Shown: positions 1-64,000 of the stretch, one piece after another
Layout: each line of letters opens with the position of its first letter
How positions within the stretch are numbered: the stretch's first letter is position 1
From: a bacterium
GTDB taxonomy: Bacteria; Lindowbacteria; 2-12-FULL-62-27
DNA length: 64,000 nucleotides
Direction of reading: 5' to 3'
NCBI GenBank assembly: GCA_016202645.1
Contig: JACQOF010000127.1
Location: 117,297-181,296, forward strand
Program-made: the position numbers and the translations under genes
The notes under the pieces: model-generated
The model's database searches: none
Seen by the model: only the letters and a program-made list of their open reading frames with translations
Told to the model about the DNA's origin: nothing

Positions 1-1323
1 GGGATTTTGGATCTGGCCTACAGCATCATCCGCCACAACCGCGAGCGCGCCGACAAGCGCCTCGTCACCGAGAAGGGCCCGGGCCACGCGCCGCTGGTTT
101 TCGCGGCGGCGGACGGATACGACGAAGCGGCGTTTATTTCCCGGCGGATCCTGGAAAATCTGGCGGAGACGCCCTATTCCGAGATGGCGGTGTTTTTCCG
201 GATGGCGGCGCAGTCGCGGCTCATCGAGGAGGAATTTCTCGCGCGCGGGATTCCCTACGTGGTCGTGAGCGGCGTCGGATTTTACGAGCGCCGGGAGGTG
301 AAGGATCTTCTGGCGTATCTGCGAGTGATCGCCAATCCCGCGGACGACGCCGCGTTTCTCAGGATACTCAACGTTCCCAAACGCGGCATCGGCGAGACCT
401 CGGTGGCGGCGCTGGCCGAACACGCCAAAACGGCGGGCATCCCCGTTTCGGAAACGCTGAACCGGCTGGACGCCCTGCCTGTGTCGGCAGCGCTCCGCCG
501 GCGCCTGTCGGAACTGGCGGAACTTCTTGCCGCCCTCCGGACCGAGGCGGCGAGGTCCACGCTGGAGGAAGTTCTCCGGCAGATCGTGGCGCGGACGGAT
601 TATTTCAATTTCCTGGAAAAATCCGATCCCGCCGGGTTCGAAGACCGCGCGGCAAACGTCCAGGAGTTGTACACTGTCGCGCAGGAGTTCGCCCGCCGCA
701 CGCCGGAAGCCGACGCCACCGTACAGATGTTCATCGAGGAAATGTCCCTCCTCACCGACCTCGACCGGATGGACCCCTCCGCCGACCGAGTCTCCCTGAT
801 GACCCTGCACGCCGCCAAGGGCCTCGAGTTTTCGACCGTCTTCATGATCGGCCTTGAGGAGGGAAGCCTCCCTCACGCGTCGAGTTTCGAGTCGGACGCC
901 GAGATGGAGGAGGAACGCCGCCTCTGCTACGTCGGCATCACGCGCGCCAAGTCGAGATTGTTTCTTTCCCACGCCTTCAGCCGCCGCATTTACGGGGAAA
1001 CCCGCGACGACATCAGGCCGTCCCGGTTCCTTGACGAGGCGGGACTGATCGACGCCGGGGACATTTCCTTCATCGACACGCACGGCCGCGGCCGGCGAAA
1101 CGTGGAGGACGCCAAGCCGGATCTGATCGAGCGGGTTCCGTTGGACGAGGAGACCGCCGCGTTCGGCGTTGAGCCGGGCGGCCGGGTTCGGCATCCGCTT
1201 TTCGGCGAGGGGCTTCTACTTCGGATATCCGGCAGAGGCGAGGACGCGATGGCGACCGTTCGATTTGATCGCGCCGGCAAGAAACGGCTGAAACTCGCCT
1301 ATGCCAAACTCAGCCCCGCATGA
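1..1323 (+). CDS. uvrD: UvrD/PcrA-type 3'-5' DNA helicase, C-terminal part (truncated by window edge)
   Basis: The frame is open from the first base, so the N-terminal half with the Walker A domain lies outside the window. What remains is the C-terminal half of a superfamily 1A helicase of the UvrD/PcrA/Rep group, enzymes that unwind DNA in nucleotide excision and mismatch repair or remove RecA from DNA. Helicase motif V (LMTLHAAKGLEF) is near residue 262 of the visible part and motif VI (CYVGITRAKSRLF) near residue 306. The last 45 residues (RHPLFGEG, ending LAYAKLSPA) match the Tudor-like tail typical of PcrA/UvrD rather than Rep. The stop overlaps the start of a tiny downstream gene (ATGA), suggesting co-transcription. 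The family call is firm; UvrD versus PcrA is only a naming choice. Confidence 0.93.
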   Translation, partial: GILDLAYSIIRHNRERADKRLVTEKGPGHAPLVFAAADGYDEAAFISRRILENLAETPYSEMAVFFRMAAQSRLIEEEFLARGIPYVVVSGVGFYERREVKDLLAYLRVIANPADDAAFLRILNVPKRGIGETSVAALAEHAKTAGIPVSETLNRLDALPVSAALRRRLSELAELLAALRTEAARSTLEEVLRQIVARTDYFNFLEKSDPAGFEDRAANVQELYTVAQEFARRTPEADATVQMFIEEMSLLTDLDRMDPSADRVSLMTLHAAKGLEFSTVFMIGLEEGSLPHASSFESDAEMEEERRLCYVGITRAKSRLFLSHAFSRRIYGETRDDIRPSRFLDEAGLIDAGDISFIDTHGRGRRNVEDAKPDLIERVPLDEETAAFGVEPGGRVRHPLFGEGLLLRISGRGEDAMATVRFDRAGKKRLKLAYAKLSPA

Positions 1324-1487
1324 AGTCTTTCGGGTATTTCCTCCAGGTCATCGCCCTCATTCTTCTGCCGTCGGTTTTCGTCTGGGCCCTCATGGGAAAA
1401 ATCGGCGCGCGGACCGAGCTCTCCATGCTGGCCGCGGGCGCGATCCTTTTTTACGCGGGGAATTTGTGTTCGAAGCGCAAGAGTTGA
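1320..1487 (+). CDS. 55-residue predicted membrane protein
   Basis: A short frame starts with ATG inside the helicase stop (ATGA overlap) and runs to TGA, giving 55 residues. The translation begins MKSFGYFLQVIALILLPSVF and contains two hydrophobic stretches (about residues 6-25 and 36-50) separated by a charged loop (GKIGARTE). It ends in a basic tail (CSKRKS), so a two-helix inner-membrane protein is likely. The four-base overlap with the helicase and the four-base gap to bioB argue for translation as part of one transcript. I recognise no family and assign no function. It could be a chance frame, but overlap, composition and hydrophobic pattern make a real gene more likely. Confidence 0.6.
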   Translation: MKSFGYFLQVIALILLPSVFVWALMGKIGARTELSMLAAGAILFYAGNLCSKRKS

Positions 1488-1491
1488 TATA

Positions 1492-2478
1492 ATGGCTCTT
1501 TCTATGACTCCCTATCGCGAATGGGCGGACCGGGTTCTGGGAGGCGGCAGCCTCACCCGCGAAGAAGCCGGCCGGTGTCTGGAGACGCCGACGGAAGAGC
1601 TCGACGAACTCACCGATGCGGTGTTCTCTGTCCGCAAGGCGCATTGGGGACGGCGCGTCAAAATTTGCGTGCTCAACAACATTCGGTCCGGTCTCTGCCA
1701 GGAGGATTGCGGCTACTGCTCCCAGTCGAAAGATTCCGGCGCGGACATTCCGGTCTATTCGTTGAAATCCTCCGAGGCCATTTACGAAGGCGCCCGCCGC
1801 GCCCACGAGGAAGCCGGCGCCAAACGCTACTGCATCGTGGCCAGCGGCCGCGGACCTTCGGACCGCGACATCGATCATCTGGCGGCGACGATCCAAAAAA
1901 TCAGGGCCGATTTCCCGCTCGAGATATGCTGTTCGCTCGGGCTGTTGGACGAGGACAAAGCCGTCCGGCTGAAACGCGCCGGCGCCGGATGGATCAACCA
2001 CAACTTGAACACAAGCGAGCGGTTTTACCCGCGAATCTGCTCGACCCATACATGGCGGGACCGCGTCAACACGATCCGCGCGGTCAAATCGGCCGGCCTG
2101 AAAACCTGTTCGGGCGGGATCGTCGGCATGGGCGAGACGGCGGACGACGTCCTTGACATGGCCTTCGCGATCCAGGACCTCGACATCGATTCCATTCCCG
2201 TCAATTTTCTACATCCAATCGCCGGCACCCCGCTGGCCGGACGAGGCCGGACATCCATCGACTCCGGCATGGCGACGCTGTGTCTGTTCCGCCTGCTCAA
2301 TCCATCCAAAGACATCCGCGCCGCGGGCGGCCGCGAGTTCACGTTCGGGCCTGATGCGTACCGGGTTCTCTACCCGGCCAACTCCATTTTTGTCGAAGGC
2401 TATCTCACGACCCCGGGCGATGAGGCCGACCAGGCCCGCCAGGCGATCGAGGAGATGGGGTTTGAGGTTGAGGCATAA
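1492..2478 (+). CDS. bioB: Biotin synthase (radical SAM)
   Basis: This enzyme inserts sulfur into dethiobiotin to make biotin, the last step of biotin synthesis. It is a cytosolic radical-SAM enzyme. The cluster-binding motif CQEDCGYC places cysteines at residues 69, 73 and 76, preceded by the family sequence LNNIRSGL. Also visible are the SAM-domain stretch GGIVGMGET, the family motif NFLHPIAGTPL, and a C-terminal AANSIF-like segment (PANSIFVEGYLTTPG). Length, 328 residues, is normal. The start could be the ATG at 1492 or the one at 1504 (MTPYREW); neither has a strong Shine-Dalgarno sequence. No other biotin genes are in view. Confidence 0.96.
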   Translation: MALSMTPYREWADRVLGGGSLTREEAGRCLETPTEELDELTDAVFSVRKAHWGRRVKICVLNNIRSGLCQEDCGYCSQSKDSGADIPVYSLKSSEAIYEGARRAHEEAGAKRYCIVASGRGPSDRDIDHLAATIQKIRADFPLEICCSLGLLDEDKAVRLKRAGAGWINHNLNTSERFYPRICSTHTWRDRVNTIRAVKSAGLKTCSGGIVGMGETADDVLDMAFAIQDLDIDSIPVNFLHPIAGTPLAGRGRTSIDSGMATLCLFRLLNPSKDIRAAGGREFTFGPDAYRVLYPANSIFVEGYLTTPGDEADQARQAIEEMGFEVEA

Positions 2479-2509
2479 CGACATTGACACATCACAAGGA
2501 GGAACGAGC

Positions 2510-3034
2510 ATGAACCTGGTAAAGTTGACGGCGTGGGCCGGCCTCGTTTGTATCGGCCTCATGGCGGCGCCGGCGGCGTCGGCGGAAATGACGGACAACT
2601 GGAAATACTCTTTCTCGTTTGGACTTAAAGACAATTTCTCAAAACCGACATTTTTCCCCGGGGCGACGTTCGGGGACTGGAAGCAAACTGCCGTCCTCAA
2701 GGCGGACCAGGGGCAAATGGCGGCCGAGAGCCCCGGATTCCGGTATTCAGCCGGCCTGCCCTACATTTCCATGACTCTGTTCGAATGGGCCAAGTACAAC
2801 CGAAACAACGAAATGATCGGATTTCGCGGAATCAACTGGGGACTCGGATTTCAGAGCAAGAATTATTTCAAGCCGATGAGAAAACACGCCTGGAACCCCT
2901 ACTGGCAGTGGGGCACGGTTTTGCTCCTCCTCCCTTACGTGGGCGTCGGCACGGAGTTTTCAACGGGCAACATCTTCTTCGAAATCGCGACCTTCTACAT
3001 CATCCCGTATCCGGCCCTGGGGATTCACTTCTAG
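2510..3034 (+). CDS. Exported protein, probable small outer-membrane beta-barrel (unknown)
   Basis: The start is set by a strong Shine-Dalgarno (AAGGAGG at 2496-2502) in front of the ATG. The 174-residue product begins with a clear signal peptide (MNLVKLTAWAGLVCIGLMAA), with a likely cleavage after AASA near residue 24. The mature part is rich in aromatic residues and glycine with alternating hydrophobic strands, and it ends in an aromatic-terminated strand (PYPALGIHF). A terminal phenylalanine of this kind is typical of outer-membrane barrels recognised by BamA. I do not recognise a family; an 8-strand barrel or lipid-A-type enzyme is conceivable. It lies 31 bases downstream of bioB and ends 3 bases before the stop of a convergent gene. 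Confidence 0.7.
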   Translation: MNLVKLTAWAGLVCIGLMAAPAASAEMTDNWKYSFSFGLKDNFSKPTFFPGATFGDWKQTAVLKADQGQMAAESPGFRYSAGLPYISMTLFEWAKYNRNNEMIGFRGINWGLGFQSKNYFKPMRKHAWNPYWQWGTVLLLLPYVGVGTEFSTGNIFFEIATFYIIPYPALGIHF

Positions 3035-3037
3035 ACC

Positions 3038-4804
3038 CTACTTCCGGCTTCGCCTCACGCGTTCCAGGTTCTGCCGGGCCAAGTCCATGTGCGGGTGCCG
3101 GGCGACGACATCCGCCAGGAGCGTTTCCGCTTCGACCGCGTTGCCTGTCATCCAGAGAAGTACCGCGAGGTTGTGTTTGGAGTTGACGTAGTGCGGGTCT
3201 TCTTTGAGCGCCAGCCGGTAGGCCTCGATCGCTTCTGAAAACTGTTTCGTGTTCTGATAGGAGTATCCCAGATTGTGGTGGATGCCGGCGCGGTGACGCC
3301 CCGGAACGGTTCGAAGGGCCTGCTGATAGGCTTGGCGTTCTTCTGCGCGGCGGTCCACGGACCCGTAAGCGATGCCGAGGTTGTTCCAGGAGGTCCAGTC
3401 CAGCGGCGCGATGCGCGTGGCGTCCTGCAGATACTGGATTTGAAGTTTGATATTTCCCGCCCGGCCGTATTCACCGGCCAGTTCACGGTAGGCCAGATGA
3501 GATTTCGGAAAAGCATGGATGGTCTCCTGCCAGACCGCAATCGGCGACTGCCAGGTGACGTTCCGGGCGAAGGTCAGGCCGCCCAGGACGACCACTCCGG
3601 TCCATGCGGCTTTCTGAATCCAGTTGCCGTATCGAGACCAAGCCGACTCGATCAAAGTCGTCATCGCCCAAAACGGGCCGATCAAGGCCATGTAGAGGTG
3701 GCGGTCCGAGATCTGGTCAATCCGGGGCACAACCGAATTCGTCGGAGACAGGGCGGCCAGATACCAGCCAAGCGCAAACAGATAAATCCTTTGGCCCCTG
3801 CGATACTGCCGAACGCAGGCGCCCGTCAAGATCGTCCAGAACAAAACCGGTCCGATGACGACGAAGTCGAGTACGCCGCCTGGCAAATCGAACTGGTAGA
3901 CGATCGAAAATCCCGTTGGGAAGACGGCGCGGGCCAGGCCGATGAAGAGGCAAAAGGGCTGCAAGAGCAGATAGCGGGCGGCATTCGGGACATGAAAGCC
4001 GAAGTTATCCGCGTGATCTGTTTTGAGAAACAGGAAACCGGCGACGGATGCGGCGGCAGACAGGACACTTACCGCGAATGCCACTTTCGAAAACCGCGCG
4101 AAAGCCGGCCGGAGGACGGCGGAGACGAGTAGATACAGCGCCGGAAGAACTACCGCCGTTTCCTTGGTCATCACCGCCAAAACCGCCAGGACCAGCGCGC
4201 CCCCAACGCGCAATGGAGAAATTTCCGTCCTGGAAATTTCTGAGACTGGAGCGTTGGGGACTGGACATCCCTGTCCGCCCCCAACGCGCAATGGAGCGGA
4301 ACCGGTCCGCAGTGCCATCAGGGCGCCGAGGAGAAACGCGGTCACGAGAAGATCCGAACGCCCGTAAATATAGGAGACAGCTTCCATCTGTGTTGGATGG
4401 ACCGCAAAGAGAGCGGCGGTCAGAGCGGCCGCCGGCGCCGAGGCTCCGAACCCGCGGACGAGATACAAAACCAGCACGGCATTGATCCAGTGAAGAACCA
4501 TGTTCACGATGTGAAACCCGCCCGGGTCCGGGCGGCCCGGGGACTGTAGAAGCAACTGGAGGTACCACGTGACGTGAGTCAGGAATCGGTTCTGCTGAAA
4601 GTGCTGCGTCACGTCATGCCAGAAGGCCTTGCCGGACACGGACGGCCAGTAATCGAGATATATCTGATAGTCGTCCAGCAGGAAGGGGATTTTTAGAGAT
4701 GGGAAAAAAACAGCCGCGATCAGGATTCCCAGAACTCCGGCCCACCGGAACATCCCGGTTCCGGCGGCCTCGGCACGGGTGGGTTTGTGTTTTCGGTTCG
4801 ACAT
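3038..4804 (-). CDS. TMTC-like membrane protein with C-terminal TPR repeats
   Basis: A 588-residue integral membrane protein. The first luminal loop carries an acidic pair (LLDDYQIYLDYW), and a later segment reads HPTQMEAVSYIYGRSDLL. Both are hallmarks of the DUF1736/TMTC group of GT-C-fold proteins, thought to glycosylate proteins with lipid-linked sugars. About nine to eleven hydrophobic helices are followed from about residue 430 by tetratricopeptide repeats (for example WTSWNNLGIAYGSVDRRAEE and HHNLGYSYQNTKQFSEAI). The start is taken at the ATG at 4804; a TTG at 4840 would add 12 residues but has no ribosome site. Between helices the protein carries PLRVGG twice, 26 residues apart, which is the translation of a palindromic repeat (see 4200-4297). 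A second family member is at 43529-45043. Confidence 0.8.
   Translation of the reverse strand: MSNRKHKPTRAEAAGTGMFRWAGVLGILIAAVFFPSLKIPFLLDDYQIYLDYWPSVSGKAFWHDVTQHFQQNRFLTHVTWYLQLLLQSPGRPDPGGFHIVNMVLHWINAVLVLYLVRGFGASAPAAALTAALFAVHPTQMEAVSYIYGRSDLLVTAFLLGALMALRTGSAPLRVGGGQGCPVPNAPVSEISRTEISPLRVGGALVLAVLAVMTKETAVVLPALYLLVSAVLRPAFARFSKVAFAVSVLSAAASVAGFLFLKTDHADNFGFHVPNAARYLLLQPFCLFIGLARAVFPTGFSIVYQFDLPGGVLDFVVIGPVLFWTILTGACVRQYRRGQRIYLFALGWYLAALSPTNSVVPRIDQISDRHLYMALIGPFWAMTTLIESAWSRYGNWIQKAAWTGVVVLGGLTFARNVTWQSPIAVWQETIHAFPKSHLAYRELAGEYGRAGNIKLQIQYLQDATRIAPLDWTSWNNLGIAYGSVDRRAEERQAYQQALRTVPGRHRAGIHHNLGYSYQNTKQFSEAIEAYRLALKEDPHYVNSKHNLAVLLWMTGNAVEAETLLADVVARHPHMDLARQNLERVRRSRK
4200..4297. repeat. 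Palindromic repeat element, intragenic copy A (second family)
   Basis: Inside the TMTC-like gene lies a cluster of hairpins. GAAATTTCC-gtcc-TGGAAATTTC is followed by GCGTTGGGG...CCCCAACGC with GGGGAC-tggacatccc-TGTCC inside it. The 18-base unit beginning CCCCAACGCG is directly repeated 78 bases apart (4201 and 4279), so the insertion is in frame. A related copy with the same order of hairpins is in the glutamate dehydrogenase gene (19834-19915). Confidence 0.75.
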
Positions 4805-4893
4805 CGCCCCTGATATACAACCAACGGGACGATTGGGCAATCGGTTAAGGCATCTTCACGGCAAATCCGATAAGTTATACATCGGAGGTGCGG

Positions 4894-5274
4894 ATGTCAC
4901 GATTCATATTTCCTCTCATCGCCGGCCTGGTCATCGCCGTGATCTTCCAAGCCGGAGCGGCGTTCGGCGCCGGCAACAGGGACCTCGTCAACAAGTACCA
5001 CGAGACTCTCGAGAAGGGCTGTCCGCCGGTGGTAGTCAAGCACACGGTGGTGGCCGGCGTTCTCGGATTTCTGCCGGGCGGCGGGATGTACTTTACCGAA
5101 AACTACGGCGCCGCCATCCGCGACACGCTTCTGTGGCCGCTCTCGGTGCTCTGGGATCCCTTTCTGGCGGTAAGATCCGCCCGGGCTCAGAACATGCAGG
5201 CGACGATCCGGGCGTGTCAGATCAGCGAATCGAGAAAATCAGGGAGAGAGGGAGAAAGGGAGAAAGGGAGATAG
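4894..5274 (+). CDS. Exported hypothetical protein with a repeat-derived C-terminus
   Basis: The ATG at 4894 follows GGAGG (4884-4888) at five bases, which fixes the start over a GTG at 4888. The 126-residue product starts with a signal peptide (MSRFIFPLIAGLVIAVIF), with probable cleavage at AAFGA. A middle part contains a glycine-rich hydrophobic stretch (VLGFLPGGGMYF) and two cysteines. The last 13 or so residues (SRKSGREGEREKGR) are simply the translation of the purine-rich repeat at 5238-5273, so the original gene probably ended a little earlier. I recognise no family. It stands alone, divergent from the upstream membrane protein and convergent with transketolase. Confidence 0.65.
   Translation: MSRFIFPLIAGLVIAVIFQAGAAFGAGNRDLVNKYHETLEKGCPPVVVKHTVVAGVLGFLPGGGMYFTENYGAAIRDTLLWPLSVLWDPFLAVRSARAQNMQATIRACQISESRKSGREGEREKGR
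5238..5273. repeat. Purine-rich tract (GGGAGA units), left arm
   Basis: A run of GGGAGA/GGGAAA-type units at the 3' end of the preceding gene. Its reverse complement occurs at 5427-5459, so the two arms form an inverted repeat that encloses the palindromic element at 5321-5426. Confidence 0.7.
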
Positions 5275-5320
5275 GCGGGCTTTGGGAAGTGTAACGCCTT
5301 TTCAAAGCGCCTGACCGTCG

Positions 5321-5426
5321 TCACTATTCAGCCCTCTCCGTCATTCCCGCGCAAGCGGGAATCCAGATGATCGCAGGGCGGACTGGATTCCCGCTTGCGC
5401 GGGAATGACGACCTGGTACTGACTAT
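5321..5426. repeat. Dispersed palindromic element (GTCATTCCCGCG family), copy 1
   Basis: The core is GTCATTCCCGCG-caa-gcgggaatccag, a spacer, then the inverted form ctggattcccgc-ttg-CGCGGGAATGAC. The left flank reads TCACTATTCAGCC, resembling the terminal repeat of the better preserved copies at 36531 and 45052; the right end is degraded (CTGACTAT). The core can fold both as two small hairpins and as one long one. Confidence 0.85.
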
Positions 5427-5459
5427 CTCCCTTTCTCCCTCTCTCCCTTTCTCCCTCCC
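5427..5459. repeat. Pyrimidine-rich tract, right arm of inverted repeat
   Basis: CTCCCTTTCTCCCTCTCTCC units form the reverse complement of 5238-5273. The tract ends two bases before the stop codon of transketolase and could act as part of its 3' end. Confidence 0.7.
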
Positions 5460-5461
5460 AA

Positions 5462-7474
5462 CTAGGACTTGAGCAGAGTCCGCGCCTCCTCGGCCACCCG
5501 CTCGGAGGTAAAGCCGAACTGCTTGAGCAGTTCCTTGAGCGGGGCCGACGCGCCGAATTCCCTTCGGCCGATGACAGCGCCGTCGGTGTAGATGCCCACG
5601 TAGCGGCGCCATCCCAGGGTCGACGCCGCTTCCACCGCGACGCGCTTGCGGCACGTGGGCGGCAGGACTTTCTGGCGGTAGGCCTCGGACTGCATCTCGA
5701 AAATCTCGTAGGACGGGAAACTCACCACCCGCGAGCGGACGCCCTCCGATTTGAGTTTTTCGTGGGCCTCGACGCAGAACTGGAGTTCGGATCCCGTCGA
5801 CATCAAAATCACCTGCGGCGGGCCGTCCGAATCGGCGAGGATGTAGGCACCCTGGTGGAGGCCTGAAGCCGGCGCGTACTTTGCGCGGTCCAGGGTCGGC
5901 AGGGCCTGCCGGCTCAAAATCAGCGCGACGGGATGATTCTTGTTTTTCATGATCCATCGCCACGCTTCCGCGACTTCGTTGGCGTCGCAGGGTCTCAGCA
6001 CCACGAGGTGCGGAATTGCGCGCAGTGAAACGAGGTGCTCGATCGGCTGATGGGTCGGGCCGTCCTCGCCGACGCCGATCGAATCGTGCGTGAAAATGTG
6101 CAGGACCGGCAGTTCCATCAGGCTGGCGAGGCGCAGGGTCGGGCGGCAATAATCGGAAAAGATCAGGAATCCCGAGCCGTAGGCCCGCAGTTTGGAAATC
6201 GTCATCGCGTTCATGATCGATCCCATGCCGTGCTCGCGGATGCCGAAATGGAGATTTCGGCCGCCGTAGGAACCTCTCTGAAAATCTCCGCCGTCCGCAA
6301 TCCGGGTTTTGGTCGAAGGCGTCAGGTCCGCGGAACCGCCAACCAGCCACGGGACCTGTTTGGCAATCACCGCCTGGACCTTGTTGGAGGAATCCCGGCC
6401 CGCGAGGCCTTTGGGGTCGGCCGGAAAACTCGGAATGTCCTTGTCCCATCCGGCCGGCAATTCTCCCTTCTGCATGTGCTGGAACTCTTCGGCCAGGGCC
6501 GGATGCGCCTTCGCGTAGTCGGCGAACTTCCGGTTCCACTCCTCTTCCGCCTTCATGCCGCGATCGACGGCTTTCCGCATATGCGCCGCCGCCTCGTCCG
6601 GCACCAGAAACTTCGCCTCCGGCGGCCAGCCGTAGCGCTGTTTGGTCAGGCGGATTTCCTCATCGCCCAGGGGCTCGCCGTGCGCGCCCGACGTGTCCTG
6701 CTTGTTCGGCGCGCCGTACGCGATGTGGCTGTCGACGATGAGAAGCGTCGGCCGTTCGGTTTCTTTCCGGGCCGTATCGAGGGCCCACGTGAGAAGCCCG
6801 AGGTCGTTCGCGTCGCCGACGCGGTGGACGTTCCAGTGATAGGCCATGAACCGGGCCGCGACATCCTCCGAGAACGCCAGCGACGTGTTGCCTTCGATGG
6901 TGATGTGGTTGTTGTCGTAAATCCAGACGAGATTGTTCAGGCCGAGATGCCCGGCCAGGGACGCCGCCTCGGACGAAACGCCCTCCATGAGGCACCCGTC
7001 TCCGCAAATGGCGTAGACCCGGTAATCGATGATCTCGTGGCCGGGCCGGTTGAAATGGGCGGCGATCCATTTTTGGGCGATCGCAAATCCAACGGCGTTG
7101 GCCACGCCCTGTCCGAGGGGCCCCGTCGTCGTTTCGACGCCGGGGGTGATGCCAAACTCGGGATGCCCCGGACATTTGCTGTTCCACTGCCGGAAATTTT
7201 TCAGCTCGTCGAGCGGCAGGTCGTACCCCGTGAGATGCAGCATGCTGTAAAGAAGCATGGAAGCATGCCCGGCCGAGAGGATGAACCGGTCCCGGTTGGG
7301 CCAATTGGGATTTTTTGGATTGTGCCTTAAGAAGCGGTCCCAGAGCGTGTAGGCGACCGGCGCCAGCGCCATCGGCGTTCCGGGATGCCCGGAGTTGGCC
7401 TTCTGCACGGCGTCGATCGAAAGCGTCCGAATGGTGTTGATGCAGATATCGTCAATGTTATTTGTCCCGTCCAT
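5462..7474 (-). CDS. tkt: Transketolase
   Basis: The enzyme transfers two-carbon units between sugar phosphates in the non-oxidative pentose phosphate pathway, using thiamine diphosphate, in the cytosol. The 670 residues match the full-length family. [11 protein letters not shown] (residues 27-37) and [12 protein letters not shown] lead into the diphosphate-binding GDG at 158-160 ([10 protein letters not shown]). The central domain has [13 protein letters not shown], and the C-terminal domain follows. The rpe gene for the same pathway is 52 kb away. The start ATG at 7474 is preceded by GGGGAGG. The gene lies head to tail with the M48 protease, with 52 bases between. Its 3' end borders the nested repeats at 5238-5459. 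Confidence 0.97.
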
Positions 7475-7526
7475 ATCCGTCCAAACCTCCCCTGATCTGA
7501 TGAACTACGGTCTACCGATCATCTAT

Positions 7527-8885
7527 CTACCACTTGGATGGATCCTCCAGAGAAATCAGCCGCCAGCCGGCGCCCGTGTCGCCTTCCGATTTCCCGCGCT
7601 TCACAAACGTCGCGATCTCCGCGGTCGTGTCGCTTTCCACCCGGCCGTCCGTGTGGACCCGGGTTTCGGAGACGCGGCAGAGCGCGCTGACGGCGTCGAG
7701 CGCCAGAAACCGGAACGCGTCGAACTGCACGTCCGCCGTTATTCGCTCGGTGGCGGCGAACCGGTCCTCGTAAGACTTCTTAAATTCCTTATAACTTAGA
7801 TTCAGCCATGACGACCGAAATTTCCGGTCGACGCGCGACATCATTCCCTCCAAGTCCCTGCGGCCCACGGCGGCGATCATTTCCCGCATGGCCGACTCGA
7901 CTTGCGGGAAGTAGGTTCTATAGGTGTGGGGAAAGACCACCTTTTCGTATTCCTCGACGCCGGTTCGCAGCGGCGAGGCGCCGGGCGGAATGTCCTGCCG
8001 GGTCTGGACGAGGGCCCAGAGATCCCCAAGCTGGGCGATCCGGTTTTCGTCCACGGGATGGGATCGGAGAAACTCCGGAACAAATGACTGGTCCCGGCGG
8101 CCGAATTCCTGAAACACCGAGATCACCTGGTCCGCCTGATAGCCGGCCTTGTAGGCATATTTCATCCCGAGCGCGTCGGACCGGAGCTCGTCGCCGCGGC
8201 CGAATGACATCATCATCAGGTTCCGGCCGATGTCGATTCCCAGCGGCATTTCGCGGCCCTTCGTAAAGACCGCCCAGAGCAGATCCGTCGCCATGCCGCC
8301 CTGCATGTGCTTCATGGAATGCCGCTCGACCACGTGGGATATCTCGTGCCCCAAGACACCCGCCAGTTCCGCCTCGTTGTTGAAGATCGTCAGGATCCCC
8401 CGCGTGATGTAAATCGTCCCGCCCGGGAGCGCAAAGGCGTTGATGAGAGGATCGTCGAGCACATAAAAATCGTAGGTGATGTCCTGCCGGTCCGCGAACG
8501 ACGCCAGAGTCGCCCCGATCCGCCGGACGTACGCGAGGAGATCGCTGTCGTCATAGAGTTTATATTGCTTGAGGACTTCCTTCTTCACTTCCTGCCCCAG
8601 TTTCTCCTCGTAACTTTTCGAAAAAAGCACGCCGCCGGTCGACGCCTCGAAGGGGTCCTTCTCGCGCCGGGACTTGCTCCGCTCGACTTTACCCGCGTGG
8701 GCGCAACCGGAAAAAAGAAGCGTGAAGGAGAGGATGAGAATTTGAACCCGGCGACAACGGAGGGAAGCTCTGTTGACTTCCTCCCCCTTGAGGGGGGAGG
8801 CAAGGAGGGGGTGAAATGCTGTCGGCAGTGACCCCCCTCCCAACCTCCCCCTCAAGGGGGGAGGAGGGAAGACGCTGATATTCAT
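7527..8885 (-). CDS. M48 family metalloprotease, exported or lipoprotein
   Basis: A zinc metalloprotease of the M48 (BepA/LoiP-like) type, probably acting on the periplasmic or outer-membrane side. HEISH at residues 180-184 supplies two zinc ligands and the catalytic Glu. A downstream GDELRSDALG segment fits the third ligand. A hydrophobic stretch (VQILILSFTLLFSGCAHAG) around residues 48-65 ends in a lipobox-like LFSGC, so the mature protein is probably lipid-anchored. The only canonical start in frame is the ATG at 8885, just past the purH stop. That places about 45 residues in front of the signal, largely the translation of a GC-rich palindrome (PPPPLRGRLGGG, SPLKGEE). The C-terminal 150 residues resemble no family I know. 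Catalytic call firm; start uncertain. Confidence 0.88.
   Translation of the reverse strand: MNISVFPPPPLRGRLGGGSLPTAFHPLLASPLKGEEVNRASLRCRRVQILILSFTLLFSGCAHAGKVERSKSRREKDPFEASTGGVLFSKSYEEKLGQEVKKEVLKQYKLYDDSDLLAYVRRIGATLASFADRQDITYDFYVLDDPLINAFALPGGTIYITRGILTIFNNEAELAGVLGHEISHVVERHSMKHMQGGMATDLLWAVFTKGREMPLGIDIGRNLMMMSFGRGDELRSDALGMKYAYKAGYQADQVISVFQEFGRRDQSFVPEFLRSHPVDENRIAQLGDLWALVQTRQDIPPGASPLRTGVEEYEKVVFPHTYRTYFPQVESAMREMIAAVGRRDLEGMMSRVDRKFRSSWLNLSYKEFKKSYEDRFAATERITADVQFDAFRFLALDAVSALCRVSETRVHTDGRVESDTTAEIATFVKRGKSEGDTGAGWRLISLEDPSKW
8779..8867. repeat. CCTCCCCCTTGAGG palindromic element, copy in 5' end of M48 gene
   Basis: Two copies of a near-perfect palindrome around CCCCCTTGAGGGGG are arranged about a less conserved centre. 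The element fills the region coding for the residues before the M48 signal peptide. Similar full elements are at 40737-40827 and 61073-61165 between genes, and a half copy is at 15242-15285. Confidence 0.85.
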
Positions 8886-8887
8886 CG

Positions 8888-10417
8888 CTAGTGCCGGAAA
8901 TGCCGGCGGCCGCTGAAGAAGAGGGCCAGGTTGTGTTTCCGGGCCGCCGCGACGACATCTCCGTCGCGCACCGACCCGCCCGGCTCGACGATCGATGTGA
9001 TGCCGGATTTGGCCAGAAGTTCCACCGAATCGTGGAACGGAAAAAATCCGTCGGAGGCGCAGGCGGCGCCCTGCAGACTGTGACCGTAGCGCCGGGCCTT
9101 GTCCAGCGCGATTTTCACGGAGTCCACGCGGCTCTGCTGGCCGGACCCGATGCCGATGGCCTGGGCGCCGCGCACAAGAACGATCGCGTTGGACTTGACG
9201 TGCTTGGCAAGGCGCATCGCCAGGTCCAGGTCCTGCTTCGCGCTCCGGGATTTGGCGGAACCCGCCATCCGTTTCCACCGGGCCTGGGGAAGCACGCCCG
9301 CGTCCGCGCTCTGCACCAGGATGCCGCCGAGGACCGACCGGATCTGCAGACGACGGCCGGGATGGGGCATGTCGGCGGGACGGATTTCGAGGAGGCGGAG
9401 ATTTTTTTTGGCGCCGAGGATTTTTCGAGATTTCGGGTCGTATCCGGGGGCGACGATCACTTCAAAAAACCGTTCGGCCATCTCCCGCGCCGCGCGCGCG
9501 TCCACGCGGCGGTTGAAGACCACGACGCCGCCGAATGCGCTTTGCGGGTCGCCGTTGAAGGCCCGCCGGAAAGCTTCGCCCGCGTGCCGCCCGACGCTCG
9601 CGCCGCAGGGGTTGGTGTGTTTGAGGATCGCGCAGAACGGCCGGCGCGGCGCGTCCGCCCAGAGCGAAACGGCCGCGTCGATGTCGAGGAGATTGCAGTA
9701 CGAGAGAGGTTTGCCTTGGAGGACCTTGAAGGGCAGGCCGGCCGAGGTGATGGGAAGAAAAAACGAAGCGATCTGATGGGGATTTTCTCCGTATCGGAGC
9801 GACAGAGCCTCTTCCGCCGCTTCGAAATATAATTTTGGCTGCTGCCCGTCCAGCCGGGCCAGGCCGGCGCCCAGAATTTTCAGATCGTACTGCGCCACCG
9901 CTCCCCACGCAATGGCCGCCAGGCGGCGCCGGTAGTCCGGGGCGTCCGAGTCGTTCTGAAGAAAACGGTTCGCGAATTCCCCGTACTGGGACGGCGACAC
10001 CAGGGTCGCCACTTGCTCGAAATTCTTCGCGGCCGCCCGGACCAGCGCGACGCCGCCGATGTCGATTTTGTCGGAGAGGTCTTTGTTCCCGGATTTGGGC
10101 GCGTCCGGGAAATCGTAGAAATTGCAAACCAGAAGATCAAACCGCGGAAACCGAAACCGGGCCAGGGTCCGGTCGTCCGAGGACCGCGCCAGAAGACCGG
10201 AGAAGACGGCCGGATGAAGCGTCTTCACGCGGCCGTTGAGAATTTCAGGAAATTTCGTCAGCGCTTCCACCCGCCGGACTTTCACGCGGTGGCCCGACAA
10301 AAGACGCGCGGTCCCGCCGGTCGCGTAGAGCCGGACGCCGTTCTGGGCAAGCATCTTGGCCAGGGGCACGAGGCCCCGGCGGTCGGAAACGGTCAGGAGC
10401 GCCGTTCGAATCGGCAT
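8888..10417 (-). CDS. purH: Bifunctional AICAR transformylase / IMP cyclohydrolase
   Basis: Catalyses the last two steps of de novo purine synthesis: formylation of AICAR with 10-formyl-tetrahydrofolate, then ring closure to IMP. The N-terminal cyclohydrolase (MGS-like) domain starts with ALLTVSDRRGLVPLAKML and has the YATGGTARLL loop. The transformylase part has SLRYGENPHQ, the KHTNPCGAS motif near residue 260, and near the C-terminus GIGSGQQSRVDS and DGFFPFHDSVE. At 509 residues it is full length. Its stop lies two bases from the ATG of the M48 gene on the same strand, so the two are likely co-transcribed. purC is 5 kb upstream on the same strand. Confidence 0.96.
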   Translation of the reverse strand: MPIRTALLTVSDRRGLVPLAKMLAQNGVRLYATGGTARLLSGHRVKVRRVEALTKFPEILNGRVKTLHPAVFSGLLARSSDDRTLARFRFPRFDLLVCNFYDFPDAPKSGNKDLSDKIDIGGVALVRAAAKNFEQVATLVSPSQYGEFANRFLQNDSDAPDYRRRLAAIAWGAVAQYDLKILGAGLARLDGQQPKLYFEAAEEALSLRYGENPHQIASFFLPITSAGLPFKVLQGKPLSYCNLLDIDAAVSLWADAPRRPFCAILKHTNPCGASVGRHAGEAFRRAFNGDPQSAFGGVVVFNRRVDARAAREMAERFFEVIVAPGYDPKSRKILGAKKNLRLLEIRPADMPHPGRRLQIRSVLGGILVQSADAGVLPQARWKRMAGSAKSRSAKQDLDLAMRLAKHVKSNAIVLVRGAQAIGIGSGQQSRVDSVKIALDKARRYGHSLQGAACASDGFFPFHDSVELLAKSGITSIVEPGGSVRDGDVVAAARKHNLALFFSGRRHFRH

Positions 10418-10450
10418 GGGAGAAAAGTTAGCACGCCGCGCCGCAATTTT

Positions 10451-11734
10451 CTACTTGCCGGGCGGGGCGAAGTGGATCGTCGCCTCCAGCCGCCACCGGT
10501 CGTTTTCCTCGTAGGAGGACGCGTTCGTGCCGCCGCCGTCCCCGGAGAGGGCATCGAAGCCGGCGCGGAGTTCCAAAAGATCGGTCGCTTTCCAGGCAAG
10601 CTCCGTTGAGACAAGAAAAGCGTCGGGTCCCCGGGAGGTGTAGACGCCCGCAATCCGCAGGGACGTGAATTCGCTGAGATCGATCCGGGCATCTGCAAGA
10701 ACCGACCCGGGCGCGGGGCGCTGGACGAGGGTCTGAAGAATCGTCCCGGGAGAACGCCTCGTGGAGTAGACGTGTTCGCCCGACCATTCCAGCGTCAGGT
10801 CCAGATCCCAGGTCTTGTAGAAATCCGTGTAGGACCGGCGGCCGCCAGCCACCGCCAAAAGGTAATCATCATCGTAACCGGATGGCGTCGACGTATACGC
10901 CGCTTCGACGTGAACCTCCCATCGCCCTTCGTCCACCAGACGCGCCGCATCAAGCCCGACCGTCCGCTTGTTCAGAAAAAGCGGCGTGACGAAAAGTCCT
11001 CCCGCGCGGGCGCCGCCCGCGACGTCATCCACCACGCGGGCGTAACTGGCGGAGACATCCCAGCCGGACAGGGGCAACGCGAGGCGAAGCCCGTACCCCG
11101 CATTCGCCGCGGTATTGGCCGGGAAGCGCACATCGAGCGGGACCGGAACCGTACCGTCCAGCAATGTCCGCCAGCGGGTGTTGACCCGGCCGGCCCGGCT
11201 GGGGCTGTAGACGGGAAGAAAAACAAATTCGACGGAGGAAACTCCGGCGCGTTTCGGATACCAGTACCCGCGGAAGCCAACCTGTCCGAGTCTTTGGGGA
11301 TCGAGCAGATCCGCATAATCGAAGGCGCCGAAGACATCCGTGGGATTGAGACCAACGGCATTGCCCCACGAAATCTTCTGTTTGCCGATCCGAAGGTCCA
11401 CCTGTTTTCCGTAGACGTCGAGGTAGGCCTCCGCCACATTCACATTCGGCCGGCGCGCCATGCGGTCGTGGACCTGACTCAAAATCCCGGCGGAAAGACT
11501 GCGCTGGTCGCCGACCACCTCCGGGGCAACAAACATTTCGACCCCACGCGCCATCTCCCGGCGCCCTTCAAACGCAAGCCGCCCCTCCATGAGCGCGTTT
11601 CCATCGGCGGCGGGATCCGCGTGGAGATAGGAGACAAAGCGACTTTCAAAAAATTTCGCCCGGACCCATGCGGCGGCGGGCGGCGGCCCGAATCCGGCTA
11701 TCACGAGGACACACACGAACCATCGGAATCTCAT
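10451..11734 (-). CDS. Outer-membrane beta-barrel protein (DUF1302/alginate-export-like)
   Basis: The ATG at 11734 is chosen because AGGAG precedes it at a good distance. The 427-residue product begins MRFRWFVCVLVIAGF and has a signal peptide cleaved near AAAW. The rest alternates short amphipathic strands with polar turns. The sequence WVRAKFFESRFVSYL and the motif DLRIGKQKISWGNA (residues about 112-125, 'GRQ..WG') recall the DUF1302 / alginate-export barrel families. It ends in a strand finishing with IHFAPPGK. Such barrels often accompany a LolA-like sorting protein and an RND exporter; a LolA-like gene lies 2.7 kb upstream on the same strand, with the mobile element between. No RND gene is seen. 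The barrel class is fairly safe, the substrate unknown. Confidence 0.7.
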   Translation of the reverse strand: MRFRWFVCVLVIAGFGPPPAAAWVRAKFFESRFVSYLHADPAADGNALMEGRLAFEGRREMARGVEMFVAPEVVGDQRSLSAGILSQVHDRMARRPNVNVAEAYLDVYGKQVDLRIGKQKISWGNAVGLNPTDVFGAFDYADLLDPQRLGQVGFRGYWYPKRAGVSSVEFVFLPVYSPSRAGRVNTRWRTLLDGTVPVPLDVRFPANTAANAGYGLRLALPLSGWDVSASYARVVDDVAGGARAGGLFVTPLFLNKRTVGLDAARLVDEGRWEVHVEAAYTSTPSGYDDDYLLAVAGGRRSYTDFYKTWDLDLTLEWSGEHVYSTRRSPGTILQTLVQRPAPGSVLADARIDLSEFTSLRIAGVYTSRGPDAFLVSTELAWKATDLLELRAGFDALSGDGGGTNASSYEENDRWRLEATIHFAPPGK

Positions 11735-11838
11735 CCGCTCCTGTGTAATTCTGCCGGTTTTGGGTGTCAATCTAAGTTCGCCATTCGCCATTAGCTGATA
11801 GCTATTGGCCAAGAGCAGATTTATGGTAATATTGGGGC

Positions 11839-12282
11839 ATGAAGGACTATAAATCAGTTTTTAAGGAACTTGAAAATAACCTGATGTCCCTCAAGTGGTG
11901 GACCGAGAGCTGGACCATCTACAACCGCGGCGTCTACATGCAGGTCGCGAAAGAAAACTGGTTCAACGACAACCAGGGCGGGATCCACTTCGAGACCTAC
12001 GTCGAAAAAAACGAACTCGCCGAAAAACTCGTCCCGATCCACATGCACGTCGAGGACGAATTCCCCAAACAGGACGAATTCGTCCGGCTCTTCACCGAAC
12101 GCGCGCGGCCCCAGATCGAAAAATGGAAAGGCTACAAAGTCTACGGCACCGGATACCTCATCTGCCAGCGCAAACTCCCGCTGGACCCCAAATCCCTTTC
12201 AAGCCGCCTCATCGAGGAATACTCCCGCCTCCGGGACCTCGAACCCCTCATCGACAAAACCATTGAGGATATTCTGAGCTAG
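11839..12282 (+). CDS. Hypothetical cytosolic protein, 147 residues
   Basis: A soluble protein with no signal peptide or membrane segment. It opens MKDYKSVFKELENNLMSLKW and is rich in Trp, Tyr and acidic residues (WWTESWTIYNRGVYMQV, MHVEDEFPKQDEF). Its C-terminal half is helical and charged (LSSRLIEEYSRLRDLEPL). I recognise no family. It lies between a divergent barrel gene and the mobile element at 12311, whose left end starts 28 bases after its stop. The intervening sequence is a simple AAAAGG-type repeat. Codon usage looks like that of the neighbouring genes, so it is more likely resident than carried by the element. Confidence 0.65.
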   Translation: MKDYKSVFKELENNLMSLKWWTESWTIYNRGVYMQVAKENWFNDNQGGIHFETYVEKNELAEKLVPIHMHVEDEFPKQDEFVRLFTERARPQIEKWKGYKVYGTGYLICQRKLPLDPKSLSSRLIEEYSRLRDLEPLIDKTIEDILS

Positions 12283-12310
12283 GTGCAAAAGGACAAAAGC
12301 AAAAGGCAAA

Positions 12311-13366
12311 AGGGGTCATTCCCTTAGTTTGTTAGTTTTGGAGGAATGTGATATGAGGAGACCATATGCCACGCGGTCCGAGGATTAGTTATCCACATGC
12401 GGTTTTTCATGTGATCAATCGGTTTGTCGATCGTCATCCTTTTTTCACGGACAACGAGGACTATCGGCAATTCCTGGACGTTTATTTTGAAAACGCCGCA
12501 ACCTTTGGTATCTGGACGTATGCCTACGATCTTCTCCCAAATCATTTCCATTTTGTTATGGAGACGCCCTCGGGGGAGATTTCCAGATTTCTCCAGCGGT
12601 TTCTGACAAGTGCCGTCCAGAAGCTGAATCAAAGGCACAAACGCGTCGGACACCTGCTGCAGGGACGAACCAAGACCCTCCTGGTCCAGACGGATCGCTA
12701 CTTCCACACAGTGATGGGTTATGCGTTGCTGAACGGCGTCCGGGCCGGATTGGCCAAGGACGTTTTCTCGGACACGCACAACAGCGTGAAGGAAATGCTG
12801 AATCCGCTGCGCAGCCGCCTGGCGCGAGGGCCCCTATGGGAGTATTTGTTCGGGCGCAAATTCGACTTGCGCCGAGTCCACTCGGAGATCCGTATGTGCC
12901 GCCGCTGGCTGAGCGAATTGAATGTCGAGGGAAACGCCAAAGAATTTCGTCAGGGGCATCGTGGGTCGTTTTTATCTACTGCAGTTTATAGAGAAAAAGT
13001 CCTGCGCATGATTGAGCGAAGGAGGGATGAGACTGGACACAAGCATCGCAGAGAGACCGATAGACACAGGAAATCGTGGACTTGGCCGGAAATCAAAATT
13101 GCCGCGGACCGCGCCGTCGAAAAGAGCGCTTGGAAAGGGATCTGGAAAAATCGCGAAACAGCTGTTCGCCATATCCGCTGGTACATATCCATCGTGGGAG
13201 CGGGATGGACCTACGAGGAGACCTGCGAGCTCGAAGGGGCACACGGCAGGTCACATTCTCGACGGGCCGTTGCCATTCATGCCATCCGCAATACACCCAG
13301 GAAGAAAAACATTGCCGACAGGGCAATCAGCCTCTGTCTAAACTAACAAACTAAGGGAATGACCCC
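12311..13366 (+). mobile_element. Complete REP-associated transposase element with 27-bp perfect terminal inverted repeats
   Basis: The left end 12311-12337 begins GGGGTCATTCCCTTAG and the right end 13340-13366 is its exact reverse complement, ending CTAAGGGAATGACCCC. They bracket a single transposase gene (12366-13346) whose stop codon lies inside the right repeat. No clear target-site duplication is visible. The right end contains the ATG of the following NamZ gene. Confidence 0.88.
12366..13346 (+). CDS. REP-associated tyrosine transposase (Y1/IS200-like, RAYT)
   Basis: A Y1-type single-strand DNA transposase of the RAYT group, enzymes thought to move REP palindromes. The metal-binding HUH pair is NHFHFVME (His60 and His62). 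The presumptive catalytic tyrosine is Tyr119 in MGYALLNGVRAGLA, matching the usual YIHLNPVRAG context. The core ends near residue 150. A basic C-terminal region of about 170 residues (RRRDETGHKHRRETDRHRK, then ETCELEGAHGRSHSRRAVA) ends in a helix-turn-helix-like stretch, as in other RAYTs, and may bind the repeat ends. At 326 residues it looks intact. Its composition is visibly lower in G+C than that of its neighbours, fitting recent acquisition. The start ATG follows AGGAG at a distance. Confidence 0.9.
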   Translation: MPRGPRISYPHAVFHVINRFVDRHPFFTDNEDYRQFLDVYFENAATFGIWTYAYDLLPNHFHFVMETPSGEISRFLQRFLTSAVQKLNQRHKRVGHLLQGRTKTLLVQTDRYFHTVMGYALLNGVRAGLAKDVFSDTHNSVKEMLNPLRSRLARGPLWEYLFGRKFDLRRVHSEIRMCRRWLSELNVEGNAKEFRQGHRGSFLSTAVYREKVLRMIERRRDETGHKHRRETDRHRKSWTWPEIKIAADRAVEKSAWKGIWKNRETAVRHIRWYISIVGAGWTYEETCELEGAHGRSHSRRAVAIHAIRNTPRKKNIADRAISLCLN

Positions 13367-14504
13367 TACCCCACCTAAACCAATACTGACTGGGCTGGAT
13401 CGGATTGAGGCAGGGGGGGCCCTAGATATCAGAGGGATGCGGGTTGGGCTTCTGGCGCATCCGGCCTCGGTGAGTTTGCGGCTTCGGCATGCAGCGGAAA
13501 TTTTGCGGGAGGCGGCCGGGGTTCGGCTCACGGCGCTGTTTGCGCCCCAGCATGGGTGGTTTGGGGAGGCGCAGGACAATATGATTGAGGGGCGGTGTCC
13601 GCCGGAGGTGTTCAGTCTCTACGGGCGGCGGCGCGAGCCGACGGCGGCGATGCTGGCCGGAATCGATGCGATGGTGGTGGATCTTCAGGACGTGGGGACC
13701 CGCGTGTACACGTTTATTCAAACGCTGTATCTGGTGATGCGCGCCTGCGCGAAATATCACAAGAAAGTAGTCGTTCTGGACCGCCCGAATCCCATCGGCG
13801 GATCCGTTGAGGGGCCGACATTGGATCCGGCATACGCGTCGTTTGTGGGTCTCACGCCGCTTCCGCTTCGGCACGGCATGACGGTCGGAGAAATCGCGCG
13901 GTGGTATCGAAAAAAACTAAAGACGGATTTGACCGTGATCGGAATGCGAGGCTGGCGCAAGACCATGTACTTCGAAGAAACGCGTCTGCCCTGGGCGATG
14001 CCGTCGCCGAACATGCCCGCCGTTGAAACCGCCGTGGTATATCCCGGGACGGTCCTGCTTGAAGGGACATCCGTGTCCGAGGGCCGCGGCACGACGCGTC
14101 CCTTCGAGATCATCGGGGCGCCGAATATCCATCCTGAAAAATTCGCCCGCGAACTTGAATCATACCGGCTTTCCGGCGTCCGGTTCCGGCCGCTGACGTT
14201 TCAGCCCACCTTCAACAAGCATGCCGGGAAAATTTGCGGCGGAGCGCAGATCCATGTCACCGACCGCCGGTCTTTCCGGGCGACCCTGACGGGCGCGGCG
14301 GTCCTCAAGGCCTTTCGGCGATTGGACCGGGGATTCAGATGGAAATCCCCGCCCTACGAATATGAAACCCGGAAATATCCGATTGATATTCTGGCCGGCA
14401 CGTCGAGACTACGCCGGATGATCGACCGGGACGCGCCGGTCAGCGCGTTTCGGGAGTGGTTTCTGGAGGACGCGCGGGCGTTCCGGCGATCGATCCGCGC
14501 CTGA
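13359..14504 (+). CDS. namZ: NamZ-type exo-beta-N-acetylmuramidase (DUF1343), signal peptide missing
   Basis: A member of the DUF1343/NamZ family, which removes terminal N-acetylmuramic acid from peptidoglycan fragments during recycling. Family signatures are present: ILTGLDRI at the start of the domain, RVGLLAHPASVS, LFAPQHGWFGEAQDN, VVDLQDVGTRVYTFIQTL, LDRPNPIGG, and the catalytic-region SPNMPAVETAVVYPG with EGTSVSEGRGTTRPFE. The length, 381 residues, fits the mature domain only: the protein begins nine residues before the conserved fold and has no export signal. The ATG at 13359 lies inside the right terminal repeat of the transposase element. Insertion may therefore have removed the native 5' end. 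The 3' end overlaps the convergent LolA-like gene by 65 bases. Confidence 0.88.
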   Translation: MTPTPPKPILTGLDRIEAGGALDIRGMRVGLLAHPASVSLRLRHAAEILREAAGVRLTALFAPQHGWFGEAQDNMIEGRCPPEVFSLYGRRREPTAAMLAGIDAMVVDLQDVGTRVYTFIQTLYLVMRACAKYHKKVVVLDRPNPIGGSVEGPTLDPAYASFVGLTPLPLRHGMTVGEIARWYRKKLKTDLTVIGMRGWRKTMYFEETRLPWAMPSPNMPAVETAVVYPGTVLLEGTSVSEGRGTTRPFEIIGAPNIHPEKFARELESYRLSGVRFRPLTFQPTFNKHAGKICGGAQIHVTDRRSFRATLTGAAVLKAFRRLDRGFRWKSPPYEYETRKYPIDILAGTSRLRRMIDRDAPVSAFREWFLEDARAFRRSIRA

Positions 14505-15330
14505 GTGTGCGGGGCGTGAAGAGATCAGCGGCGAGCGGCGTGACAAGATCCCGGCGCGCCACCGTGAGATCGGTGCGGTGCCGCCGCTGAAAATTCCGAA
14601 CATGGATGCGGTTGGCCCGCCAGTTTGATCCATGGCGTTCAACCTCCGCCGCCTTCAGAATTTTGATCAATTTTCCCGACCGGTCAAAATACTCGGTCAT
14701 CAAGATCACGTCCCTGTCCGCGTCGACATAGACGCGCCGCAGGCCGTATCCCGACCGGCGCCGGGCCGATTCGTCCCGGGCGACCGCATCGATGACCCGG
14801 GCCGGCCGCTCGTCGATTTCCGTGTCCGGCGCCGCGAACCGATAGACGTAGAGGTCAATGTCCTCGACGGAAAAATCCTCAAAGGTCAAATCCGTCCCGA
14901 GGAAATAGTCCGTCCGGCCGGAATCGGCGATCCGCCGGATTTTGCCGACCGCCGGCAGGTACAGCCACTGGTCATCCCAGCCGTCCGGGCGCTGTTTCGA
15001 AAGCAGGGCCGAGCCGCGAATATCCGGCGGGGCGTCAAAGAACACGAGGGTGGATTCGAGGCCATCCGGCTCGCGCCGCCGGAATTCCCGGACTTGCCGG
15101 CGCCGTTCAAACCCGGTACGGTCCGTGAGGGTCATGTCGATCTCAATGATTTCGGACGGCGCGCGTTGGTTCAATTCGACCCGCCGCATCACGTCGCGGG
15201 CGGAAAGGGTGTCGGAAGCCAACCCCGGCAAGACCGAGAGAGGCCCCCCCCTCCCGGCCTCCCCCTCAAGGGGGGAGGATGGATTCAGCAATCCGGCGGC
15301 GACGACGAGGCTAAAGACCCAGGGCCGCAT
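14440..15330 (-). CDS. LolA-like outer-membrane lipoprotein-sorting protein
   Basis: A 296-residue exported protein of the 'outer membrane lipoprotein-sorting' LolA-like superfamily, a half-barrel fold that carries lipids or lipoproteins. The conserved parts are ARDVMRRVELNQRAPSEI, the strand run FERRRQVREFRRRE, STLVFFDAPPDIRGSALL, WLYLPAVGKIRRI, and FLGTDLTFEDF (the S/TDLSYEDL-type motif). The ATG at 15330 begins a signal peptide (MRPWVFSLVVAAGLL) that continues straight into NPSSPLEGEAGRGGPL, the translation of a CCTCCCCCTTGAGG half-element. The signal region is therefore interrupted by a repeat. The start overlaps the end of purC by 20 bases. Homologues usually serve RND-type exporters; none is visible. 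Confidence 0.85.
   Translation of the reverse strand: MRPWVFSLVVAAGLLNPSSPLEGEAGRGGPLSVLPGLASDTLSARDVMRRVELNQRAPSEIIEIDMTLTDRTGFERRRQVREFRRREPDGLESTLVFFDAPPDIRGSALLSKQRPDGWDDQWLYLPAVGKIRRIADSGRTDYFLGTDLTFEDFSVEDIDLYVYRFAAPDTEIDERPARVIDAVARDESARRRSGYGLRRVYVDADRDVILMTEYFDRSGKLIKILKAAEVERHGSNWRANRIHVRNFQRRHRTDLTVARRDLVTPLAADLFTPRTLRRGSIAGTPARPPETTPETR
15242..15285. repeat. CCTCCCCCTTGAGG half-element inside the LolA-like gene
   Basis: CCCCCCCTCCCGGCCTCCCC followed by CTCAAGGGGGGAGG corresponds to the right half of the element at 8779-8867. It is translated in frame as part of the N-terminus of the LolA-like protein. Confidence 0.8.
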
Positions 15331-15994
15331 GAAGTTTGCGGGCATCCAGCAGGTGTTCGCCTGAGAATATCCTTGAATTATCGTATCCAAGATCGTCGAT
15401 GACCATCAGGCCCGGCGAGTCCGGGCTCCTACCGACCTCGAGTTTCAGGTCGCAGAGTCTGAGATTTTTTTCCGTGTAAAACGCTGTCAGGACGCCCGTC
15501 ACGCGATCCAGAAAATCGAGGGCACGAACCAGTTCCTCTTTCTGAATCAAGCCGCGATCCACCGCCTCCTTCTCGGACAGAGGCGGGTCGTCGGACGCGT
15601 CGTCCTTCAGGGTGAGTTCGCGCGTTCCGGGTATTTCCGCGAGGGAGCGAACGCCCGGATGGGTTCGAAGGTAATGCCCGTAAGCGAAGTTCCTTGAAAT
15701 AAATTCGATCCGGATCGGTTCTGTCCGGCGGACCATGATCGAGTCCTCGGACAGCCGCTCCACAAAATGCGTCGTCACCCCCGCCTCGGCAAGGCGCTCG
15801 AAAATCCGGCAGGCGATGGCGCAGGCAAGCGCGCCTTTTCCCGCCTCCTGGCCGACGACCTCGTTTCCGCCGCTGTCCGGCACGCCCGCCCTGCCGAGAA
15901 CATTATCCTTGAAGCGGAACCCGATATACCGGGACTGAGGCAGACGAAGGACGTCTTTTGTTTTACCGACATAGAGCACCCGGCCGTCCGACAT
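15311..15994 (-). CDS. purC: SAICAR synthase
   Basis: Phosphoribosylaminoimidazole-succinocarboxamide synthase joins CAIR and aspartate with ATP in purine synthesis. The nucleotide-binding start reads VLYVGKTKDVLRL (glycine-rich loop), followed by IGFRFKDNVLGR, the conserved GVTTHFVERL, EFISRNFAYG (the usual V.RN...GS region) and LRLCDLKLEVG, where the acidic residues bind metal. At 227 residues it is short but complete. It lies 11 bases after the TPR lipoprotein gene on the same strand and overlaps the LolA-like gene by 20 bases, so it sits in a mixed operon rather than a purine operon. purH is 5 kb downstream on the same strand. Confidence 0.92.
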   Translation of the reverse strand: MSDGRVLYVGKTKDVLRLPQSRYIGFRFKDNVLGRAGVPDSGGNEVVGQEAGKGALACAIACRIFERLAEAGVTTHFVERLSEDSIMVRRTEPIRIEFISRNFAYGHYLRTHPGVRSLAEIPGTRELTLKDDASDDPPLSEKEAVDRGLIQKEELVRALDFLDRVTGVLTAFYTEKNLRLCDLKLEVGRSPDSPGLMVIDDLGYDNSRIFSGEHLLDARKLHAALGL

Positions 15995-16005
15995 GCGGTC
16001 CTCCG

Positions 16006-16905
16006 TCAGGGCGCGGCGGGTTTCTTGTTGTTGATCTTGCTCAGGAATCGCTCGGCCTCGGCCCGAAACCGGCCGTTCGGATATCGGATCATGTACTGGC
16101 TGATCTCGTCCCCGGCGGGGCCGTGGCTGTTTTGCGCCATCAGCACCGAAATGCGCCCGAACATGGCCAGTTCGGAAAACTCGCTTGCCGGAAAATCTTG
16201 TATGACGCTCTTGTACTGATCGAGCGCCGCCACAGTGTCGGACAAGGCCAGGGAACAGACCGCCATCCGGTAGAACGCGGCGGGCCGATTTTCGCCGGCC
16301 GGAAAGGTCTTGATCAATTTTTCGTAGGCATCCCGCGCCTGCTCGTATTTCTTGTCTTCCTGATAGATTTCCCCCATGTCAAAGTGTGCCTTTTCCGACA
16401 CGCGGTCCTTGCCAAACTTCAAAATGATCCCGCGGTACCGTACCAGAGCCTCGATCTTGTTCCCGAGTTCCGAGAGGCTCTCGGCAATCTCGTAGGAGGC
16501 ATTCTTGACGAACTCGCTCTTGGGATACCGCTTCACGAGGTCCTCGTAAGCCGCGACGGCCTTGCCGGCGTCCTTGAGATTGTATTTGTAGATGTTCGCG
16601 ATTTCGTAAAGGCTGTCCGCCGCGTACTTGGCGTTGGGATTCCGCCGGACGATCTCCCGGAACCACTCGATGGCCCGTTCGTACTTGCCAAGCGATACCT
16701 GGTTGGAAGCCACGTTGAATCTCAGTTCAAGGTCAACTTCCTCCAAGTGGGCCGTCAGGGTTTCCATCTGTTTTTCCAGTTCCCTCAGCCGTTCCGCGCT
16801 CGATGCGTCGCCCTTCGCGCGCCACTTGCGGACCGCCTGGCAACCGGGCAGGAGCATCATCAAAATCAACGCGAGCGCGAGAGCGCGGATGGCGCGGGGT
16901 TTCAT
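16006..16905 (-). CDS. TPR outer-membrane lipoprotein (BamD/CpoB-like)
   Basis: A lipoprotein of 299 residues. A basic N-terminus and hydrophobic stretch (ALALALILMMLLPGC) end in the lipobox LPGC, so Cys22 is the probable lipidated residue. A short coiled-coil segment (RLRELEKQMETLTAHLEEVD) precedes five to six tetratricopeptide repeats, for example YERAIEWFREIVRRNPNAKY, AVAAYEDLVKRYPKSEF and YEQARDAYEKLIKTFPAG. The spacing and the 'A..Y..L..RYP' signature resemble BamD and CpoB. BamD is normally about 240 residues without the coiled coil, so CpoB-like is at least as likely. The start overlaps the upstream gene's stop (ATGA), so it forms a unit with the two TPR genes upstream. Confidence 0.75.
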   Translation of the reverse strand: MKPRAIRALALALILMMLLPGCQAVRKWRAKGDASSAERLRELEKQMETLTAHLEEVDLELRFNVASNQVSLGKYERAIEWFREIVRRNPNAKYAADSLYEIANIYKYNLKDAGKAVAAYEDLVKRYPKSEFVKNASYEIAESLSELGNKIEALVRYRGIILKFGKDRVSEKAHFDMGEIYQEDKKYEQARDAYEKLIKTFPAGENRPAAFYRMAVCSLALSDTVAALDQYKSVIQDFPASEFSELAMFGRISVLMAQNSHGPAGDEISQYMIRYPNGRFRAEAERFLSKINNKKPAAP

Positions 16906-18575
16906 GGGGTCACCCCGGGACCCAAGGTCACGAAATCGATCATCTGCGCGTAGTGGGGTTCGTCCATTCCCGGGACGTTTTTCAGGTCCATGAGAGATTT
17001 GAACGGCCCGATGTTCTGGCGGAACCAGAGAATGTTGTGCGCGAGGCGTTCGTCCATTCCGGGTACGATCAAGAGGGCGTTCAAGTCCGCCACGTTGATG
17101 TTGGTGTGGCCGGCCTCCCGCGACAGGATTGTACCGCCGCCCTCCCGGATCGCCCGGACTTCGGCCCGGAGCAAGTCCCGCTCGATGACCAGCTGACGGA
17201 TCTGCTGCTGCAGGGTAAGAACGGCGCGGTCAGCCGCGTCGATCCGCTGATCGGTTGAAGCCGGTTCCGGCGAGAAGGCCGGGATGCCGCGTTCGCGGCG
17301 CAAGGCGTCGAGTTCCCCGCGCATGTCGGCGAGATTTTTCCGAAGTTCCGCGAGGCGGAGGGATTCCGGTTCCTCGCCGCCCCGTGACTCGGCGGCAGTC
17401 GGATCCTTCTTCGGAGATTTTTGGGCGATCTTATTTGCCCCGGCCGGTTTTTCATCCGCGGCCGCGGGCAGTCTGGGTAGATCCTGATCCAGTTTTTCCA
17501 TCCGGCTTTCGAGATACGCAAGTTTTTTCTTCAGTTCACTATTTTCTTTCTGGATGCGCGACACGTCTTCCTTGACCTCGGCCGTTTGGTTTGCGATCGC
17601 CGGCGGCCGCGGCCGGGCCGGGGCATTTTCCGGTTTCGGATCCGGCTTGGATTCGGGAATCCGCGGCGCCGTGGAACCTTCAAGGGACAATCGCGAAAGA
17701 AAGGACCGCGCAATCTGGTCCGACGGCTCGGATTCGAGGACTTTCGTGAAGGCCTTCTGCGCTTCGGCCTTGTTGCCCGCGACGTAGTGGGTCATGCCGA
17801 GGTTGTTCCAAGCCAGCGCGTTTTTAGGGTCAATCGCGAGGACCTGTTCGAGAGCCGCCAAGGCAGTGGGGATGCGATTGAGTTCGCGAAGGACGACCGC
17901 ATAGTTGATGAGATATTCCGGATCGGGCCGGATCCGCACGGCCTCTTCGAGCTGGGCCAGGGCCCTGGGATAGTCCCGGGTCCGGATATAGAGGAGCGCG
18001 AGATTATATCGAGCGTCCGAAAAAGAAGGGTCGAGCTCGACCGCCCGGAGGTATGCGTTTTCCGCGAGATCCATTTTTCCCATGCGGCTTTCGATGAGAC
18101 CGAGATTATACCGGTGCTGGGCCACCGAAGGCTGTCGAAGAGAGAGATCCATGAACATCCGTTCCGCCTCGTCGTAGCGGTTCATCGAGACATAGGCCTC
18201 CGCCAGGGCCTGTCGGACCCGCGCATCCGCGCCGCCGTACCCGACGAGCACCGCGAGGGCGGACTCCGTTTTTCCCTGGGCATACAACACCTCCGACAAC
18301 TCGAGGACGATGTCAGCGCTGTTCGGATCGAACCGGATCGCTTCCCGGAGTTCTCCTTCGGCGGCGGGATAGTCGCCCCGCGCCGACGCGGCGGCCGCGC
18401 GGGCGCGGTGCTCTTCAACGCCCGTCGTCAATTCTCCAGCGGCGGCGCCGCCGAGCAGAGGCAATTCGACTTCGCGCCGGGGCGCATCGGCGGCGAGGAC
18501 CCGCCCGGACACGGCGCACAGCGCAACCCATCCCATCGCGACGCGCAGACTGAAGAAACCAATGCGTCTGTTCAT
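16902..18575 (-). CDS. Exported TPR protein with coiled coil and C-terminal ComEA-like helix-hairpin-helix domain
   Basis: A 557-residue protein with a signal peptide (MNRRIGFFSLRVAMGWVALC, cleaved near VLAA). Residues about 55-310 hold TPR repeats (SADIVLELSEVLYAQGKTES, MDLAENAYLRAVELDPSFSD, NALAWNNLGMTHYVAGNKAE). A proline-rich linker (about 315-335) is followed by a long charged coiled coil (about 340-500). The last 55 residues form a ComEA-type helix-hairpin-helix unit (NINVADLNALLIVPGMDE, then LMDLKNVPGMDE), a fold that binds DNA non-specifically. The combination is unusual and would place a nucleic-acid-binding-type module in the periplasm. It is translationally coupled on both sides by ATGA overlaps with TPR genes. 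Function unknown; a DNA-uptake or scaffold role is only a guess. Confidence 0.75.
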   Translation of the reverse strand: MNRRIGFFSLRVAMGWVALCAVSGRVLAADAPRREVELPLLGGAAAGELTTGVEEHRARAAAASARGDYPAAEGELREAIRFDPNSADIVLELSEVLYAQGKTESALAVLVGYGGADARVRQALAEAYVSMNRYDEAERMFMDLSLRQPSVAQHRYNLGLIESRMGKMDLAENAYLRAVELDPSFSDARYNLALLYIRTRDYPRALAQLEEAVRIRPDPEYLINYAVVLRELNRIPTALAALEQVLAIDPKNALAWNNLGMTHYVAGNKAEAQKAFTKVLESEPSDQIARSFLSRLSLEGSTAPRIPESKPDPKPENAPARPRPPAIANQTAEVKEDVSRIQKENSELKKKLAYLESRMEKLDQDLPRLPAAADEKPAGANKIAQKSPKKDPTAAESRGGEEPESLRLAELRKNLADMRGELDALRRERGIPAFSPEPASTDQRIDAADRAVLTLQQQIRQLVIERDLLRAEVRAIREGGGTILSREAGHTNINVADLNALLIVPGMDERLAHNILWFRQNIGPFKSLMDLKNVPGMDEPHYAQMIDFVTLGPGVTP

Positions 18576-19498
18576 TCGGGACTCGAGTCAAGCCCGCCCG
18601 TGGTATCCAGAGCGCGGGCGCGGGCGCGATACTGGCCGGCCACGTCCGGCTGGCCGATCTGATCGAGGGCCATAGCCATGTGCAAGTCCCGTTCGGCCGT
18701 CTCACGCATGGCCATGGACCGCCGGAAATGTTCGAGGGCCTCGACCGGCCGGCCCTGGCGAAGGAGCGTGAGGCCGAGCGTATCGTAGAGAAAATCGACG
18801 TATTCATCCGCGCCGTCCGCCAGGAACGCGCGGCGGATCAGAGTTTCGGCAGACGGATCTTCCAGCTCGCTCATGACGAGCGCGAGATTATTGAGCACGA
18901 CCGGGTGTTCCGGATAAACGCGCAGAAGTTCCTGATACCGCGCGACGGATTCCGTCAGACGCCCCTTCTGCCGAAAAGTCTCAATCCGGCCAATTTCATC
19001 CCAGAGCGATACCGCCGACTTGCCGGCCCGGCGGCCAAATCCGTCCGCGCGGCGGCTCCTGGGAAGATCCCGGGGCGGCGCGAGGAGCAGTTCGTGAGGT
19101 TCGGCGTTTCGAATGAGTTTGCGGGCGAAAGACCGGATTTCATTTCCCTCGGCGCCCCCGACGGGCGTCATCGCCGCGGCGGCGAGCGCAGCCGGCGCGC
19201 CGGGCCGTTCCAGAATGGACGCGGCGTAGCCGAATTTCAGGAGGGCCTGACTCCGGAGCGGCTCGCCCGCGAGCTTGGCGACCACCGCGAACTGTACGGC
19301 GGCCTCATGGATTCGTCCGGCGTGAAGCAGAGCCAGGGCGCGCTCGTAGTTAGCCGCCAGCGCCGGATCTTCGCCAGTCTGCGCCCGGAACGGTTTTTCC
19401 GACGCGACACCGATCGACCCGTCGGCCGCCACATAGGTTACAGCCGAGAGAGCGGCACAGACGCCCAAGGCGCAGAGAAATCGTCTAGGAAACAGCAT
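18572..19498 (-). CDS. Exported TPR-repeat protein
   Basis: A 308-residue protein with a signal peptide (MLFPRRFLCALGVCAALSAV, cleavage near VAADG). It carries TPR-like helical pairs (NYERALALLHAGRIHEAAVQ, VARYQELLRVYPEHPVVLNN, LGLTLLRQGRPVEALEHFRR, ALDQIGQPDVAGQYRARARA). No enzymatic motif is visible. It is the first of three TPR genes joined by ATGA overlaps, and its start is 33 bases after the glutamate dehydrogenase stop. The set may form one envelope complex. I cannot assign a specific role. The GC-rich, alanine-rich sequence makes distant family assignment unreliable by eye. Confidence 0.7.
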   Translation of the reverse strand: MLFPRRFLCALGVCAALSAVTYVAADGSIGVASEKPFRAQTGEDPALAANYERALALLHAGRIHEAAVQFAVVAKLAGEPLRSQALLKFGYAASILERPGAPAALAAAAMTPVGGAEGNEIRSFARKLIRNAEPHELLLAPPRDLPRSRRADGFGRRAGKSAVSLWDEIGRIETFRQKGRLTESVARYQELLRVYPEHPVVLNNLALVMSELEDPSAETLIRRAFLADGADEYVDFLYDTLGLTLLRQGRPVEALEHFRRSMAMRETAERDLHMAMALDQIGQPDVAGQYRARARALDTTGGLDSSPE

Positions 19499-19531
19499 AT
19501 TTCGGGAGAATAATAATCCCCCGGCGGAATG

Positions 19532-22500
19532 TCAACGCAACTTCCGAAGCCGCCGGCCGGCCACCTGCAGATCGAGCAGGTGCGGCGCCGTGTGAATTTC
19601 CGTCAGGCGGCGCGCGGCGGTCGGTGGAACGCCGAGATTCCGGATCCGCCGATGATACTCCCGGAAAATTTTCCGCTCCGCAACCGACAAAAGGGATTCG
19701 GCGATCGGCAGGAGACGGGTCAGATGGCCGAAGGTTTCAAGGGCCGCTGTGACGTCCTGTTGGGCATACTCCTTGAGGATCCAGCGCGTGATTTCAAACA
19801 GATTTTCCTCCAATTCGTCCAGCGTCTCGATCCGCCCCCTACTCTGAGTGAAGGAAATGCCATCCCTGGCATTTCCCTGAGTTGAGGATTCGGGGACAGA
19901 CATCCTTGTCCGCGCCGCCGCCGAACGGATCGACTCGGCGCCGGTCAGGCGTTCCGCCACGAAATAGGCCCGGACCGCCCGGGACCAGGACACATCGCAA
20001 TCCTCCGCGAGACGAAACGCGGCGGTGAGGCCCGCCCGGTTAACAAAAGCGTTTGCGGCGGCGGCCGCGACGATCTGATCCGCGAGGGGATGCCCGGTCA
20101 GGCGCCGTCCGAACGACCGGACGATCTTCCGGGGGAAATAGGCCTGAAGAAACGGTCCGAGAACCGGATCCGCCGAGAGAGACGTTTTCGGGGCAACATC
20201 CTCAAGCAGGTCCCGGTTGACGGCGAGTTTCACATAGGCGAGGAGAACCGCAAGTTCCGGCCGCCAGAAGGACTGGGATTTTTTCGCGCGCTCGGAAATT
20301 TCCCGGTCGGAAGGCAGGCCCTCGATTTCCCGGGACATGCCCTGCCGGTCCTTCAGAGCATCCATCAGTTTGGGATAGACCTCTATCTGTCGGAGGCTTC
20401 GGCGTTCCTCAAGAGACAGGACCCGGCTCTGACTTTCATTGTCTTCGAGCACCCGCGCCGTGACCGGCCCCGTCAGACCCCTCAGCATGCGGCGGCCCCG
20501 GGCGGCCGGCACGCGCATTTCCCGCAGGAGGATTTTCAAATTGACTTCGTGGTCCGACAGATCCACGCCCGCGGAATTATCGACCGCATCCGTGTTGATT
20601 CTGCCGCCCGCCCTCGCGTATTCGATCCGGGCCGCCTGGGTGAGCCCGAGATTTCCGCCCTCGCCGATGATTTTCGCGCGGACTTCCGATGCGTTGACCC
20701 GGACCCGGTCGTTGATCGGATCGCCGACGTCCGGATGCCGCTCTTCCGTCGCTTTGACGTAGGTGCCGATGCCGCCGTTATAGAGGAGATCAACGTCCAT
20801 TTTCAAAATCGCCCGGATCACGTCCTCCCCGCTGACTCCGTGGACCGGCACGCCCAGCAGGCGTGCGGCTTCCGGCGAGAGGTTGAGGCGTTTGGAGGAC
20901 CGGAGAGAAACGCCGCCGCCCTTGGAGATGGCTTTGGTATCGTAGTCATTCCAGTTGGACTGCGGCATGCGAAACAGGCGGCGCCGCTCCAGCCAGGCTT
21001 TACGGGCGTTCGGGTTTGGATCGAGGAAGATGAATTTGTGGTTGAAGGCCGCAAGGAGTTTGAGAGTCCTTGTCTCCGGGCCCCAAATCATTCCGTTCCC
21101 GAAAACGTCGCCGGCCATGTCTCCGATGGCGACGCAGGTCAAGGAACCCGCGTGCGCGCGCATGTTCAGATGGTGCCGCAGGCACACCCACACGCCGCGC
21201 GCCGTGATCCCGAGTTTTTTGTGGTCGTACCCGTCTTTCCCGCCGGACGCGAACGCGTCGCCAAGCCAGAATCCCGCCGAAAGGGAAATGTCGTTGGCAA
21301 CGTCGCTGTATTTGGCCGTGCCCTTGTCGGCCGCCACGACCAGATACGGATCCGGCTCGTCGTGAATGACGCACCCGACGGGCTGAATGACACGACCGCC
21401 AATCATGTTGTCCGTCAGATCAAGAAGCGTGCGGATGAACCGCCGGTATCCCTCCACCGCGTCCCGCGGTGTACCGCCGCGCTTGATGACAAAACCGCCT
21501 TTCGCTCCCACGGGAACGATCACCGCATTCTTGACCATCTGCGTTTTCATGAGCCCCAGAACTTCCGTCCGATAATCATCCCGGCGGTCCGACAGCCGGA
21601 TCCCGCCGCGCGCGATCAGCCCGCCCCTGAGGTGGATGCCTTCGACGTGCGAGTCCTGCACAAAAATCTCAAAGAGCGGCACCGGCCGCGGCATCGCGTG
21701 GATGTCGGCGCTGCGGATTTTCATGCCGAGAGTCTGCCGGATCGGCGTCTGAAAATAATTGGTCCGGACCGTCGCCCGGATCGCGTCAGCCACGAGGCGT
21801 AGAATGCGGTCTTCCAGAAGGTCATCCACGCTGTTCAAGGCCTCCTCGAGCAGATCGACCTGATCCGATTCCCGCTTTTCGCGATGGACGGACCGGGGCG
21901 GACCGAAAGCCAGATCGAAGCGGGCGATGAACAGGTCGGTCAGGATCCGCGCCACCGCGGGATTTTCCACGAGGGCCGCATCGATCGACCGGAGTGTGTA
22001 GGCCGGGACGATCTGGTGGAGATAATTCCGATAAAGTCTCAGCATCAGCACTTCCCGGAGCTGGAGTCCGGCCAGGAGCGTGAGGGAACTGAGGGCGTCG
22101 CACTCGATCCGGCCGTCCAGCGATTCGACGATGCTCTCGGAGAGAATGGCGCCCAGCCGCTCGACATCAATCTTTCCGGCGGCGCTCTGGAGCCGGAAGG
22201 TGTGGATGAAGGCCATCGGCAGATCTCCCGCGGACGCGGGGGGGCGGACCGAATTGGACATTTCATCAACCACCCGGAATCCATGATGGGTCAAAACCGG
22301 CATGATGTCCGACAGGACCAGTTTGGTGCGCAGGTGATACAGCTTGAGCCGCGAGCAGTCGGGGTCGGCCTTGGAGTTGAAGATATCCACGTGGATGTCG
22401 CCCGGATCCTTGAGTTTTTCGAGCATGAGGATGTCATGTTGGGCGCCCTGGGGCGGGGTGTGGTTATGGAACTCGACGCTGAAGGCCGTCCCATATTTTT

Positions 22501-24109
22501 TGAAGAGCCGATCGGCCACGCGCGGGCCCGCCGAGGCCGCCAGGACCTCCCGCAGGCGGTCCGGCCAGGTCTTGCAGATTTCCGCGAGTTCCCGCTCCAG
22601 TTCTGTAAAAGACTTGCCGGCCGGAGTCTTGCGCCCGGTGACGCAGAAAAAATATAACCGCGCGAAATCGCCGCCCTCGGTTCCCATCGACAGCGAATAG
22701 TCGATGGACGCCGCCTCCAGACGCCGCCGCAGGACCGCCTCCATTCTGGCTCGCGCGTCGGTGTTGAACTTCTCCTTCGGCATCACCACCATCACCGATA
22801 TCCCGCGTCCCCGGAGGTCCGGCCGGAAGGTCGCCTTGAAATCCAACTTGCTCTGGGCAACCAGGGCCGTCCGGATTTCCCGGCGAAGATCATCCACGGA
22901 CGCCCCGAAGAGGAGGTCCTTGGGATAGCCCGCGAAAATCCCGTAGATCTCCCGGAAATCATGCGAATGCGCCTGCACCCCCTCCGCCTGGATCACCGCT
23001 TCGAATTTTTTCCGGAGTATCGGAATGTCGGTCGATGGAAGACCCTCGACGCGGTTCGTGAACAACCCCTGGATCCGCCGCTCGCCGGCCAGCCGCCCGG
23101 CGCCGTCAAAAATTTTCTGGCCGATGTAGGCCATCGGCTCCCGGCGGTAGATCGGCGACAGCGCCGATGTCTGCGCGACAACGAGGGAGGCACCCTGAAG
23201 TTTCAGGCCGCGGCGCAGGGACGGGACCACCCGGGTCAGAGGCACCGGCCGGTAAAACCGCGAGATGCGTTCGGCCCGGAGAATGCCAAGCCCGCTGCCG
23301 CGCCGGAGAGAAAAATATTTCCGGCCGCGCTTGTTCGCAAGATTGTATTCCCGATATCCAAGCAGGATGAAATTCCCGTCCAGAAGCCACGTGAGAAACT
23401 CCGCTTCTTCACGCCGGGCGTCAGGGTCTGTATCCGAACGCTTTTCGATATCCGAACGCATCGCCACCGTCGCCGCCCTCATCCGGTCAAAATCCCGAAC
23501 GACGTGGCGGATGTCGGCGTAAATAGACTCCAGCGACGTCTCAATCTGCCGGAGCCGCCTCGCATCCTCCACCCGGTCGACTTCCACATGGATCAGGGAC
23601 TGTCCGGGTTCGCCCGGCCCGATCTGAACCGGCGTTATCCCGCCTCCGCGTTCGACGCGGATCGGAAGAATGGGATGGACAAGATGCACGACGTTGAGTC
23701 CCAGCCCGCGGAGACACTCCCGGACGCTCGCGACATAAAATGGACCGTCCCTGGCCGAAATCTGCAGGACCGTCCGATCCGATGAAAATCCGGCCGGCGT
23801 CAGAGACGCCGGCACTTGGGGCCTCGGAGAGGCTGATCCGTCCTTTTTTTCCTCGGGATTGAATACCGCGACCCCAACACCCGTTCGCAGACTGAGCGCC
23901 ATGACCCGGCGGGCGCTGTGGAGGATGGACGCCAGGTCCCCGGCGCTGTAGCCGAGCACAAAACCATCTGGTGCGTTTTTAAAGAAATGCGGCGCCACCG
24001 TCAACAGTTCACGGCCCGGGCGGCCCCCCCGGCTGAGCAACCGGCGAACCTCCCGCAACCGGCCGGCCACCGGCGGAAAACGAATCGTTACTGCGGTCGG
24101 GACTGACAT
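19532..24109 (-). CDS. gdhB: NAD-dependent glutamate dehydrogenase, large (180-kDa) type
   Basis: A 1525-residue member of the large NAD-glutamate dehydrogenase family, which oxidatively deaminates glutamate to 2-oxoglutarate and ammonia, usually in catabolism. The catalytic core has IRSADIHAMPRPVPLFEIFV, ARGGIRLSDRRDDYRTEVLG and MVKNAVIVPVGAKGGFVIKRG-like sequence with the active-site lysines, and the NAD-binding part FGNGMIWGPETRTLKLLAAF. A long N-terminal regulatory half carries ACT-like segments, and a helical C-terminal region follows. Two foreign-looking insertions are the translations of palindromic elements: SASPRPQVPASLTPAG near residue 95 and the stretch around SSTQGNARDGIS near residue 1425. 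ATG at 24109 is used; a GTG at 24121 adds four residues. Family certain. Confidence 0.95.
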   Translation of the reverse strand: MSVPTAVTIRFPPVAGRLREVRRLLSRGGRPGRELLTVAPHFFKNAPDGFVLGYSAGDLASILHSARRVMALSLRTGVGVAVFNPEEKKDGSASPRPQVPASLTPAGFSSDRTVLQISARDGPFYVASVRECLRGLGLNVVHLVHPILPIRVERGGGITPVQIGPGEPGQSLIHVEVDRVEDARRLRQIETSLESIYADIRHVVRDFDRMRAATVAMRSDIEKRSDTDPDARREEAEFLTWLLDGNFILLGYREYNLANKRGRKYFSLRRGSGLGILRAERISRFYRPVPLTRVVPSLRRGLKLQGASLVVAQTSALSPIYRREPMAYIGQKIFDGAGRLAGERRIQGLFTNRVEGLPSTDIPILRKKFEAVIQAEGVQAHSHDFREIYGIFAGYPKDLLFGASVDDLRREIRTALVAQSKLDFKATFRPDLRGRGISVMVVMPKEKFNTDARARMEAVLRRRLEAASIDYSLSMGTEGGDFARLYFFCVTGRKTPAGKSFTELERELAEICKTWPDRLREVLAASAGPRVADRLFKKYGTAFSVEFHNHTPPQGAQHDILMLEKLKDPGDIHVDIFNSKADPDCSRLKLYHLRTKLVLSDIMPVLTHHGFRVVDEMSNSVRPPASAGDLPMAFIHTFRLQSAAGKIDVERLGAILSESIVESLDGRIECDALSSLTLLAGLQLREVLMLRLYRNYLHQIVPAYTLRSIDAALVENPAVARILTDLFIARFDLAFGPPRSVHREKRESDQVDLLEEALNSVDDLLEDRILRLVADAIRATVRTNYFQTPIRQTLGMKIRSADIHAMPRPVPLFEIFVQDSHVEGIHLRGGLIARGGIRLSDRRDDYRTEVLGLMKTQMVKNAVIVPVGAKGGFVIKRGGTPRDAVEGYRRFIRTLLDLTDNMIGGRVIQPVGCVIHDEPDPYLVVAADKGTAKYSDVANDISLSAGFWLGDAFASGGKDGYDHKKLGITARGVWVCLRHHLNMRAHAGSLTCVAIGDMAGDVFGNGMIWGPETRTLKLLAAFNHKFIFLDPNPNARKAWLERRRLFRMPQSNWNDYDTKAISKGGGVSLRSSKRLNLSPEAARLLGVPVHGVSGEDVIRAILKMDVDLLYNGGIGTYVKATEERHPDVGDPINDRVRVNASEVRAKIIGEGGNLGLTQAARIEYARAGGRINTDAVDNSAGVDLSDHEVNLKILLREMRVPAARGRRMLRGLTGPVTARVLEDNESQSRVLSLEERRSLRQIEVYPKLMDALKDRQGMSREIEGLPSDREISERAKKSQSFWRPELAVLLAYVKLAVNRDLLEDVAPKTSLSADPVLGPFLQAYFPRKIVRSFGRRLTGHPLADQIVAAAAANAFVNRAGLTAAFRLAEDCDVSWSRAVRAYFVAERLTGAESIRSAAARTRMSVPESSTQGNARDGISFTQSRGRIETLDELEENLFEITRWILKEYAQQDVTAALETFGHLTRLLPIAESLLSVAERKIFREYHRRIRNLGVPPTAARRLTEIHTAPHLLDLQVAGRRLRKLR
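19834..19915. repeat. Palindromic repeat element, intragenic copy B (second family)
   Basis: GGAAATGCC-atccct-GGCATTTCC, then ctgagttgaggattc, then GGGGACA-gacatcct-TGTCC. It has the same hairpin order and the shared string TGAG...GGGGAC..GACATCC.TGTCCGC seen at 4200-4297. It is translated in frame in the C-terminal part of glutamate dehydrogenase. Confidence 0.75.
23791..23840. repeat. 54-nt palindromic element inside glutamate dehydrogenase
   Basis: CGGCCGGCGT-CAGAG-ACGCCGGC, then ACTTGGGGCCTCGGAGAGGC and TGATCCG. It differs by only a few bases from the copies at 51079 and 55798. It is read in frame by the minus-strand gene as SASPRPQVPASLTPAG. Confidence 0.85.
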
Positions 24110-24159
24110 CGAAGTTCTCACACGCTAGATCAGGCGCGCGGGTCTGTCAATGTCGGGAT

Positions 24160-24247
24160 GTATCGGGGTATCGGAGTATCGGAGCATTTGGACCAGGGGG
24201 CCGTTGGTGTTTCACCGATACACCGTTACTCCGATACACCGATACTC
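24160..24247. repeat. GTATCGG-unit inverted repeat, copy 1
   Basis: Runs of GTATCGG/GTATCGGAG on the left and their reverse complement CCGATAC on the right are separated by about 35 unrelated bases. It fills most of the gap between divergent glutamate dehydrogenase and glycosyltransferase genes. A second copy follows the RNase P RNA gene (59822-59904). Confidence 0.8.
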
Positions 24248-24281
24248 TCAGACTTGAATTTTAGGGGCGTTGGGACTTACC

Positions 24282-25247
24282 ATGGGCGCCGTGGACCTGT
24301 CGATTGTGATTCCTGTTCTGAACGAGGAGGGGAACCTCGAGCGGCTGCAAAGCGAGATCGCCGCCGCCGTCGCGCCGCTGGGGCGCGCCTACGAAGTCAT
24401 CTACGTGGACGACGGCTCGACCGACCGGAGTTTCGATATCCTGAAGGGGATGGCAGCGCGCGCATCGAATGTTCGGGTGATCCGGTTTCGGAGAAATTTC
24501 GGCCAGACCGCGGCGCTGGCCTGCGGGGCCGAGACAGCAACGGGCGAGACCGTGATTTTTCTCGACGCCGACGGGCAAAACGATCCGGCCGACATTCCGA
24601 AACTCCTCGAGACCCTGGACGATGGATACGACGTCGTTTCCGGCTGGCGGTTTGACCGCAAGGACGACCGGATCACGCGGATTCTGCCCTCGACCATCGC
24701 CAATTGGGTCATCTCCCGGGTCACGGGCGTTCACCTGCACGACTACGGGTGCACCCTGAAAGCCTACCGCCGGGAAATTCTCAAAAATGTCCGGCTCTAC
24801 GGCGAGATGCACCGGTTCATTCCCGTCTACGCGAAGCTGGTCGGCGCGCGCATCACGGAGCTGAAGGTCAATCACCGGCCGCGCACCGCCGGGGTCACGA
24901 AGTACGGCCTGTCGCGGACATTCAAGGTCATCCTGGATCTCTTCACGGCCAAACTCATGACGAGCTACATCACCAAGCCGATCCATTTTTTCGGGGGACT
25001 TGGATTCGGCCTCTGCGGACTCGGGATCCTTTCGGCCGTCGAGACCTTGATCGAAAAACGTCTCATGGGACACTACGTCCACTCCAACCCGTTCATCCTA
25101 CTCGCCATTTTTCTCTTCCAGCTCGGTGTTTTGTTCATCCTCATGGGCCTGATCGCCGAGCTCATCATCCGCACCTACCACGAATCGACCGGCAAGGCGG
25201 TCTATTTCATCTCGGACAGGATCAACATTCAGGGCCATGTCGATTGA
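24282..25247 (+). CDS. Family 2 glycosyltransferase, ArnC/dolichol-phosphate-sugar synthase-like
   Basis: A membrane-anchored enzyme likely to transfer a sugar from a nucleotide donor to a polyprenyl phosphate. The GT-A domain starts LSIVIPVLNEEGNL, has YVDDGSTDRSFD near residue 50 and the metal-binding FLDADGQNDP near residue 96. RPRTAGVTKYGLSR follows, matching the HRPR..G.SK motif of the DPM1/ArnC group. Two C-terminal membrane helices are obvious (IHFFGGLGFGLCGLGIL and FILLAIFLFQLGVLFI). The ATG at 24282 is preferred over a TTG at 24270. Length about 321 residues is typical. It overlaps gatC by 11 bases. The polyprenyl sugar made could feed the GT-C enzymes encoded elsewhere in the window (inference). 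Confidence 0.88.
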   Translation: MGAVDLSIVIPVLNEEGNLERLQSEIAAAVAPLGRAYEVIYVDDGSTDRSFDILKGMAARASNVRVIRFRRNFGQTAALACGAETATGETVIFLDADGQNDPADIPKLLETLDDGYDVVSGWRFDRKDDRITRILPSTIANWVISRVTGVHLHDYGCTLKAYRREILKNVRLYGEMHRFIPVYAKLVGARITELKVNHRPRTAGVTKYGLSRTFKVILDLFTAKLMTSYITKPIHFFGGLGFGLCGLGILSAVETLIEKRLMGHYVHSNPFILLAIFLFQLGVLFILMGLIAELIIRTYHESTGKAVYFISDRINIQGHVD

Positions 25248-25527
25248 CCGCAAGACCGTCGAGCACGTCGCCGCGCTTGCGCGCCTCGGGCTGACCGGGG
25301 AGGAAAAAACAAAACTCGAAGCTGAACTTTCCGGCATTCTCGATCACGTCGCACAGCTTTCGAAACTCGAGACCGGCAAGGTCGAACCGCTTTACCACAT
25401 TCTGCCGATCCAGAACGTCTTCCGGGAGGACGCCGCATCCCCGGCCGGCGTCCGGGACGATGTGCTCAAGCACGCGCCCGGCGCGCGGCCGCCGTTTTTT
25501 GTCGTGCCGAACGTCCTCGATGAGTAA
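25237..25527 (+). CDS. gatC: Asp/Glu-tRNA amidotransferase subunit C
   Basis: The small subunit of the GatCAB complex, which converts Glu-tRNA(Gln) and Asp-tRNA(Asn) to the amide forms. The 96 residues show the family pattern: TVEHVAALARLGLTGEEKTK at the start, LEAELSGILDHVAQLSKLET in the middle, and a C-terminal LREDAASP-like segment (FREDAASPAGVRDDVL) ending in FFVVPNVLDE. GatC stabilises GatA and wraps round GatB. It overlaps the glycosyltransferase by 11 bases and gatA by 8 bases, so it is translationally linked to both. Confidence 0.95.
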   Translation: MSIDRKTVEHVAALARLGLTGEEKTKLEAELSGILDHVAQLSKLETGKVEPLYHILPIQNVFREDAASPAGVRDDVLKHAPGARPPFFVVPNVLDE

Positions 25528-27022
25528 AACCGGCCTGGACCTTTCCGCCTGTCAGCTGGCAGACGCGATCCGCGATGGGGAACTGAGGGCGGCGGACGTC
25601 TGTGGAACGTTTCTCGAACATATCCGGGAACAGGATCCAAAACTTCAGGCTTTCGTCACCGTGCTGGAGGACGACGCGATGCGGCAGGCCGAGTCGGTCG
25701 ACCGGGACCACTCCCACGCGGGCGCGGCGCTGCTTCGCGGCGTGCCGATCGCGCTCAAGGACAACCTCTGCACGCGAGGTGTTCCGACGACCTGCTCCTC
25801 AAAAATTCTGGAGGGGTTCGTGCCGCCCTACGACGCGACGGTGGTGGCGCGCCTTCGGGGCGTGACGCCGTTTCTCGGCAAGACCAACCTCGACGAGTTC
25901 GCGATGGGATCGTCCACCGAAAATTCCGCCCTCTTTGAAACCCGCAACCCGCACGACCCCGGGTGTGTTCCGGGCGGTTCTTCCGGCGGATCCGCCGCCG
26001 CCGTCGCTTCCGGCATGGCGCCCCTCGCGCTCGGGTCCGACACCGGCGGATCGATCCGCCAGCCCGCGGCCTTTTGCGGAGTTGTCGGCCTGAAACCGAC
26101 CTATGGCCGCGTGTCCCGCTACGGCCTCATCGCATTCGCCTCCTCTCTCGACCAGATCGGCCCCTTCGCCCGCACGGCCGAGGACGCGGCGCTTCTCCTC
26201 GACGCCATCGCCGGACCCGACCCGCGCGACGCCACGTGTCTGGCGACAGCCGCGCCGTCTTGCCGCGCAGCGTTATCGAAACCGTTTGAAAAATTGCGAG
26301 TGGGCCTGCCCCGCGAATATTTTCAGGAGGGTCTTTCGGCGCCGGTTGCGCAGGCGCTGGCGGCGACGCGCCAGTCCCTGCAGGACCTCGGATGCTCGAT
26401 GGTGGATGTGTCTCTCCCGCACACCGATTACGCCGTGCCGACCTACTACATCCTCGCGCCCGCCGAAGCCTCCTCGAACCTCGCGCGGTATGATGGCGTG
26501 CAGTACGGACTCCGGGCGCCGGCCGGGAACTTGATCGAACAGTATCTGAACACGAGATCCGCGGGATTCGGCCGCGAGGTCAAACGCCGGATCATGCTTG
26601 GCACCTACGCGCTCTCTTCCGGCTATTATGACGCGTACTATCTCAAGGCCCTGAAAGTCCGCCGGCTGATTCATGACGATTTTTCCAAAGCCTTCGCCCA
26701 GGCCGACGTGCTTCTCACGCCCACCACGCCGACGGCCGCGTTCCGGTTCGGCGAAAAAGTTTCCGACCCTCTGCAGATGTATCTCTCGGACATCTTCACC
26801 ATCTCCGCCAACCTCGCGGGCCTGCCCGCCCTATCCTTCCCCTGCGGAATGGACGGTCATCTCCCCATCGGCGCGCAACTCATCGGTCCCGCGCTTTCCG
26901 AAGCGCGGCTCCTGCGGATCGTCCACGAGTACCAGAAGGACACCAACTGGCACCTTCGGAGACCCCAGTCCATCCTGCGAAGCCCCCAGAAGCGCAAGCG
27001 TACTCCAGGCGAAGCAGGATGA
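25520..27022 (+). CDS. gatA: Glutamyl-tRNA(Gln) amidotransferase subunit A
   Basis: The amidase subunit that releases ammonia from glutamine or asparagine for the tRNA amidation. The amidase-signature Ser-cisSer-Lys triad is visible in LRGVPIALKDNLCTRG (Lys) and in the glycine/serine-rich GGSSGGSAAAVASGMAPLAL and SDTGGSIRQPAAFCG. YGRVSRYGLIAFASSLDQIG and the C-terminal LPALSFPCGMDGHLPIGAQL are also family-typical. At 500 residues it is full length. The start (MSKTGLDL) lies inside the end of gatC, and the stop overlaps the gatB start (ATGA). Confidence 0.97.
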   Translation: MSKTGLDLSACQLADAIRDGELRAADVCGTFLEHIREQDPKLQAFVTVLEDDAMRQAESVDRDHSHAGAALLRGVPIALKDNLCTRGVPTTCSSKILEGFVPPYDATVVARLRGVTPFLGKTNLDEFAMGSSTENSALFETRNPHDPGCVPGGSSGGSAAAVASGMAPLALGSDTGGSIRQPAAFCGVVGLKPTYGRVSRYGLIAFASSLDQIGPFARTAEDAALLLDAIAGPDPRDATCLATAAPSCRAALSKPFEKLRVGLPREYFQEGLSAPVAQALAATRQSLQDLGCSMVDVSLPHTDYAVPTYYILAPAEASSNLARYDGVQYGLRAPAGNLIEQYLNTRSAGFGREVKRRIMLGTYALSSGYYDAYYLKALKVRRLIHDDFSKAFAQADVLLTPTTPTAAFRFGEKVSDPLQMYLSDIFTISANLAGLPALSFPCGMDGHLPIGAQLIGPALSEARLLRIVHEYQKDTNWHLRRPQSILRSPQKRKRTPGEAG

Positions 27023-28464
27023 AGTACGAACCCGTGATCGGCCTGGAGGTCCACGTCCAGCTCAAGACCGCGTCAAAAATTTTCTGCTCCTGCTCCACCG
27101 AATTCGGCCGGGAACCGAACCTCAACACCTGTCCCGTGTGCATGGGGCTTCCCGGGAGCCTCCCCGTGCTGAACCGCCGGGCCGTCGACCTGGCGATATC
27201 GGCCGCTCTGGCCCTGGACTGCCGCATCTCGCCGTTTTTCAAGTTCGACCGGAAGAATTATTTTTATCCCGATCTGCCGAAGGCCTACCAGATATCCCAA
27301 TACGACCTGCCTCTCGCCACCGGCGGGCGGCTCGAAATTTCCGCAAACGGATCGTCCCGAAACATCGACATCGAGCGCATCCACATGGAGGAGGACGCCG
27401 GGAAACTCGTCCACGCCGAGCCCGGGCACGGGGTGCCGAAGGGGACGAGTTTTGTCGACTACAACCGCGCCGGCACTCCCCTCATCGAAATCGTCAGCCG
27501 GCCGGATTTACGAAGTCCCGCCGAGGCCCACGCCTACCTCGACGCCCTGAAGCACATCCTCCGGTATCTCGACGTCTCCGATTGTAATATGGAGGAAGGC
27601 TCCCTCCGCTGTGACGCCAACGTGTCGATCCGTCCGGCGGGCGAGACGGCGCTGGGCACCCGGTCGGAACTCAAGAATTTGAACTCTTTTAAATTCGTCG
27701 AGAAGGCCATCGAGATCGAGATCGAGCGGCAGACTGAGGTTCTCGAATCAGGCGGACGGGTCATCCAGGAAACGCGTGGATACGATTCGGCGAAAAACAC
27801 GACCCATCCCCAGCGCAGTAAAGAGCAGGCGCACGACTACAGGTATTTCCCCGAACCGGACCTTCCGGGATTCACCGTCACGCCGGACCAGATCGAGCGC
27901 TTCCGGAGCGCGTTGCCGGAACTGCCGGCAGCCCGGCGGCGGCGCTTTCAGACAAAGCTAGGTCTTCCGGCCTACGACGCCGAAGTCCTCACGGCCGAAT
28001 CCGACACGGCGGATTATTTCGAGAAGGTCGTCGGGCTTGGCGCCGACCCCAAAAAAACTTCGAACTTCATCATGACCGAACTTCTGTTCAATCTGAAAAC
28101 CGCCGGCCTCCCCGCCGGCCGTTCTCCCGTCACACCGGCGCGGCTTGCGGAACTGCTCAAGCTTCAGGCGGACGGCAAAATCAGCGGCAAGATCGCAAAA
28201 GATATTTTTCCGGCGATGTTCGAGAAGGGCGTATCGGCGCAGGAGGTCCTCAAGGACCAGAAGATCGAACTGATCGCGGACGCTGGGAGCCTGGACGAGC
28301 CGATCCGCCAGGTCATCTCGGAAAATCCAAAGGCGATCGAGGACCTTCGGGCCGGTAAACTCACAGTCCTTGGATTTTTAGTCGGGCAGGTCATGAAGAA
28401 AACGAGGGGCCAGGCAGACCCAAAAATTGTGCCCCAGGAGCTCAAAAAGCGTCTCGGGATTTGA
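27019..28464 (+). CDS. gatB: Asp/Glu-tRNA amidotransferase subunit B
   Basis: The tRNA-binding and kinase subunit of GatCAB. It begins YEPVIGLEVHVQLKT, with the zinc-type cysteines in FCSCSTEFG and NTCPVCMGLPGSLPVLN. Ligand-site segments FYPDLPKAYQISQYD, HMEEDAGKLVH and VDYNRAGTPLIEIVS follow, and then the tail-body YqeY-like domain. Full length at 481 residues. It is the last gene of the glycosyltransferase-gatCAB unit. Its stop is followed by the flgM regulatory region. Presence of gatCAB implies that the organism makes Gln-tRNA or Asn-tRNA indirectly. Confidence 0.97.
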   Translation: MKYEPVIGLEVHVQLKTASKIFCSCSTEFGREPNLNTCPVCMGLPGSLPVLNRRAVDLAISAALALDCRISPFFKFDRKNYFYPDLPKAYQISQYDLPLATGGRLEISANGSSRNIDIERIHMEEDAGKLVHAEPGHGVPKGTSFVDYNRAGTPLIEIVSRPDLRSPAEAHAYLDALKHILRYLDVSDCNMEEGSLRCDANVSIRPAGETALGTRSELKNLNSFKFVEKAIEIEIERQTEVLESGGRVIQETRGYDSAKNTTHPQRSKEQAHDYRYFPEPDLPGFTVTPDQIERFRSALPELPAARRRRFQTKLGLPAYDAEVLTAESDTADYFEKVVGLGADPKKTSNFIMTELLFNLKTAGLPAGRSPVTPARLAELLKLQADGKISGKIAKDIFPAMFEKGVSAQEVLKDQKIELIADAGSLDEPIRQVISENPKAIEDLRAGKLTVLGFLVGQVMKKTRGQADPKIVPQELKKRLGI

Positions 28465-28515
28465 CACGCGCCCGGGACAGTTTGATATCCTATTGATATT
28501 CAGAAGGTTTCCGGC

Positions 28516-28543
28516 TAAAGTTTTGGGTGAGGGTGGCCGATAA
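28516..28543 (+). promoter_or_regulatory. Sigma-28 (FliA) flagellar promoter of flgM
   Basis: TAAAGTTT (28516-28523) and GCCGATAA (28536-28543) are exact matches to the two halves of the sigma-28 consensus. They are separated by 12 bases instead of the usual 11. A Shine-Dalgarno GAGGAGGT (28553-28560) and the flgM ATG (28568) follow immediately. Sigma-28 control of flgM is the classical feedback arrangement. Confidence 0.75.
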
Positions 28544-28567
28544 AGAGGTATAGAGGAGGTAACGCAC

Positions 28568-28873
28568 ATGGTTGTGGAACCCATTCACGGAGGACAGGAA
28601 GTCCAGCGCAGTCAGAACATCAAGAATAAGGACGCTGCGAAGCTTAATGAAGCCTCCAAGTCTGGCAAATCAAGTGATTCGGTCGAAATCAGCGGAGCGG
28701 CCAAGGCGGCAGCCAGCACGAAATCCGCGATTGACGCGGTGCAGGCGGTGCCCGATCTGGTCCGAAGAGACCGAGTGGAGGCAGCGAGAGAGCGAATCCT
28801 TGGCGGCGATTATCTGTCGCCAAAAGTCGTAGACGAAATAGCGGAAAAGATCGCGAATCTACTGATCAAGTAA
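28568..28873 (+). CDS. flgM: Anti-sigma-28 factor FlgM
   Basis: A 101-residue protein of FlgM type, which holds the flagellar sigma factor FliA inactive until the hook is complete and FlgM is exported. The N-terminal half is polar and disordered-looking (KNKDAAKLNEASKSGKSSDS). The C-terminal half has the sigma-binding helices: DSVEISGAAKAA, then DLVRRDRVEAARERILGGDY, then VDEIAEKIANLLIK. This matches FlgM in length and pattern (RV..ar..I..G.Y). The gene has a near-consensus sigma-28 promoter, a strong ribosome site and a terminator downstream (28968-29012). No other flagellar genes are in the window. Confidence 0.85.
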   Translation: MVVEPIHGGQEVQRSQNIKNKDAAKLNEASKSGKSSDSVEISGAAKAAASTKSAIDAVQAVPDLVRRDRVEAARERILGGDYLSPKVVDEIAEKIANLLIK

Positions 28874-28890
28874 ACAATCCGCAGGGCTTT

Positions 28891-28926
28891 CATGAGATCC
28901 GCCAGGGGCGGGCCGCATGAAAGTCC
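28891..28926 (+). other. Hairpin downstream of flgM
   Basis: GGCTTTCATG-agatCCGCC-aggGGCGG-gccgCATGAAAGTCC forms a two-tier stem shortly after the flgM stop. There is no T-run, so it is not an intrinsic terminator. It may protect the mRNA 3' end or be a small RNA domain. Confidence 0.45.
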
Positions 28927-28967
28927 GGCTTAATCCATACCATCATATCCTGTTGTTTGTGTTCCAA

Positions 28968-29012
28968 AGAGAGCTTGGGCCGGCGTTTCAATTCCGAGCT
29001 CTCTCTTTTTTT
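28968..29012 (+). terminator. Intrinsic terminator of flgM
   Basis: AGAGAGCT (28968-28975) pairs with AGCTCTCT (28997-29004), and a run of seven T follows (29006-29012). It is the only terminator-like structure downstream of flgM on the plus strand. Confidence 0.75.
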
Positions 29013-29040
29013 GGGGAGCCCCCTACAACCTTCAGATGTC

Positions 29041-29143
29041 AGGAAAAAAAAAGACCACGGTGGGGCGGTCAAGCGCGGGGGAGAAAAAGTAGAATGATCA
29101 GGTTATCAAATGGCCGCGCTTGCCGTATGCCCCATCGTGGTTC
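29041..29143 (-). terminator. Long intrinsic terminator for the minus-strand small gene
   Basis: On the minus strand a stem is formed by 29114-29143 and 29053-29078 (about 25 pairs with a few mismatches, around CCACGATGGGGC / GCCCCACCGTGG). It is followed by nine T (A-run at 29044-29052). It lies 17 bases after the stop of the 56-codon frame at 29160-29330. Confidence 0.65.
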
Positions 29144-29159
29144 AAATCAGCACTCCAAA

Positions 29160-29330
29160 CTAAGCGGAAACATCCACGTTCTGTCCGATGCCTAACGCCG
29201 TTTCCTTGGCGCCCGGTAAATTGGTCGTCGCTTGTTCCGGTGGAAATTCCGGCGGCAGTTTATGCCCCTGAATATCCCGCTGGAAAAGCTTGGATGCCGG
29301 CGTCGGGACCTGGACCGATGCCACTTCCAT
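29160..29330 (-). CDS. Possible 56-residue small protein next to flgM
   Basis: An ATG-to-TAG frame of 56 codons on the minus strand, below usual gene-finder cut-offs. The product begins MEVASVQVPTPASKLFQRDI and ends in LGIGQNVDVSA. It is proline-rich and soluble. The ending (G..N-V-D-V-x-A) and the size recall the short YjfB-type putative motility proteins that end in similar 'NIDV' strings. The resemblance is weak and the middle of the protein does not match well. Support for a real gene comes from the dedicated terminator just downstream on the same strand, a modest ribosome-site-like AGGATGG upstream, and codon use like the neighbours. The stretch 29331-29457 upstream shows nothing clear. 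Confidence 0.4.
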   Translation of the reverse strand: MEVASVQVPTPASKLFQRDIQGHKLPPEFPPEQATTNLPGAKETALGIGQNVDVSA

Positions 29331-29457
29331 AATCCATCACCATCCTGAAATCTCATCGGGCCCGATCGAAGAGGGGGCCCACACCCTCCCGAAACATCAG
29401 GTCGTATAGGGGTAAGTGTTCAGGTAAAGTTTGAGAAAGTCAAATTCTTTTTTGGAT

Positions 29458-30585
29458 TCAGCGCATCCTCAGATAAGGCAGCGGATCCTGCGGCAGGCCG
29501 TTCTTGCGGACTTCAAAGTGCAGGTTCGGGCCGGTGGCCAGGCCTGTGGCACCAATGGCGCCGATCGACTGGCCCTGTTCGACCCGCTGACCGCGGGAGA
29601 CGCGGGTGGAGGAGAGGTGGGCATAGCGGGTGGTGAGACCGTTCTTGTGCCGGATGACGATGATCTTGCCGTAGCCCCGCATCCAGCCGACGAAGCTGAC
29701 CTGGCCGTCCGCCGCGGAGAAGACCGTCGCGCCGCGGCCGCCACCGATGTCGATGCCTTCGTGAAAAATCCGCCGCTTCTTGATCGGGTGGACCCGAAAT
29801 CCGAATCCCGAGTTGACGGACCGATAGCTGGCCGGCCACAGGAGACCGTCCGGGTTCCGGCGCGCGAGCCGCTGAACGGTCTGAAGCGTCAGGTTCGGGT
29901 TGGGCACATAGACGGTGGCGCCCGCTTTGAGGTCCTTGCCGCTTTTCAGCTGATTGAACGTCAGAATATCCGGGGCGCCAACGGAAAAGCGCCGGCCGAC
30001 AGACCAGAGCGTCTCTCCCGTCTTCAGTTTGACTTCGATCACGTCCATATTCGGAATGAGGATCTCCTTGCCAGGCCGCAGATATTTGGGATCCGACATG
30101 ACGGCGGCGTTCGCCCACATGAGGGTCACCGCCCGGATGCCATGCTTCTGCGCCAGGTCCCACGGGTTGTCACCAGGTTTGATCTTGTATTTTTTCAGCC
30201 GAAATTCGTTCTTCGTCAGCGCCGTCGCCGGGGTTTTGACCTCCTCCACCACTTCCTCGATCCGGTCCATGCTGTCCGGCTCGTACTCGTCCGGATCCGA
30301 AAGCGGCACACTGCGGAAACTCGTCAGGACTTCCCGTTGAACCAGCAAGGATTCATCCAATGGAGGGGGGGACGCGAAAGAAAGCCGCTGGACCTGCGAT
30401 ACCGCTAACACGGCGCCCAAGACGAGCAGGGTGGCCAGACCCCACTTGATTTTCCGGAGGCGCCGCCCCATCCCCCACCCGGACTGGCCCCGCAAACTCT
30501 CCTTCTCGCCGGCGTACCCCTGCCGGTTCATGCCGGGCGCGCCGGCCGTTTTTCGGGCTGAACGGTGAGCGGAATAAATGAACAC
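29458..30585 (-). CDS. LysM and M23 peptidase domain protein (murein hydrolase or activator)
   Basis: A 375-residue single-pass membrane or exported protein. A basic N-terminal tail of about 47 residues precedes one hydrophobic helix (WGLATLLVLGAVLAVSQV, about 49-66). Two LysM-type peptidoglycan-binding motifs follow (YKIKPGDNPWDLAQKHGI and VKLKTGETLWSVGRRFSV). The C-terminal M23 (LytM) domain has FHEGIDIGGGRGATVFSAA, with the first zinc ligands His and Asp, YGKIIVIRHKNGLTTRYAHL, and GPNLHFEVRKNG with the HxH pair. All zinc ligands seem present, so it may be an active endopeptidase. The start is a GTG at 30585; an ATG at 30531 lacks a ribosome site. It is divergent from the calpain-like gene across an AT-rich spacer. 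Confidence 0.9.
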   Translation of the reverse strand: MFIYSAHRSARKTAGAPGMNRQGYAGEKESLRGQSGWGMGRRLRKIKWGLATLLVLGAVLAVSQVQRLSFASPPPLDESLLVQREVLTSFRSVPLSDPDEYEPDSMDRIEEVVEEVKTPATALTKNEFRLKKYKIKPGDNPWDLAQKHGIRAVTLMWANAAVMSDPKYLRPGKEILIPNMDVIEVKLKTGETLWSVGRRFSVGAPDILTFNQLKSGKDLKAGATVYVPNPNLTLQTVQRLARRNPDGLLWPASYRSVNSGFGFRVHPIKKRRIFHEGIDIGGGRGATVFSAADGQVSFVGWMRGYGKIIVIRHKNGLTTRYAHLSSTRVSRGQRVEQGQSIGAIGATGLATGPNLHFEVRKNGLPQDPLPYLRMR

Positions 30586-30704
30586 GCCTCTCTGCTTCCT
30601 CCTTCCCTCTATATAATATATATATCGTCCGGTTCCCTCCCCGGGATGAGCACAGCGGGGGCAGTCAACTTGACAATATTTGTCTGCTGGGAGACCATCC
30701 GATC

Positions 30705-32408
30705 ATGCCTTTACCATCCACATCGCGTGCATCCGCAGGTGACGCTTCCATCCGGCTGGCGTCTGAAATCCTCCTCAGAAAGCGAGATCAACCCCGCCTG
30801 ACCAGCGGCGAAATCGCTTTTAAAAAACTCGATGGGCCTTTGTATGTCGACGGTGTCCGCCCCACTGACCCCCGGCAGGGATTTATAGGCGATTGCTATC
30901 TGTTGTGCGCCTTTTCGGCGCTCGCCCGATCACGGCCTCAGCTCGTCGAATCGATGATCCACTCGAACGGCGACGGAATTTATGACATCGCCTTTTACCG
31001 GAGGCTGGGTGATGGAAAATTCCAGCCGGAAACGGTCAGGATAGACGGCAAAATTCCTGTCACAGCCAAAGACGGCCATCCCATCTATGTGCGGACTCTT
31101 CCGGATGTTCGCGGCCAGATGGAAATATGGCCGATGATCGCCGAAAAGGCCTTTGCGGCGTGGAAAGGCGGCTATCACATCATGGGTGAGGGCGGCGCCG
31201 TGGAGGACACGCTTGAAGAACTCACCGGCAAGCCCACCCGCATGCTCTATGTTTCCGAACATCATCCGGAAGTTCTTTGGAAGATGCTGGCGCTGGCAAC
31301 GCGCGAAAAGTGGCCAACCACGGTCTGCACGTGGGGGCGTGTTGAGCGACCGGGCCTGGATGAACTGGGGATGCATCCAAACCACATTCACATTTTTCTT
31401 GGCGTCCATGCCCTGCGCGGCCGGCGAATCGTCTGGCTGCGCGACCCCTTTGACAAACCCACGTGCGGCAAATTGAATCTCCCGGATCCGGACGGCGTCT
31501 TCACTCTGTCCTGGGAAAATTTTCTGGCCTATTTCGGCGAAATTCACATCAACGGCCGGCAAATTTTTGAAATCCCCTCTCCGCCTCATCCTTCGGTCAC
31601 CATCATGCGGGCCCTGGAGCGCTCCTATGTATTCCACGCGCTTGATCTGAAGACGCGCCGGACTCTGGCCAGGGATTTCAAGCGCGCCCGGATACCGGCC
31701 AACGAATACATTTTCACGGCCGGCTCCGCGCCGGATTTTTACTATCTCATCCAATCCGGCGCGGCCGGTGTCGAAGTCCGCGTCAAAGGCTCGGCCAGGA
31801 AGCGGCGGGTGGCCGTTTTGAATGCCGGCGACCAATTCGGAGAAATGGCCTTGATCAACAACTCGCCCCGGGCGGCGGATGTGAAAACCATCACCCCTCT
31901 TGTGGTCTACAAGATGGCCGCGAAGAAATTTCAAAAGTGGATTTCATCCCGGCCCGATATGGTCAGCCGCATTCGCCGCCGGTTCGAGCTGCAGCTCTGG
32001 ATGCAGAAATGGTCGAAGCGCCCCATCACGTCGATGTCGCTCGACATGCTGCTCGCCGCCGGGAAAGAGAAATTATACCGGAAGGGCGAAATCGTGTTCC
32101 GGCGGGGCGACGTTGCGGACAGTTTTTATGTAATTCTGGACGGCAGGATCGAGGTTTTTACGAAGGCAGGTCAATCTCTCAAACGAATTAAAATTTTGCA
32201 CAGCGGCGACATTTTCGGCGAAGGCGCGGCGCTGAAACGCATGCCGCGGTCGGCGTGGGTGCGGGCGGTGGCCCCATCCAAACTCCTGCGGCTGGACATC
32301 GGCGTTGCGGAAAATCTAATGGAGAGTTTTGAGGTCGTGCAGCGCCAGCTCGAATTTATCGCGCGCCGACGATTCAGACGCCTCAAAAAAGTAAGGGGGC
32401 CGCATTGA
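30705..32408 (+). CDS. Calpain-like cysteine protease fused to two cyclic-nucleotide-binding domains
   Basis: A 567-residue cytosolic protein. Residues about 35-290 form a calpain-type (CysPc) domain. QGFIGDCYLLCAFSALA places the nucleophile at Cys64; MIAEKAFAAWKGGYHIMGEG and VEDTLEELTGKPT match the calpain core. HPNHIHIFLGVHAL (about 224-237) supplies the histidine, and RIVWLRDPFDKP the third residue, where calpains have Asn (LRNPWG) and this protein has Asp247. LSWENFLAYFGEI closes the domain. Two CRP-type domains follow. Their phosphate-binding cassettes are FGEMALINNSPRAADV (378-393) and FGEGAALKRMPRSAWV (504-519), both with the Glu and Arg that bind cyclic nucleotides. This suggests a cNMP-gated protease (inference). 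It lies 13 bases before a PaaK-like gene. Confidence 0.85.
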   Translation: MPLPSTSRASAGDASIRLASEILLRKRDQPRLTSGEIAFKKLDGPLYVDGVRPTDPRQGFIGDCYLLCAFSALARSRPQLVESMIHSNGDGIYDIAFYRRLGDGKFQPETVRIDGKIPVTAKDGHPIYVRTLPDVRGQMEIWPMIAEKAFAAWKGGYHIMGEGGAVEDTLEELTGKPTRMLYVSEHHPEVLWKMLALATREKWPTTVCTWGRVERPGLDELGMHPNHIHIFLGVHALRGRRIVWLRDPFDKPTCGKLNLPDPDGVFTLSWENFLAYFGEIHINGRQIFEIPSPPHPSVTIMRALERSYVFHALDLKTRRTLARDFKRARIPANEYIFTAGSAPDFYYLIQSGAAGVEVRVKGSARKRRVAVLNAGDQFGEMALINNSPRAADVKTITPLVVYKMAAKKFQKWISSRPDMVSRIRRRFELQLWMQKWSKRPITSMSLDMLLAAGKEKLYRKGEIVFRRGDVADSFYVILDGRIEVFTKAGQSLKRIKILHSGDIFGEGAALKRMPRSAWVRAVAPSKLLRLDIGVAENLMESFEVVQRQLEFIARRRFRRLKKVRGPH

Positions 32409-32421
32409 GGTGATATCCTCC

Positions 32422-33684
32422 ATGGAAATCGCGGCGAGATTTGGAACGGACGGGGCGAGTCCACGCGCCGTCCACGATGTCGTCAAAGATCTTCCGATAT
32501 ACGCCGACCGGCCGTTTTGTCTCACCGACGGAACGGATGGATTTTTGGACGCCCTGCCGTTTATGACGAAGGCCGACTTGCGGCGTTATTTCCCTCACGG
32601 GTTCCTGCGGCCGGGAACATCATTCGCGTCCCTGATTGCTTCGAAGAAAGTGGAAGTCGTTCGGACGTCCGGCACGAGCAGCGACCGTCTGCAGGTTCTC
32701 TGGGATGCCGACTGGTGGGAACGCCAGGAGGCGGCCGCGCTGAAGTCGCATGCCTACATTGGGCCGCGCATGACAGGCGAGTACACGGAGGCGGTGCTCA
32801 CCACGCCCCTCTGTTCGGAGAGCGTATGCAAAACGGGGCCGGCCACCATGGAGGAACGGCGCGTCGACAATCTGCTTTTTCTCAATACCCAGCATGATCC
32901 CAGCCGCTGGACCCACTCCGACCTCGCGCGGATGGCCGACGAGATCGACCGGTTCCGGCCCGCCGCCATCGAGGCTGATCCGGTGTATCTTGCGGTTCTG
33001 GCCAGACATCTCCGGGACAGCCGCCGGCCCGTTTTCAAATTCGATTGGATCATCCTGACCTATGAATTTGTTTCGGCGATTGACAAAACCGCGATCCGCG
33101 GCCTGTTTGGCTGTCCGGTTTTTGAATTCTACGGCCTGACCGAAGCCGGCGTTTTTTTTCTGGAGTGCCCCAAAGGCCGGCATCATTTCTGCGGCAGTGA
33201 CTCGGTCGTCGAAGTTTTTCGCGTGACCGAAGGGGATGACGGATGGCGGGGGTTGCCGGTCAACACGGGCGAGGCGGTGGTCACCACATGGGGAAATTCC
33301 GCCGCGCCGCTGCTCCGGTATCGGACGGGCGACCTCGTGACGGTGGGAGTGGATCGGTGCGCCTGCGGCGCTCCCGGGCCGACAGTGCTCAGTTTTGAAG
33401 GCCGAATCCGGGATGTGATCAAACTTCCGGATGGAAAAGTTTTCACGCCCCGGCTGATTGACGATACGCTTTTTGGCATCCCGGGTCTGGCCCAATACGT
33501 CTGTGTTCAGGAAGGCCCGGACTCCATGCGGGTGGATTATGTTTCCGACGGCCCGCGCGATCCCGGCGGCGAAATCGTATCCCAGCTGCATTCCATCTTG
33601 GGGACCGCGCGCGTCGCCGCAAGATCGGCGCCGTTTATCACGCCGGAGCAGTCCGGAAAATACAGAACGGCCGTGCCGCTGTGA
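32422..33684 (+). CDS. PaaK-like adenylate-forming enzyme (phenylacetate-CoA ligase family)
   Basis: A 420-residue member of the ANL superfamily close to phenylacetate-CoA ligase. Motifs: TSGTSSDRLQVLWD (ATP-binding loop, near residue 85), FEFYGLTEAGVFF (the A5-like Y.x.TE motif), RYRTGDLVTVG (ribose-binding Asp) and GRIRDVIKLPDGK (hinge). A CACGAPGP segment supplies two cysteines as in PaaK enzymes that bind zinc or iron. The N-terminal region is diverged, so the acid substrate is unknown. The ATG at 32422 is chosen because GAGGTGAT stands 8 bases upstream; a GTG at 32410 is in frame but lacks this. It overlaps the next gene at TGATG, implying that the two products act together. Confidence 0.8.
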   Translation: MEIAARFGTDGASPRAVHDVVKDLPIYADRPFCLTDGTDGFLDALPFMTKADLRRYFPHGFLRPGTSFASLIASKKVEVVRTSGTSSDRLQVLWDADWWERQEAAALKSHAYIGPRMTGEYTEAVLTTPLCSESVCKTGPATMEERRVDNLLFLNTQHDPSRWTHSDLARMADEIDRFRPAAIEADPVYLAVLARHLRDSRRPVFKFDWIILTYEFVSAIDKTAIRGLFGCPVFEFYGLTEAGVFFLECPKGRHHFCGSDSVVEVFRVTEGDDGWRGLPVNTGEAVVTTWGNSAAPLLRYRTGDLVTVGVDRCACGAPGPTVLSFEGRIRDVIKLPDGKVFTPRLIDDTLFGIPGLAQYVCVQEGPDSMRVDYVSDGPRDPGGEIVSQLHSILGTARVAARSAPFITPEQSGKYRTAVPL

Positions 33685-34865
33685 TGTCAATCCGTTCCGA
33701 ATTCCCGATTTTGAACCAGACCATCCACGGCATGCCGGTGACTTACCTCGACAGCGCATCGACCAGTCTCAAGCCCCGCTGTGTGCTGGAGGCCATTCGA
33801 AAATATTACGAAGAGGCGACGGCCAACGTTCATCGCTCGACCCATCTTTTTGGCGAGACCGCTACACAAGGCTACGAGGACGCGCGAAACAGAGCCGCCC
33901 ATTTTCTGAACGCGCGACCGGACGAAATCGTTTTTGTCCGCAACACCACGGAGGCCGTGAACCTCGTCGCCCTTAGCCTGCGGCTTGAAAAAGACGACGA
34001 GATCCTCATCACGCCCCTCGAACACCACTCCAACCAGCTGCCGTGGGCCTCGAAAGTCAAAGTGGTCTACGTGCCTCTAAGGCCGGACGGCCTGCCCGAT
34101 TCCTCGCGCCTCGAGGATCTCGTGACGCCGAGGACAAAACTGATGGGACTCGGGCTTCTTTCCAACGTCACCGGCACGCGCGGCGACGTCGAAGTCTGGC
34201 GGGAAGTGGCGTCGAAGCGCGGCATCCCATTTCTTTTGGATGCGTCGCAGGCCGGCGGGCACATGCCGATGGATGTCCAAAAGCTGGGGTGCGATTTTCT
34301 GGCTTTTTCGGGCCACAAGGTTTGCGGCCCGTCCGGGATCGGCGTGCTCTGGGGAAAACGCAGCTGGCTGGAACAGATGGCCCCCCCTTTTCTGGGCGGC
34401 GGGATGGTGCACGAAAGCCGGTTGGACGGATACACGGTCAAAGAGGTCCCATGGTGTTTTGAAGCCGGTACGCCGAACGTTGAGGGCGCGATGGGCCTGG
34501 CCGCCGCGCTGGAGTTTCTTGAAAAAATCGGAATGAAAAACGTGGAAGATCATTCGAAAGAACTGGGACGACAGATGTATGACGGATTAAAAGGCAATAG
34601 GCAGCTCCGCCTCGTGGCCGATCAAACTTCGGAACGATACGGCATCGTCAGTTTTTTTGTCGACATCCCCGGCCTTTCCGCCGAAGCCTTCGGACGGATC
34701 ATGGCGGACACGTACGGCATTCTCCTCAGCGCCGGAAAACATTGCACGCACCCCTACCACGACCTGATCGGATTTTCCGCGACGGTCCGCGCGTCCACGC
34801 ACGTGTACACGACGGAGGACGAGGTCAACCGATTTTTGGATGCGGTCCGGGAAATTACCGGATAG
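33684..34865 (+). CDS. Class V aminotransferase, SufS-like cysteine desulfurase or selenocysteine lyase family
   Basis: A 393-residue PLP enzyme. The fold-type I landmarks are YLDSASTSLKPRCVLEAI at the start, NTTEAVNLVALSL, PLEHHSNQLPW (PLP-stacking His), DASQAGGHMPMDVQKLGCDF, SGHKVCGPSGIGVLWG (Schiff-base Lys212), and near the C-terminus AGKHCTHP with Cys354 in the position of the sulfur-accepting cysteine of SufS. The length agrees with SufS, but no other suf genes are nearby. The coupling to an adenylating enzyme suggests a dedicated sulfur-transfer or C-S/C-N lyase step rather than general Fe-S assembly (inference). The start is the ATG at 33684 that overlaps the upstream stop. The end overlaps the convergent ATP-grasp gene by 11 bases. 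Confidence 0.85.
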   Translation: MSIRSEFPILNQTIHGMPVTYLDSASTSLKPRCVLEAIRKYYEEATANVHRSTHLFGETATQGYEDARNRAAHFLNARPDEIVFVRNTTEAVNLVALSLRLEKDDEILITPLEHHSNQLPWASKVKVVYVPLRPDGLPDSSRLEDLVTPRTKLMGLGLLSNVTGTRGDVEVWREVASKRGIPFLLDASQAGGHMPMDVQKLGCDFLAFSGHKVCGPSGIGVLWGKRSWLEQMAPPFLGGGMVHESRLDGYTVKEVPWCFEAGTPNVEGAMGLAAALEFLEKIGMKNVEDHSKELGRQMYDGLKGNRQLRLVADQTSERYGIVSFFVDIPGLSAEAFGRIMADTYGILLSAGKHCTHPYHDLIGFSATVRASTHVYTTEDEVNRFLDAVREITG

Positions 34866-35865
34866 GCGGACGTCTTTCTTTACGCGCCCATGCGAGAATT
34901 CGAGAGACTAGGCCGTCGTATCCCCATCCCGCCGCCGCCGCCATTTTTGAGAGGCCGCCGACGGGGGAAAGATCGGGATTTGGATTTACCTCCAGCACGT
35001 AGATCCGGTTCCGCGCGCCGACGCGAAAGTCCACGCGGGCGTATCCCTCAACATTCAGGGCCGCCAGGGCGGAAAGTCCGACGCGGTTGAGCCGTTCCTT
35101 CAACCCGGCCGGAGCGGCCGCCGGGCATCGCGTTTGGGATCCTTTGAATTCCGGCGAATCGTATTTCCATTTGGATTCATACCCAAGGATATTCGGCCGG
35201 CCGCGGGGCATTCCGGAAAAATAAATTTCGGACACCGGCAAAACTTCCCGCCCGACGACGCCCACATTGAATTCCCGGCCGGCGATGAACGATTCAATCA
35301 GAATCGGTTGACGGAATTTCCGATACAGATTCTTGACGTCTGAACGAAGCTTGCGCGGCGCGGCCGTCACCGAATCGGCAAAAATTCCGATACTGCCGTC
35401 CTCTTGCGACGGTTTGGTGATCCAGGGCTTCGGCGGCAGCGTTTTCGGCAGGCGGCCATCAACGGAGACGGCCATCGGCGGAGTCAAAATTCCATGTTCA
35501 CGCAGAACGGCGTTCGCGGCCAGCTTGTCGCGGCAGAGACTCAGGGACTCCGCCGAGGATGACGTATGCGGAATGCCCAGAAGATCCAGCAGGGCGGCCA
35601 TCCTGGATTCCCCGTTTGTTTCCCCGAATGCCGTCTCCGCAAGATGAAATACAGCTTTCGGCCGAGAATTTTGCAGTTGCTTGAAGACGGCGTTGATTCC
35701 CGAGCCGAGTGAAACGCGCCTGACCCGATACCCCAGGCGTCTCAGCGATATTTCAACCGCCCGGATGGATTCCCACACTCCCAGATGCGCCTCTTTTTCG
35801 TCCGAGTCCATCAGAGCGCGGGATTCGTCATATAGAATGACGACTTCCACTTGACCCCTTCGCAT
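34855..35865 (-). CDS. ATP-grasp ligase, D-alanine-D-alanine ligase-like
   Basis: A 336-residue ATP-grasp enzyme. The N-terminal domain starts VEVVILYDESRALM and has AVFHLAETAFGETNGESRMA, like the D-Ala-D-Ala ligase EG..GEDG motif but altered. The central ATP-binding part has KPWITKPSQEDGSIGI and the metal-binding C-terminus reads VDFRVGARNRIYVLEVNPNPDLSP, close to the DFR...EVNTLPGLT of Ddl. The Ddl specificity residues are not conserved, so another dipeptide or amino-acid ligation is as likely as a cell-wall role. The ATG at 35865 is used; 35901 would add 12 residues. It is convergent with, and overlaps, the SufS-like gene; whether it belongs to the same pathway is open. Confidence 0.8.
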   Translation of the reverse strand: MRRGQVEVVILYDESRALMDSDEKEAHLGVWESIRAVEISLRRLGYRVRRVSLGSGINAVFKQLQNSRPKAVFHLAETAFGETNGESRMAALLDLLGIPHTSSSAESLSLCRDKLAANAVLREHGILTPPMAVSVDGRLPKTLPPKPWITKPSQEDGSIGIFADSVTAAPRKLRSDVKNLYRKFRQPILIESFIAGREFNVGVVGREVLPVSEIYFSGMPRGRPNILGYESKWKYDSPEFKGSQTRCPAAAPAGLKERLNRVGLSALAALNVEGYARVDFRVGARNRIYVLEVNPNPDLSPVGGLSKMAAAAGWGYDGLVSRILAWARKERRPPIR

Positions 35866-35924
35866 CACCCCGATTTGAACAAAGACGGACAAGAAGATCA
35901 AGCCGTCCCCGGAATGAGTCCCGA

Positions 35925-35954
35925 TTGACGACTGTTCCGAATCGATGGTATAAA
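35925..35954 (+). promoter_or_regulatory. Sigma-70-type promoter of the ilvN operon
   Basis: TTGACG (35925-35930), 18 bases, TATAAA (35949-35954), with the ilvN ATG 30 bases further on. It is the best housekeeping-type promoter seen in the window and sits immediately before ilvN, with no ilvB in between. Confidence 0.6.
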
Positions 35955-35984
35955 AATCTGTTTTTTGACGTGAAAGGAGCGGGC

Positions 35985-36518
35985 ATGCGGCACGTGTTAT
36001 CGATTCTGGTGCAAAACAAATTCGGCGTCCTGGCGCGGGTTGCCGGGCTGATTTCGGCGCGGGGCTTCAACATCGACAGCCTCAGCGTCGGCGAGACCGA
36101 GGACCCGAGGATTTCCCGGATGTGCATCGTCGTCCAGGGGGACGACTCGACCATCGAGCAGATCATCAAGCAACTGCGGCGGCTGGTCGAGACCCTGAAG
36201 ATCATGGACCTGGCGGAAGGCCGCTATGTCGAGCGGGAGCTGATTCTCCTCAAAGTCGACGCCATCCCGGCGCGGCGGCTGGAGATTCTGCAGGTGGCCA
36301 ATGTATTTGGCGCCAAGATCATGGACATGACCGCCAAGGAGATCATCATGGAACTGGCGGGGGAATGCGGCAAGGTCGAGGCGTTCATCGCCATGATGAA
36401 ACCGTACGGCATCAAGGAAATGGCCCGCACCGGAACGGTGGCGCTCGCGCGGGGTTCTCCGGCGTCGCAAGGCGCGTCCGTGCGTGACGCCGCCCCGGCC
36501 GGCGTCAACACCTTGTAA
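35985..36518 (+). CDS. ilvN: Acetolactate synthase small (regulatory) subunit
   Basis: The regulatory partner of acetolactate synthase, the first common step of valine and isoleucine synthesis. The N-terminal ACT domain reads HVLSILVQNKFGVLARVAGL and GFNIDSLSVGETEDPRISRM, where valine binds in homologues. The C-terminal half has ELILLKVDAIPARRLEILQV and MELAGECGKVEAFIAMMKPY. The start at 35985 follows AAGGAG. The 177 residues are slightly longer than usual; the last 20 (SPASQGASVRDAAPAGVNTL) are outside the conserved fold and contain a small palindrome at the DNA level. The catalytic subunit ilvB is not in the window. ilvC follows after 200 bases that contain a repeat element. Confidence 0.95.
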   Translation: MRHVLSILVQNKFGVLARVAGLISARGFNIDSLSVGETEDPRISRMCIVVQGDDSTIEQIIKQLRRLVETLKIMDLAEGRYVERELILLKVDAIPARRLEILQVANVFGAKIMDMTAKEIIMELAGECGKVEAFIAMMKPYGIKEMARTGTVALARGSPASQGASVRDAAPAGVNTL

Positions 36519-36530
36519 GTGGGGCTGGAA

Positions 36531-36686
36531 CGCAACTATTCAGGCCGGCATGCCCGCCCCGTGGCTGTCATTCCCGCGAAAGCGGGAATCCAGCGCGGGG
36601 TAAACTCCAGCGGGCATCCGGATCAATCGCAGAGCAGACTGGATTCCCGCTTTCGCGGGAATGACACCAGGAGCCGAATAGTTACG
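36531..36686. repeat. Dispersed palindromic element (GTCATTCCCGCG family), copy 2, with both terminal repeats
   Basis: The left end CGCAACTATTCAGGCC and right end GAGCCGAATAGTTACG are inverted copies of each other. Inside are GTCATTCCCGCG-aaa-gcgggaatccag and its inverted partner ctggattcccgc-ttt-CGCGGGAATGAC. It lies between ilvN and ilvC, 18 bases before the ilvC ribosome site. Confidence 0.88.
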
Positions 36687-36718
36687 CCGGAACAACACGA
36701 TCTAGAAGGAGACATCTG

Positions 36719-37738
36719 ATGGCTGAAATTTGTTATGACAAGGACGCCGATCTGGCGTTTCTGAAAAACCGCAAGATCGCCATGATCGGTTACGGCTCTC
36801 AGGGCCACGCCCAGGCCCAGAATCTCAGGGACAGCGGCATCCAGGTCATCATCGCCGCGTCGAAACCCGGAAGCGCGTCCTGGGAAAACGCGAAGAAAGC
36901 CGGGTTCGAAGTCATGACGGCCGCCGACGCGGCCAAGAAAGCCGACGTCTATTTCATGCTGGCGCCGGACGAGAAACAAAAGACGATTTTCGAGCGGGAC
37001 ATTCTGCCGGCCGCGAAGGAAAAGTCCGTTCTGGTTTTTGCGCACGGATTCAACATCCGCTTTTTCCGCGTCGTCCCGCCGGCTTTCATGGACGTCATCC
37101 TCGTCGCGCCGAAAGCGCCCGGCCACACGCTCCGGTCCATGTTCAAGGAGGGCAAGGGCGTTCCATCTCTGCTTGCCGTTCATCAGGACGCCAGCGGCCA
37201 GGCCCGGAACATCGCGCTGGCCATCGCCAAAGGCATCGGCTCGACGCGGGCCGGCGCCCTCTGGACGACCTTCACGGAGGAATGCGAGTCGGATCTGTTC
37301 GGCGAACAGGTCATTCTCTGCGGCGGAGTCTCGCACCTGATCCACGCGGCGTTTGAGACCCTGGTTGAAGCCGGATACCAGCCCGAGGTGGCATATTTCG
37401 AAGCCTGTCACGAGCTGAAGTTGATCGTCGACATGATCCAGGAGGGCGGCATATCCTGGATGCGATACTCGTGTTCCGACACCGCCGAATTCGGCGACTA
37501 CAGCCGGGGCCCGCGGATCATTACGGACGAGACCAAAGCCGAAATGAAGAAAATCCTGAACGAAATCCAGACTGGCCAGTTCGCCCGGGAGTGGATGCTG
37601 GAAAACGAGGTCGGCCGGCCTGTCTTTAATTCGATGCGAGCCCGGCACAAGGCCCACCAGATCGAAACGGTCGGGGAAAGCGTCCGGTCGATGATGTCCT
37701 GGATCCGGCGGCGCCGCACGGAGACCGGGGAGGATTAG
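36719..37738 (+). CDS. ilvC: Ketol-acid reductoisomerase (class I)
   Basis: Converts acetolactate to dihydroxyisovalerate with NADPH and magnesium in valine/isoleucine synthesis. The nucleotide-binding loop is [18 protein letters not shown] (residues 22-39). [46 protein letters not shown] with the metal-binding Asp and Glu, and [14 protein letters not shown] with SDTAEFGDY are all typical. The length, 339 residues, fits the short class I enzyme. AGAAGGAG precedes the ATG. The start region ([20 protein letters not shown]) is standard. Confidence 0.98.
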
Positions 37739-37755
37739 GCCCCGCGGGGTTCGAC

Positions 37756-38379
37756 ATGGCGCCGGAGGGGCTGAAATTCATCGTTCCCATCTGCGCCGCG
37801 GCCGTGCTCTCTCTCTTGTTCATCGGCCCGGGGTGGCCCGCGACCGCGTGCGCCGCGGCGGCGTTTCTGGTCGGCCTTTTCTTCCGTCTGCCCGCGCCGC
37901 CCCCTGAAGCCGACGGGGCGGTGATTCTTTCGCCAGCCGGAGGATTCGTCATCGAAATTGTCGAGGAGGAGGAACCGGTGTTTCTGAAGGAGATGGCCCG
38001 CCGCATCAGCATTTTCATGACGCCCCTCGACGTTCACATCAACACCGCGCCGATGGACGGCACCGTCCGTCACACCGACTACCGGCCAGGCGCGTTTTTC
38101 AAAGCCGACCGGCCCGAGGCGCGTTTGCACAACGAGCGGATGAGCGTCGGCATCGAGCGCCCGGACGGCGTCAAGTGTCTGGCCCATCAGGTTGCCGGCT
38201 GGCTGGCGCGGCGGATCGTCTGCGACGTGTCGGTCGGCGACCGCGTCGAGCGAGGCCGCCGGTACGGCCTCATCCAATTCGGTTCCCGCATGGATTTGTA
38301 TCTGCCGGTCCGGGCCGACATCCGGGTCAAGCCGGGCGAGCACGTCCGCGCCGCGCGCACGGTTCTCGCCAGCGTCTGA
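37756..38379 (+). CDS. psd: Phosphatidylserine decarboxylase (short type)
   Basis: Makes phosphatidylethanolamine from phosphatidylserine at the inner membrane. An N-terminal hydrophobic hairpin (FIVPICAAAVLSLLFIGPGW and ACAAAAFLVGLFF) anchors the protein. The core has ILSPAGGFVIEI, RISIFMTPLDVHINTAPMDG (the catalytic-region His) and GVKCLAHQVAGWLARRIVCD. The self-cleavage site that creates the pyruvoyl group is the GS in LIQFGSRMDLYLP near residue 175. At 207 residues it belongs to the short, archaeal-like class. It is 17 bases after ilvC, and its stop overlaps the pssA start (TGATG). Confidence 0.95.
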   Translation: MAPEGLKFIVPICAAAVLSLLFIGPGWPATACAAAAFLVGLFFRLPAPPPEADGAVILSPAGGFVIEIVEEEEPVFLKEMARRISIFMTPLDVHINTAPMDGTVRHTDYRPGAFFKADRPEARLHNERMSVGIERPDGVKCLAHQVAGWLARRIVCDVSVGDRVERGRRYGLIQFGSRMDLYLPVRADIRVKPGEHVRAARTVLASV

Positions 38380-39157
38380 TGGACGGCAGTCCCATGCAAA
38401 AATGGCGCTACAAATTTTCCATCCGGCGCGGCGTCTATCTTCTGCCCAGTCTCTTTACCCTGGCCAACATGCTCTGCGGATTTTACGCCATCGTCCTGGC
38501 CTACCGTGACCGCTATCTGGACGCCTGCATCGCTCTCGTGATCGCCGGCCTGGCCGACGGCCTGGACGGGCGGATCGCGCGGCTGACGAACACCACGAGC
38601 GAATTCGGCGTCGAGTTCGACTCCCTGGCGGACCTCCTCTCCTTTTGCATGGCCCCGGCCTTCCTCCTCTATTTCCGCTGGCTGGAGGATCTGCCGAAGA
38701 TCGGCTGGGTCTGCGCGTTTGTCTTCGTCGCCTGCGGCGCGATCCGCCTGGCCCGATTCAACGCCTACGACTCCACCTCCGACACCGCCTACTTCAACGG
38801 CCTGCCGACTCCCGCCGCCGCGGCCGGCGCGATCTCGCTGGTTCTTCTGGAGGAAAGCATCTTTCCGGGCGCGACCCACGCGGGCGTGGTCGCCCCCTGG
38901 TCATGTCTGGTGCTGGCGTTTTTGATGGTATCGAACATTCGGTATCCCAGTTTCAAGGGCCTGAAGTGGGGCGGGCGGGTGCCGGCGCGGCTGCTGATCG
39001 CGATCGTCTTCTTGATTTTCATCTTCATCTCCAAACCCGACGTCGCCATCTCCTCCTTCTGCTTCGTTTACGTCCTCTCCGGCCCCGTGATCCAACTTCT
39101 GATCATGGCCGGCATTAGAAAACCGCGCCCGGTTGCTTCCGGAGAGGAGGCGCATTC

Positions 39158-39161
<4 letters not shown>
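38379..39161 (+). CDS. pssA: CDP-diacylglycerol-serine O-phosphatidyltransferase
   Basis: An inner-membrane enzyme that makes phosphatidylserine, the substrate of the preceding decarboxylase. The CDP-alcohol phosphatidyltransferase motif is complete: [20 protein letters not shown][13 protein letters not shown] (DG-AR-G-D-D pattern). Several membrane helices follow ([54 protein letters not shown]). The 260-residue length matches the Bacillus-type PssA. The ATG at 38379 overlaps the psd stop; another ATG at 38394 is possible. The end overlaps leuA (ATGA). The psd-pssA-leuA order after ilvC is a known conserved arrangement in several phyla. Confidence 0.96.
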
Positions 39162-40699
<1,538 letters not shown>

Positions 40700-40736
40700 T
40701 TTGTAATCGGCCGGTGAACAGTGGTTTTGTAAAAAC

Positions 40737-40827
40737 TCCTCCCCCCTTGAGGGGGAGGTTGGGAGGGGGGTTCCACAAAAGCGCCGTGCCGATACCCCCC
40801 ATCCACCTTCCCCCTCAAGGGGGGAAG
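40737..40827. repeat. CCTCCCCCTTGAGG palindromic element, intergenic copy
   Basis: TCCTCCCCCCTTGAGGGGGA and the inverted CCCCCTCAAGGGGGG flank a centre with GGGAGGGGGG and CCCCCCATCC. It occupies most of the gap between leuA and the cNMP-binding protein gene. Confidence 0.85.
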
Positions 40828-40888
40828 AGCTTATATGCCCCCTTTTACCGACCTGATTCTTTGATTTTCTCCGCCCAGTGGATGTCCG

Positions 40889-43408
40889 GTGGCTGAGGAG
40901 ACCGCGAAGGGCGACGGCAAAGCCGCGGCGATGCCGAAACCCGAGAAGCTCAAGTTCGAGCCCGGCGACGTCATCTGTCTGCAGGGCGAAGCGAGCAAGG
41001 AGCTCTATCTTTTAAACACCGGCAAGCTCGAAATCCTCGTCTGCGACCAGATGCCGCCGCCCAAGTCGAAGGACGAGCTGATCCGCAAATCAAGCCGGGT
41101 CGCCACCATCGAAACGCCCGGGCCCTTCGGCGAACTCGCGTTTCTCCTTCAGCTCCCCCGCACCGCGTCGGTCCGGGTCATCGAGAACACCGAAGTCACC
41201 AAATTCGCCGCCGTCGACGGCGCGTTCCAGGGCATGATCGCCCGCACACCGAAACTCGGCCTCGACTTTTCGAGAAACATCCTCAAACGATACACCATAT
41301 CCCTTCAGGACGTCTCCGAAGCCAACCGCCTCCTCAAGATTTTTCAGAGGCTGTACGACAATTCCTGCCTGATCCTCGCCATTCACGCCGCGGAGGCTCT
41401 TGAAAAACAAACCATGTTTTCCCAGGTGAAATTTGACGACAAAAATTCCAAGGCCTTCCAGCGCGGCCAGAAGATATACCAGATTCTGTCGAAAGCCGAC
41501 CAACTCCCCAAGAAAATCGGGCCGACGATTCTCGAGAAGGACCATTCGGACGCCATCGGCGTCAAGTACGGCGGCAAGACCGTCCGCACGGCCGAGATCC
41601 GGGAGGCTGATTTTTTCAGGAAGCTCATGTCCGACGTTGAAGGCCATTTTGCATCCATGATTGAAACCGACCCGTCCCTCGTCGTCTTCATCGCCCAGCG
41701 CCTCGCGTCCAAGCTCCCCGCCGTGAACGCCCTGTTTCTCTCGCAGAAGGACGCCGTCGACGACGCCGTGGAGGCCTACATCGGAAAATCGAACAGCATC
41801 CTGTCCGATCTGCTGGAATTGACTGAAGCCGTTTCCAAAAAGGAGGACCTGGCCGCCCTGAAGGCGCCGCTGGACGAGCTTCTCCACAGCATCTGCCGCA
41901 GCGCCCGGCCCATGGTGTCCATCTACGAAGACCTCTGGGGCGTGCCGCCGCCGCGCCTGTCAGGAAGTTTCCGGAAAGTGGTGACGGAGATGGAAAAGAA
42001 AGAGGAGGAGGACCGCAAAACCGCCGAGCGGGAGGCGGCGGCGCGGGAAGCCGCCGCGGCCGGGAAGGGCGGGACGGTCATCAAGGACACGCTCCCGCTT
42101 TTCATGAAGAGTTTCAACGTGGAGGACGACGTCAAGACCAAGCTCGAGGCCGTCATCGAGGCCTACAAGGGACTCGAGAACAAATTAGACTTTACGGGAG
42201 ACGCGCGGAAGGTCAAGAACGAGCTTTCGGCCAACTACTGGAAAGTCTACCGGAACGCCGTCCGGTCCTATTTCGAAAATCCCGCCGCGTTCCCCGCCGA
42301 GGGAAAATTGCTCCTACGCTACGGCCTCCTCGACGAGCGGATGATCGAGCCGGACGACCTGGACACCCTGCCCAAAATTCCCTACACCCAGATCAGCGAC
42401 GATTTTCCGATCTATTTCGCCGACGAGTGGCTCCACCGGGTGTTCGAAGGCAAGGAAGGCCCGAGTTCGACCGAACTCGGGGAGACGTTTCAGGAAGTGG
42501 TCAAGCGCGGCGAGGACGAAGTCAAAGTCTACACGGACGACGCCACGTTCGGCCTTGTCGCCTACGAGATCGACCACCTCGCCAAGAGCGCCGTCCGGAT
42601 GTGCGCCGGCGGCCCCGCATTCAATTTCCCGATCCTCTGCAAGGATTTCTGCGGCACGGGTCTTGAAAAGAAAATCCTGACCAAGGAAAAACTCGCGGCG
42701 GCCGTGGCCGACATTCTCAAGCTCGATTACCGCGTCTTCGTGCGGGACGTGAAGGTGGTGGCGCAGGACAAAGCCTATTTCGTCGACAAGGAAGTCCGGC
42801 CGAACTTCATTTTACTGCCCTCCTCCGGGTCTCAGGCCATTTGCTGGCAGGAACTGGACGGCCGGAGCAAGGAAACCCGCGCGCGGATCGTCCTGCCGAC
42901 GCTTCTGCAGGGCGACCTCAAAGACATCCTGATGGACGTCTTCGCCAAGTTCCGCTGGAACCTCGGCAAGACCATCGCCGGCTACAACTGGGCGAACCCC
43001 GCCGAGGGCGGCCTCACGGGGGCGTACTTCGACTACGTGAGCTTCTACAAGAAAAACACGGAACTCACCGAGGACGAAAAGGAAAAGTGCAAGGAGATGT
43101 TCGACAAGTACCCAGCCGTCGGCGACAAGTTCGCCGCGAACTACAAGGAATGGATGACCTTCGAAAAGGAGGGCGTCCAGAAGCTCAACAACATCTGCCG
43201 CGGGATCTTTTTCAAGTTCGTCCCGTTCGCGCGGCGGATCCGGGAAGGCCTCGGCAAATTCCCGGCCTTTGAAAAGCATCTCTACAAGGACAACAATCTC
43301 CGTACCAAACAAATCCAGGAACTCGAAACGCGCATCAAGGCCTTCGAGAACGACGGCGTGGAGGTCCCCCAGGAGTTCCGGGACGCGATCGAGTTTATGA
43401 AGAAATAA
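40889..43408 (+). CDS. Large cyclic-nucleotide-binding protein of unknown function (839 residues)
   Basis: One CRP-type domain lies at residues about 20-130 (FEPGDVICLQGEASKELYLL, then GPFGELAFLLQLPRTASV, the phosphate-binding cassette with Glu and Arg). The next 700 residues are mostly helical, highly charged (AEREAAAREAAAAGKG, TEDEKEKCKEMFDKYP) and lack any signal peptide, membrane segment, DNA-binding motif or catalytic signature I recognise. A compact region around SGSQAICWQELDGRSKETRA and VDVFAKFRWNLG-like sequence may be a globular domain. The GTG start at 40889 is assumed; an in-frame ATG at residue 15 is possible. A shorter relative with similar sequence after the cNMP domain is at 61187-62185. 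Probably a cytosolic cNMP sensor or scaffold. Confidence 0.75.
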   Translation: MAEETAKGDGKAAAMPKPEKLKFEPGDVICLQGEASKELYLLNTGKLEILVCDQMPPPKSKDELIRKSSRVATIETPGPFGELAFLLQLPRTASVRVIENTEVTKFAAVDGAFQGMIARTPKLGLDFSRNILKRYTISLQDVSEANRLLKIFQRLYDNSCLILAIHAAEALEKQTMFSQVKFDDKNSKAFQRGQKIYQILSKADQLPKKIGPTILEKDHSDAIGVKYGGKTVRTAEIREADFFRKLMSDVEGHFASMIETDPSLVVFIAQRLASKLPAVNALFLSQKDAVDDAVEAYIGKSNSILSDLLELTEAVSKKEDLAALKAPLDELLHSICRSARPMVSIYEDLWGVPPPRLSGSFRKVVTEMEKKEEEDRKTAEREAAAREAAAAGKGGTVIKDTLPLFMKSFNVEDDVKTKLEAVIEAYKGLENKLDFTGDARKVKNELSANYWKVYRNAVRSYFENPAAFPAEGKLLLRYGLLDERMIEPDDLDTLPKIPYTQISDDFPIYFADEWLHRVFEGKEGPSSTELGETFQEVVKRGEDEVKVYTDDATFGLVAYEIDHLAKSAVRMCAGGPAFNFPILCKDFCGTGLEKKILTKEKLAAAVADILKLDYRVFVRDVKVVAQDKAYFVDKEVRPNFILLPSSGSQAICWQELDGRSKETRARIVLPTLLQGDLKDILMDVFAKFRWNLGKTIAGYNWANPAEGGLTGAYFDYVSFYKKNTELTEDEKEKCKEMFDKYPAVGDKFAANYKEWMTFEKEGVQKLNNICRGIFFKFVPFARRIREGLGKFPAFEKHLYKDNNLRTKQIQELETRIKAFENDGVEVPQEFRDAIEFMKK

Positions 43409-43409
43409 T

Positions 43410-43502
43410 GGTTACGATTCAGCCTTCCGCGTCATTCCCGCGAACGCGGGAATCCAGTCCGCCCGGCGATCATCTGGATTCCCGCGTTCGCGGGAATGAC
43501 GA
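43410..43502. repeat. Dispersed palindromic element (GTCATTCCCGCG family), copy 3
   Basis: GGTTACGATTCAGCC at the left, then GTCATTCCCGCG-aac-gcgggaatccag, spacer, and the inverted ctggattcccgc-gtt-CGCGGGAATGACG. The right terminal repeat is missing. The element ends 26 bases before the proposed start of the next gene. Confidence 0.85.
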
Positions 43503-43528
43503 GATGATCAACGGATTCTGAGGCCCGC

Positions 43529-45043
43529 CTGAATTCACTCTTTTCCCGCCGCCTCTGGATTTGCCTTGCGCTGTTCCTGCTCGTCGATGCCGCGTTCTGG
43601 AACGTCATCCACAACGACTTCATCAATCTCGACGACGACCTCTACGTCTTTGACAACCCCCACGTCCAGCGGGGCCTGACCGCCGAATCCGTTCGATGGG
43701 CCTTTTCGGCCGATCTGCTCTTCGATTCCATCCACGCCGATTACTGGCGGCCGATCTCATTCCTATCGCATCTTCTCGATGTCTCCTTCTTCGACCTCCG
43801 GCCGGCCGGCCATCATCTCACCAGCCTGGTCATCCATCAGTTGAACGCCGTCCTTCTCTTCTGGCTCCTGACCCGGCTCACGGGCAGGACCGCGCTCGCC
43901 GCCGTCGCGGCCGCGCTCTTTGCGGTCCATCCGCTTCGGGTTGAATCGGTGGCCTGGATCGCGGAACGGAAGGACGTGCTCTGCGTGTTTTTTTCATTGG
44001 CGTCCATGCACGCCTGGCTCTCTTACGTCCGCCGCCCGGGGGCCGGCTTCTACGCGCTCACAACCTTCGGATTCGCCCTTGCGCTCATGAGCAAACCCAT
44101 GGCCGTGACGCTGCCCATCCTCCTTCTGCTTCTCGACCGATGGCCGCTCGGCCGGCGGCAGATTCTCGAAAAAGTTCCGCTGATCGCGCTCTCCGCGATT
44201 TCCGGCTGGATCACGCTGAACATCGCGCACGACCTCGCCTTCAAACCGGCGGATCTCGGCGAAACACTCGCGCGCGCGGCTGTGGCCTATGCCGTCTATC
44301 TGCAGAAAACATTCTGGCCCTCGGGTCTCGCGATCTTTTACCCGGCCGTGCCCGTGTCAACCGCCGCGGCGGCCTCCGCGGTCTTCCTTCTCATTGGAAT
44401 CACCGCCTTCACCCTTCGGCAACTCAAACCCCGGCCGTTTCTCTTCACGGGCTGGGCATGGTATGTCGTCGCGCTGACGCCCGTCATCGGTCTGTCAACC
44501 ATCTCCCACGCGGACCGGTTTACCTATCTTCCGCACGTCGGCCTCATGATCGCCGCCGTCTGGGGCGCGGCGGATCTGCTCGATCGCCGGCCGGCTCTCA
44601 GACCGGCGGCCGCGGCGCTCGCAGTGATGGCGGCGGCCGGATTGGTTTTCTCCACCCGATCGTACGTCGATATCTGGCGCGACAACGTATCGCTTTTCGG
44701 GAATGCCGTCCGGGTCACGCGGGGCAATGAGTTCGCGCACCATCAACTCGCATCCGCGCTTGTCGCGGCCGGCCGCGCGGATGAGGCGATCCCGCAGTAC
44801 AGGGCCGTGATCGATCTGAATCCCGCCCACATGCTGGCTCACATGAATCTGGCCATGGTCCTGGACGGGCTCGGAGAAACCGCGGAGGCTATCCGGCACT
44901 ACGAAAAGGTCCTCGAACTCTCGCCGGACTTCTCCGGGGCCCACACTCGCCTCGGGAACGCGCTCGCGCGGAGCGGAGACCCGGCCCGGGCCATCCCGCA
45001 TTTCGAGCGGGCGGCGGAGCTTGAGGCCCGGAAAAAGAATTGA
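43529..45043 (+). CDS. TMTC-like membrane protein with TPR repeats; no ATG/GTG/TTG start
   Basis: The conserved frame clearly extends upstream of the first TTG (43841): NVIHNDFINLDDDLYVFDNP is the family's first-loop acidic motif and ADYWRPISFLSHLLDVSFFD follows. No ATG, GTG or TTG exists in that stretch. The frame opens at 43508, and the best candidate is CTG at 43529, with GAGG six bases upstream. From there the product has 504 residues: about ten membrane helices, the family segment HPLRVESVAWIAERKDVLCV, then TPR repeats (DEAIPQYRAVIDLNPAHMLA, EAIRHYEKVLELSPDFSGA). Like its relative at 3038-4804 it is probably a GT-C-type glycosyltransferase. The palindromic element just upstream may have removed the original start. 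Could be a damaged gene. Confidence 0.72.
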   Translation: MNSLFSRRLWICLALFLLVDAAFWNVIHNDFINLDDDLYVFDNPHVQRGLTAESVRWAFSADLLFDSIHADYWRPISFLSHLLDVSFFDLRPAGHHLTSLVIHQLNAVLLFWLLTRLTGRTALAAVAAALFAVHPLRVESVAWIAERKDVLCVFFSLASMHAWLSYVRRPGAGFYALTTFGFALALMSKPMAVTLPILLLLLDRWPLGRRQILEKVPLIALSAISGWITLNIAHDLAFKPADLGETLARAAVAYAVYLQKTFWPSGLAIFYPAVPVSTAAAASAVFLLIGITAFTLRQLKPRPFLFTGWAWYVVALTPVIGLSTISHADRFTYLPHVGLMIAAVWGAADLLDRRPALRPAAAALAVMAAAGLVFSTRSYVDIWRDNVSLFGNAVRVTRGNEFAHHQLASALVAAGRADEAIPQYRAVIDLNPAHMLAHMNLAMVLDGLGETAEAIRHYEKVLELSPDFSGAHTRLGNALARSGDPARAIPHFERAAELEARKKN

Positions 45044-45051
45044 AGTGAACT

Positions 45052-45181
45052 CGTTACTATTCAGCCCTCTCCGTCATCTCCGCCCCGGATCTGTCATTCC
45101 CGCGAAAGCGGGAATCCAGATTGCTTTGCGATTAGTCTGGATTCCCGCTTTCGCGGGAATGACGACCTGGTAATAGTTACG
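45052..45181. repeat. Dispersed palindromic element (GTCATTCCCGCG family), copy 4, with both ends
   Basis: The left end CGTTACTATTCAGCCC and right end CTGGTAATAGTTACG are inverted. The core GTCATTCCCGCG-aaa-gcgggaatccag and its partner ctggattcccgc-ttt-CGCGGGAATGACG lie inside. The last G of the right end is the first base of the GTG start of the following gene. Confidence 0.88.
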
Positions 45182-47103
45182 TGAAATCTTCGAAATACTC
45201 CACCATGTCCTTCCTTCTCATCCTGTTGGCCGCGGATATATTCCTCGTGGTTCTGCCCGGTTGGACCGGCGCAATACCCCTGGGTGTTGATACCGAAATC
45301 GAATTTCTGCCGAGACGAGCATTCGCCATTTCCGCCCTGGCCGGGGGTGAATCCCCGCTGTGGAATCCGTACCTTTTTTGCGGATGGCCCCAGTTCGCCG
45401 CCCTGCAGGACGGCATGCTTTTCCCGACGTTCTGGATCTATCTTTTTTTTGCCCCTGAAAGGGCGCTCTGGATAGAGATCGGCCTGCTCTTCTGGCTGGC
45501 AGGGGCCGCCTATTTTATTTTTTCACGATACACCATGAACATCTCGGTCTCCGGGTCCATTCTCGCCTGCCTGACTTTCCTTCTGGGACATTATTATCTT
45601 TTGAGAATATTCTCCGGACAGCTTCCCTTTCTTCGAGCTTTTTCCCTCCTTCCCGTCGTATTTGGGGCGGTCTCCATGGCCTGGAGGAGGATCGCCCATG
45701 AGGGGGAATCTCGTCCGTTCTGGATATTGTTCTCCAGCATTGTATTTGCCTTTTTTTTCCTCGCCGGTTACCCCCCGGTTTATGGATTGGGCATGATCGC
45801 GCTGGCCGGGTGGGGCATTCTGACTTTCCGAAGTCGTTCCTTCCTGCTTTACCTGGCCCTGTCACTTCTGCTGAGTTTCTTCTGGTCCGCGCCTCAACTC
45901 CTGACCTTCCTGGAATTTCTGGGCGAGGCGCATCAGGCCGAGCTTGCGCCCGCGATCATGTTCCCCCTGTCCAAGCTTGTCCTCCTTGTCATGCCCGAGT
46001 TTTTTGGAAGCTTGATCGAGGGAACCTGGTCGGGCGAAATCTGGGAGTACTGGGAGCAATCGCTGTTTTTTGGCTGGCTCCCCCTGCTTTGCGTGTTTCT
46101 GTCATTCCGGAACACCGGCCAACGGAAAGCCGTGTGGGTGATCGGAATTCTGGGGATGACAGGCGTCCTGGCGGCCGCCTTCCTGCCGCTTCCGTCGTGG
46201 AATATTTTTTCGCTTCTGCGCCAGAACAGCCGCTGGCTGATGCTCTCCCATTTTTTTCTGCCTCTGCTTGCCGGATGCGGGTGGGATTGGGCGGTTGAGC
46301 GATTCCGGATCGGCGGCATCCCGCAAATCTGCCTCTTTGCCTTATTTCTCATCCAACTGTATTTCCATAGTTATTCCTATCTTTTATCCAATGCCGTCCT
46401 GCCGGCCCTTCCCGCTTTGAGGCATCCCGAAGTTTCCGCCAGGCTGTCCGATCCGGTATTGGCCCCTTACCGGATTGCGGGCATTTACCCGGTCCGCCTG
46501 TACAATCTGCCGGCCGCATGGCGCATACCCTCCTTTGACGGGTACGACATTCTGGTGACGCGCAGATATCACCGCCTGTTCTTGAAGGCGGAACATATGG
46601 ATGGTCCCGCCGATCCCCGTGTCCATACGCTTCGTTCGCCGGATCCGGCGGTCTTGAAGGAGGCGGGAGTCGGCGGAATCGTGGAGTGGATCGGTCCCCA
46701 TCGGGCCTGGCACGAGCCCAATCCCAACCACCTCCGGGTTTCGTTCGCAAAAGACGCCCGACCTGTCGTGGACGTCTCCGGTGGCGTCATTCTATCCAAA
46801 GATGAAGGTCTCAATTCACTGCGGTTGACTCTCAACGTCACGGAGGATCGGGGAGAACTGATCTGGAGGATGATTCTTTACCCAGGTTGGCAGGTCATCC
46901 TGGATGGAATCCCTTTCCATCCGGATGTTTCCGCCGACGCCGTCTTTTATAGAATTCCCCTCGCCCACGGCGCTCACACGGTTCTGTTCCGGTACCGCCC
47001 GGCATCCCTGACGCTGGGGTGCCTGCTCTTTCTTCTGGTTCTCGTGTCTTCAGTTATTTTTTTGACTCTGCGTTTGAGGCGCACGATCTTTTTTCTTCCA
47101 TAA
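45181..47103 (+). CDS. YfhO-like multi-pass membrane protein
   Basis: A 640-residue protein with about twelve hydrophobic helices and a soluble C-terminal part. A GT-C-type N-terminal loop (DTEIEFLPRRAFAISALAGG, SPLWNPYLFCGWPQFAALQD) and the late membrane-proximal beta domain (LIWRMILYPGWQVILDGIPF, HTVLFRYRPASLTLG) are characteristic of the YfhO/DUF6044 group, thought to transfer sugars to cell-surface polymers. The start is uncertain: GTG at 45181 overlaps the end of a palindromic element, and an ATG at 45205 (MSFLLILLAADIF) is also possible. Neither has a ribosome site. Third positions look less G+C-rich than in neighbours. Its 3' end overlaps the convergent glycosyltransferase gene by 54 bases. 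Confidence 0.75.
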   Translation: MKSSKYSTMSFLLILLAADIFLVVLPGWTGAIPLGVDTEIEFLPRRAFAISALAGGESPLWNPYLFCGWPQFAALQDGMLFPTFWIYLFFAPERALWIEIGLLFWLAGAAYFIFSRYTMNISVSGSILACLTFLLGHYYLLRIFSGQLPFLRAFSLLPVVFGAVSMAWRRIAHEGESRPFWILFSSIVFAFFFLAGYPPVYGLGMIALAGWGILTFRSRSFLLYLALSLLLSFFWSAPQLLTFLEFLGEAHQAELAPAIMFPLSKLVLLVMPEFFGSLIEGTWSGEIWEYWEQSLFFGWLPLLCVFLSFRNTGQRKAVWVIGILGMTGVLAAAFLPLPSWNIFSLLRQNSRWLMLSHFFLPLLAGCGWDWAVERFRIGGIPQICLFALFLIQLYFHSYSYLLSNAVLPALPALRHPEVSARLSDPVLAPYRIAGIYPVRLYNLPAAWRIPSFDGYDILVTRRYHRLFLKAEHMDGPADPRVHTLRSPDPAVLKEAGVGGIVEWIGPHRAWHEPNPNHLRVSFAKDARPVVDVSGGVILSKDEGLNSLRLTLNVTEDRGELIWRMILYPGWQVILDGIPFHPDVSADAVFYRIPLAHGAHTVLFRYRPASLTLGCLLFLLVLVSSVIFLTLRLRRTIFFLP

Positions 47104-48684
47104 CCCCGCGATCCAGACACCCTGAAGGGTTCTGCCCCGGATCCATTCCCAGTCCTCTTCTCGAAACCCATAGGCCTGCAACACTCCGGGGCGGTTCTGA
47201 GTATAGACAAAATCCGCGGTCTCCGGCTCGTCCAGCTTCCAATCGGGCATTTGAATCCCCTGCCCTGCAAGCCGACGGGCGTAATGCGTCATCAATCCCG
47301 GTAGGGCGCCGAGAATGGTGAGTTGATCCGACTTGAATTCACGGGCCAATTGGATGATATCCCGTTCGTGGGTTCCATCCCACCAGTACGTCGGGAGGAG
47401 ACCGATGGAACTCGCGCCCCGAAGCGAGCCTGCCCAGAGGTTATAGTAGGACAACTGACAGGGATGAAACAGGAGGAGAGTAAGCGTCAAGTAGAGGCAG
47501 TTCGCACCGGCGATGAACGCCAGGCGGGATTCAAAATATTTCTTGAGGCCGCACAGGATGGCCAGCCAGCCAAAAAAAATGGATGGAAAGAGGAGCCGGA
47601 CGCCATCCCATTTTGGGGTGTCCGGCAGAGAAAAAATAAGCGGCAAAACCAGGAAAGAAAAAAAATGAAAGACGCCTCTTCGACCGAGGATTGTCCGTAA
47701 TTTCCATTGGGCAGGCCCCGCCCTGCGTGTTTTCATCAGGATGAGAACGCCGAGGAGAACCCAGGGTGTGGGCAGGGTGGCCAGGAGGTACACCCACCCG
47801 TAATACCAGGGAGGATTTCCCAGGGGATAATGGACGCCAAGAAAATTTTCCGGGAGGACCGGGAGAATTTGCCGGCGATCCACCCACTGCTGAATCAAGA
47901 TTAAAACGTGCGTCAAGGGGTCATCCCAGACGAGGGGATTGAGCGACAAAAACAGCGAACCGGCCGCCAGCAGGAAGAGGACCGTCCCCGACCCGCGCAG
48001 GGTCAGTGGAAGACGCGGCGAAAACAGAAGAAATATGCACCACACCCCGATCAAAGGCAGTGTTGTTTCCCGGAAGGAAATGGCCAGACCCGCAAACACT
48101 CCGCCCAGAAGATACCCCATCAAGATTTTGCTGGGGTTTCCCTCATCCCCTGCTTCCTTCGGAAAAAGAACCCCATCGAGAAAATAAGTCCCCGCCATCA
48201 GGCAAGCCACCGTTGCGCCTTCCAGGGTTCCCAGGTGGGAAAAGGCAAACTGGTGCGGTTCAAGAAGCCAGATCAGGGAAAACCAAAAGGCGAGGGCCTG
48301 GGAAAATCCAAATCTGATCAAAAGTCCATACAGACACAGTATCCCCACAAGGACAAAGGCCGTTGTGCCGGCCCTTCCCGCGCGGACATCGCCGGATCCG
48401 CCGTGGATGAATTCAAACAGACCGTGAAATATCTTCCAGCCTTCCGGATGAACATCCCTGACTTGATCCTCCAGCAAAATCTCGTCCCGGGTTGGAGACC
48501 GCAGGGAATCCGGAATCGTCGTCAGCCAGCGGGCATACCGGCTTGAATAAAAAACGTAGGTCGGCTCATCCCAGACCACGCCAAAATCATCCATCCAGAA
48601 TCCGCCGGAAAAGACGGCAAGGGCGGCCAAGATCGCCATGAGAAGCCACGAAAATCGGCGCCGCCGAATATCCTTATTCTCCAT
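47050..48684 (-). CDS. GT-C membrane glycosyltransferase, ArnT/PMT-like
   Basis: A 544-residue multi-pass protein. The ATG at 48684 (MENKDIRRRRFSWLLMAIL) begins the first helix. The first periplasmic loop reads FWMDDFGVVWDEPTYVFYSS, with the acidic residues used by PMT/ArnT-type enzymes for catalysis. WLLEPHQFAFSHLGTLEGAT and the following helices resemble dolichyl-phosphate-mannose-protein mannosyltransferases. A soluble C-terminal part (LLPTYWWDGTHERDIIQLAR) follows the last helix. The composition is more A+T-rich than the rest of the window. It is convergent with the YfhO-like gene and 14 bases downstream of the histidine kinase on the same strand. Donor and acceptor are unknown. Confidence 0.75.
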   Translation of the reverse strand: MENKDIRRRRFSWLLMAILAALAVFSGGFWMDDFGVVWDEPTYVFYSSRYARWLTTIPDSLRSPTRDEILLEDQVRDVHPEGWKIFHGLFEFIHGGSGDVRAGRAGTTAFVLVGILCLYGLLIRFGFSQALAFWFSLIWLLEPHQFAFSHLGTLEGATVACLMAGTYFLDGVLFPKEAGDEGNPSKILMGYLLGGVFAGLAISFRETTLPLIGVWCIFLLFSPRLPLTLRGSGTVLFLLAAGSLFLSLNPLVWDDPLTHVLILIQQWVDRRQILPVLPENFLGVHYPLGNPPWYYGWVYLLATLPTPWVLLGVLILMKTRRAGPAQWKLRTILGRRGVFHFFSFLVLPLIFSLPDTPKWDGVRLLFPSIFFGWLAILCGLKKYFESRLAFIAGANCLYLTLTLLLFHPCQLSYYNLWAGSLRGASSIGLLPTYWWDGTHERDIIQLAREFKSDQLTILGALPGLMTHYARRLAGQGIQMPDWKLDEPETADFVYTQNRPGVLQAYGFREEDWEWIRGRTLQGVWIAGLWKKKDRAPQTQSQKNN

Positions 48685-48698
48685 TCGGCGTTGGCGTG

Positions 48699-49706
48699 TT
48701 AGTGGACGGGCAGGGTCAGACGGAACGATGCGCCGCCGAGGGTGGGATGCGATGCGGCGTCCAGATCGAGGCGTCCGCCGAGCGCCACGGCCCACAGTCG
48801 GGAAATGTAGAGGCCAAGACCGTGGCCGCCGGCCGCCGTCGTAAAAAATGGCCGGAACAGTTTTTCGGCATGTTTCGAAGAAACGCCCGGCCCGTCGTCC
48901 GTGACGATCAGCCAGGCCGACCCCGCCTCCAGGCCGCATTCGACCGACACTTTGGATTTCGCGTGCCGGAGGGCGTTATTCAGGAGGTTGTCGAGGATTT
49001 CCGACAGCAGGACCTGATCGGAGAGCACCGGGATGTTTTCCGAAAGCTTTTGTTCGCAGGAAATTTCCCCCCGCTGAAGAATTCCCAATCTCTCTTGAAC
49101 GATGCGATCGAGCATCAGCGGCCTCACAGTGACCTGACGGTTTCGGAAGTGATTCATGAACCTCCGGAGCCGCTCCGCGAGCGCCGGGATTTCCCGCGCG
49201 ATGGTCTTCAATGCCTCCGGATCGCCTTCCGCCGCAAGTTTGGACAGCGTCGAAAGCGCCGAGAGCGGCGAGGCGAGTTCATGGACAAGACCATCGCTCT
49301 GCAGGCCGAGCGCCGCGAGCTGAGACTGAAGCGCCCGTTCCTGTTCGAGGCGTGCGCGGTCAGCGCGTTCGTTCGTCAGCGCCGCGACCATCCGGTTGTA
49401 GCCGTCTATCACGTCCGCGATCTCGTCCCCGGCCGGAGACGGCGGGACCGTCTCCAGCTGATCGTACCGGGCGCGCTGTAATTTTCGCCGGAGTTCCCGA
49501 AGGGGAGTGAGGACCCGTCGGCGAATCTGGAAATAGACCGAGACAATCAGCCATGCCGCCACCAGCCCGACCAGGCCGGCCGAGAGCGCCCGCATGGGCG
49601 GCAGGTGCTGTTTTGCCCAGAGGTCAAAAGAGATGGCGAGCATCAGGATCACAAGAAGCCCGATGAGGGGCAGCATCAGGGACAGCGGCAAACTACGCCG
49701 GAACAT
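48699..49706 (-). CDS. Sensor histidine kinase without adjacent response regulator
   Basis: A 335-residue inner-membrane kinase. Two helices (about 8-25 and 41-60) enclose a very short periplasmic loop, so the signal is probably sensed in or near the membrane. A HAMP-like linker (RRRVLTPLRELRRKL) follows. The phospho-acceptor is His142 in LVHELASPLSALS. The N box LLNNALRHAKS (240-250), G1 TDDGPG (269-274) and G2 GGHGLGLY are all present, so it should be active. No response regulator is in view. It lies upstream of the ArnT-like gene and 37 bases downstream of the O-antigen-ligase-like gene on the same strand, suggesting control of surface-glycan synthesis (inference). Confidence 0.9.
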   Translation of the reverse strand: MFRRSLPLSLMLPLIGLLVILMLAISFDLWAKQHLPPMRALSAGLVGLVAAWLIVSVYFQIRRRVLTPLRELRRKLQRARYDQLETVPPSPAGDEIADVIDGYNRMVAALTNERADRARLEQERALQSQLAALGLQSDGLVHELASPLSALSTLSKLAAEGDPEALKTIAREIPALAERLRRFMNHFRNRQVTVRPLMLDRIVQERLGILQRGEISCEQKLSENIPVLSDQVLLSEILDNLLNNALRHAKSKVSVECGLEAGSAWLIVTDDGPGVSSKHAEKLFRPFFTTAAGGHGLGLYISRLWAVALGGRLDLDAASHPTLGGASFRLTLPVH

Positions 49707-49742
49707 GAAAAAAGTATGTTACAGGCTGGCCCAGATTGTCAA

Positions 49743-51599
49743 TCAACCCTCCGGTCCGGAACGGGACAGCAGCCAGGCGTCGTACCGGGCGCTGTTTTTG
49801 TTAAAAATCGAGTACTCCAGAAATTTTTGCCGGACCTGAGGCCCGTAAAATTCCCGGATCAGGGCGGCCAATTCCGAATATTTCTCCGCGGGGCCGGCCC
49901 TTCCGGCAAGATGCGCGGCATCCGCCATGCGGTCATAGACCCGCGCGGCGCGGGGCTCAAACTGCAGGACCCGGTGAAATCGCCAGTCGCGTTCCCGTTC
50001 CGTGCGCGACCAGTCCGCCGCCTCCATGGCCATGGGCTGGTCACAGGTCTGAAGTTGGCCCAGGGACAGAATGAACTGCCGGCCCTTCTGGTAGAATGGC
50101 CCGCGGGATTCGGCACCGGCCAGTATCCGGTACATCCGGGAGCCGTGGTAGAGAACCGCTGAGGGATTTTCACTCCTTTCCAACGCGGACTCGATCGACC
50201 GGTCGGCCAGATCGGCATGGCCGGCCCGGACCGCCGCCTGGGCGAGGTGGAGGCGCGGCTGTTCGTCCCACGGCCTGAGCCGGGCCGATTCTTCGTAGGA
50301 CGCCATCGCTTCCGGAAGTCTTTCCGCCGATTCCTCATTCATGCCGGCGCGCATCGACTGTCGGGCGAAGAGGTCCTGGATGCCCGTGTAGAGTAGAAAG
50401 GCGCCGACGAGCACCACGGAGAGTCGAAACAGCGCCGTCGACCTGCGCATCATGACCACGGACACATCCGCCGTCAGAGCGACCAGACCGACCAGTCCCA
50501 TCCAGCGGATCGGCGCTAGAGTTTCTGTAATGTTGACCATGAGTTCGAAAATAAACGCGGGCGCCCAGATGAGGCCGGCGCGGCGCGGCCAGTCCGCGCC
50601 CGGCGCGGCGGCGCATCTTTGAACGAGCCGCGCGGCGCAGATTAGAAACGCCAGGCACGTCGCGATGCCCAGGATGCCGCTTTCCGCCGCCCACTGCAGA
50701 AGCACATTGTGCGCGTGGTGGTTGATCCTGGCAAACTGCGCCAGGATCCGCGGATCCGTCACCGGGAACTCTCTGGACATCATTTCCGTGGAAAACATTC
50801 CCAGGCCAGATCCGCCCGGATCATTTGAAAAAATGTTCAGAGCCATAAAAAAAATCCGGGGCCGGAGTTCCGCCAATGGATTCATTTCGACCCGCGCCGC
50901 CGTCAAGGCAAGAACCGCCGCTAGGGCGGCGGCGCCCACCGCCACCGCCATGCGCCGCGCGGACAAGTGGATCCAGAGATACGCGAGGAATACCAGTCCC
51001 AGGCCAAGCAGTCCCGAGCGGCTGCCGTTGAGAAGGATTCCGGCGCACAGGACGGCCGACCACGCCCACCGGGTGACCCGGCCGGCGTCAGAGACGCCGG
51101 CACCTGGGGCCGCGGAGCGGCTGACCCGGCCGAGGCGTGCTGCGAGAAGGCTCCCGGCCAGACCGCCGAGCAGAATCTGCGCCTCGGCGCTTCGCATGAG
51201 CCCAATGCCCCGGCCCTGCGCGTTCATTTGAATCTGGATGGCATAGAGAATCGTCAAGATTGCCCCGCACCAGCGGAGGGCCGTAAAAAGGGCCGCCGGC
51301 AAGTCATGCCGACCCGCGAGAAGGGTGGGCAGGAGGATGAAGAGGGATAAAGCGATCAGCCACCAGCCGCAGGCGTGTACAGCCGTCGCGGCAAAAACAC
51401 GGCCCGTCAGGAGAATCAGGAGGGCCGGGATGAGAAAAAAACTGAGGAAGTGAATCCGGACAGGATGACGGCCAAGAAGAAGGGCGCCGCACATGACGGC
51501 GCCCCCTCCCCACCAGAAATCAAATAGTTTCCAGTTGTCTGTATAACCGCTGAAGATCAGCGCGACTAGAAAATGGGCGATCAGAATGAGCGCAAGCAC
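49743..51599 (-). CDS. O-antigen ligase-like (Wzy/WaaL) membrane protein with C-terminal TPR region
   Basis: A 618-residue protein with about ten to twelve helices. The O-antigen ligase/polymerase signature is in the large periplasmic loop: NDPGGSGLGMFSTEM, INHHAHNVLLQWAAESGILG (the H..N......E.G motif), and NGSRSGLLGLGLVFLAYL earlier. A soluble C-terminal part carries TPR-like repeats (LPEAMASYEESARLRPWDEQ). Near residue 156-173 the sequence GRVSRSAAPGAGVSDAGR is the in-frame translation of a 54-nt palindromic element (51079-51132) between two helices. The start is GTG at 51599 with GGAGGGG just upstream. It probably ligates or polymerises a lipid-linked glycan outside the inner membrane. 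Confidence 0.85.
   Translation of the reverse strand: MLALILIAHFLVALIFSGYTDNWKLFDFWWGGGAVMCGALLLGRHPVRIHFLSFFLIPALLILLTGRVFAATAVHACGWWLIALSLFILLPTLLAGRHDLPAALFTALRWCGAILTILYAIQIQMNAQGRGIGLMRSAEAQILLGGLAGSLLAARLGRVSRSAAPGAGVSDAGRVTRWAWSAVLCAGILLNGSRSGLLGLGLVFLAYLWIHLSARRMAVAVGAAALAAVLALTAARVEMNPLAELRPRIFFMALNIFSNDPGGSGLGMFSTEMMSREFPVTDPRILAQFARINHHAHNVLLQWAAESGILGIATCLAFLICAARLVQRCAAAPGADWPRRAGLIWAPAFIFELMVNITETLAPIRWMGLVGLVALTADVSVVMMRRSTALFRLSVVLVGAFLLYTGIQDLFARQSMRAGMNEESAERLPEAMASYEESARLRPWDEQPRLHLAQAAVRAGHADLADRSIESALERSENPSAVLYHGSRMYRILAGAESRGPFYQKGRQFILSLGQLQTCDQPMAMEAADWSRTERERDWRFHRVLQFEPRAARVYDRMADAAHLAGRAGPAEKYSELAALIREFYGPQVRQKFLEYSIFNKNSARYDAWLLSRSGPEG
51079..51132. repeat. 54-nt palindromic element inside the O-antigen-ligase-like gene
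   Basis: CGGCCGGCGT-CAGAG-ACGCCGGC forms a hairpin, followed by ACCTGGGGCCGCGGAGCGGC and TGACCCGGCCG. It is the best complete copy; others are at 23791, 55798 (inverted) and 57291 (partial). It is translated as GRVSRSAAPGAGVSDAGR. Confidence 0.9.
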
Positions 51600-51669
51600 A
51601 ACCCCTCCCTACAACGGATGCGCCCCTAAGCAGCCTTCCCGCGCGCTTGGAGTAGAACCGGTTAGACCT

Positions 51670-52068
51670 TTACGGGCAACTCGTCCCGCCCGTGTTCATC
51701 ACACCGGTTGAGGCTTGAAAATAGACGTAGCACCCAGCGCCTGTGCCTCGGCATGTGATCGTGTAATCACCGCCGGCGCTGGCCACCGCCCATCCCATCG
51801 CCTCCGTCGTCGGGCCGGGAGGAGGTGAAACCGGAAGGTACTCCGTGGCCATTGCCGATAGACCTGTCGGCCAGTTACCCTTATCCATGTTGTACATCTG
51901 CGCTGCGCCGCGAACAGCCGCCGCGTCAGACTTGCAACGTCCAAGCCGAGCCTTGTCCATTGCCGCCATAAGTTTCGGAATGGCCGCCGCCGCCAAAATT
52001 CCGATGATGGTGACCACCACCAGAAGTTCAATCAGCGTGAATCCTTTTTCCTTGCGAGTACGAATCAT
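51670..52068 (-). CDS. Type IV pilin-like / type II secretion pseudopilin
   Basis: A 132-residue prepilin. The short basic leader MIRTRKEKG ends in Gly, followed by the class III signal FTLIELLVVVTIIGILAAAA with Glu at position 5 of the mature protein. The leader is cut by a prepilin peptidase, leaving a methylated Phe. The globular part has two cysteines near the end (TITCRGTGAGCYVYF and a final SCP), which may form the pilin disulfide loop. ATG at 52068 follows AAAGGAGG at seven bases. An AT-rich 180-base upstream region (52069-52246) probably holds its promoter; I see no convincing match there. No pilus assembly genes are nearby. Confidence 0.88.
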   Translation of the reverse strand: MIRTRKEKGFTLIELLVVVTIIGILAAAAIPKLMAAMDKARLGRCKSDAAAVRGAAQMYNMDKGNWPTGLSAMATEYLPVSPPPGPTTEAMGWAVASAGGDYTITCRGTGAGCYVYFQASTGVMNTGGTSCP

Positions 52069-52246
52069 CACAATGCCTCCTTTGGCAAATCTCTCTTCAG
52101 CGGTTCGGATAGCTGGAACCCAGCTACTCCGACCTTATGTACTGCAATAACTGTACTATCGGCACAATCTACAGAAAAACATATATAACATACTGTATTG
52201 CAGGAAATAACAACTAATTCAGATACTCTTTAAAAATTCTGGAACG

Positions 52247-53668
52247 TCATTGCTTTGACTTTTTGATAGTGCCTTGACAGACAAAATTGACTAATTTTTC
52301 CAATTTCATTCGCTGGGAAGCCTTAAAGAGAAAGAGCGTTCTTTTTCGAGAATGGATCAATTCGAACAGGTCTTCTTCAATGTCCTTCGACGTATTGGAA
52401 AACCGAACGGACGAACATTTGGCGCCGCTGGACTCGTATCCCCTTTGGAACCATTTGGATTCCGCGCCGATAAAGTACAGACGATCAGGCTGGGCGCCGC
52501 CGGCCACAACACCCAGTTCTCTGTGGTATTTGGCGGTATATCGGCCGAGTTCCAGCATGTCGCCCAAGACCAGGACCAGCCGCATTCCAAACTTCCGGCT
52601 CAGCCGCCGCGCCCTTTCGATGGCAGCTCGCATCGATTCTGGATTGGCGTTGTAACTGTCGTCGACAATGAGATGCGGCCCGGCCCGCAGGACAACGCCG
52701 CGGCCGGCCGGAAGGCGCAGACGGGAGACCGCCGACCTGATTTTTTTTAAAGGCACGGCGAAATGAGAGGCGATGGCGATGGCCAGAAGCACATTCTGGA
52801 TCTGGTGCGCGCCCATGTCCGGGCATCGGAACGACCGGTCCCCCGCATCGAATGCGATCGCGGTCCTGCCCTCGCGGACGTTTCCGATCCGCCAATTTGC
52901 CCCGGGCGCGCGGCCGAAGGAAATGACGGATTGACGTTTCGCGCGCGCCTTCAGAAACGGGAAGAACGGCGAATCGATCGGCAGAAACGCGGGGATGCCG
53001 GCCCGCGCAGCCGTCAGAATTTCCGATTTGGCGCGGGCGATTCCCCGGAGTCCGGAAAAAAATCCGGCATGGGCCGGCGCGACGGAGGTGATCGCGACGA
53101 GATCGGGGTCGGCGATGCGCGTGAGCGCGGCGATCTCGCCGGGATGGTTCATCCCGATTTCCAGGACTCCGGCTTGGGTTTTTTCGGTCATCGACAGCAG
53201 GGTGAGGGGAACGCCGATCGCGTTGTTGAAGCTCCGGGGCGCCGCGACTGTCCGATAGGTTGTCGAGAGCAGCGCCGACACGAATTCCTTGGCGCTGGTC
53301 TTGCCGTTCGATCCGGTGATCGCCACGATTTTTGTTCCGAGTCCGGCGCGATGCCGCCGCGCCAGTTCTCCCAGCGCGGCCGGCGTGTCGGGCGCCGAAA
53401 CCGCGGCGCCCAGCCCGGACTCGCGGAGAGACTTGGCGATTTCAGCCCCCCTCGGCTCGATCAGGACCGCGCCCGCGCCGGCCGCGGCGGCCTGAGCCAG
53501 AAATTCATGCCCGTCGAATCGCTCACCCTTGAGCGCCACAAAAAGTTTCCCCCGGATGTCCGGGTCGCGGCTGTCGATCGTCACGCCGGTCAGCGTCTGC
53601 GAGGGATTCCCGAACAACAGGCGCGCGCCGGGAAGGTCCGCGGCGGCGGAGACGCAGAGGTCAGGCAT
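52247..53668 (-). CDS. murF: UDP-MurNAc-tripeptide D-alanyl-D-alanine ligase
   Basis: Adds D-Ala-D-Ala to the peptidoglycan precursor, the last cytosolic step of the stem peptide. The N-terminal domain has LTGVTIDSRDPDIRGKLFVA and FDGHEFLAQAAAAGA. The ATP-binding loop is VAITGSNGKTSAKEF (near residue 112), followed by SFNNAIGVPLTLL, EIGMNHPGEI, and the C-terminal domain LIVDDSYNANPESMRAAI with VLVLGDMLELG. Length 473 is normal. The start (ATG 53668, or TTG 53671) is within seven bases of the pfk stop. Finding murF apart from the dcw cluster, after dnaE-accA-pfk, is unusual. The last 20 residues are basic (VNFVCQGTIKKSKQ). Confidence 0.95.
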   Translation of the reverse strand: MPDLCVSAAADLPGARLLFGNPSQTLTGVTIDSRDPDIRGKLFVALKGERFDGHEFLAQAAAAGAGAVLIEPRGAEIAKSLRESGLGAAVSAPDTPAALGELARRHRAGLGTKIVAITGSNGKTSAKEFVSALLSTTYRTVAAPRSFNNAIGVPLTLLSMTEKTQAGVLEIGMNHPGEIAALTRIADPDLVAITSVAPAHAGFFSGLRGIARAKSEILTAARAGIPAFLPIDSPFFPFLKARAKRQSVISFGRAPGANWRIGNVREGRTAIAFDAGDRSFRCPDMGAHQIQNVLLAIAIASHFAVPLKKIRSAVSRLRLPAGRGVVLRAGPHLIVDDSYNANPESMRAAIERARRLSRKFGMRLVLVLGDMLELGRYTAKYHRELGVVAGGAQPDRLYFIGAESKWFQRGYESSGAKCSSVRFSNTSKDIEEDLFELIHSRKRTLFLFKASQRMKLEKLVNFVCQGTIKKSKQ

Positions 53669-53674
53669 CAAGCA

Positions 53675-54943
53675 TCAGGATGAGGCAAGGCGCGTGAGGG
53701 GTTCAAAGCGCTGACGGAACGACTCGGGGGTCATCTTGGCCAGGGCCGCCAGCTTTCCGAGCTTTTCGGGATCTTCCAAGTCGGTTCGTTCCAGCCGGAT
53801 CATGTATTTGCGGGCGATGCGGTAATGGATCGAGGATATGTTCACCATCCGGACGCCCATTTTGCCGGTAGCCGGGTCGATGATCTGATCGAAGGCGATG
53901 GGGGTTATGAAGTTTCCCTGGATCGACACGAGCACGTTGCTGCGGCCCTGCTTCAAAAGTTCCACCGCGGCATAGCCGAGGTGCCGGGAGTACTCGATGT
54001 CGAAAGCGACGGGATGCGCGCACCGGACTTCATATCCGACCACGTGGTCGATCATGCGGAGTTTGATCCCCATTTCGGCGAGGCGCTGTTCCACCCGGTG
54101 CTTGACGATCGCGCCGAATTTGACTTCCGACAAGAGCATGTGCCCGAACTCGTCCCGGGGGACTTCGTCCAAGTGCTGAAGGTCCGCCGGGTCCATTTTT
54201 TCGAGAAGGCCCTCGGCCAGGACCGCCACGCCGTAGTTCCGGCCGCCGGCGAGCCGTTTGAGGATGGACGTCACGACCAGGTCGGCGACGGTGTCGAGCC
54301 GGACGGCCGAATCGAATTCCTCCGGGATCAAAATTACCGTCGCCCCGGAGGCCTTGCCGATCCCCAGAGCGAGATGTCCGGCCTTGCGGCCCATCGCCAC
54401 CACGAGAAACCACCGGCCGATACTGCGGGCGTCTTCCGCCAGATTCTGGACGATGACCGACCCGACCTGCCGGGCGGTCTCGTATCCGAAGGTCGGAGTG
54501 CCCTCCGGGAGGGGCAGGTCATTGTCGATGGTCTTGGGCACGTGAACGACCCGGAAATCCGCGCGGCGTTCCTCCCGGGCGACGGCGGAAACCCGGGAGG
54601 CGGTGAAGGCGGTATCATCGCCGCCGATGGAGATGAGGTCGGTGACGCCGATCCGAAGAAGATGGTCGACGACCTGTTTCAATTTTTCGGGATCCTTGCC
54701 GGGGTTGGTGCGGGAAGTCCGCAGGAGGGACCCGCCCCTGTTGTGGATCCGGCTGACGTCGGATATGTCCAGCGGCATCACTTCGGGATTGGGCCCCACG
54801 AGGTGCTTGTATCCGTCCAGAAACCCGATGACCTCCCAGCCGGTGTTGCGCGCCTCGATGGTCGCGGCGCTGATGACGCCGTTGATTCCGGGCGCCGGGC
54901 CTCCGCCTACGATGATGCCGACCAGCCGTTTCGACGCCGCCAT
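53675..54943 (-). CDS. pfp: 6-phosphofructokinase, pyrophosphate-dependent type
   Basis: Phosphorylates fructose 6-phosphate in glycolysis. The donor-site residues indicate pyrophosphate rather than ATP: GGDD at 107-110 (ATP enzymes have GGDG) and PKTIDND at 136-142 (ATP enzymes have PGTIDND). Both substitutions are the recognised marks of PPi-PFK. Other motifs are IIVGGGPAPGINGVISAAT at the start, VAMGRKAGHLALGIGKASGA and LSEVKFGAIVKHRVEQRL. At 422 residues it fits the mid-length PPi-PFK group. The start overlaps the accA stop by one base. The PPi-dependent reaction is reversible and saves ATP. Confidence 0.9.
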   Translation of the reverse strand: MAASKRLVGIIVGGGPAPGINGVISAATIEARNTGWEVIGFLDGYKHLVGPNPEVMPLDISDVSRIHNRGGSLLRTSRTNPGKDPEKLKQVVDHLLRIGVTDLISIGGDDTAFTASRVSAVAREERRADFRVVHVPKTIDNDLPLPEGTPTFGYETARQVGSVIVQNLAEDARSIGRWFLVVAMGRKAGHLALGIGKASGATVILIPEEFDSAVRLDTVADLVVTSILKRLAGGRNYGVAVLAEGLLEKMDPADLQHLDEVPRDEFGHMLLSEVKFGAIVKHRVEQRLAEMGIKLRMIDHVVGYEVRCAHPVAFDIEYSRHLGYAAVELLKQGRSNVLVSIQGNFITPIAFDQIIDPATGKMGVRMVNISSIHYRIARKYMIRLERTDLEDPEKLGKLAALAKMTPESFRQRFEPLTRLASS

Positions 54944-55941
54944 CAGGCCGCTCCGTAACGCCGGAACCGCGCGCGGCGGCTGTCCCGCATCCGGTCAAGC
55001 GGCTCCCGGGAAAGTTCCGTCATGGCCGCCTGCAGGGTCCGGCGGATTTCCGCCGCGGCGGATTCGAGGCCGCGATGGGCGCCGCCGAGAGGTTCGGGAA
55101 TGACGCCGTCGATGATGCCCAGTTTCAATAATTCATCCGCGGTCATCTTCAGCGCCGACGCCGCTTCCTGAGCACGCGCCGCATCCTTCCACAAAATGGC
55201 GGCGCATCCTTCGGGAGATATGACGGAGTAAATGGCGTTCTCCAGCATGTAGATGCGGTCCGCGACGCCCAGGCCCAGCGCGCCGCCGCTGCCGCCTTCC
55301 GACACGATCACCGAGATGACCGGCACGGCCAGGTCCGAGAGCGCCATCAAATTGACGGCAATCGCCTCCGCCTGCCCGCGTTCCTCGGCGGCCAGGCCCG
55401 GGTAGGCGCCGGGGGTGTCGATGAGGGTCACGACGGGACAGCCGAAGCGTTCGGCCATTTCAAACATGCGGCGGGCCTTGCGGTATCCTTCCGGATGCGA
55501 CATGCCGAAATTCCGGCGAAGATTTTCCTGAGTGCCCTTGCCTTTGGCCTGCACCGCCATGACGGCTGTTTTCCCGTCGATGCGCCCGATGCCCGTGATC
55601 ACCGCCTGGTCATCCCCGAAGCATCGGTCCCCATGAAGTTCGACGAAATCGTCCACGATGTGCGTCATCATCTGCTGAACGGTGGGCCGCATGGGGTGCC
55701 GGGCCATCTGGACGCGCTGCCAGGGGGAAAGATTCCCGTAGATTTCCTGCTTCTTTCCGGCCAGTTCCGCGTCCAGTTTCCGAATGCGCTCGTCCACCGG
55801 CCGGATCAGCCGCTCCGCGGCCCCAAGTGCCGGCGTCCCCGACGCCGGCCGGCCGGCGGATTTCTCCTCCTGAAGGGATTCCAGTTCGCGATCGAGGGCT
55901 TCAATGGGCTGTTCAAAGTCGTGGTAGAAGAACATCGTCAT
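54943..55941 (-). CDS. accA: Acetyl-CoA carboxylase carboxyltransferase subunit alpha, with inserted repeat peptide
   Basis: The alpha half of the carboxyltransferase that makes malonyl-CoA, the first step of fatty-acid synthesis. The core is standard: IYGNLSPWQRVQMARHPMRP, FVELHGDRCFGDDQAVITGI, GMSHPEGYRKARRMFEMAER, CPVVTLIDTPGAYPGLAAEE and SEGGSGGALGLGVADRIYML with PEGCAAILWKDA. Near residue 30, in the linker before the conserved helix (VDERIRKLDAEL), sits AGRPASGTPALGAAERLIRP, which is the translation of the 54-nt palindromic element in inverted orientation (55798-55851). The start ATG (55941) overlaps the dnaE stop, and the end overlaps pfk by one base. accD is not in the window. Confidence 0.96.
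   Translation of the reverse strand: MTMFFYHDFEQPIEALDRELESLQEEKSAGRPASGTPALGAAERLIRPVDERIRKLDAELAGKKQEIYGNLSPWQRVQMARHPMRPTVQQMMTHIVDDFVELHGDRCFGDDQAVITGIGRIDGKTAVMAVQAKGKGTQENLRRNFGMSHPEGYRKARRMFEMAERFGCPVVTLIDTPGAYPGLAAEERGQAEAIAVNLMALSDLAVPVISVIVSEGGSGGALGLGVADRIYMLENAIYSVISPEGCAAILWKDAARAQEAASALKMTADELLKLGIIDGVIPEPLGGAHRGLESAAAEIRRTLQAAMTELSREPLDRMRDSRRARFRRYGAA
55798..55851. repeat. 54-nt palindromic element inside accA, inverted orientation
   Basis: The reverse complement reads CGGCCGGCGT-CGGGG-ACGCCGGC, then ACTTGGGGCCGCGGAGCGGC and TGATCCGGCCG. It aligns over all 54 bases with 51079-51132 at a few mismatches but lies in the opposite direction relative to its host gene. It is translated in a different frame. 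Confidence 0.9.
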
Positions 55942-58900
55942 CAGACGGATTCCGCCGGGGGTTTGGATTTGAGAAAAAAAACGGAATGAGGGCCCAGAAC
56001 CGTTTCGAGCCTGCGGCGAAGATCCGCTGACGGACGGCAACTCCAGCCGAGCCGGAACTCGAATATCCCGCCGCTTTCCGGCATCTCGACGTGGACCGGC
56101 CGGTCGCCCGGATGGTCTTTCAAGATCTGCTTCACTTTCTTCATGGTATCCATTCCCGTTTCCTGATCTAACTTGAGAAAGATGGATTCATAGAGTTTGT
56201 CCGGCTGATCCACTCCCACAGCCTGATCGGCGAGGAGTGTAACAGACGCGCCTTTTTTTTCAAGACGGCCCCGGAGGAGCAGCGGCATGCCGGGCGTCAG
56301 GATGGCCTTGTAACGCTGGTACGCGTCGGCAAAAAAAATGACGTCGATTTCGGCGTCGCCATCCTCCGCTTTGACAAACGCCATCTCCCGGCCCGCCTTG
56401 TCCGTGTGGAGACGGATGCCGGTCACAAGCCCGGCCACTGTCACCGGCGCGGACGCGCCGGGGGCCGCGCCCGGAGCATGGGAAGGATCGGATTCCCGGC
56501 GGCGGACGCTCGCCGCGGCGACCAACTCGCCGAGGGGTCCGGAACAAAACTCGGCGATGATGTCCCGCAGGTCATCGAGGGGAGAGCCTGTCGCGAAACA
56601 GCCAAGCGCCTCGTGCTCGAAGAACAGACTCTCCTGCGCGGGGGCAACCCGGGGCCGGTCCGCGGGACTGGATTCAGGCGGCGGCGATGGTTCGTCGAAG
56701 AGATCCGTCTGATACGCTCCGTCGGCGCCCGACCGGCGGATTTTGTCGGACCACATCGGCAGAGACTCGAGAATGGCGCCGCGGGCCGGCCCGAATTCGT
56801 CCAGCGCGCCGGACTTGCAGAGCGCCTCCAGGGATTTGCCCTTGAGCAGTTCCGGGACCTTGATGAGCAGATCCGTGAGATCGTCGAAGGGCCGCGTCCG
56901 GAGAATTTCCGAAAGAGCGGCGTCCGAAAGATGCCGGACGAGGCGCAGTCCCAGCCGGATCACGCCGTTTTCCGGCTGAGGCACGCACTCGAGGCTGGAC
57001 CGGTTGATGTCCGGAGCGGCCACCCGCAGGCCGCGCCGCCGGGCTTCCGAAAAAATTTCTCCCAGACGGCGCCGGTCGTCCGTGGATTCGTTGGCGAGAG
57101 CGGCCAGAAACGCGGCCGGGAAATGACATTTGAGATACGCGGCCCGGTAGACCAGCATCGCGTAGGCGACGGCATGCGCCTTGTTGAAGGCGAACGCCCC
57201 ATGCACGGAAATCTGCGAGAGTACGGCGGCGGCGGCCGTTTCGGATAGGCCGGTCGCGCGGAGACCGTCGACGAAACGATCGACGGCGGGGGCCCTTGGG
57301 GCCGCGGAGCGGCTGACCCGGCCGACCGCCAGCCGAAATTCGTCCGCCTCGGCGGCGCTTAAGCCGGACCGGACGGCGCAGTCCATGAGCTGTTCCTGAT
57401 AGAGAATCAGGCCGAAGGTTTCCTTCAATCCTGATTCGAACACCGGATGAGGAGGGGTCGGCGCCGAGCGGCCATGCCGGCGCTCGATGTAGGCGGCCGG
57501 CACGCCCGCCTCGAGCGGGCCGGGCCGGTAGAGGGCCAGGGCGGCCGCGAGGGATTCGATGGAGCCCGGCGCCAGGTCCTTGAGGAGGCGCCGCATGCCG
57601 GCGCTTTCAAGCTGAAAAATGCCAAGCGTGCGGCCGGATGCGAGCATCGAAAATGTTGCGGCGTCATTTTGGGGCAGATCGGACAGATCAAGGTCGGCGG
57701 CGCCGGCGCGTTTCAGCCACCGCACAGTCTCGTCCATGACCGCGAGGATCTTCAAGGGCAGGATGTCGAGTTTCTGAAGCCCCAAAGTTTCCAAATCGTC
57801 GCCATCGAACTGCAGCCACGCCGCGCCGTCGGCGGAGGCGTAGAGTGGGAGCAGGGATTCGCGGCCGGCCGGCACCGCCACCACGCCCGCGGGATGGCCG
57901 AGCGATCCGCGAGGAAGACCAGCGAGGGTATGGATGGCCGGCGCCCAGTCCGACCAGGGCGGGCGCTCATCCCGGCCAAGCCTGATGGCGCCGTCGGGAA
58001 GACTTCGGACTTTGTCGTCCACTTCCCGGTACGACATCCCGCGGCTCCGCGCGACTTCGCGGAGAGCGGCCTTCAAACCAACCGAGGAACTGCCGCCGGC
58101 CCGGAAAGTCCGGATCGAATCATCGAGCCCGCTCAATATCGCCACCATCCGGTCGCGGCGGCGCTGGTCTACGTCCAAATCGATGTCCGGCATCGTGCGG
58201 CGGGCGGGGGAGACGAAGCGTTCGAACGAAAGACCGTACGCGAGCGGATCGACTTCCGTGATGCCGAGCAGAAACGCCGCGTAAGACCCCGCGGCCGATC
58301 CGCGGCCGGGACCGATGAGAATTCCCTCCCGGCGGGCCTCCGACACCAGCTCGTGGACCCGGAGCATGTAGCCGGAAAGTCCGGCCGCGGCCAGGGCCTT
58401 CAGTTCCCGCTCGATGCGCTCTGTCTGCTCTTCCGTGAGGCGGGACGCGCGGCGCGAGATGATCTCAAGGACAACCGACCGGAGACGCTCTGCCGACTGC
58501 GCTTCTGTTTCAGGCGCCAGACCGGATTGCAGATCGGACAGGCGGACTTTGCAGCGGCCGGCGATTTCGGCGGAAGTTTCGAGGGACTCCGGTACGTCCG
58601 CGAAGGCCTCTTTCCACTCCGACGCCGTCAGAAGGCCATACGCAGGCTTGAGAAACCGGGACCGGCGCGGGTCAGTCGGAAGTTTTCGCGAGCGCATGTC
58701 CATCGCCAGCTGGTGGGCCTCGGCATCCGCGGAGGAAAGATAATGAACGTCGTTCGTGGCGGCGATCCGGAAGCGGCGGGCCCGGGAAATGCCGCGAATG
58801 GCCTCTCGAAGTTCGGCCTCCTGATCCAGGCCGTGACCCTGCAGTTCCAGAAACACGCGGTCGCGGCCGAATGATTCCAGATAAAATCCCAGAAGTTTTT

Positions 58901-59363
58901 CCGCACCCGCGCGGTCCCGGCGCAGGAGGCGGTCGGCGAACGCCGAGTGAATGCATCCGGTAAGCAGAATCAATCCCGCGCTCGACGCAGCCAGAAGCTC
59001 AAGATCAATCCGGGGTCGATGGAAAAATCCCTCCATGTATCCGGCGGTCGACAGCTTGACCAGGTTCCGATAGCCTTCGACCGTTTCGGCCAGAAGCGTC
59101 AGGTGGTAGCCAACGGGCCGGAGGTCCGGCGAGCGGTCCGTCCGCGTCGTCGGCGAAACATATAACTCACAGCCAACCACCGGACGGACGCCCGCCGCTT
59201 CCGCCGCCTTCAGAAACCGCGGCACGCCAAACAGCCCGCCATGGTCTGTCAGGGCCAGCGCCGCGTAATCGAGATCCTTCGCGCGGGACACCAGGTCCTC
59301 TGGGGAGGCCAGGCCGTCGAGGAAGCTGAAATAACTGTGCGCGTGAAGCTCAACCGGTTTCAT
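55941..59363 (-). CDS. dnaE: DNA polymerase III subunit alpha (DnaE-type)
   Basis: The replicative-type C-family polymerase. The N-terminal PHP domain has VELHAHSYFSFLDGLASPED and ALTDHGGLFGVPRF. The palm has IGPGRGSAAGSYAAFLLGIT and the catalytic aspartates in TMPDIDLDVDQRRRD, with a third Asp in LGLQKLDILPLKIL. LGIFQLESAGMRRLLKDL and FNKAHAVAYAMLVYRAAYLK follow, then helix-hairpin-helix and OB domains (VAGLVTGIRLHTDKAGREMA). At 1140 residues it is near the usual size. The beta-clamp region looks diverged, so a second, specialised DnaE cannot be excluded. GRVSRSAAPRAPAVDRFVDG is where a partial 54-nt element (57291-57324) is translated, in the usual 'RRAMGKK' segment. It starts the dnaE-accA-pfp-murF run. 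Confidence 0.93.
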   Translation of the reverse strand: MKPVELHAHSYFSFLDGLASPEDLVSRAKDLDYAALALTDHGGLFGVPRFLKAAEAAGVRPVVGCELYVSPTTRTDRSPDLRPVGYHLTLLAETVEGYRNLVKLSTAGYMEGFFHRPRIDLELLAASSAGLILLTGCIHSAFADRLLRRDRAGAEKLLGFYLESFGRDRVFLELQGHGLDQEAELREAIRGISRARRFRIAATNDVHYLSSADAEAHQLAMDMRSRKLPTDPRRSRFLKPAYGLLTASEWKEAFADVPESLETSAEIAGRCKVRLSDLQSGLAPETEAQSAERLRSVVLEIISRRASRLTEEQTERIERELKALAAAGLSGYMLRVHELVSEARREGILIGPGRGSAAGSYAAFLLGITEVDPLAYGLSFERFVSPARRTMPDIDLDVDQRRRDRMVAILSGLDDSIRTFRAGGSSSVGLKAALREVARSRGMSYREVDDKVRSLPDGAIRLGRDERPPWSDWAPAIHTLAGLPRGSLGHPAGVVAVPAGRESLLPLYASADGAAWLQFDGDDLETLGLQKLDILPLKILAVMDETVRWLKRAGAADLDLSDLPQNDAATFSMLASGRTLGIFQLESAGMRRLLKDLAPGSIESLAAALALYRPGPLEAGVPAAYIERRHGRSAPTPPHPVFESGLKETFGLILYQEQLMDCAVRSGLSAAEADEFRLAVGRVSRSAAPRAPAVDRFVDGLRATGLSETAAAAVLSQISVHGAFAFNKAHAVAYAMLVYRAAYLKCHFPAAFLAALANESTDDRRRLGEIFSEARRRGLRVAAPDINRSSLECVPQPENGVIRLGLRLVRHLSDAALSEILRTRPFDDLTDLLIKVPELLKGKSLEALCKSGALDEFGPARGAILESLPMWSDKIRRSGADGAYQTDLFDEPSPPPESSPADRPRVAPAQESLFFEHEALGCFATGSPLDDLRDIIAEFCSGPLGELVAAASVRRRESDPSHAPGAAPGASAPVTVAGLVTGIRLHTDKAGREMAFVKAEDGDAEIDVIFFADAYQRYKAILTPGMPLLLRGRLEKKGASVTLLADQAVGVDQPDKLYESIFLKLDQETGMDTMKKVKQILKDHPGDRPVHVEMPESGGIFEFRLGWSCRPSADLRRRLETVLGPHSVFFLKSKPPAESV
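57291..57324. repeat. Partial copy of the 54-nt palindromic element inside dnaE
   Basis: GGCCCTTGGGGCCGCGGAGC then GGCTGACCCGGCCG is the right 34 bases of the element at 51079-51132 with one or two mismatches. It is translated in the same frame as that copy (GRVSRSAAP). Confidence 0.8.
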
Positions 59364-59389
59364 GACGGGAACAGATTAGAAGGAAAATC

Positions 59390-59418
59390 TTGCAAGTTGC
59401 AAGGCCTTTGTGTAAAGA
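59390..59418 (+). promoter_or_regulatory. Probable promoter of the RNase P RNA gene
   Basis: TTGCAA (59390-59395), 17 bases, TAAAGA (59413-59418), with TG just before the -10. Transcription would begin about seven bases downstream, at the start of the P1 helix. Confidence 0.45.
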
Positions 59419-59424
59419 TTAACG

Positions 59425-59812
59425 CGTGGGGGTGCTCAGGGCGTCGCCCGCCTCAGGCGGGAGGAAAGTCCGAGCGCCACGTGGCCCCGTCCGATGGCGG
59501 GGCGGATGGCCGCTAACGGCGGCCGGTCGAGTGCGGGGTCTGCCGGGCTAAACCCGGGAGGCCTCATGCGAAGATCAGGGAAAGTGCCACAGAAATGACA
59601 CGGCCCACCCCCGCTTTCGGGCGGGGCGGCAAAGGTGAAACTGTGCGGTAAGAGCGCACACACGACAGCCTGGAGACAGGCGGTGCGGCAAACCCCATCC
59701 GGCGCAACCCCAAACCCGGTTTAGAATGGGAGCGGGGGCAAGAGCCTCGCGGCAACGCGGGGCCCAGAGAGATGACGTCCCCAGACAGAACTCGGCTTAC
59801 GGGCACCCCCGC
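59425..59812 (+). ncRNA. rnpB: RNase P RNA (class A)
   Basis: The catalytic RNA that trims the 5' leader from pre-tRNAs. Conserved blocks appear in order: GAGGAAAGTCCG (5' CR I), a P3-P9-type stem region, ACAGAAATGACAC, AAAGGTGAAACTGTGCGGTA then AGAGCGCACA (CR II/III, P10-P12), GAGAGATGACGTCC and ACAGAACTCGGCTTAC (CR V). P1 is formed by GTGGGGGTGC (59426-59435) with GCACCCCCGC (59803-59812). A run of six T follows (59813-59818), making the P1 partner part of an intrinsic terminator. The helical plan and the length of about 390 bases fit the ancestral class A. It sits divergent from dnaE, with a GTATCGG inverted repeat directly after it. Confidence 0.95.
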
Positions 59813-59821
59813 TTTTTTGTT

Positions 59822-59904
59822 AGTATCGGAGTATCGGCGTGTCGGTGTATCGGTGAACCATCTGCAGTCTCTCCGATACACCGATACTCCGATACTCCGA
59901 TACT
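59822..59904. repeat. GTATCGG-unit inverted repeat, copy 2
   Basis: AGTATCGGAGTATCGGCGTG on the left and CCGATACTCCGATACTCC on the right make a long inverted repeat between the rnpB terminator and the 3' end of rpe. It is of the same family as 24160-24247. Confidence 0.82.
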
Positions 59905-59911
59905 GCCCGAC

Positions 59912-60610
59912 TCAGGCTAGGAGAGACCGGATGGCACGCCCGTAATTGGAATTCCCGAAAACCGAGTTGCCCGCGACGAGGAGCGTGACGCCGGCGCGGC
60001 GGGCGAGGCAGGCGGTTTTTTCGTCGATGCCGCCGTCCACGGAGAGGATGGCCGGATGATGGTTCCGGTCGAGCCATTGGCGGGCGCGGCGGATTTTGGG
60101 AAGGACCGACCGCATGAATTTCTGCCCGCCGAATCCTGGATGGACGGTCATGAGAAGCACAAGATCGAAATGATGGAGGTAGGGTTCGACGCGCGCGAAG
60201 GGCGTTTCCGGATTTACCGCGACACCGGGCCGGACACCGAGCGCCCGGATGGCGCGCGCGGCCGCCGGCAGTCTCGATCCGCAGGCTTCGACGTGGACGG
60301 TCAGGTAATCGGCGCCGGCTTTGGCGAAGGCTTCGAGGTACGAGAGCGGATGCGTCATCATGAGATGCACGTCAAACGGCAGGCGAGTCGACTGGCGAAT
60401 TTTACGGATCACCGGCGGGCCGATCGTGAGGTTGGGGACGAAGTGCGCGTCCATGACGTCAACATGGATCAGATCGGCGCCGGCTTTGGTCACGGCGCGG
60501 ATTTCGGCGCCGAGCCGCGAGAAATCGGCCGAAAGAATCGACGGCGCAACCCGGACGGCCGCAGGCCTGCGCTCTTGGGGGCTTCGCAGAATGGTTATGT
60601 CTCCAGCCAT
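59912..60610 (-). CDS. rpe: Ribulose-phosphate 3-epimerase
   Basis: Interconverts ribulose 5-phosphate and xylulose 5-phosphate in the pentose phosphate pathway. The TIM-barrel family signatures are VAPSILSADFSRLGAEI, IHVDVMDAHFVPNLTIGPPV (metal-binding His and the catalytic Asp), FDVHLMMTHPLSYLEAFAKA, LMTVHPGFGGQKFM and SVDGGIDEKTACLA with VAGNSVFG. 232 residues include an N-terminal extension of about 17. The start overlaps the end of dtd by 16 bases on the same strand. The transketolase that uses its product is encoded at 5462-7474. Confidence 0.97.
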   Translation of the reverse strand: MAGDITILRSPQERRPAAVRVAPSILSADFSRLGAEIRAVTKAGADLIHVDVMDAHFVPNLTIGPPVIRKIRQSTRLPFDVHLMMTHPLSYLEAFAKAGADYLTVHVEACGSRLPAAARAIRALGVRPGVAVNPETPFARVEPYLHHFDLVLLMTVHPGFGGQKFMRSVLPKIRRARQWLDRNHHPAILSVDGGIDEKTACLARRAGVTLLVAGNSVFGNSNYGRAIRSLLA

Positions 60611-61032
60611 ATCGTAACTGGCCCCTCGTTCACGATCCGGACGCTCATCATCGCGGCAAAGCGGCCGGTCTGGGCCGGAACGCCTTCCGATTTCAGATCG
60701 GCGACGTATTGCTCGTACAACCGCTCCGCGCGGTCCGGCGGCGCGGCGCCGGTGAATGAGGGACGGTGGCCCTTTTGGGTGTCGGCGTAGAGCGTGAACT
60801 GCGAGATGACGAGTGCTTCGCCGTGGACGTCTTTGAGGGACAAGTTCATTTTATGGGATTCATCGCTGAAAATTCTCAGGTTCGCGGTTTTCTTCGCTAG
60901 ACCGGCCGCGTGAGTCTCGGTGTCGGCTTGACCGACGCCCAGGAGAATCAGAAATCCCCGCCGGATTTTTCCCAATACTTGATCATCAACCTGAACCGAT
61001 GCCTCCGATACCCTCTGGATCAGGGCTCTCAT
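60595..61032 (-). CDS. dtd: D-aminoacyl-tRNA deacylase
   Basis: Removes D-amino acids mischarged onto tRNA, a proofreading function. It starts MRALIQRVSEASVQVDDQVL, and the two active-site motifs are present: SQFTLYADTQKGHRPSF (SQFTL) and NEGPVTIWLET (the (N)xGP(V)T motif that excludes L-substrates). Length 145 is typical. The ATG at 61032 is the family start; the frame continues upstream through a palindromic repeat but that part is not conserved. It lies downstream of a cNMP-binding protein gene and overlaps rpe. Confidence 0.96.
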   Translation of the reverse strand: MRALIQRVSEASVQVDDQVLGKIRRGFLILLGVGQADTETHAAGLAKKTANLRIFSDESHKMNLSLKDVHGEALVISQFTLYADTQKGHRPSFTGAAPPDRAERLYEQYVADLKSEGVPAQTGRFAAMMSVRIVNEGPVTIWLET

Positions 61033-61072
61033 GCGAGTTCGCCGAAATCCGCCGACAGTGTGCTCCTGCAAT

Positions 61073-61165
61073 CTCCTCCCCCCTTGAGGGGGAGGCCGGG
61101 TGGGGGGTGCCCCGCAGTGCCTTTCTGAAACCCCCCATCCACCTTCCCCCCCAAGGGGGGAAGAG
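61073..61165. repeat. CCTCCCCCTTGAGG palindromic element, intergenic copy
   Basis: TCCTCCCCCCTTGAGGGGGA then a centre with GGGTGGGGGG and CCCCCCATCC, then CCCCCCAAGGGGGGAAG. It is very close to 40737-40827, including the shared string CCCCCCATCCACCTTCCCCC. It lies between dtd and the upstream cNMP-binding gene. Confidence 0.87.
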
Positions 61166-61186
61166 TTAGTGGGTTTCCGGAGCACG

Positions 61187-62185
61187 CTATGACTTCAAGT
61201 ATTCCTTCCACTTGTCCTGCAGGCGGCCGATGTACTCGCGGTCCAGCTCGAATCGTTTGGCGACGGAGGCGAGGGGCATATTTTTGTGGCCGGGTTCCTC
61301 CGCCAGGGCTTTAACCGAGCGGTCGAACTCGGTGATCTGCCGGCGGAAATCGTCGAGACTGCCCTTGGCGTATTTGCCGAGCATGAGTTCCTTGAGGATC
61401 TGCTCGCGGGCGTCGAAGGGAAGGGTTTCCTCGATGAGAATGAGTTCGGACTCAAGTCTGGCCATGCCAAGGGACTGGCAGGCGACCAGCTGGTCGGACA
61501 TGTCCAGGATTTTCCGGACGACGTCCCGCGCGGCGGTCTGAAGATCGGGAAATGTTTCCGGCCTCTGGACCCGGAACGTCTTCAGGTCCATCGGAGCGAA
61601 AGACTTGAATCGGTTCGTCACGCCCGCCTGGAACTTGTCGGACACGCCCGTTGATCGGGCGGCTTTGTGAAGATTCGAAAAATCCTCGACGGCGTCCCGC
61701 CGGGTCAGGTTCTGGGCAAGCATCACCTCGACGTCGCGCCGGATGTTTTTCATGTCGGTAAACTGAAGTTTCTTTTCCGTCATTTTTTTCTCGGAAATGA
61801 GCACCGCCAGGATCTTGAGGCATTCGTCCAGAAAGGCGTTGTGGTACTCGGTGACCCGGTTCCGAATCAGTTCGAACCGTTCGGACAGGCCGCGCAGGAA
61901 TTTAACGCCATGATCGCTGTTCAGGCTGAGTTTGGCCATGAAGGATCCGCCGTCGTAGATGTCCAGCACGCAGGGTGTTTTGGCGATGAGGGTCATGCTT
62001 CGAGGCTGGCCGAGAACCACGCCGATTTCTCCCACAAAGCTCAACGCGCCGACTTGGCCGACGATTACACTGCCCTTCAAAATCAGGATCGTGCCGGTTC
62101 GGATCCAATACAGTTCCGCCGACGGGTCGCCCTCTTTGCAGAGTTTCTCGCCCTGCCCAAGACTGCGGCTTCTGGCCAGATCCAC
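61187..62185 (-). CDS. Cyclic-nucleotide-binding protein, 332 residues, unknown output
   Basis: The N-terminal CRP-type domain (GQGEKLCKEGDPSAELYWIR, then FVGEIGVVLGQPRSMTLI with the binding Glu and Arg) is followed by an all-helical region without a helix-turn-helix, so it is not a classical CRP activator. The sequence after the sensor (VKFLRGLSERFELIRNRVTE, FLDECLKILAVL) resembles the same region of the 839-residue protein at 40889-43408, so the two form a family. The C-terminus is basic and helical (FELDREYIGRLQDKWKEYLK). GTG start at 62185, 13 bases after gmk on the same strand, in the place where rpoZ often stands. A cytosolic cNMP-responsive adaptor is the likeliest role (inference). 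Confidence 0.78.
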   Translation of the reverse strand: MDLARSRSLGQGEKLCKEGDPSAELYWIRTGTILILKGSVIVGQVGALSFVGEIGVVLGQPRSMTLIAKTPCVLDIYDGGSFMAKLSLNSDHGVKFLRGLSERFELIRNRVTEYHNAFLDECLKILAVLISEKKMTEKKLQFTDMKNIRRDVEVMLAQNLTRRDAVEDFSNLHKAARSTGVSDKFQAGVTNRFKSFAPMDLKTFRVQRPETFPDLQTAARDVVRKILDMSDQLVACQSLGMARLESELILIEETLPFDAREQILKELMLGKYAKGSLDDFRRQITEFDRSVKALAEEPGHKNMPLASVAKRFELDREYIGRLQDKWKEYLKS

Positions 62186-62198
62186 GCGCGGGCCGCCT

Positions 62199-62795
62199 TT
62201 ACTTCAGGGCCTTGAGCCGGGAATCGGCCCGGTGGGCCCGCCAGCGCTCGGATTCGAGGATGTTCTTGACCCGCTCGACGGCGGCGTCAAGATCATCGTT
62301 CAACACAACGTAATCGTATTTCTGCGCGGCCTGCAGTTCCCGCTTGGCCGCGATCAACCGGCGCCGGATGACGTCCGGGCTGTCGGTGTGCCGCTCCCGG
62401 AGCCGCCGGGAAAGTTCGCGGAGGGTCGGGGGGATGAGAAAGATGTAGACGCCGGAACCGTATTTCTTTTTCAGCTGAAGCGCTCCCTGGACGTCGACGT
62501 CGAGGAGGGGGAAATATCCGAGGGCGATTTTGGCGTCGAGGAATTTTCTCGGGGTGCCGTAGTAATGGCCGTGGACATTGGCCCACTCCGCCAGCTCGCG
62601 CTTGCGGACCATCCGCTCGAAGGCGGGCTTGGACACGAAAAAATAATCGCGTCCGTTCCGCTCGCCCGACCGGGGCGACCGGGTGGTGGCCGAAACCGAG
62701 TAGGCGGCTTTCGGCATGTCCCCCAGGATCCGGTGAACGAGGGACGTTTTACCGCCGCCGGACGGCGACGAGATGACGATCGGATAGCCACGCAT
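62199..62795 (-). CDS. gmk: Guanylate kinase
   Basis: Phosphorylates GMP to GDP. The P-loop is SSPSGGGKTSLVHRIL near residue 8. GMP-binding residues are in SVSATTRSPRSGERNGRDYF (arginines and the Tyr), and YYGTPRKFLDAKIALGYFPL with LLDVDVQGALQLKKKY follow. The lid region is LRERHTDSPDVIRRRL. The 198 residues are standard. The ATG at 62795 is preceded by TAGGAGG. yicC lies directly upstream on the same strand, the usual bacterial order. Confidence 0.97.
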   Translation of the reverse strand: MRGYPIVISSPSGGGKTSLVHRILGDMPKAAYSVSATTRSPRSGERNGRDYFFVSKPAFERMVRKRELAEWANVHGHYYGTPRKFLDAKIALGYFPLLDVDVQGALQLKKKYGSGVYIFLIPPTLRELSRRLRERHTDSPDVIRRRLIAAKRELQAAQKYDYVVLNDDLDAAVERVKNILESERWRAHRADSRLKALK

Positions 62796-62849
62796 ATGTG
62801 ATCCTCCTAAGGGTTGCCTGTTGCCCCGCGCAAGGCGGGGGAAAAACAG

Positions 62850-63740
62850 CTATTCCACATTCTGGACCTGCTCCCGCATCCGCTCCACCAGGTCCTTGGC
62901 TTCGACGGTCCAGCGGGACAGACTCTGGTCCCGGCCTTTCGCGCCGACGGTGTTGACCTCCCGGTGCATTTCTTGAAGCAGAAAATCGAGTTTTCGGCCG
63001 CGGGTCGGGCCGCCCTCCGCCGCGAGGGTCTTTTGAAATTCGGCGATATGGAAATTCAGCCGGGAACATTCCTCGGAAACGTCCATCCGGTCCAAGAGCG
63101 CCGCGATCTCGAAACTCACGCGGTCTTCCACCGCTGTCGGATTCGATACCGACCGGTGTACGATCGCCCGCAGGCCCTCTTCCGCCTCTTTCTTGGCGGA
63201 AGCGGCCCGGCCGGCGATGTTCGCCGACAGACGGAGCAGACGGCGGGCGTAGGCCGCAAGCTCCCGCTCGATTTTGCGGCCCTCGGAAGACTTGAACTGT
63301 AAAAAGGATTCCAGACTTTTTTTCAGAAGCTGTTCCAAAAGCCGGCGGCCTTTCGCGGTGACCTGGTCGATGCCGTTGGAAACAAGAACGCCCGGCTGGC
63401 GAAGCGCCTCCCAGCGGGCGGCCTGGCCGGCGGGGCCGGCGGTCGGAAGACCGAGGGACTTGCAGACGGCGAGATATTTTTTGACGGCGGCGGCGTCGCA
63501 GTGGAGTTTGGCGTTCCGGAAGATTTCAAAGTTGCCGTTGACGGTCAGCGTGACTTTGCCGCGGCCGACGCTTTTTTGCAGGATCGCCCGGAGGCTCTGC
63601 TCCTGGGCCGACAGCACCTGGGGCAGTTTGAAATTAAATTCGGCAAAGCGGCTGTTCACGCCCTTGATCAGAACCTCAAAGGAAAACCCGTTCTGCTGGT
63701 GAAAGGACCGGCCAAATCCGGTCATGCTGCGCAGACTCAA
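62850..63740 (-). CDS. yicC: YicC/YloC family endoribonuclease
   Basis: A 296-residue member of the YicC family, in E. coli an endoribonuclease acting on small RNAs. The N-terminus SLRSMTGFGRSFHQQNGFSF matches the invariant SMTGFGR. VEVRS-like IKGVNSRFAEFNFKLP and, at the C-terminus, RGRKLDFLLQEMHREVNTVG (the strongly conserved GKKLDF..QE..RE.NT block) are present. A TTG at 63740 is the probable start because AAGGTGG stands upstream at eight bases; the ATG at 63725 has no ribosome site. The TTG overlaps the TGA of the upstream gene, so translation is coupled. gmk follows. Confidence 0.93.
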   Translation of the reverse strand: MSLRSMTGFGRSFHQQNGFSFEVLIKGVNSRFAEFNFKLPQVLSAQEQSLRAILQKSVGRGKVTLTVNGNFEIFRNAKLHCDAAAVKKYLAVCKSLGLPTAGPAGQAARWEALRQPGVLVSNGIDQVTAKGRRLLEQLLKKSLESFLQFKSSEGRKIERELAAYARRLLRLSANIAGRAASAKKEAEEGLRAIVHRSVSNPTAVEDRVSFEIAALLDRMDVSEECSRLNFHIAEFQKTLAAEGGPTRGRKLDFLLQEMHREVNTVGAKGRDQSLSRWTVEAKDLVERMREQVQNVE

Positions 63741-64000
63741 TGCGTTTCCACCTTTTCGGTCATTTTCATCAGAAACCGGATCTCGGCAAGACCCAACCCC
63801 ATTTTTTCCGCGATCTGCCGTTCCGAGAGGCCCCGCCGATGAAGGCCTTCAACCGCTTCCGCTTTCGAAACCGGCCGGGCTGGAATTTCGGGGGGGATCA
63901 CGGAAGGCAATGCTTCGGGTTCCGGAAACGCCGGCGCGTCGGTCAGCGTCTTCTTGACGCGCTGGACGCGGCCGAGAAGGATTTCAAGATCGGTGAGGGA
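63737..64000 (-). CDS. C-terminal end of a protein with a DUF2802/DUF6115-like helix-turn-helix tail (truncated by window edge)
   Basis: The frame runs off the right edge; 87 C-terminal residues are visible. A charged helix (DLEILLGRVQRVKKTLTD) and a proline-rich linker lead to a small helix-turn-helix-like tail (GLHRRGLSERQIAEKMGLGL, AEIRFLMKM). That pattern (a..L...G.s..eIA..lgl...Ev.lll) is what I remember of the DUF2802/DUF6115 family, small membrane-associated proteins often encoded near flagellar or cell-division genes. The match rests on the tail alone. The stop overlaps the yicC start (TTGA). Confidence 0.5.
   Translation of the reverse strand, partial: SLTDLEILLGRVQRVKKTLTDAPAFPEPEALPSVIPPEIPARPVSKAEAVEGLHRRGLSERQIAEKMGLGLAEIRFLMKMTEKVETH

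What the first reader, a model, noticed from the sequence alone, without database searches (positions are those of the whole stretch)
23791..57324. A 54-nt palindromic element translated in frame within four unrelated proteins
Near-identical 54-nt sequences (CGGCCGGCGT-nnnnn-ACGCCGGC, then a GGGGCCGCGGAGCGGC arm) occur inside the glutamate dehydrogenase (23791), O-antigen-ligase-like (51079) and accA (55798) genes, and as a right half in dnaE (57291). Every host frame stays open. All four sit where an extra peptide should be tolerated: a linker of GDH, a loop between membrane helices, the AccA linker before its conserved fold, and the DnaE 'RRAMGKK' loop. 54 is a multiple of three. Four copies in genes and none between genes in 64 kb suggest either coding-region targeting or selection for in-frame insertion. 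It parallels the Rickettsia palindromic elements in behaviour, not in sequence.
Basis: partly seen in the sequence, partly recalled or inferred. Interest (0 to 1): 0.9.

Follow-up and report, generated by a model that had tools for sequence, protein, structure and literature searches.

The report
Mobile hairpin DNA translated inside genes
A 48-letter piece of DNA that folds into two hairpins has copied itself about 40 and 70 times into two uncultured Lindowbacteria-family genomes, often into working genes, where it adds exactly 16 amino acids without breaking the protein, much as was described for parasites of the genus Rickettsia.

Summary
The repeat is real and not a G+C artefact. It is a two-hairpin element present 42 times in the window's own genome (2.9 Mb draft), 70 times in a family relative (Ca. 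Lindowbacteria RIFCSPLOWO2_12_FULL_62_27), once in a third family member, and not found elsewhere. Fourteen base pairs are 98.8% maintained, eight with compensatory changes, so the nucleic-acid hairpins, not a peptide, are conserved. Orthologues give clean empty sites: the gain is exactly 48 nt (16 aa), not 54. GDH and AccA are clean insertions, the O-antigen-ligase-like copy less cleanly so, and the DnaE copy is a right-half remnant that replaced a loop. Units nested inside other units confirm a discrete 48-nt mobile unit. Coding-region targeting is not supported: copies lie in genes at the chance rate in the own genome (64% against 62%) and below it in the relative (42% against 63%). Copies in genes never use the frame with a TGA stop (0 of 53, 8 to 11 expected) and favour a Gly/Ser/Ala-rich frame, so they are translated and filtered by selection. 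It works like Rickettsia palindromic elements but is unrelated in sequence. A single-stranded-DNA mobilisation route is my inference; no transposase partner was found.

The parts
23793..23840 (+). 48-nt element core in the large NAD-glutamate dehydrogenase gene (host on - strand, ORF 19532-24121); encodes residues about 94-110
   Evidence: orthologue L192 lacks exactly 16 aa here; Pfam GDH
51081..51128 (+). 48-nt element core in the O-antigen-ligase-like gene (host on - strand, ORF 49743-51599); residues about 158-173
   Evidence: Wzy_C. Empty site less clean because the orthologue L197 is only 40% identical
55802..55849 (-). 48-nt element core in accA (host ORF 54943-55941, - strand, same sense); residues 31-47, peptide GRPASGTPALGAAERLIRP
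   Evidence: 16 relatives lack it; AlphaFold model places it in a low-confidence turn between two helices
57295..57320 (+). right-half remnant (linker plus hairpin 2) in dnaE (host ORF 55941-59363, - strand); replaces a native loop
23790..23792 (+). target-side CCG left of the GDH copy; the element's own 3' end also reads CCG
55850..55852 (-). target-side CCG left of the accA copy (element orientation)

Best explanation
The feature is a small non-autonomous mobile element of 48 nt: hairpin 1 (9-bp stem, GGA or AGA loop), linker ACTTGGG, hairpin 2 (5-bp stem, GGA loop), and tail TGAYCCG. It inserts at CCG^(GCCGG)-like sites and sometimes after the GG of the GGA loop of another copy. Because the unit is 16 codons long and five of its six frames lack a stop (four if the loop is AGA), insertions into genes add a short peptide instead of destroying the gene; selection removes the frame with a stop and favours the Gly/Ser/Ala-rich frame. 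Shown: mobility, exact 48-nt gain, conserved hairpins, chance-level placement in one genome, frame filtering. Inferred: it moves as a single-stranded hairpin DNA (HUH/Y1-like, joined ends resembling the CCG|GCCGG target), supplied in trans by an unidentified enzyme. I give the mobile, RPE-like reading about 0.85 and the single-strand mechanism about 0.35.
For: Copy numbers 42/70/1 in three family genomes, 0 in 57 others; genome collection scan hits one Lindowbacteria genome plus one spurious site. Compensatory pairs: 8 of 14, slid controls collapse. Exact 16-aa gaps at about 20 sites, among them GDH, AccA, RND pump, response regulator, redoxin, Crp/Fnr, GltX, TrmD. No insertion shared between the two genomes at compared sites. 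Target CCGGCC present empty in an orthologue (C23/L174). Four nested insertions, each exactly 48 nt, all after the GG of a GGA loop. Frame use p = 4e-10 against target phase; stop frame 0 of 53. Genic share against random. Different master stems in each genome (CCGC/GCGG against CGCC/GGCG).
Against: No gene was found flanked by the element. The ten Y1 genes of the own genome carry their own inverted repeats and no element within the fetched flanks of up to 1.5 kb, and the genome with one copy still has six Y1 genes. No hairpin-1-only and hairpin-2-only pair was seen to bound a gene. No target duplication marks the insertion step, because the CCG overlap leaves the junction ambiguous by up to three bases. 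Translation is inferred from sequence only.
Confidence: 0.78

Rival explanations
1. It is a REP element mobilised by a RAYT tyrosine transposase present in the genome.
For: Hairpin element next to a short conserved terminal sequence; 10, 8 and 6 Y1_Tnp genes in the three genomes; two Y1 groups occur in the two element-rich genomes and not in the third.
Against: No GTAG or CGTC unpaired tag; none of the own genome's Y1 genes is flanked by the element; they carry gene-specific terminal inverted repeats as in the TIRYT genes of PMC3733652.
Confidence: 0.15
2. The element targets coding regions or is selected for a useful inserted peptide.
For: Most copies in the own genome are in genes (25 of 39); one frame is strongly favoured.
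Against: Random positions give the same share (62%), and the relative has fewer genic copies than chance (27 of 65 against 63%, p = 0.0004). Peptides differ in at least four frames while the hairpins are conserved.
Confidence: 0.05
3. Copies spread through recombination or template switching between GGCCGG-rich palindromes during replication, without any enzyme dedicated to them.
For: Element ends and target share CCG|GCCGG; tandem copies exist.
Against: Exact 48-nt units at scattered sites, constant order of the two hairpins, nested insertions in loops without long flanking homology.
Confidence: 0.2
4. RNA-level copying by a reverse transcriptase, for example the group II intron type enzyme present in both element-rich genomes.
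For: Strong RVT_1 genes in G000 and G001, only a weak one in G002; stable RNA fold.
Against: No element at the G000 RT locus and only a lone hairpin 1 about 2 kb from the G001 one; group II introns recognise their own RNA (general knowledge).
Confidence: 0.1
5. Compositional coincidence of a high-G+C genome.
For: The element is very rich in G+C.
Against: 0.05 expected against 4 found; 30 against 0 for the reversed pattern; empty sites.
Confidence: 0.01

Closest known systems
Rickettsia palindromic elements (RPE; Ogata 2000, 2002 as cited in PMC10969869)
   Same: Short palindromic repeats inserted in frame in unrelated protein genes, tolerated as extra peptide.
   Different: RPEs of about 150 bp in Rickettsia; here 48 nt, two hairpins with GGA loops, unrelated sequence, an uncultured candidate phylum.
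GTAG and CGTC REPs, including intragenic REPs of Opitutus terrae and R. conorii (PMC3733652)
   Same: Hairpin repeats, partly inside genes; CGTC REPs likewise lack a flanking transposase.
   Different: REPs are 20-40 bp palindromes with an unpaired GTAG or CGTC tag and mostly intergenic; here two hairpins in fixed order, no such tag, genic share at chance in the own genome.
PATE / IS200-IS605 non-autonomous elements (general knowledge)
   Same: Two sub-terminal hairpins on one strand, target sequence abutting the left end, no obvious target duplication.
   Different: No IS200/IS605 element with matching ends was found; 48 nt is far shorter than the elements of this kind known to me.
MITEs with terminal inverted repeats (PMC10969869)
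   Same: Non-autonomous, multicopy, sometimes forming in-frame fusions.
   Different: No clear terminal inverted repeats with target duplication; two same-strand hairpins instead.

Membership tests
Rickettsia palindromic element (as a behaviour class: protein-coding palindromic element) | In-frame insertion in unrelated protein genes with orthologues lacking it | tested here: met
   16-aa gaps in about 20 hosts
Rickettsia palindromic element (as a sequence family) | About 150 bp and homologous to a described RPE family in Rickettsia | tested here: not met
   48 nt; element found only in one Lindowbacteria family. Direct alignment to RPE sequences was not made
REP (GTAG or CGTC) | Unpaired GTAG or CGTC tag at one end of a 20-40 bp palindrome | tested here: not met
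   Consensus GCCGGCGTC-NGA-GACGCCGGC-ACTTGGG-GCNNC-GGA-GNNGC-TGAYCCG; CGTC occurs only inside the paired stem
REP / REPtron | RAYT gene flanked by the repeat | tested here: not met
   Ten Y1 loci of the own genome scanned with flanks of up to 1.5 kb, none with the element
REP | Predominantly intergenic | tested here: not met
   64% genic in G000 (chance 62%), 42% in G001
IS200/IS605 derivative | Transposase gene bounded by the same left and right ends | tested here: not met
   No isolated hairpin-1 plus hairpin-2 pair around a gene
IS200/IS605 derivative | Insertion into single-stranded DNA by an HUH enzyme | not testable with these tools
   Needs biochemistry; loop-targeted nested insertions are suggestive only
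TIR-type MITE | Terminal inverted repeats and target duplication | tested here: not met
   Left-flank deviations are not mirrored on the right, where CCG is invariant

The most novel reading that the evidence does not exclude
A dedicated, still unknown single-strand mobilisation system moves 48-nt double-hairpin DNA and prefers single-stranded GGA loops and CCG sites as targets; a unit length of 16 codons with open frames has been kept by selection because most landing sites are genes. Length variants (57-nt three-hairpin form, 21-nt lone hairpin 1, 24-nt hairpin-2 form) are all multiples of three.
Probability: 0.25. Interest if true: 0.8.

Novelty: new variant of a known kind. Interest (0 to 1): 0.62.

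Why it matters
Translated palindromic elements are best known from Rickettsia and, as intragenic REPs, a few other bacteria. Here is an unrelated one in a candidate-phylum lineage, with exact empty sites, nested insertions and two genomes with independent bursts, so questions about how such elements move, whether unit length is tuned to the codon, and how proteins such as AccA, GltX and TrmD tolerate sudden 16-residue insertions become directly testable.

Tried and rejected
RAYT partner: Y1 loci scanned for the element and for hairpins; they have their own inverted repeats. Reverse transcriptase partner: RT loci examined, nothing convincing. Phage carriage: viral contigs 0 hits. Known RNA family: Rfam finds only RNase P in the window and nothing in five element-rich loci. 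Methanocella hit: only a half match with a broken stem and no hairpin 1, judged chance. A 4645-aa chimeric query was too long and was shortened. Autonomous element bounded by the two hairpins: none seen.

Full report
Observation. The four sequences are present as described and are far beyond chance. The window lies in an 82%-complete draft genome, G000, 2.9 Mb in 146 contigs. Its family relative G001 is the Candidatus Lindowbacteria genome RIFCSPLOWO2_12_FULL_62_27: contig numbers, lengths and element positions agree with MFPR01 records. The name of G000 itself is not known to me.

Extent. A covariance model built from 68 copies finds 42 copies in G000, 70 in G001, one in G002 and none in 57 more distant genomes. 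The pattern scan of the 84,980-species collection hit only G001 and one half match in a Methanocella bin that has no hairpin 1 and a broken stem. No viral contig carries it and Rfam does not know it.

Anatomy. The consensus core is GCCGGCGTC-NGA-GACGCCGGC-ACTTGGG-GCNNC-GGA-GNNGC-TGAYCCG. The two hairpins hold 98.8% of base pairs across 68 distinct copies; eight of fourteen pairs show changes on both sides, against a shuffle mean of 3.0, and every slid control collapses. RNA folding gives -28 to -31 kcal/mol with z about -2.4 to -3.6. G000 and G001 have different commonest hairpin-2 stems (CCGC/GCGG and CGCC/GGCG), so each lineage amplified its own version.

Exact size. Chimeric queries made of host flanks located orthologues in the other two genomes. 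Pairwise alignment gives a gap of exactly 16 residues at GDH, AccA, an RND pump, a response regulator, an AhpC/TSA-type redoxin, a Crp/Fnr regulator and a PP2C phosphatase in G000, and at GltX, TrmD, a CHASE-domain kinase, a LolA-like protein, a branching enzyme and others in G001 (Pfam names). Nucleotide comparison puts the 48-nt gain between CCG and GCCGG-like target bases, with a CCG overlap that leaves the cut ambiguous; one orthologue keeps the empty CCGGCC target. Sixteen AccA relatives, most from other families, lack the peptide. The same redoxin gene was hit at different places in the two genomes. The DnaE copy is a remnant that replaces a loop.

Nested units. In four G001 loci an element sits inside another. 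Removing 48 nt restores a complete outer unit each time, and the point of entry is after the GG of a GGA-type apical loop: hairpin 1 at C33:71420, C4:404322 and C4:478003, hairpin 2 at C26:135186. The case at C4:478003 was read by eye from the printed sequence, because the script handled only full-length alignments. CGG occurs at about four positions in the unit, so loop preference is suggestive, not proven.

Genes or not. A codon-usage classifier trained on the window of 39 G000 copies inside an open coding frame, against 62% for random positions and 71% for CCGGCC sites; in G001 it is 27 of 65 against 63%. This gives no support to targeting of coding regions. Among the 53 copies with coding flanks in one common frame, counted without requiring that the frame be open, none uses the sense frame that contains TGA (expected 8 to 11, P = 3e-6 with the degenerate target set), and 23 use the antisense frame that reads GR(I/V)SASGAPSAGVSDAGR (expected 7 to 11); chi-square against target phase p = 4e-10. 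The single case with a stop (G000 C126:20668) lies between two genes that happen to share a frame. So copies in genes are most likely translated and screened, while the hairpin, not any one peptide, is what is kept.

Tolerance. The AlphaFold model of AccA (mean pLDDT 86.6) puts residues 30-41 in a low-confidence turn between two long N-terminal helices. Insertions also occur in tRNA synthetase (GltX) and TrmD proteins, and at the very start of LepA, so proteins normally regarded as essential or central accept them.

Mechanism. What is shown is movement of a fixed unit. How it moves is inferred. Two same-strand hairpins, a target trinucleotide equal to the element's own 3' end, and entry into hairpin loops resemble single-strand transposition by HUH/Y1 enzymes (general knowledge). 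Against this, the Y1 genes here are of the TIR-flanked kind described in PMC3733652 and none of those scanned bears the element; nor does any gene lie between separate copies of the two hairpins. I therefore hold the single-strand route at about one in three.

Comparison. It works like Rickettsia palindromic elements and like intragenic REPs, but fails the REP tag, RAYT-flank and intergenic tests, and has no known sequence relative. I file it as a new variant of a known kind.

Limits. Coding calls rest on a simple codon model; the G001 baseline comes from loci chosen because they hold copies; four G001 copies lacked fetched flanks; both genomes are drafts; copy counts include partial and nested units; RPE sequences were not aligned directly.

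Noticed in passing
L080:7410-7510, L088:4310-4415, L160 (G001 C4:478003), L158 (G001 C26:135186): Elements nested inside elements, always after GG of a GGA-type loop; three of the four inner units start GTCGG instead of GCCGG, unexplained.
   Followed up: partly
L025, L028, L148, L151, L152, L153 (G000): A 57-nt three-hairpin subfamily in which TCCGCCTGAGGCGGA replaces the linker; also a multiple of three.
   Followed up: partly
L280, L281, L282, L283, L278 (G001): Lone hairpin-1 copies of 21 nt after CCG or similar, again a multiple of three.
   Followed up: no
L167:3329-4303: The only copy in genome G002 sits in frame in a Fic/HTH gene and carries a G001-like stem, which suggests transfer from a relative.
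   Followed up: partly
window 12312-13366: A Y1 tyrosine transposase (ORF 12366-13346) bounded by 24-nt inverted repeats GGGGTCATTCCCTTAGTTTGTTAG, a TIRYT-type element; about ten divergent Y1 genes in the genome.
   Followed up: partly
window 26037-26129: A selenocysteine tRNA gene.
   Followed up: no
in-gene copies of G000 and G001: Elements are antisense to their host gene in 37 of 53 cases (p = 0.005).
   Followed up: partly
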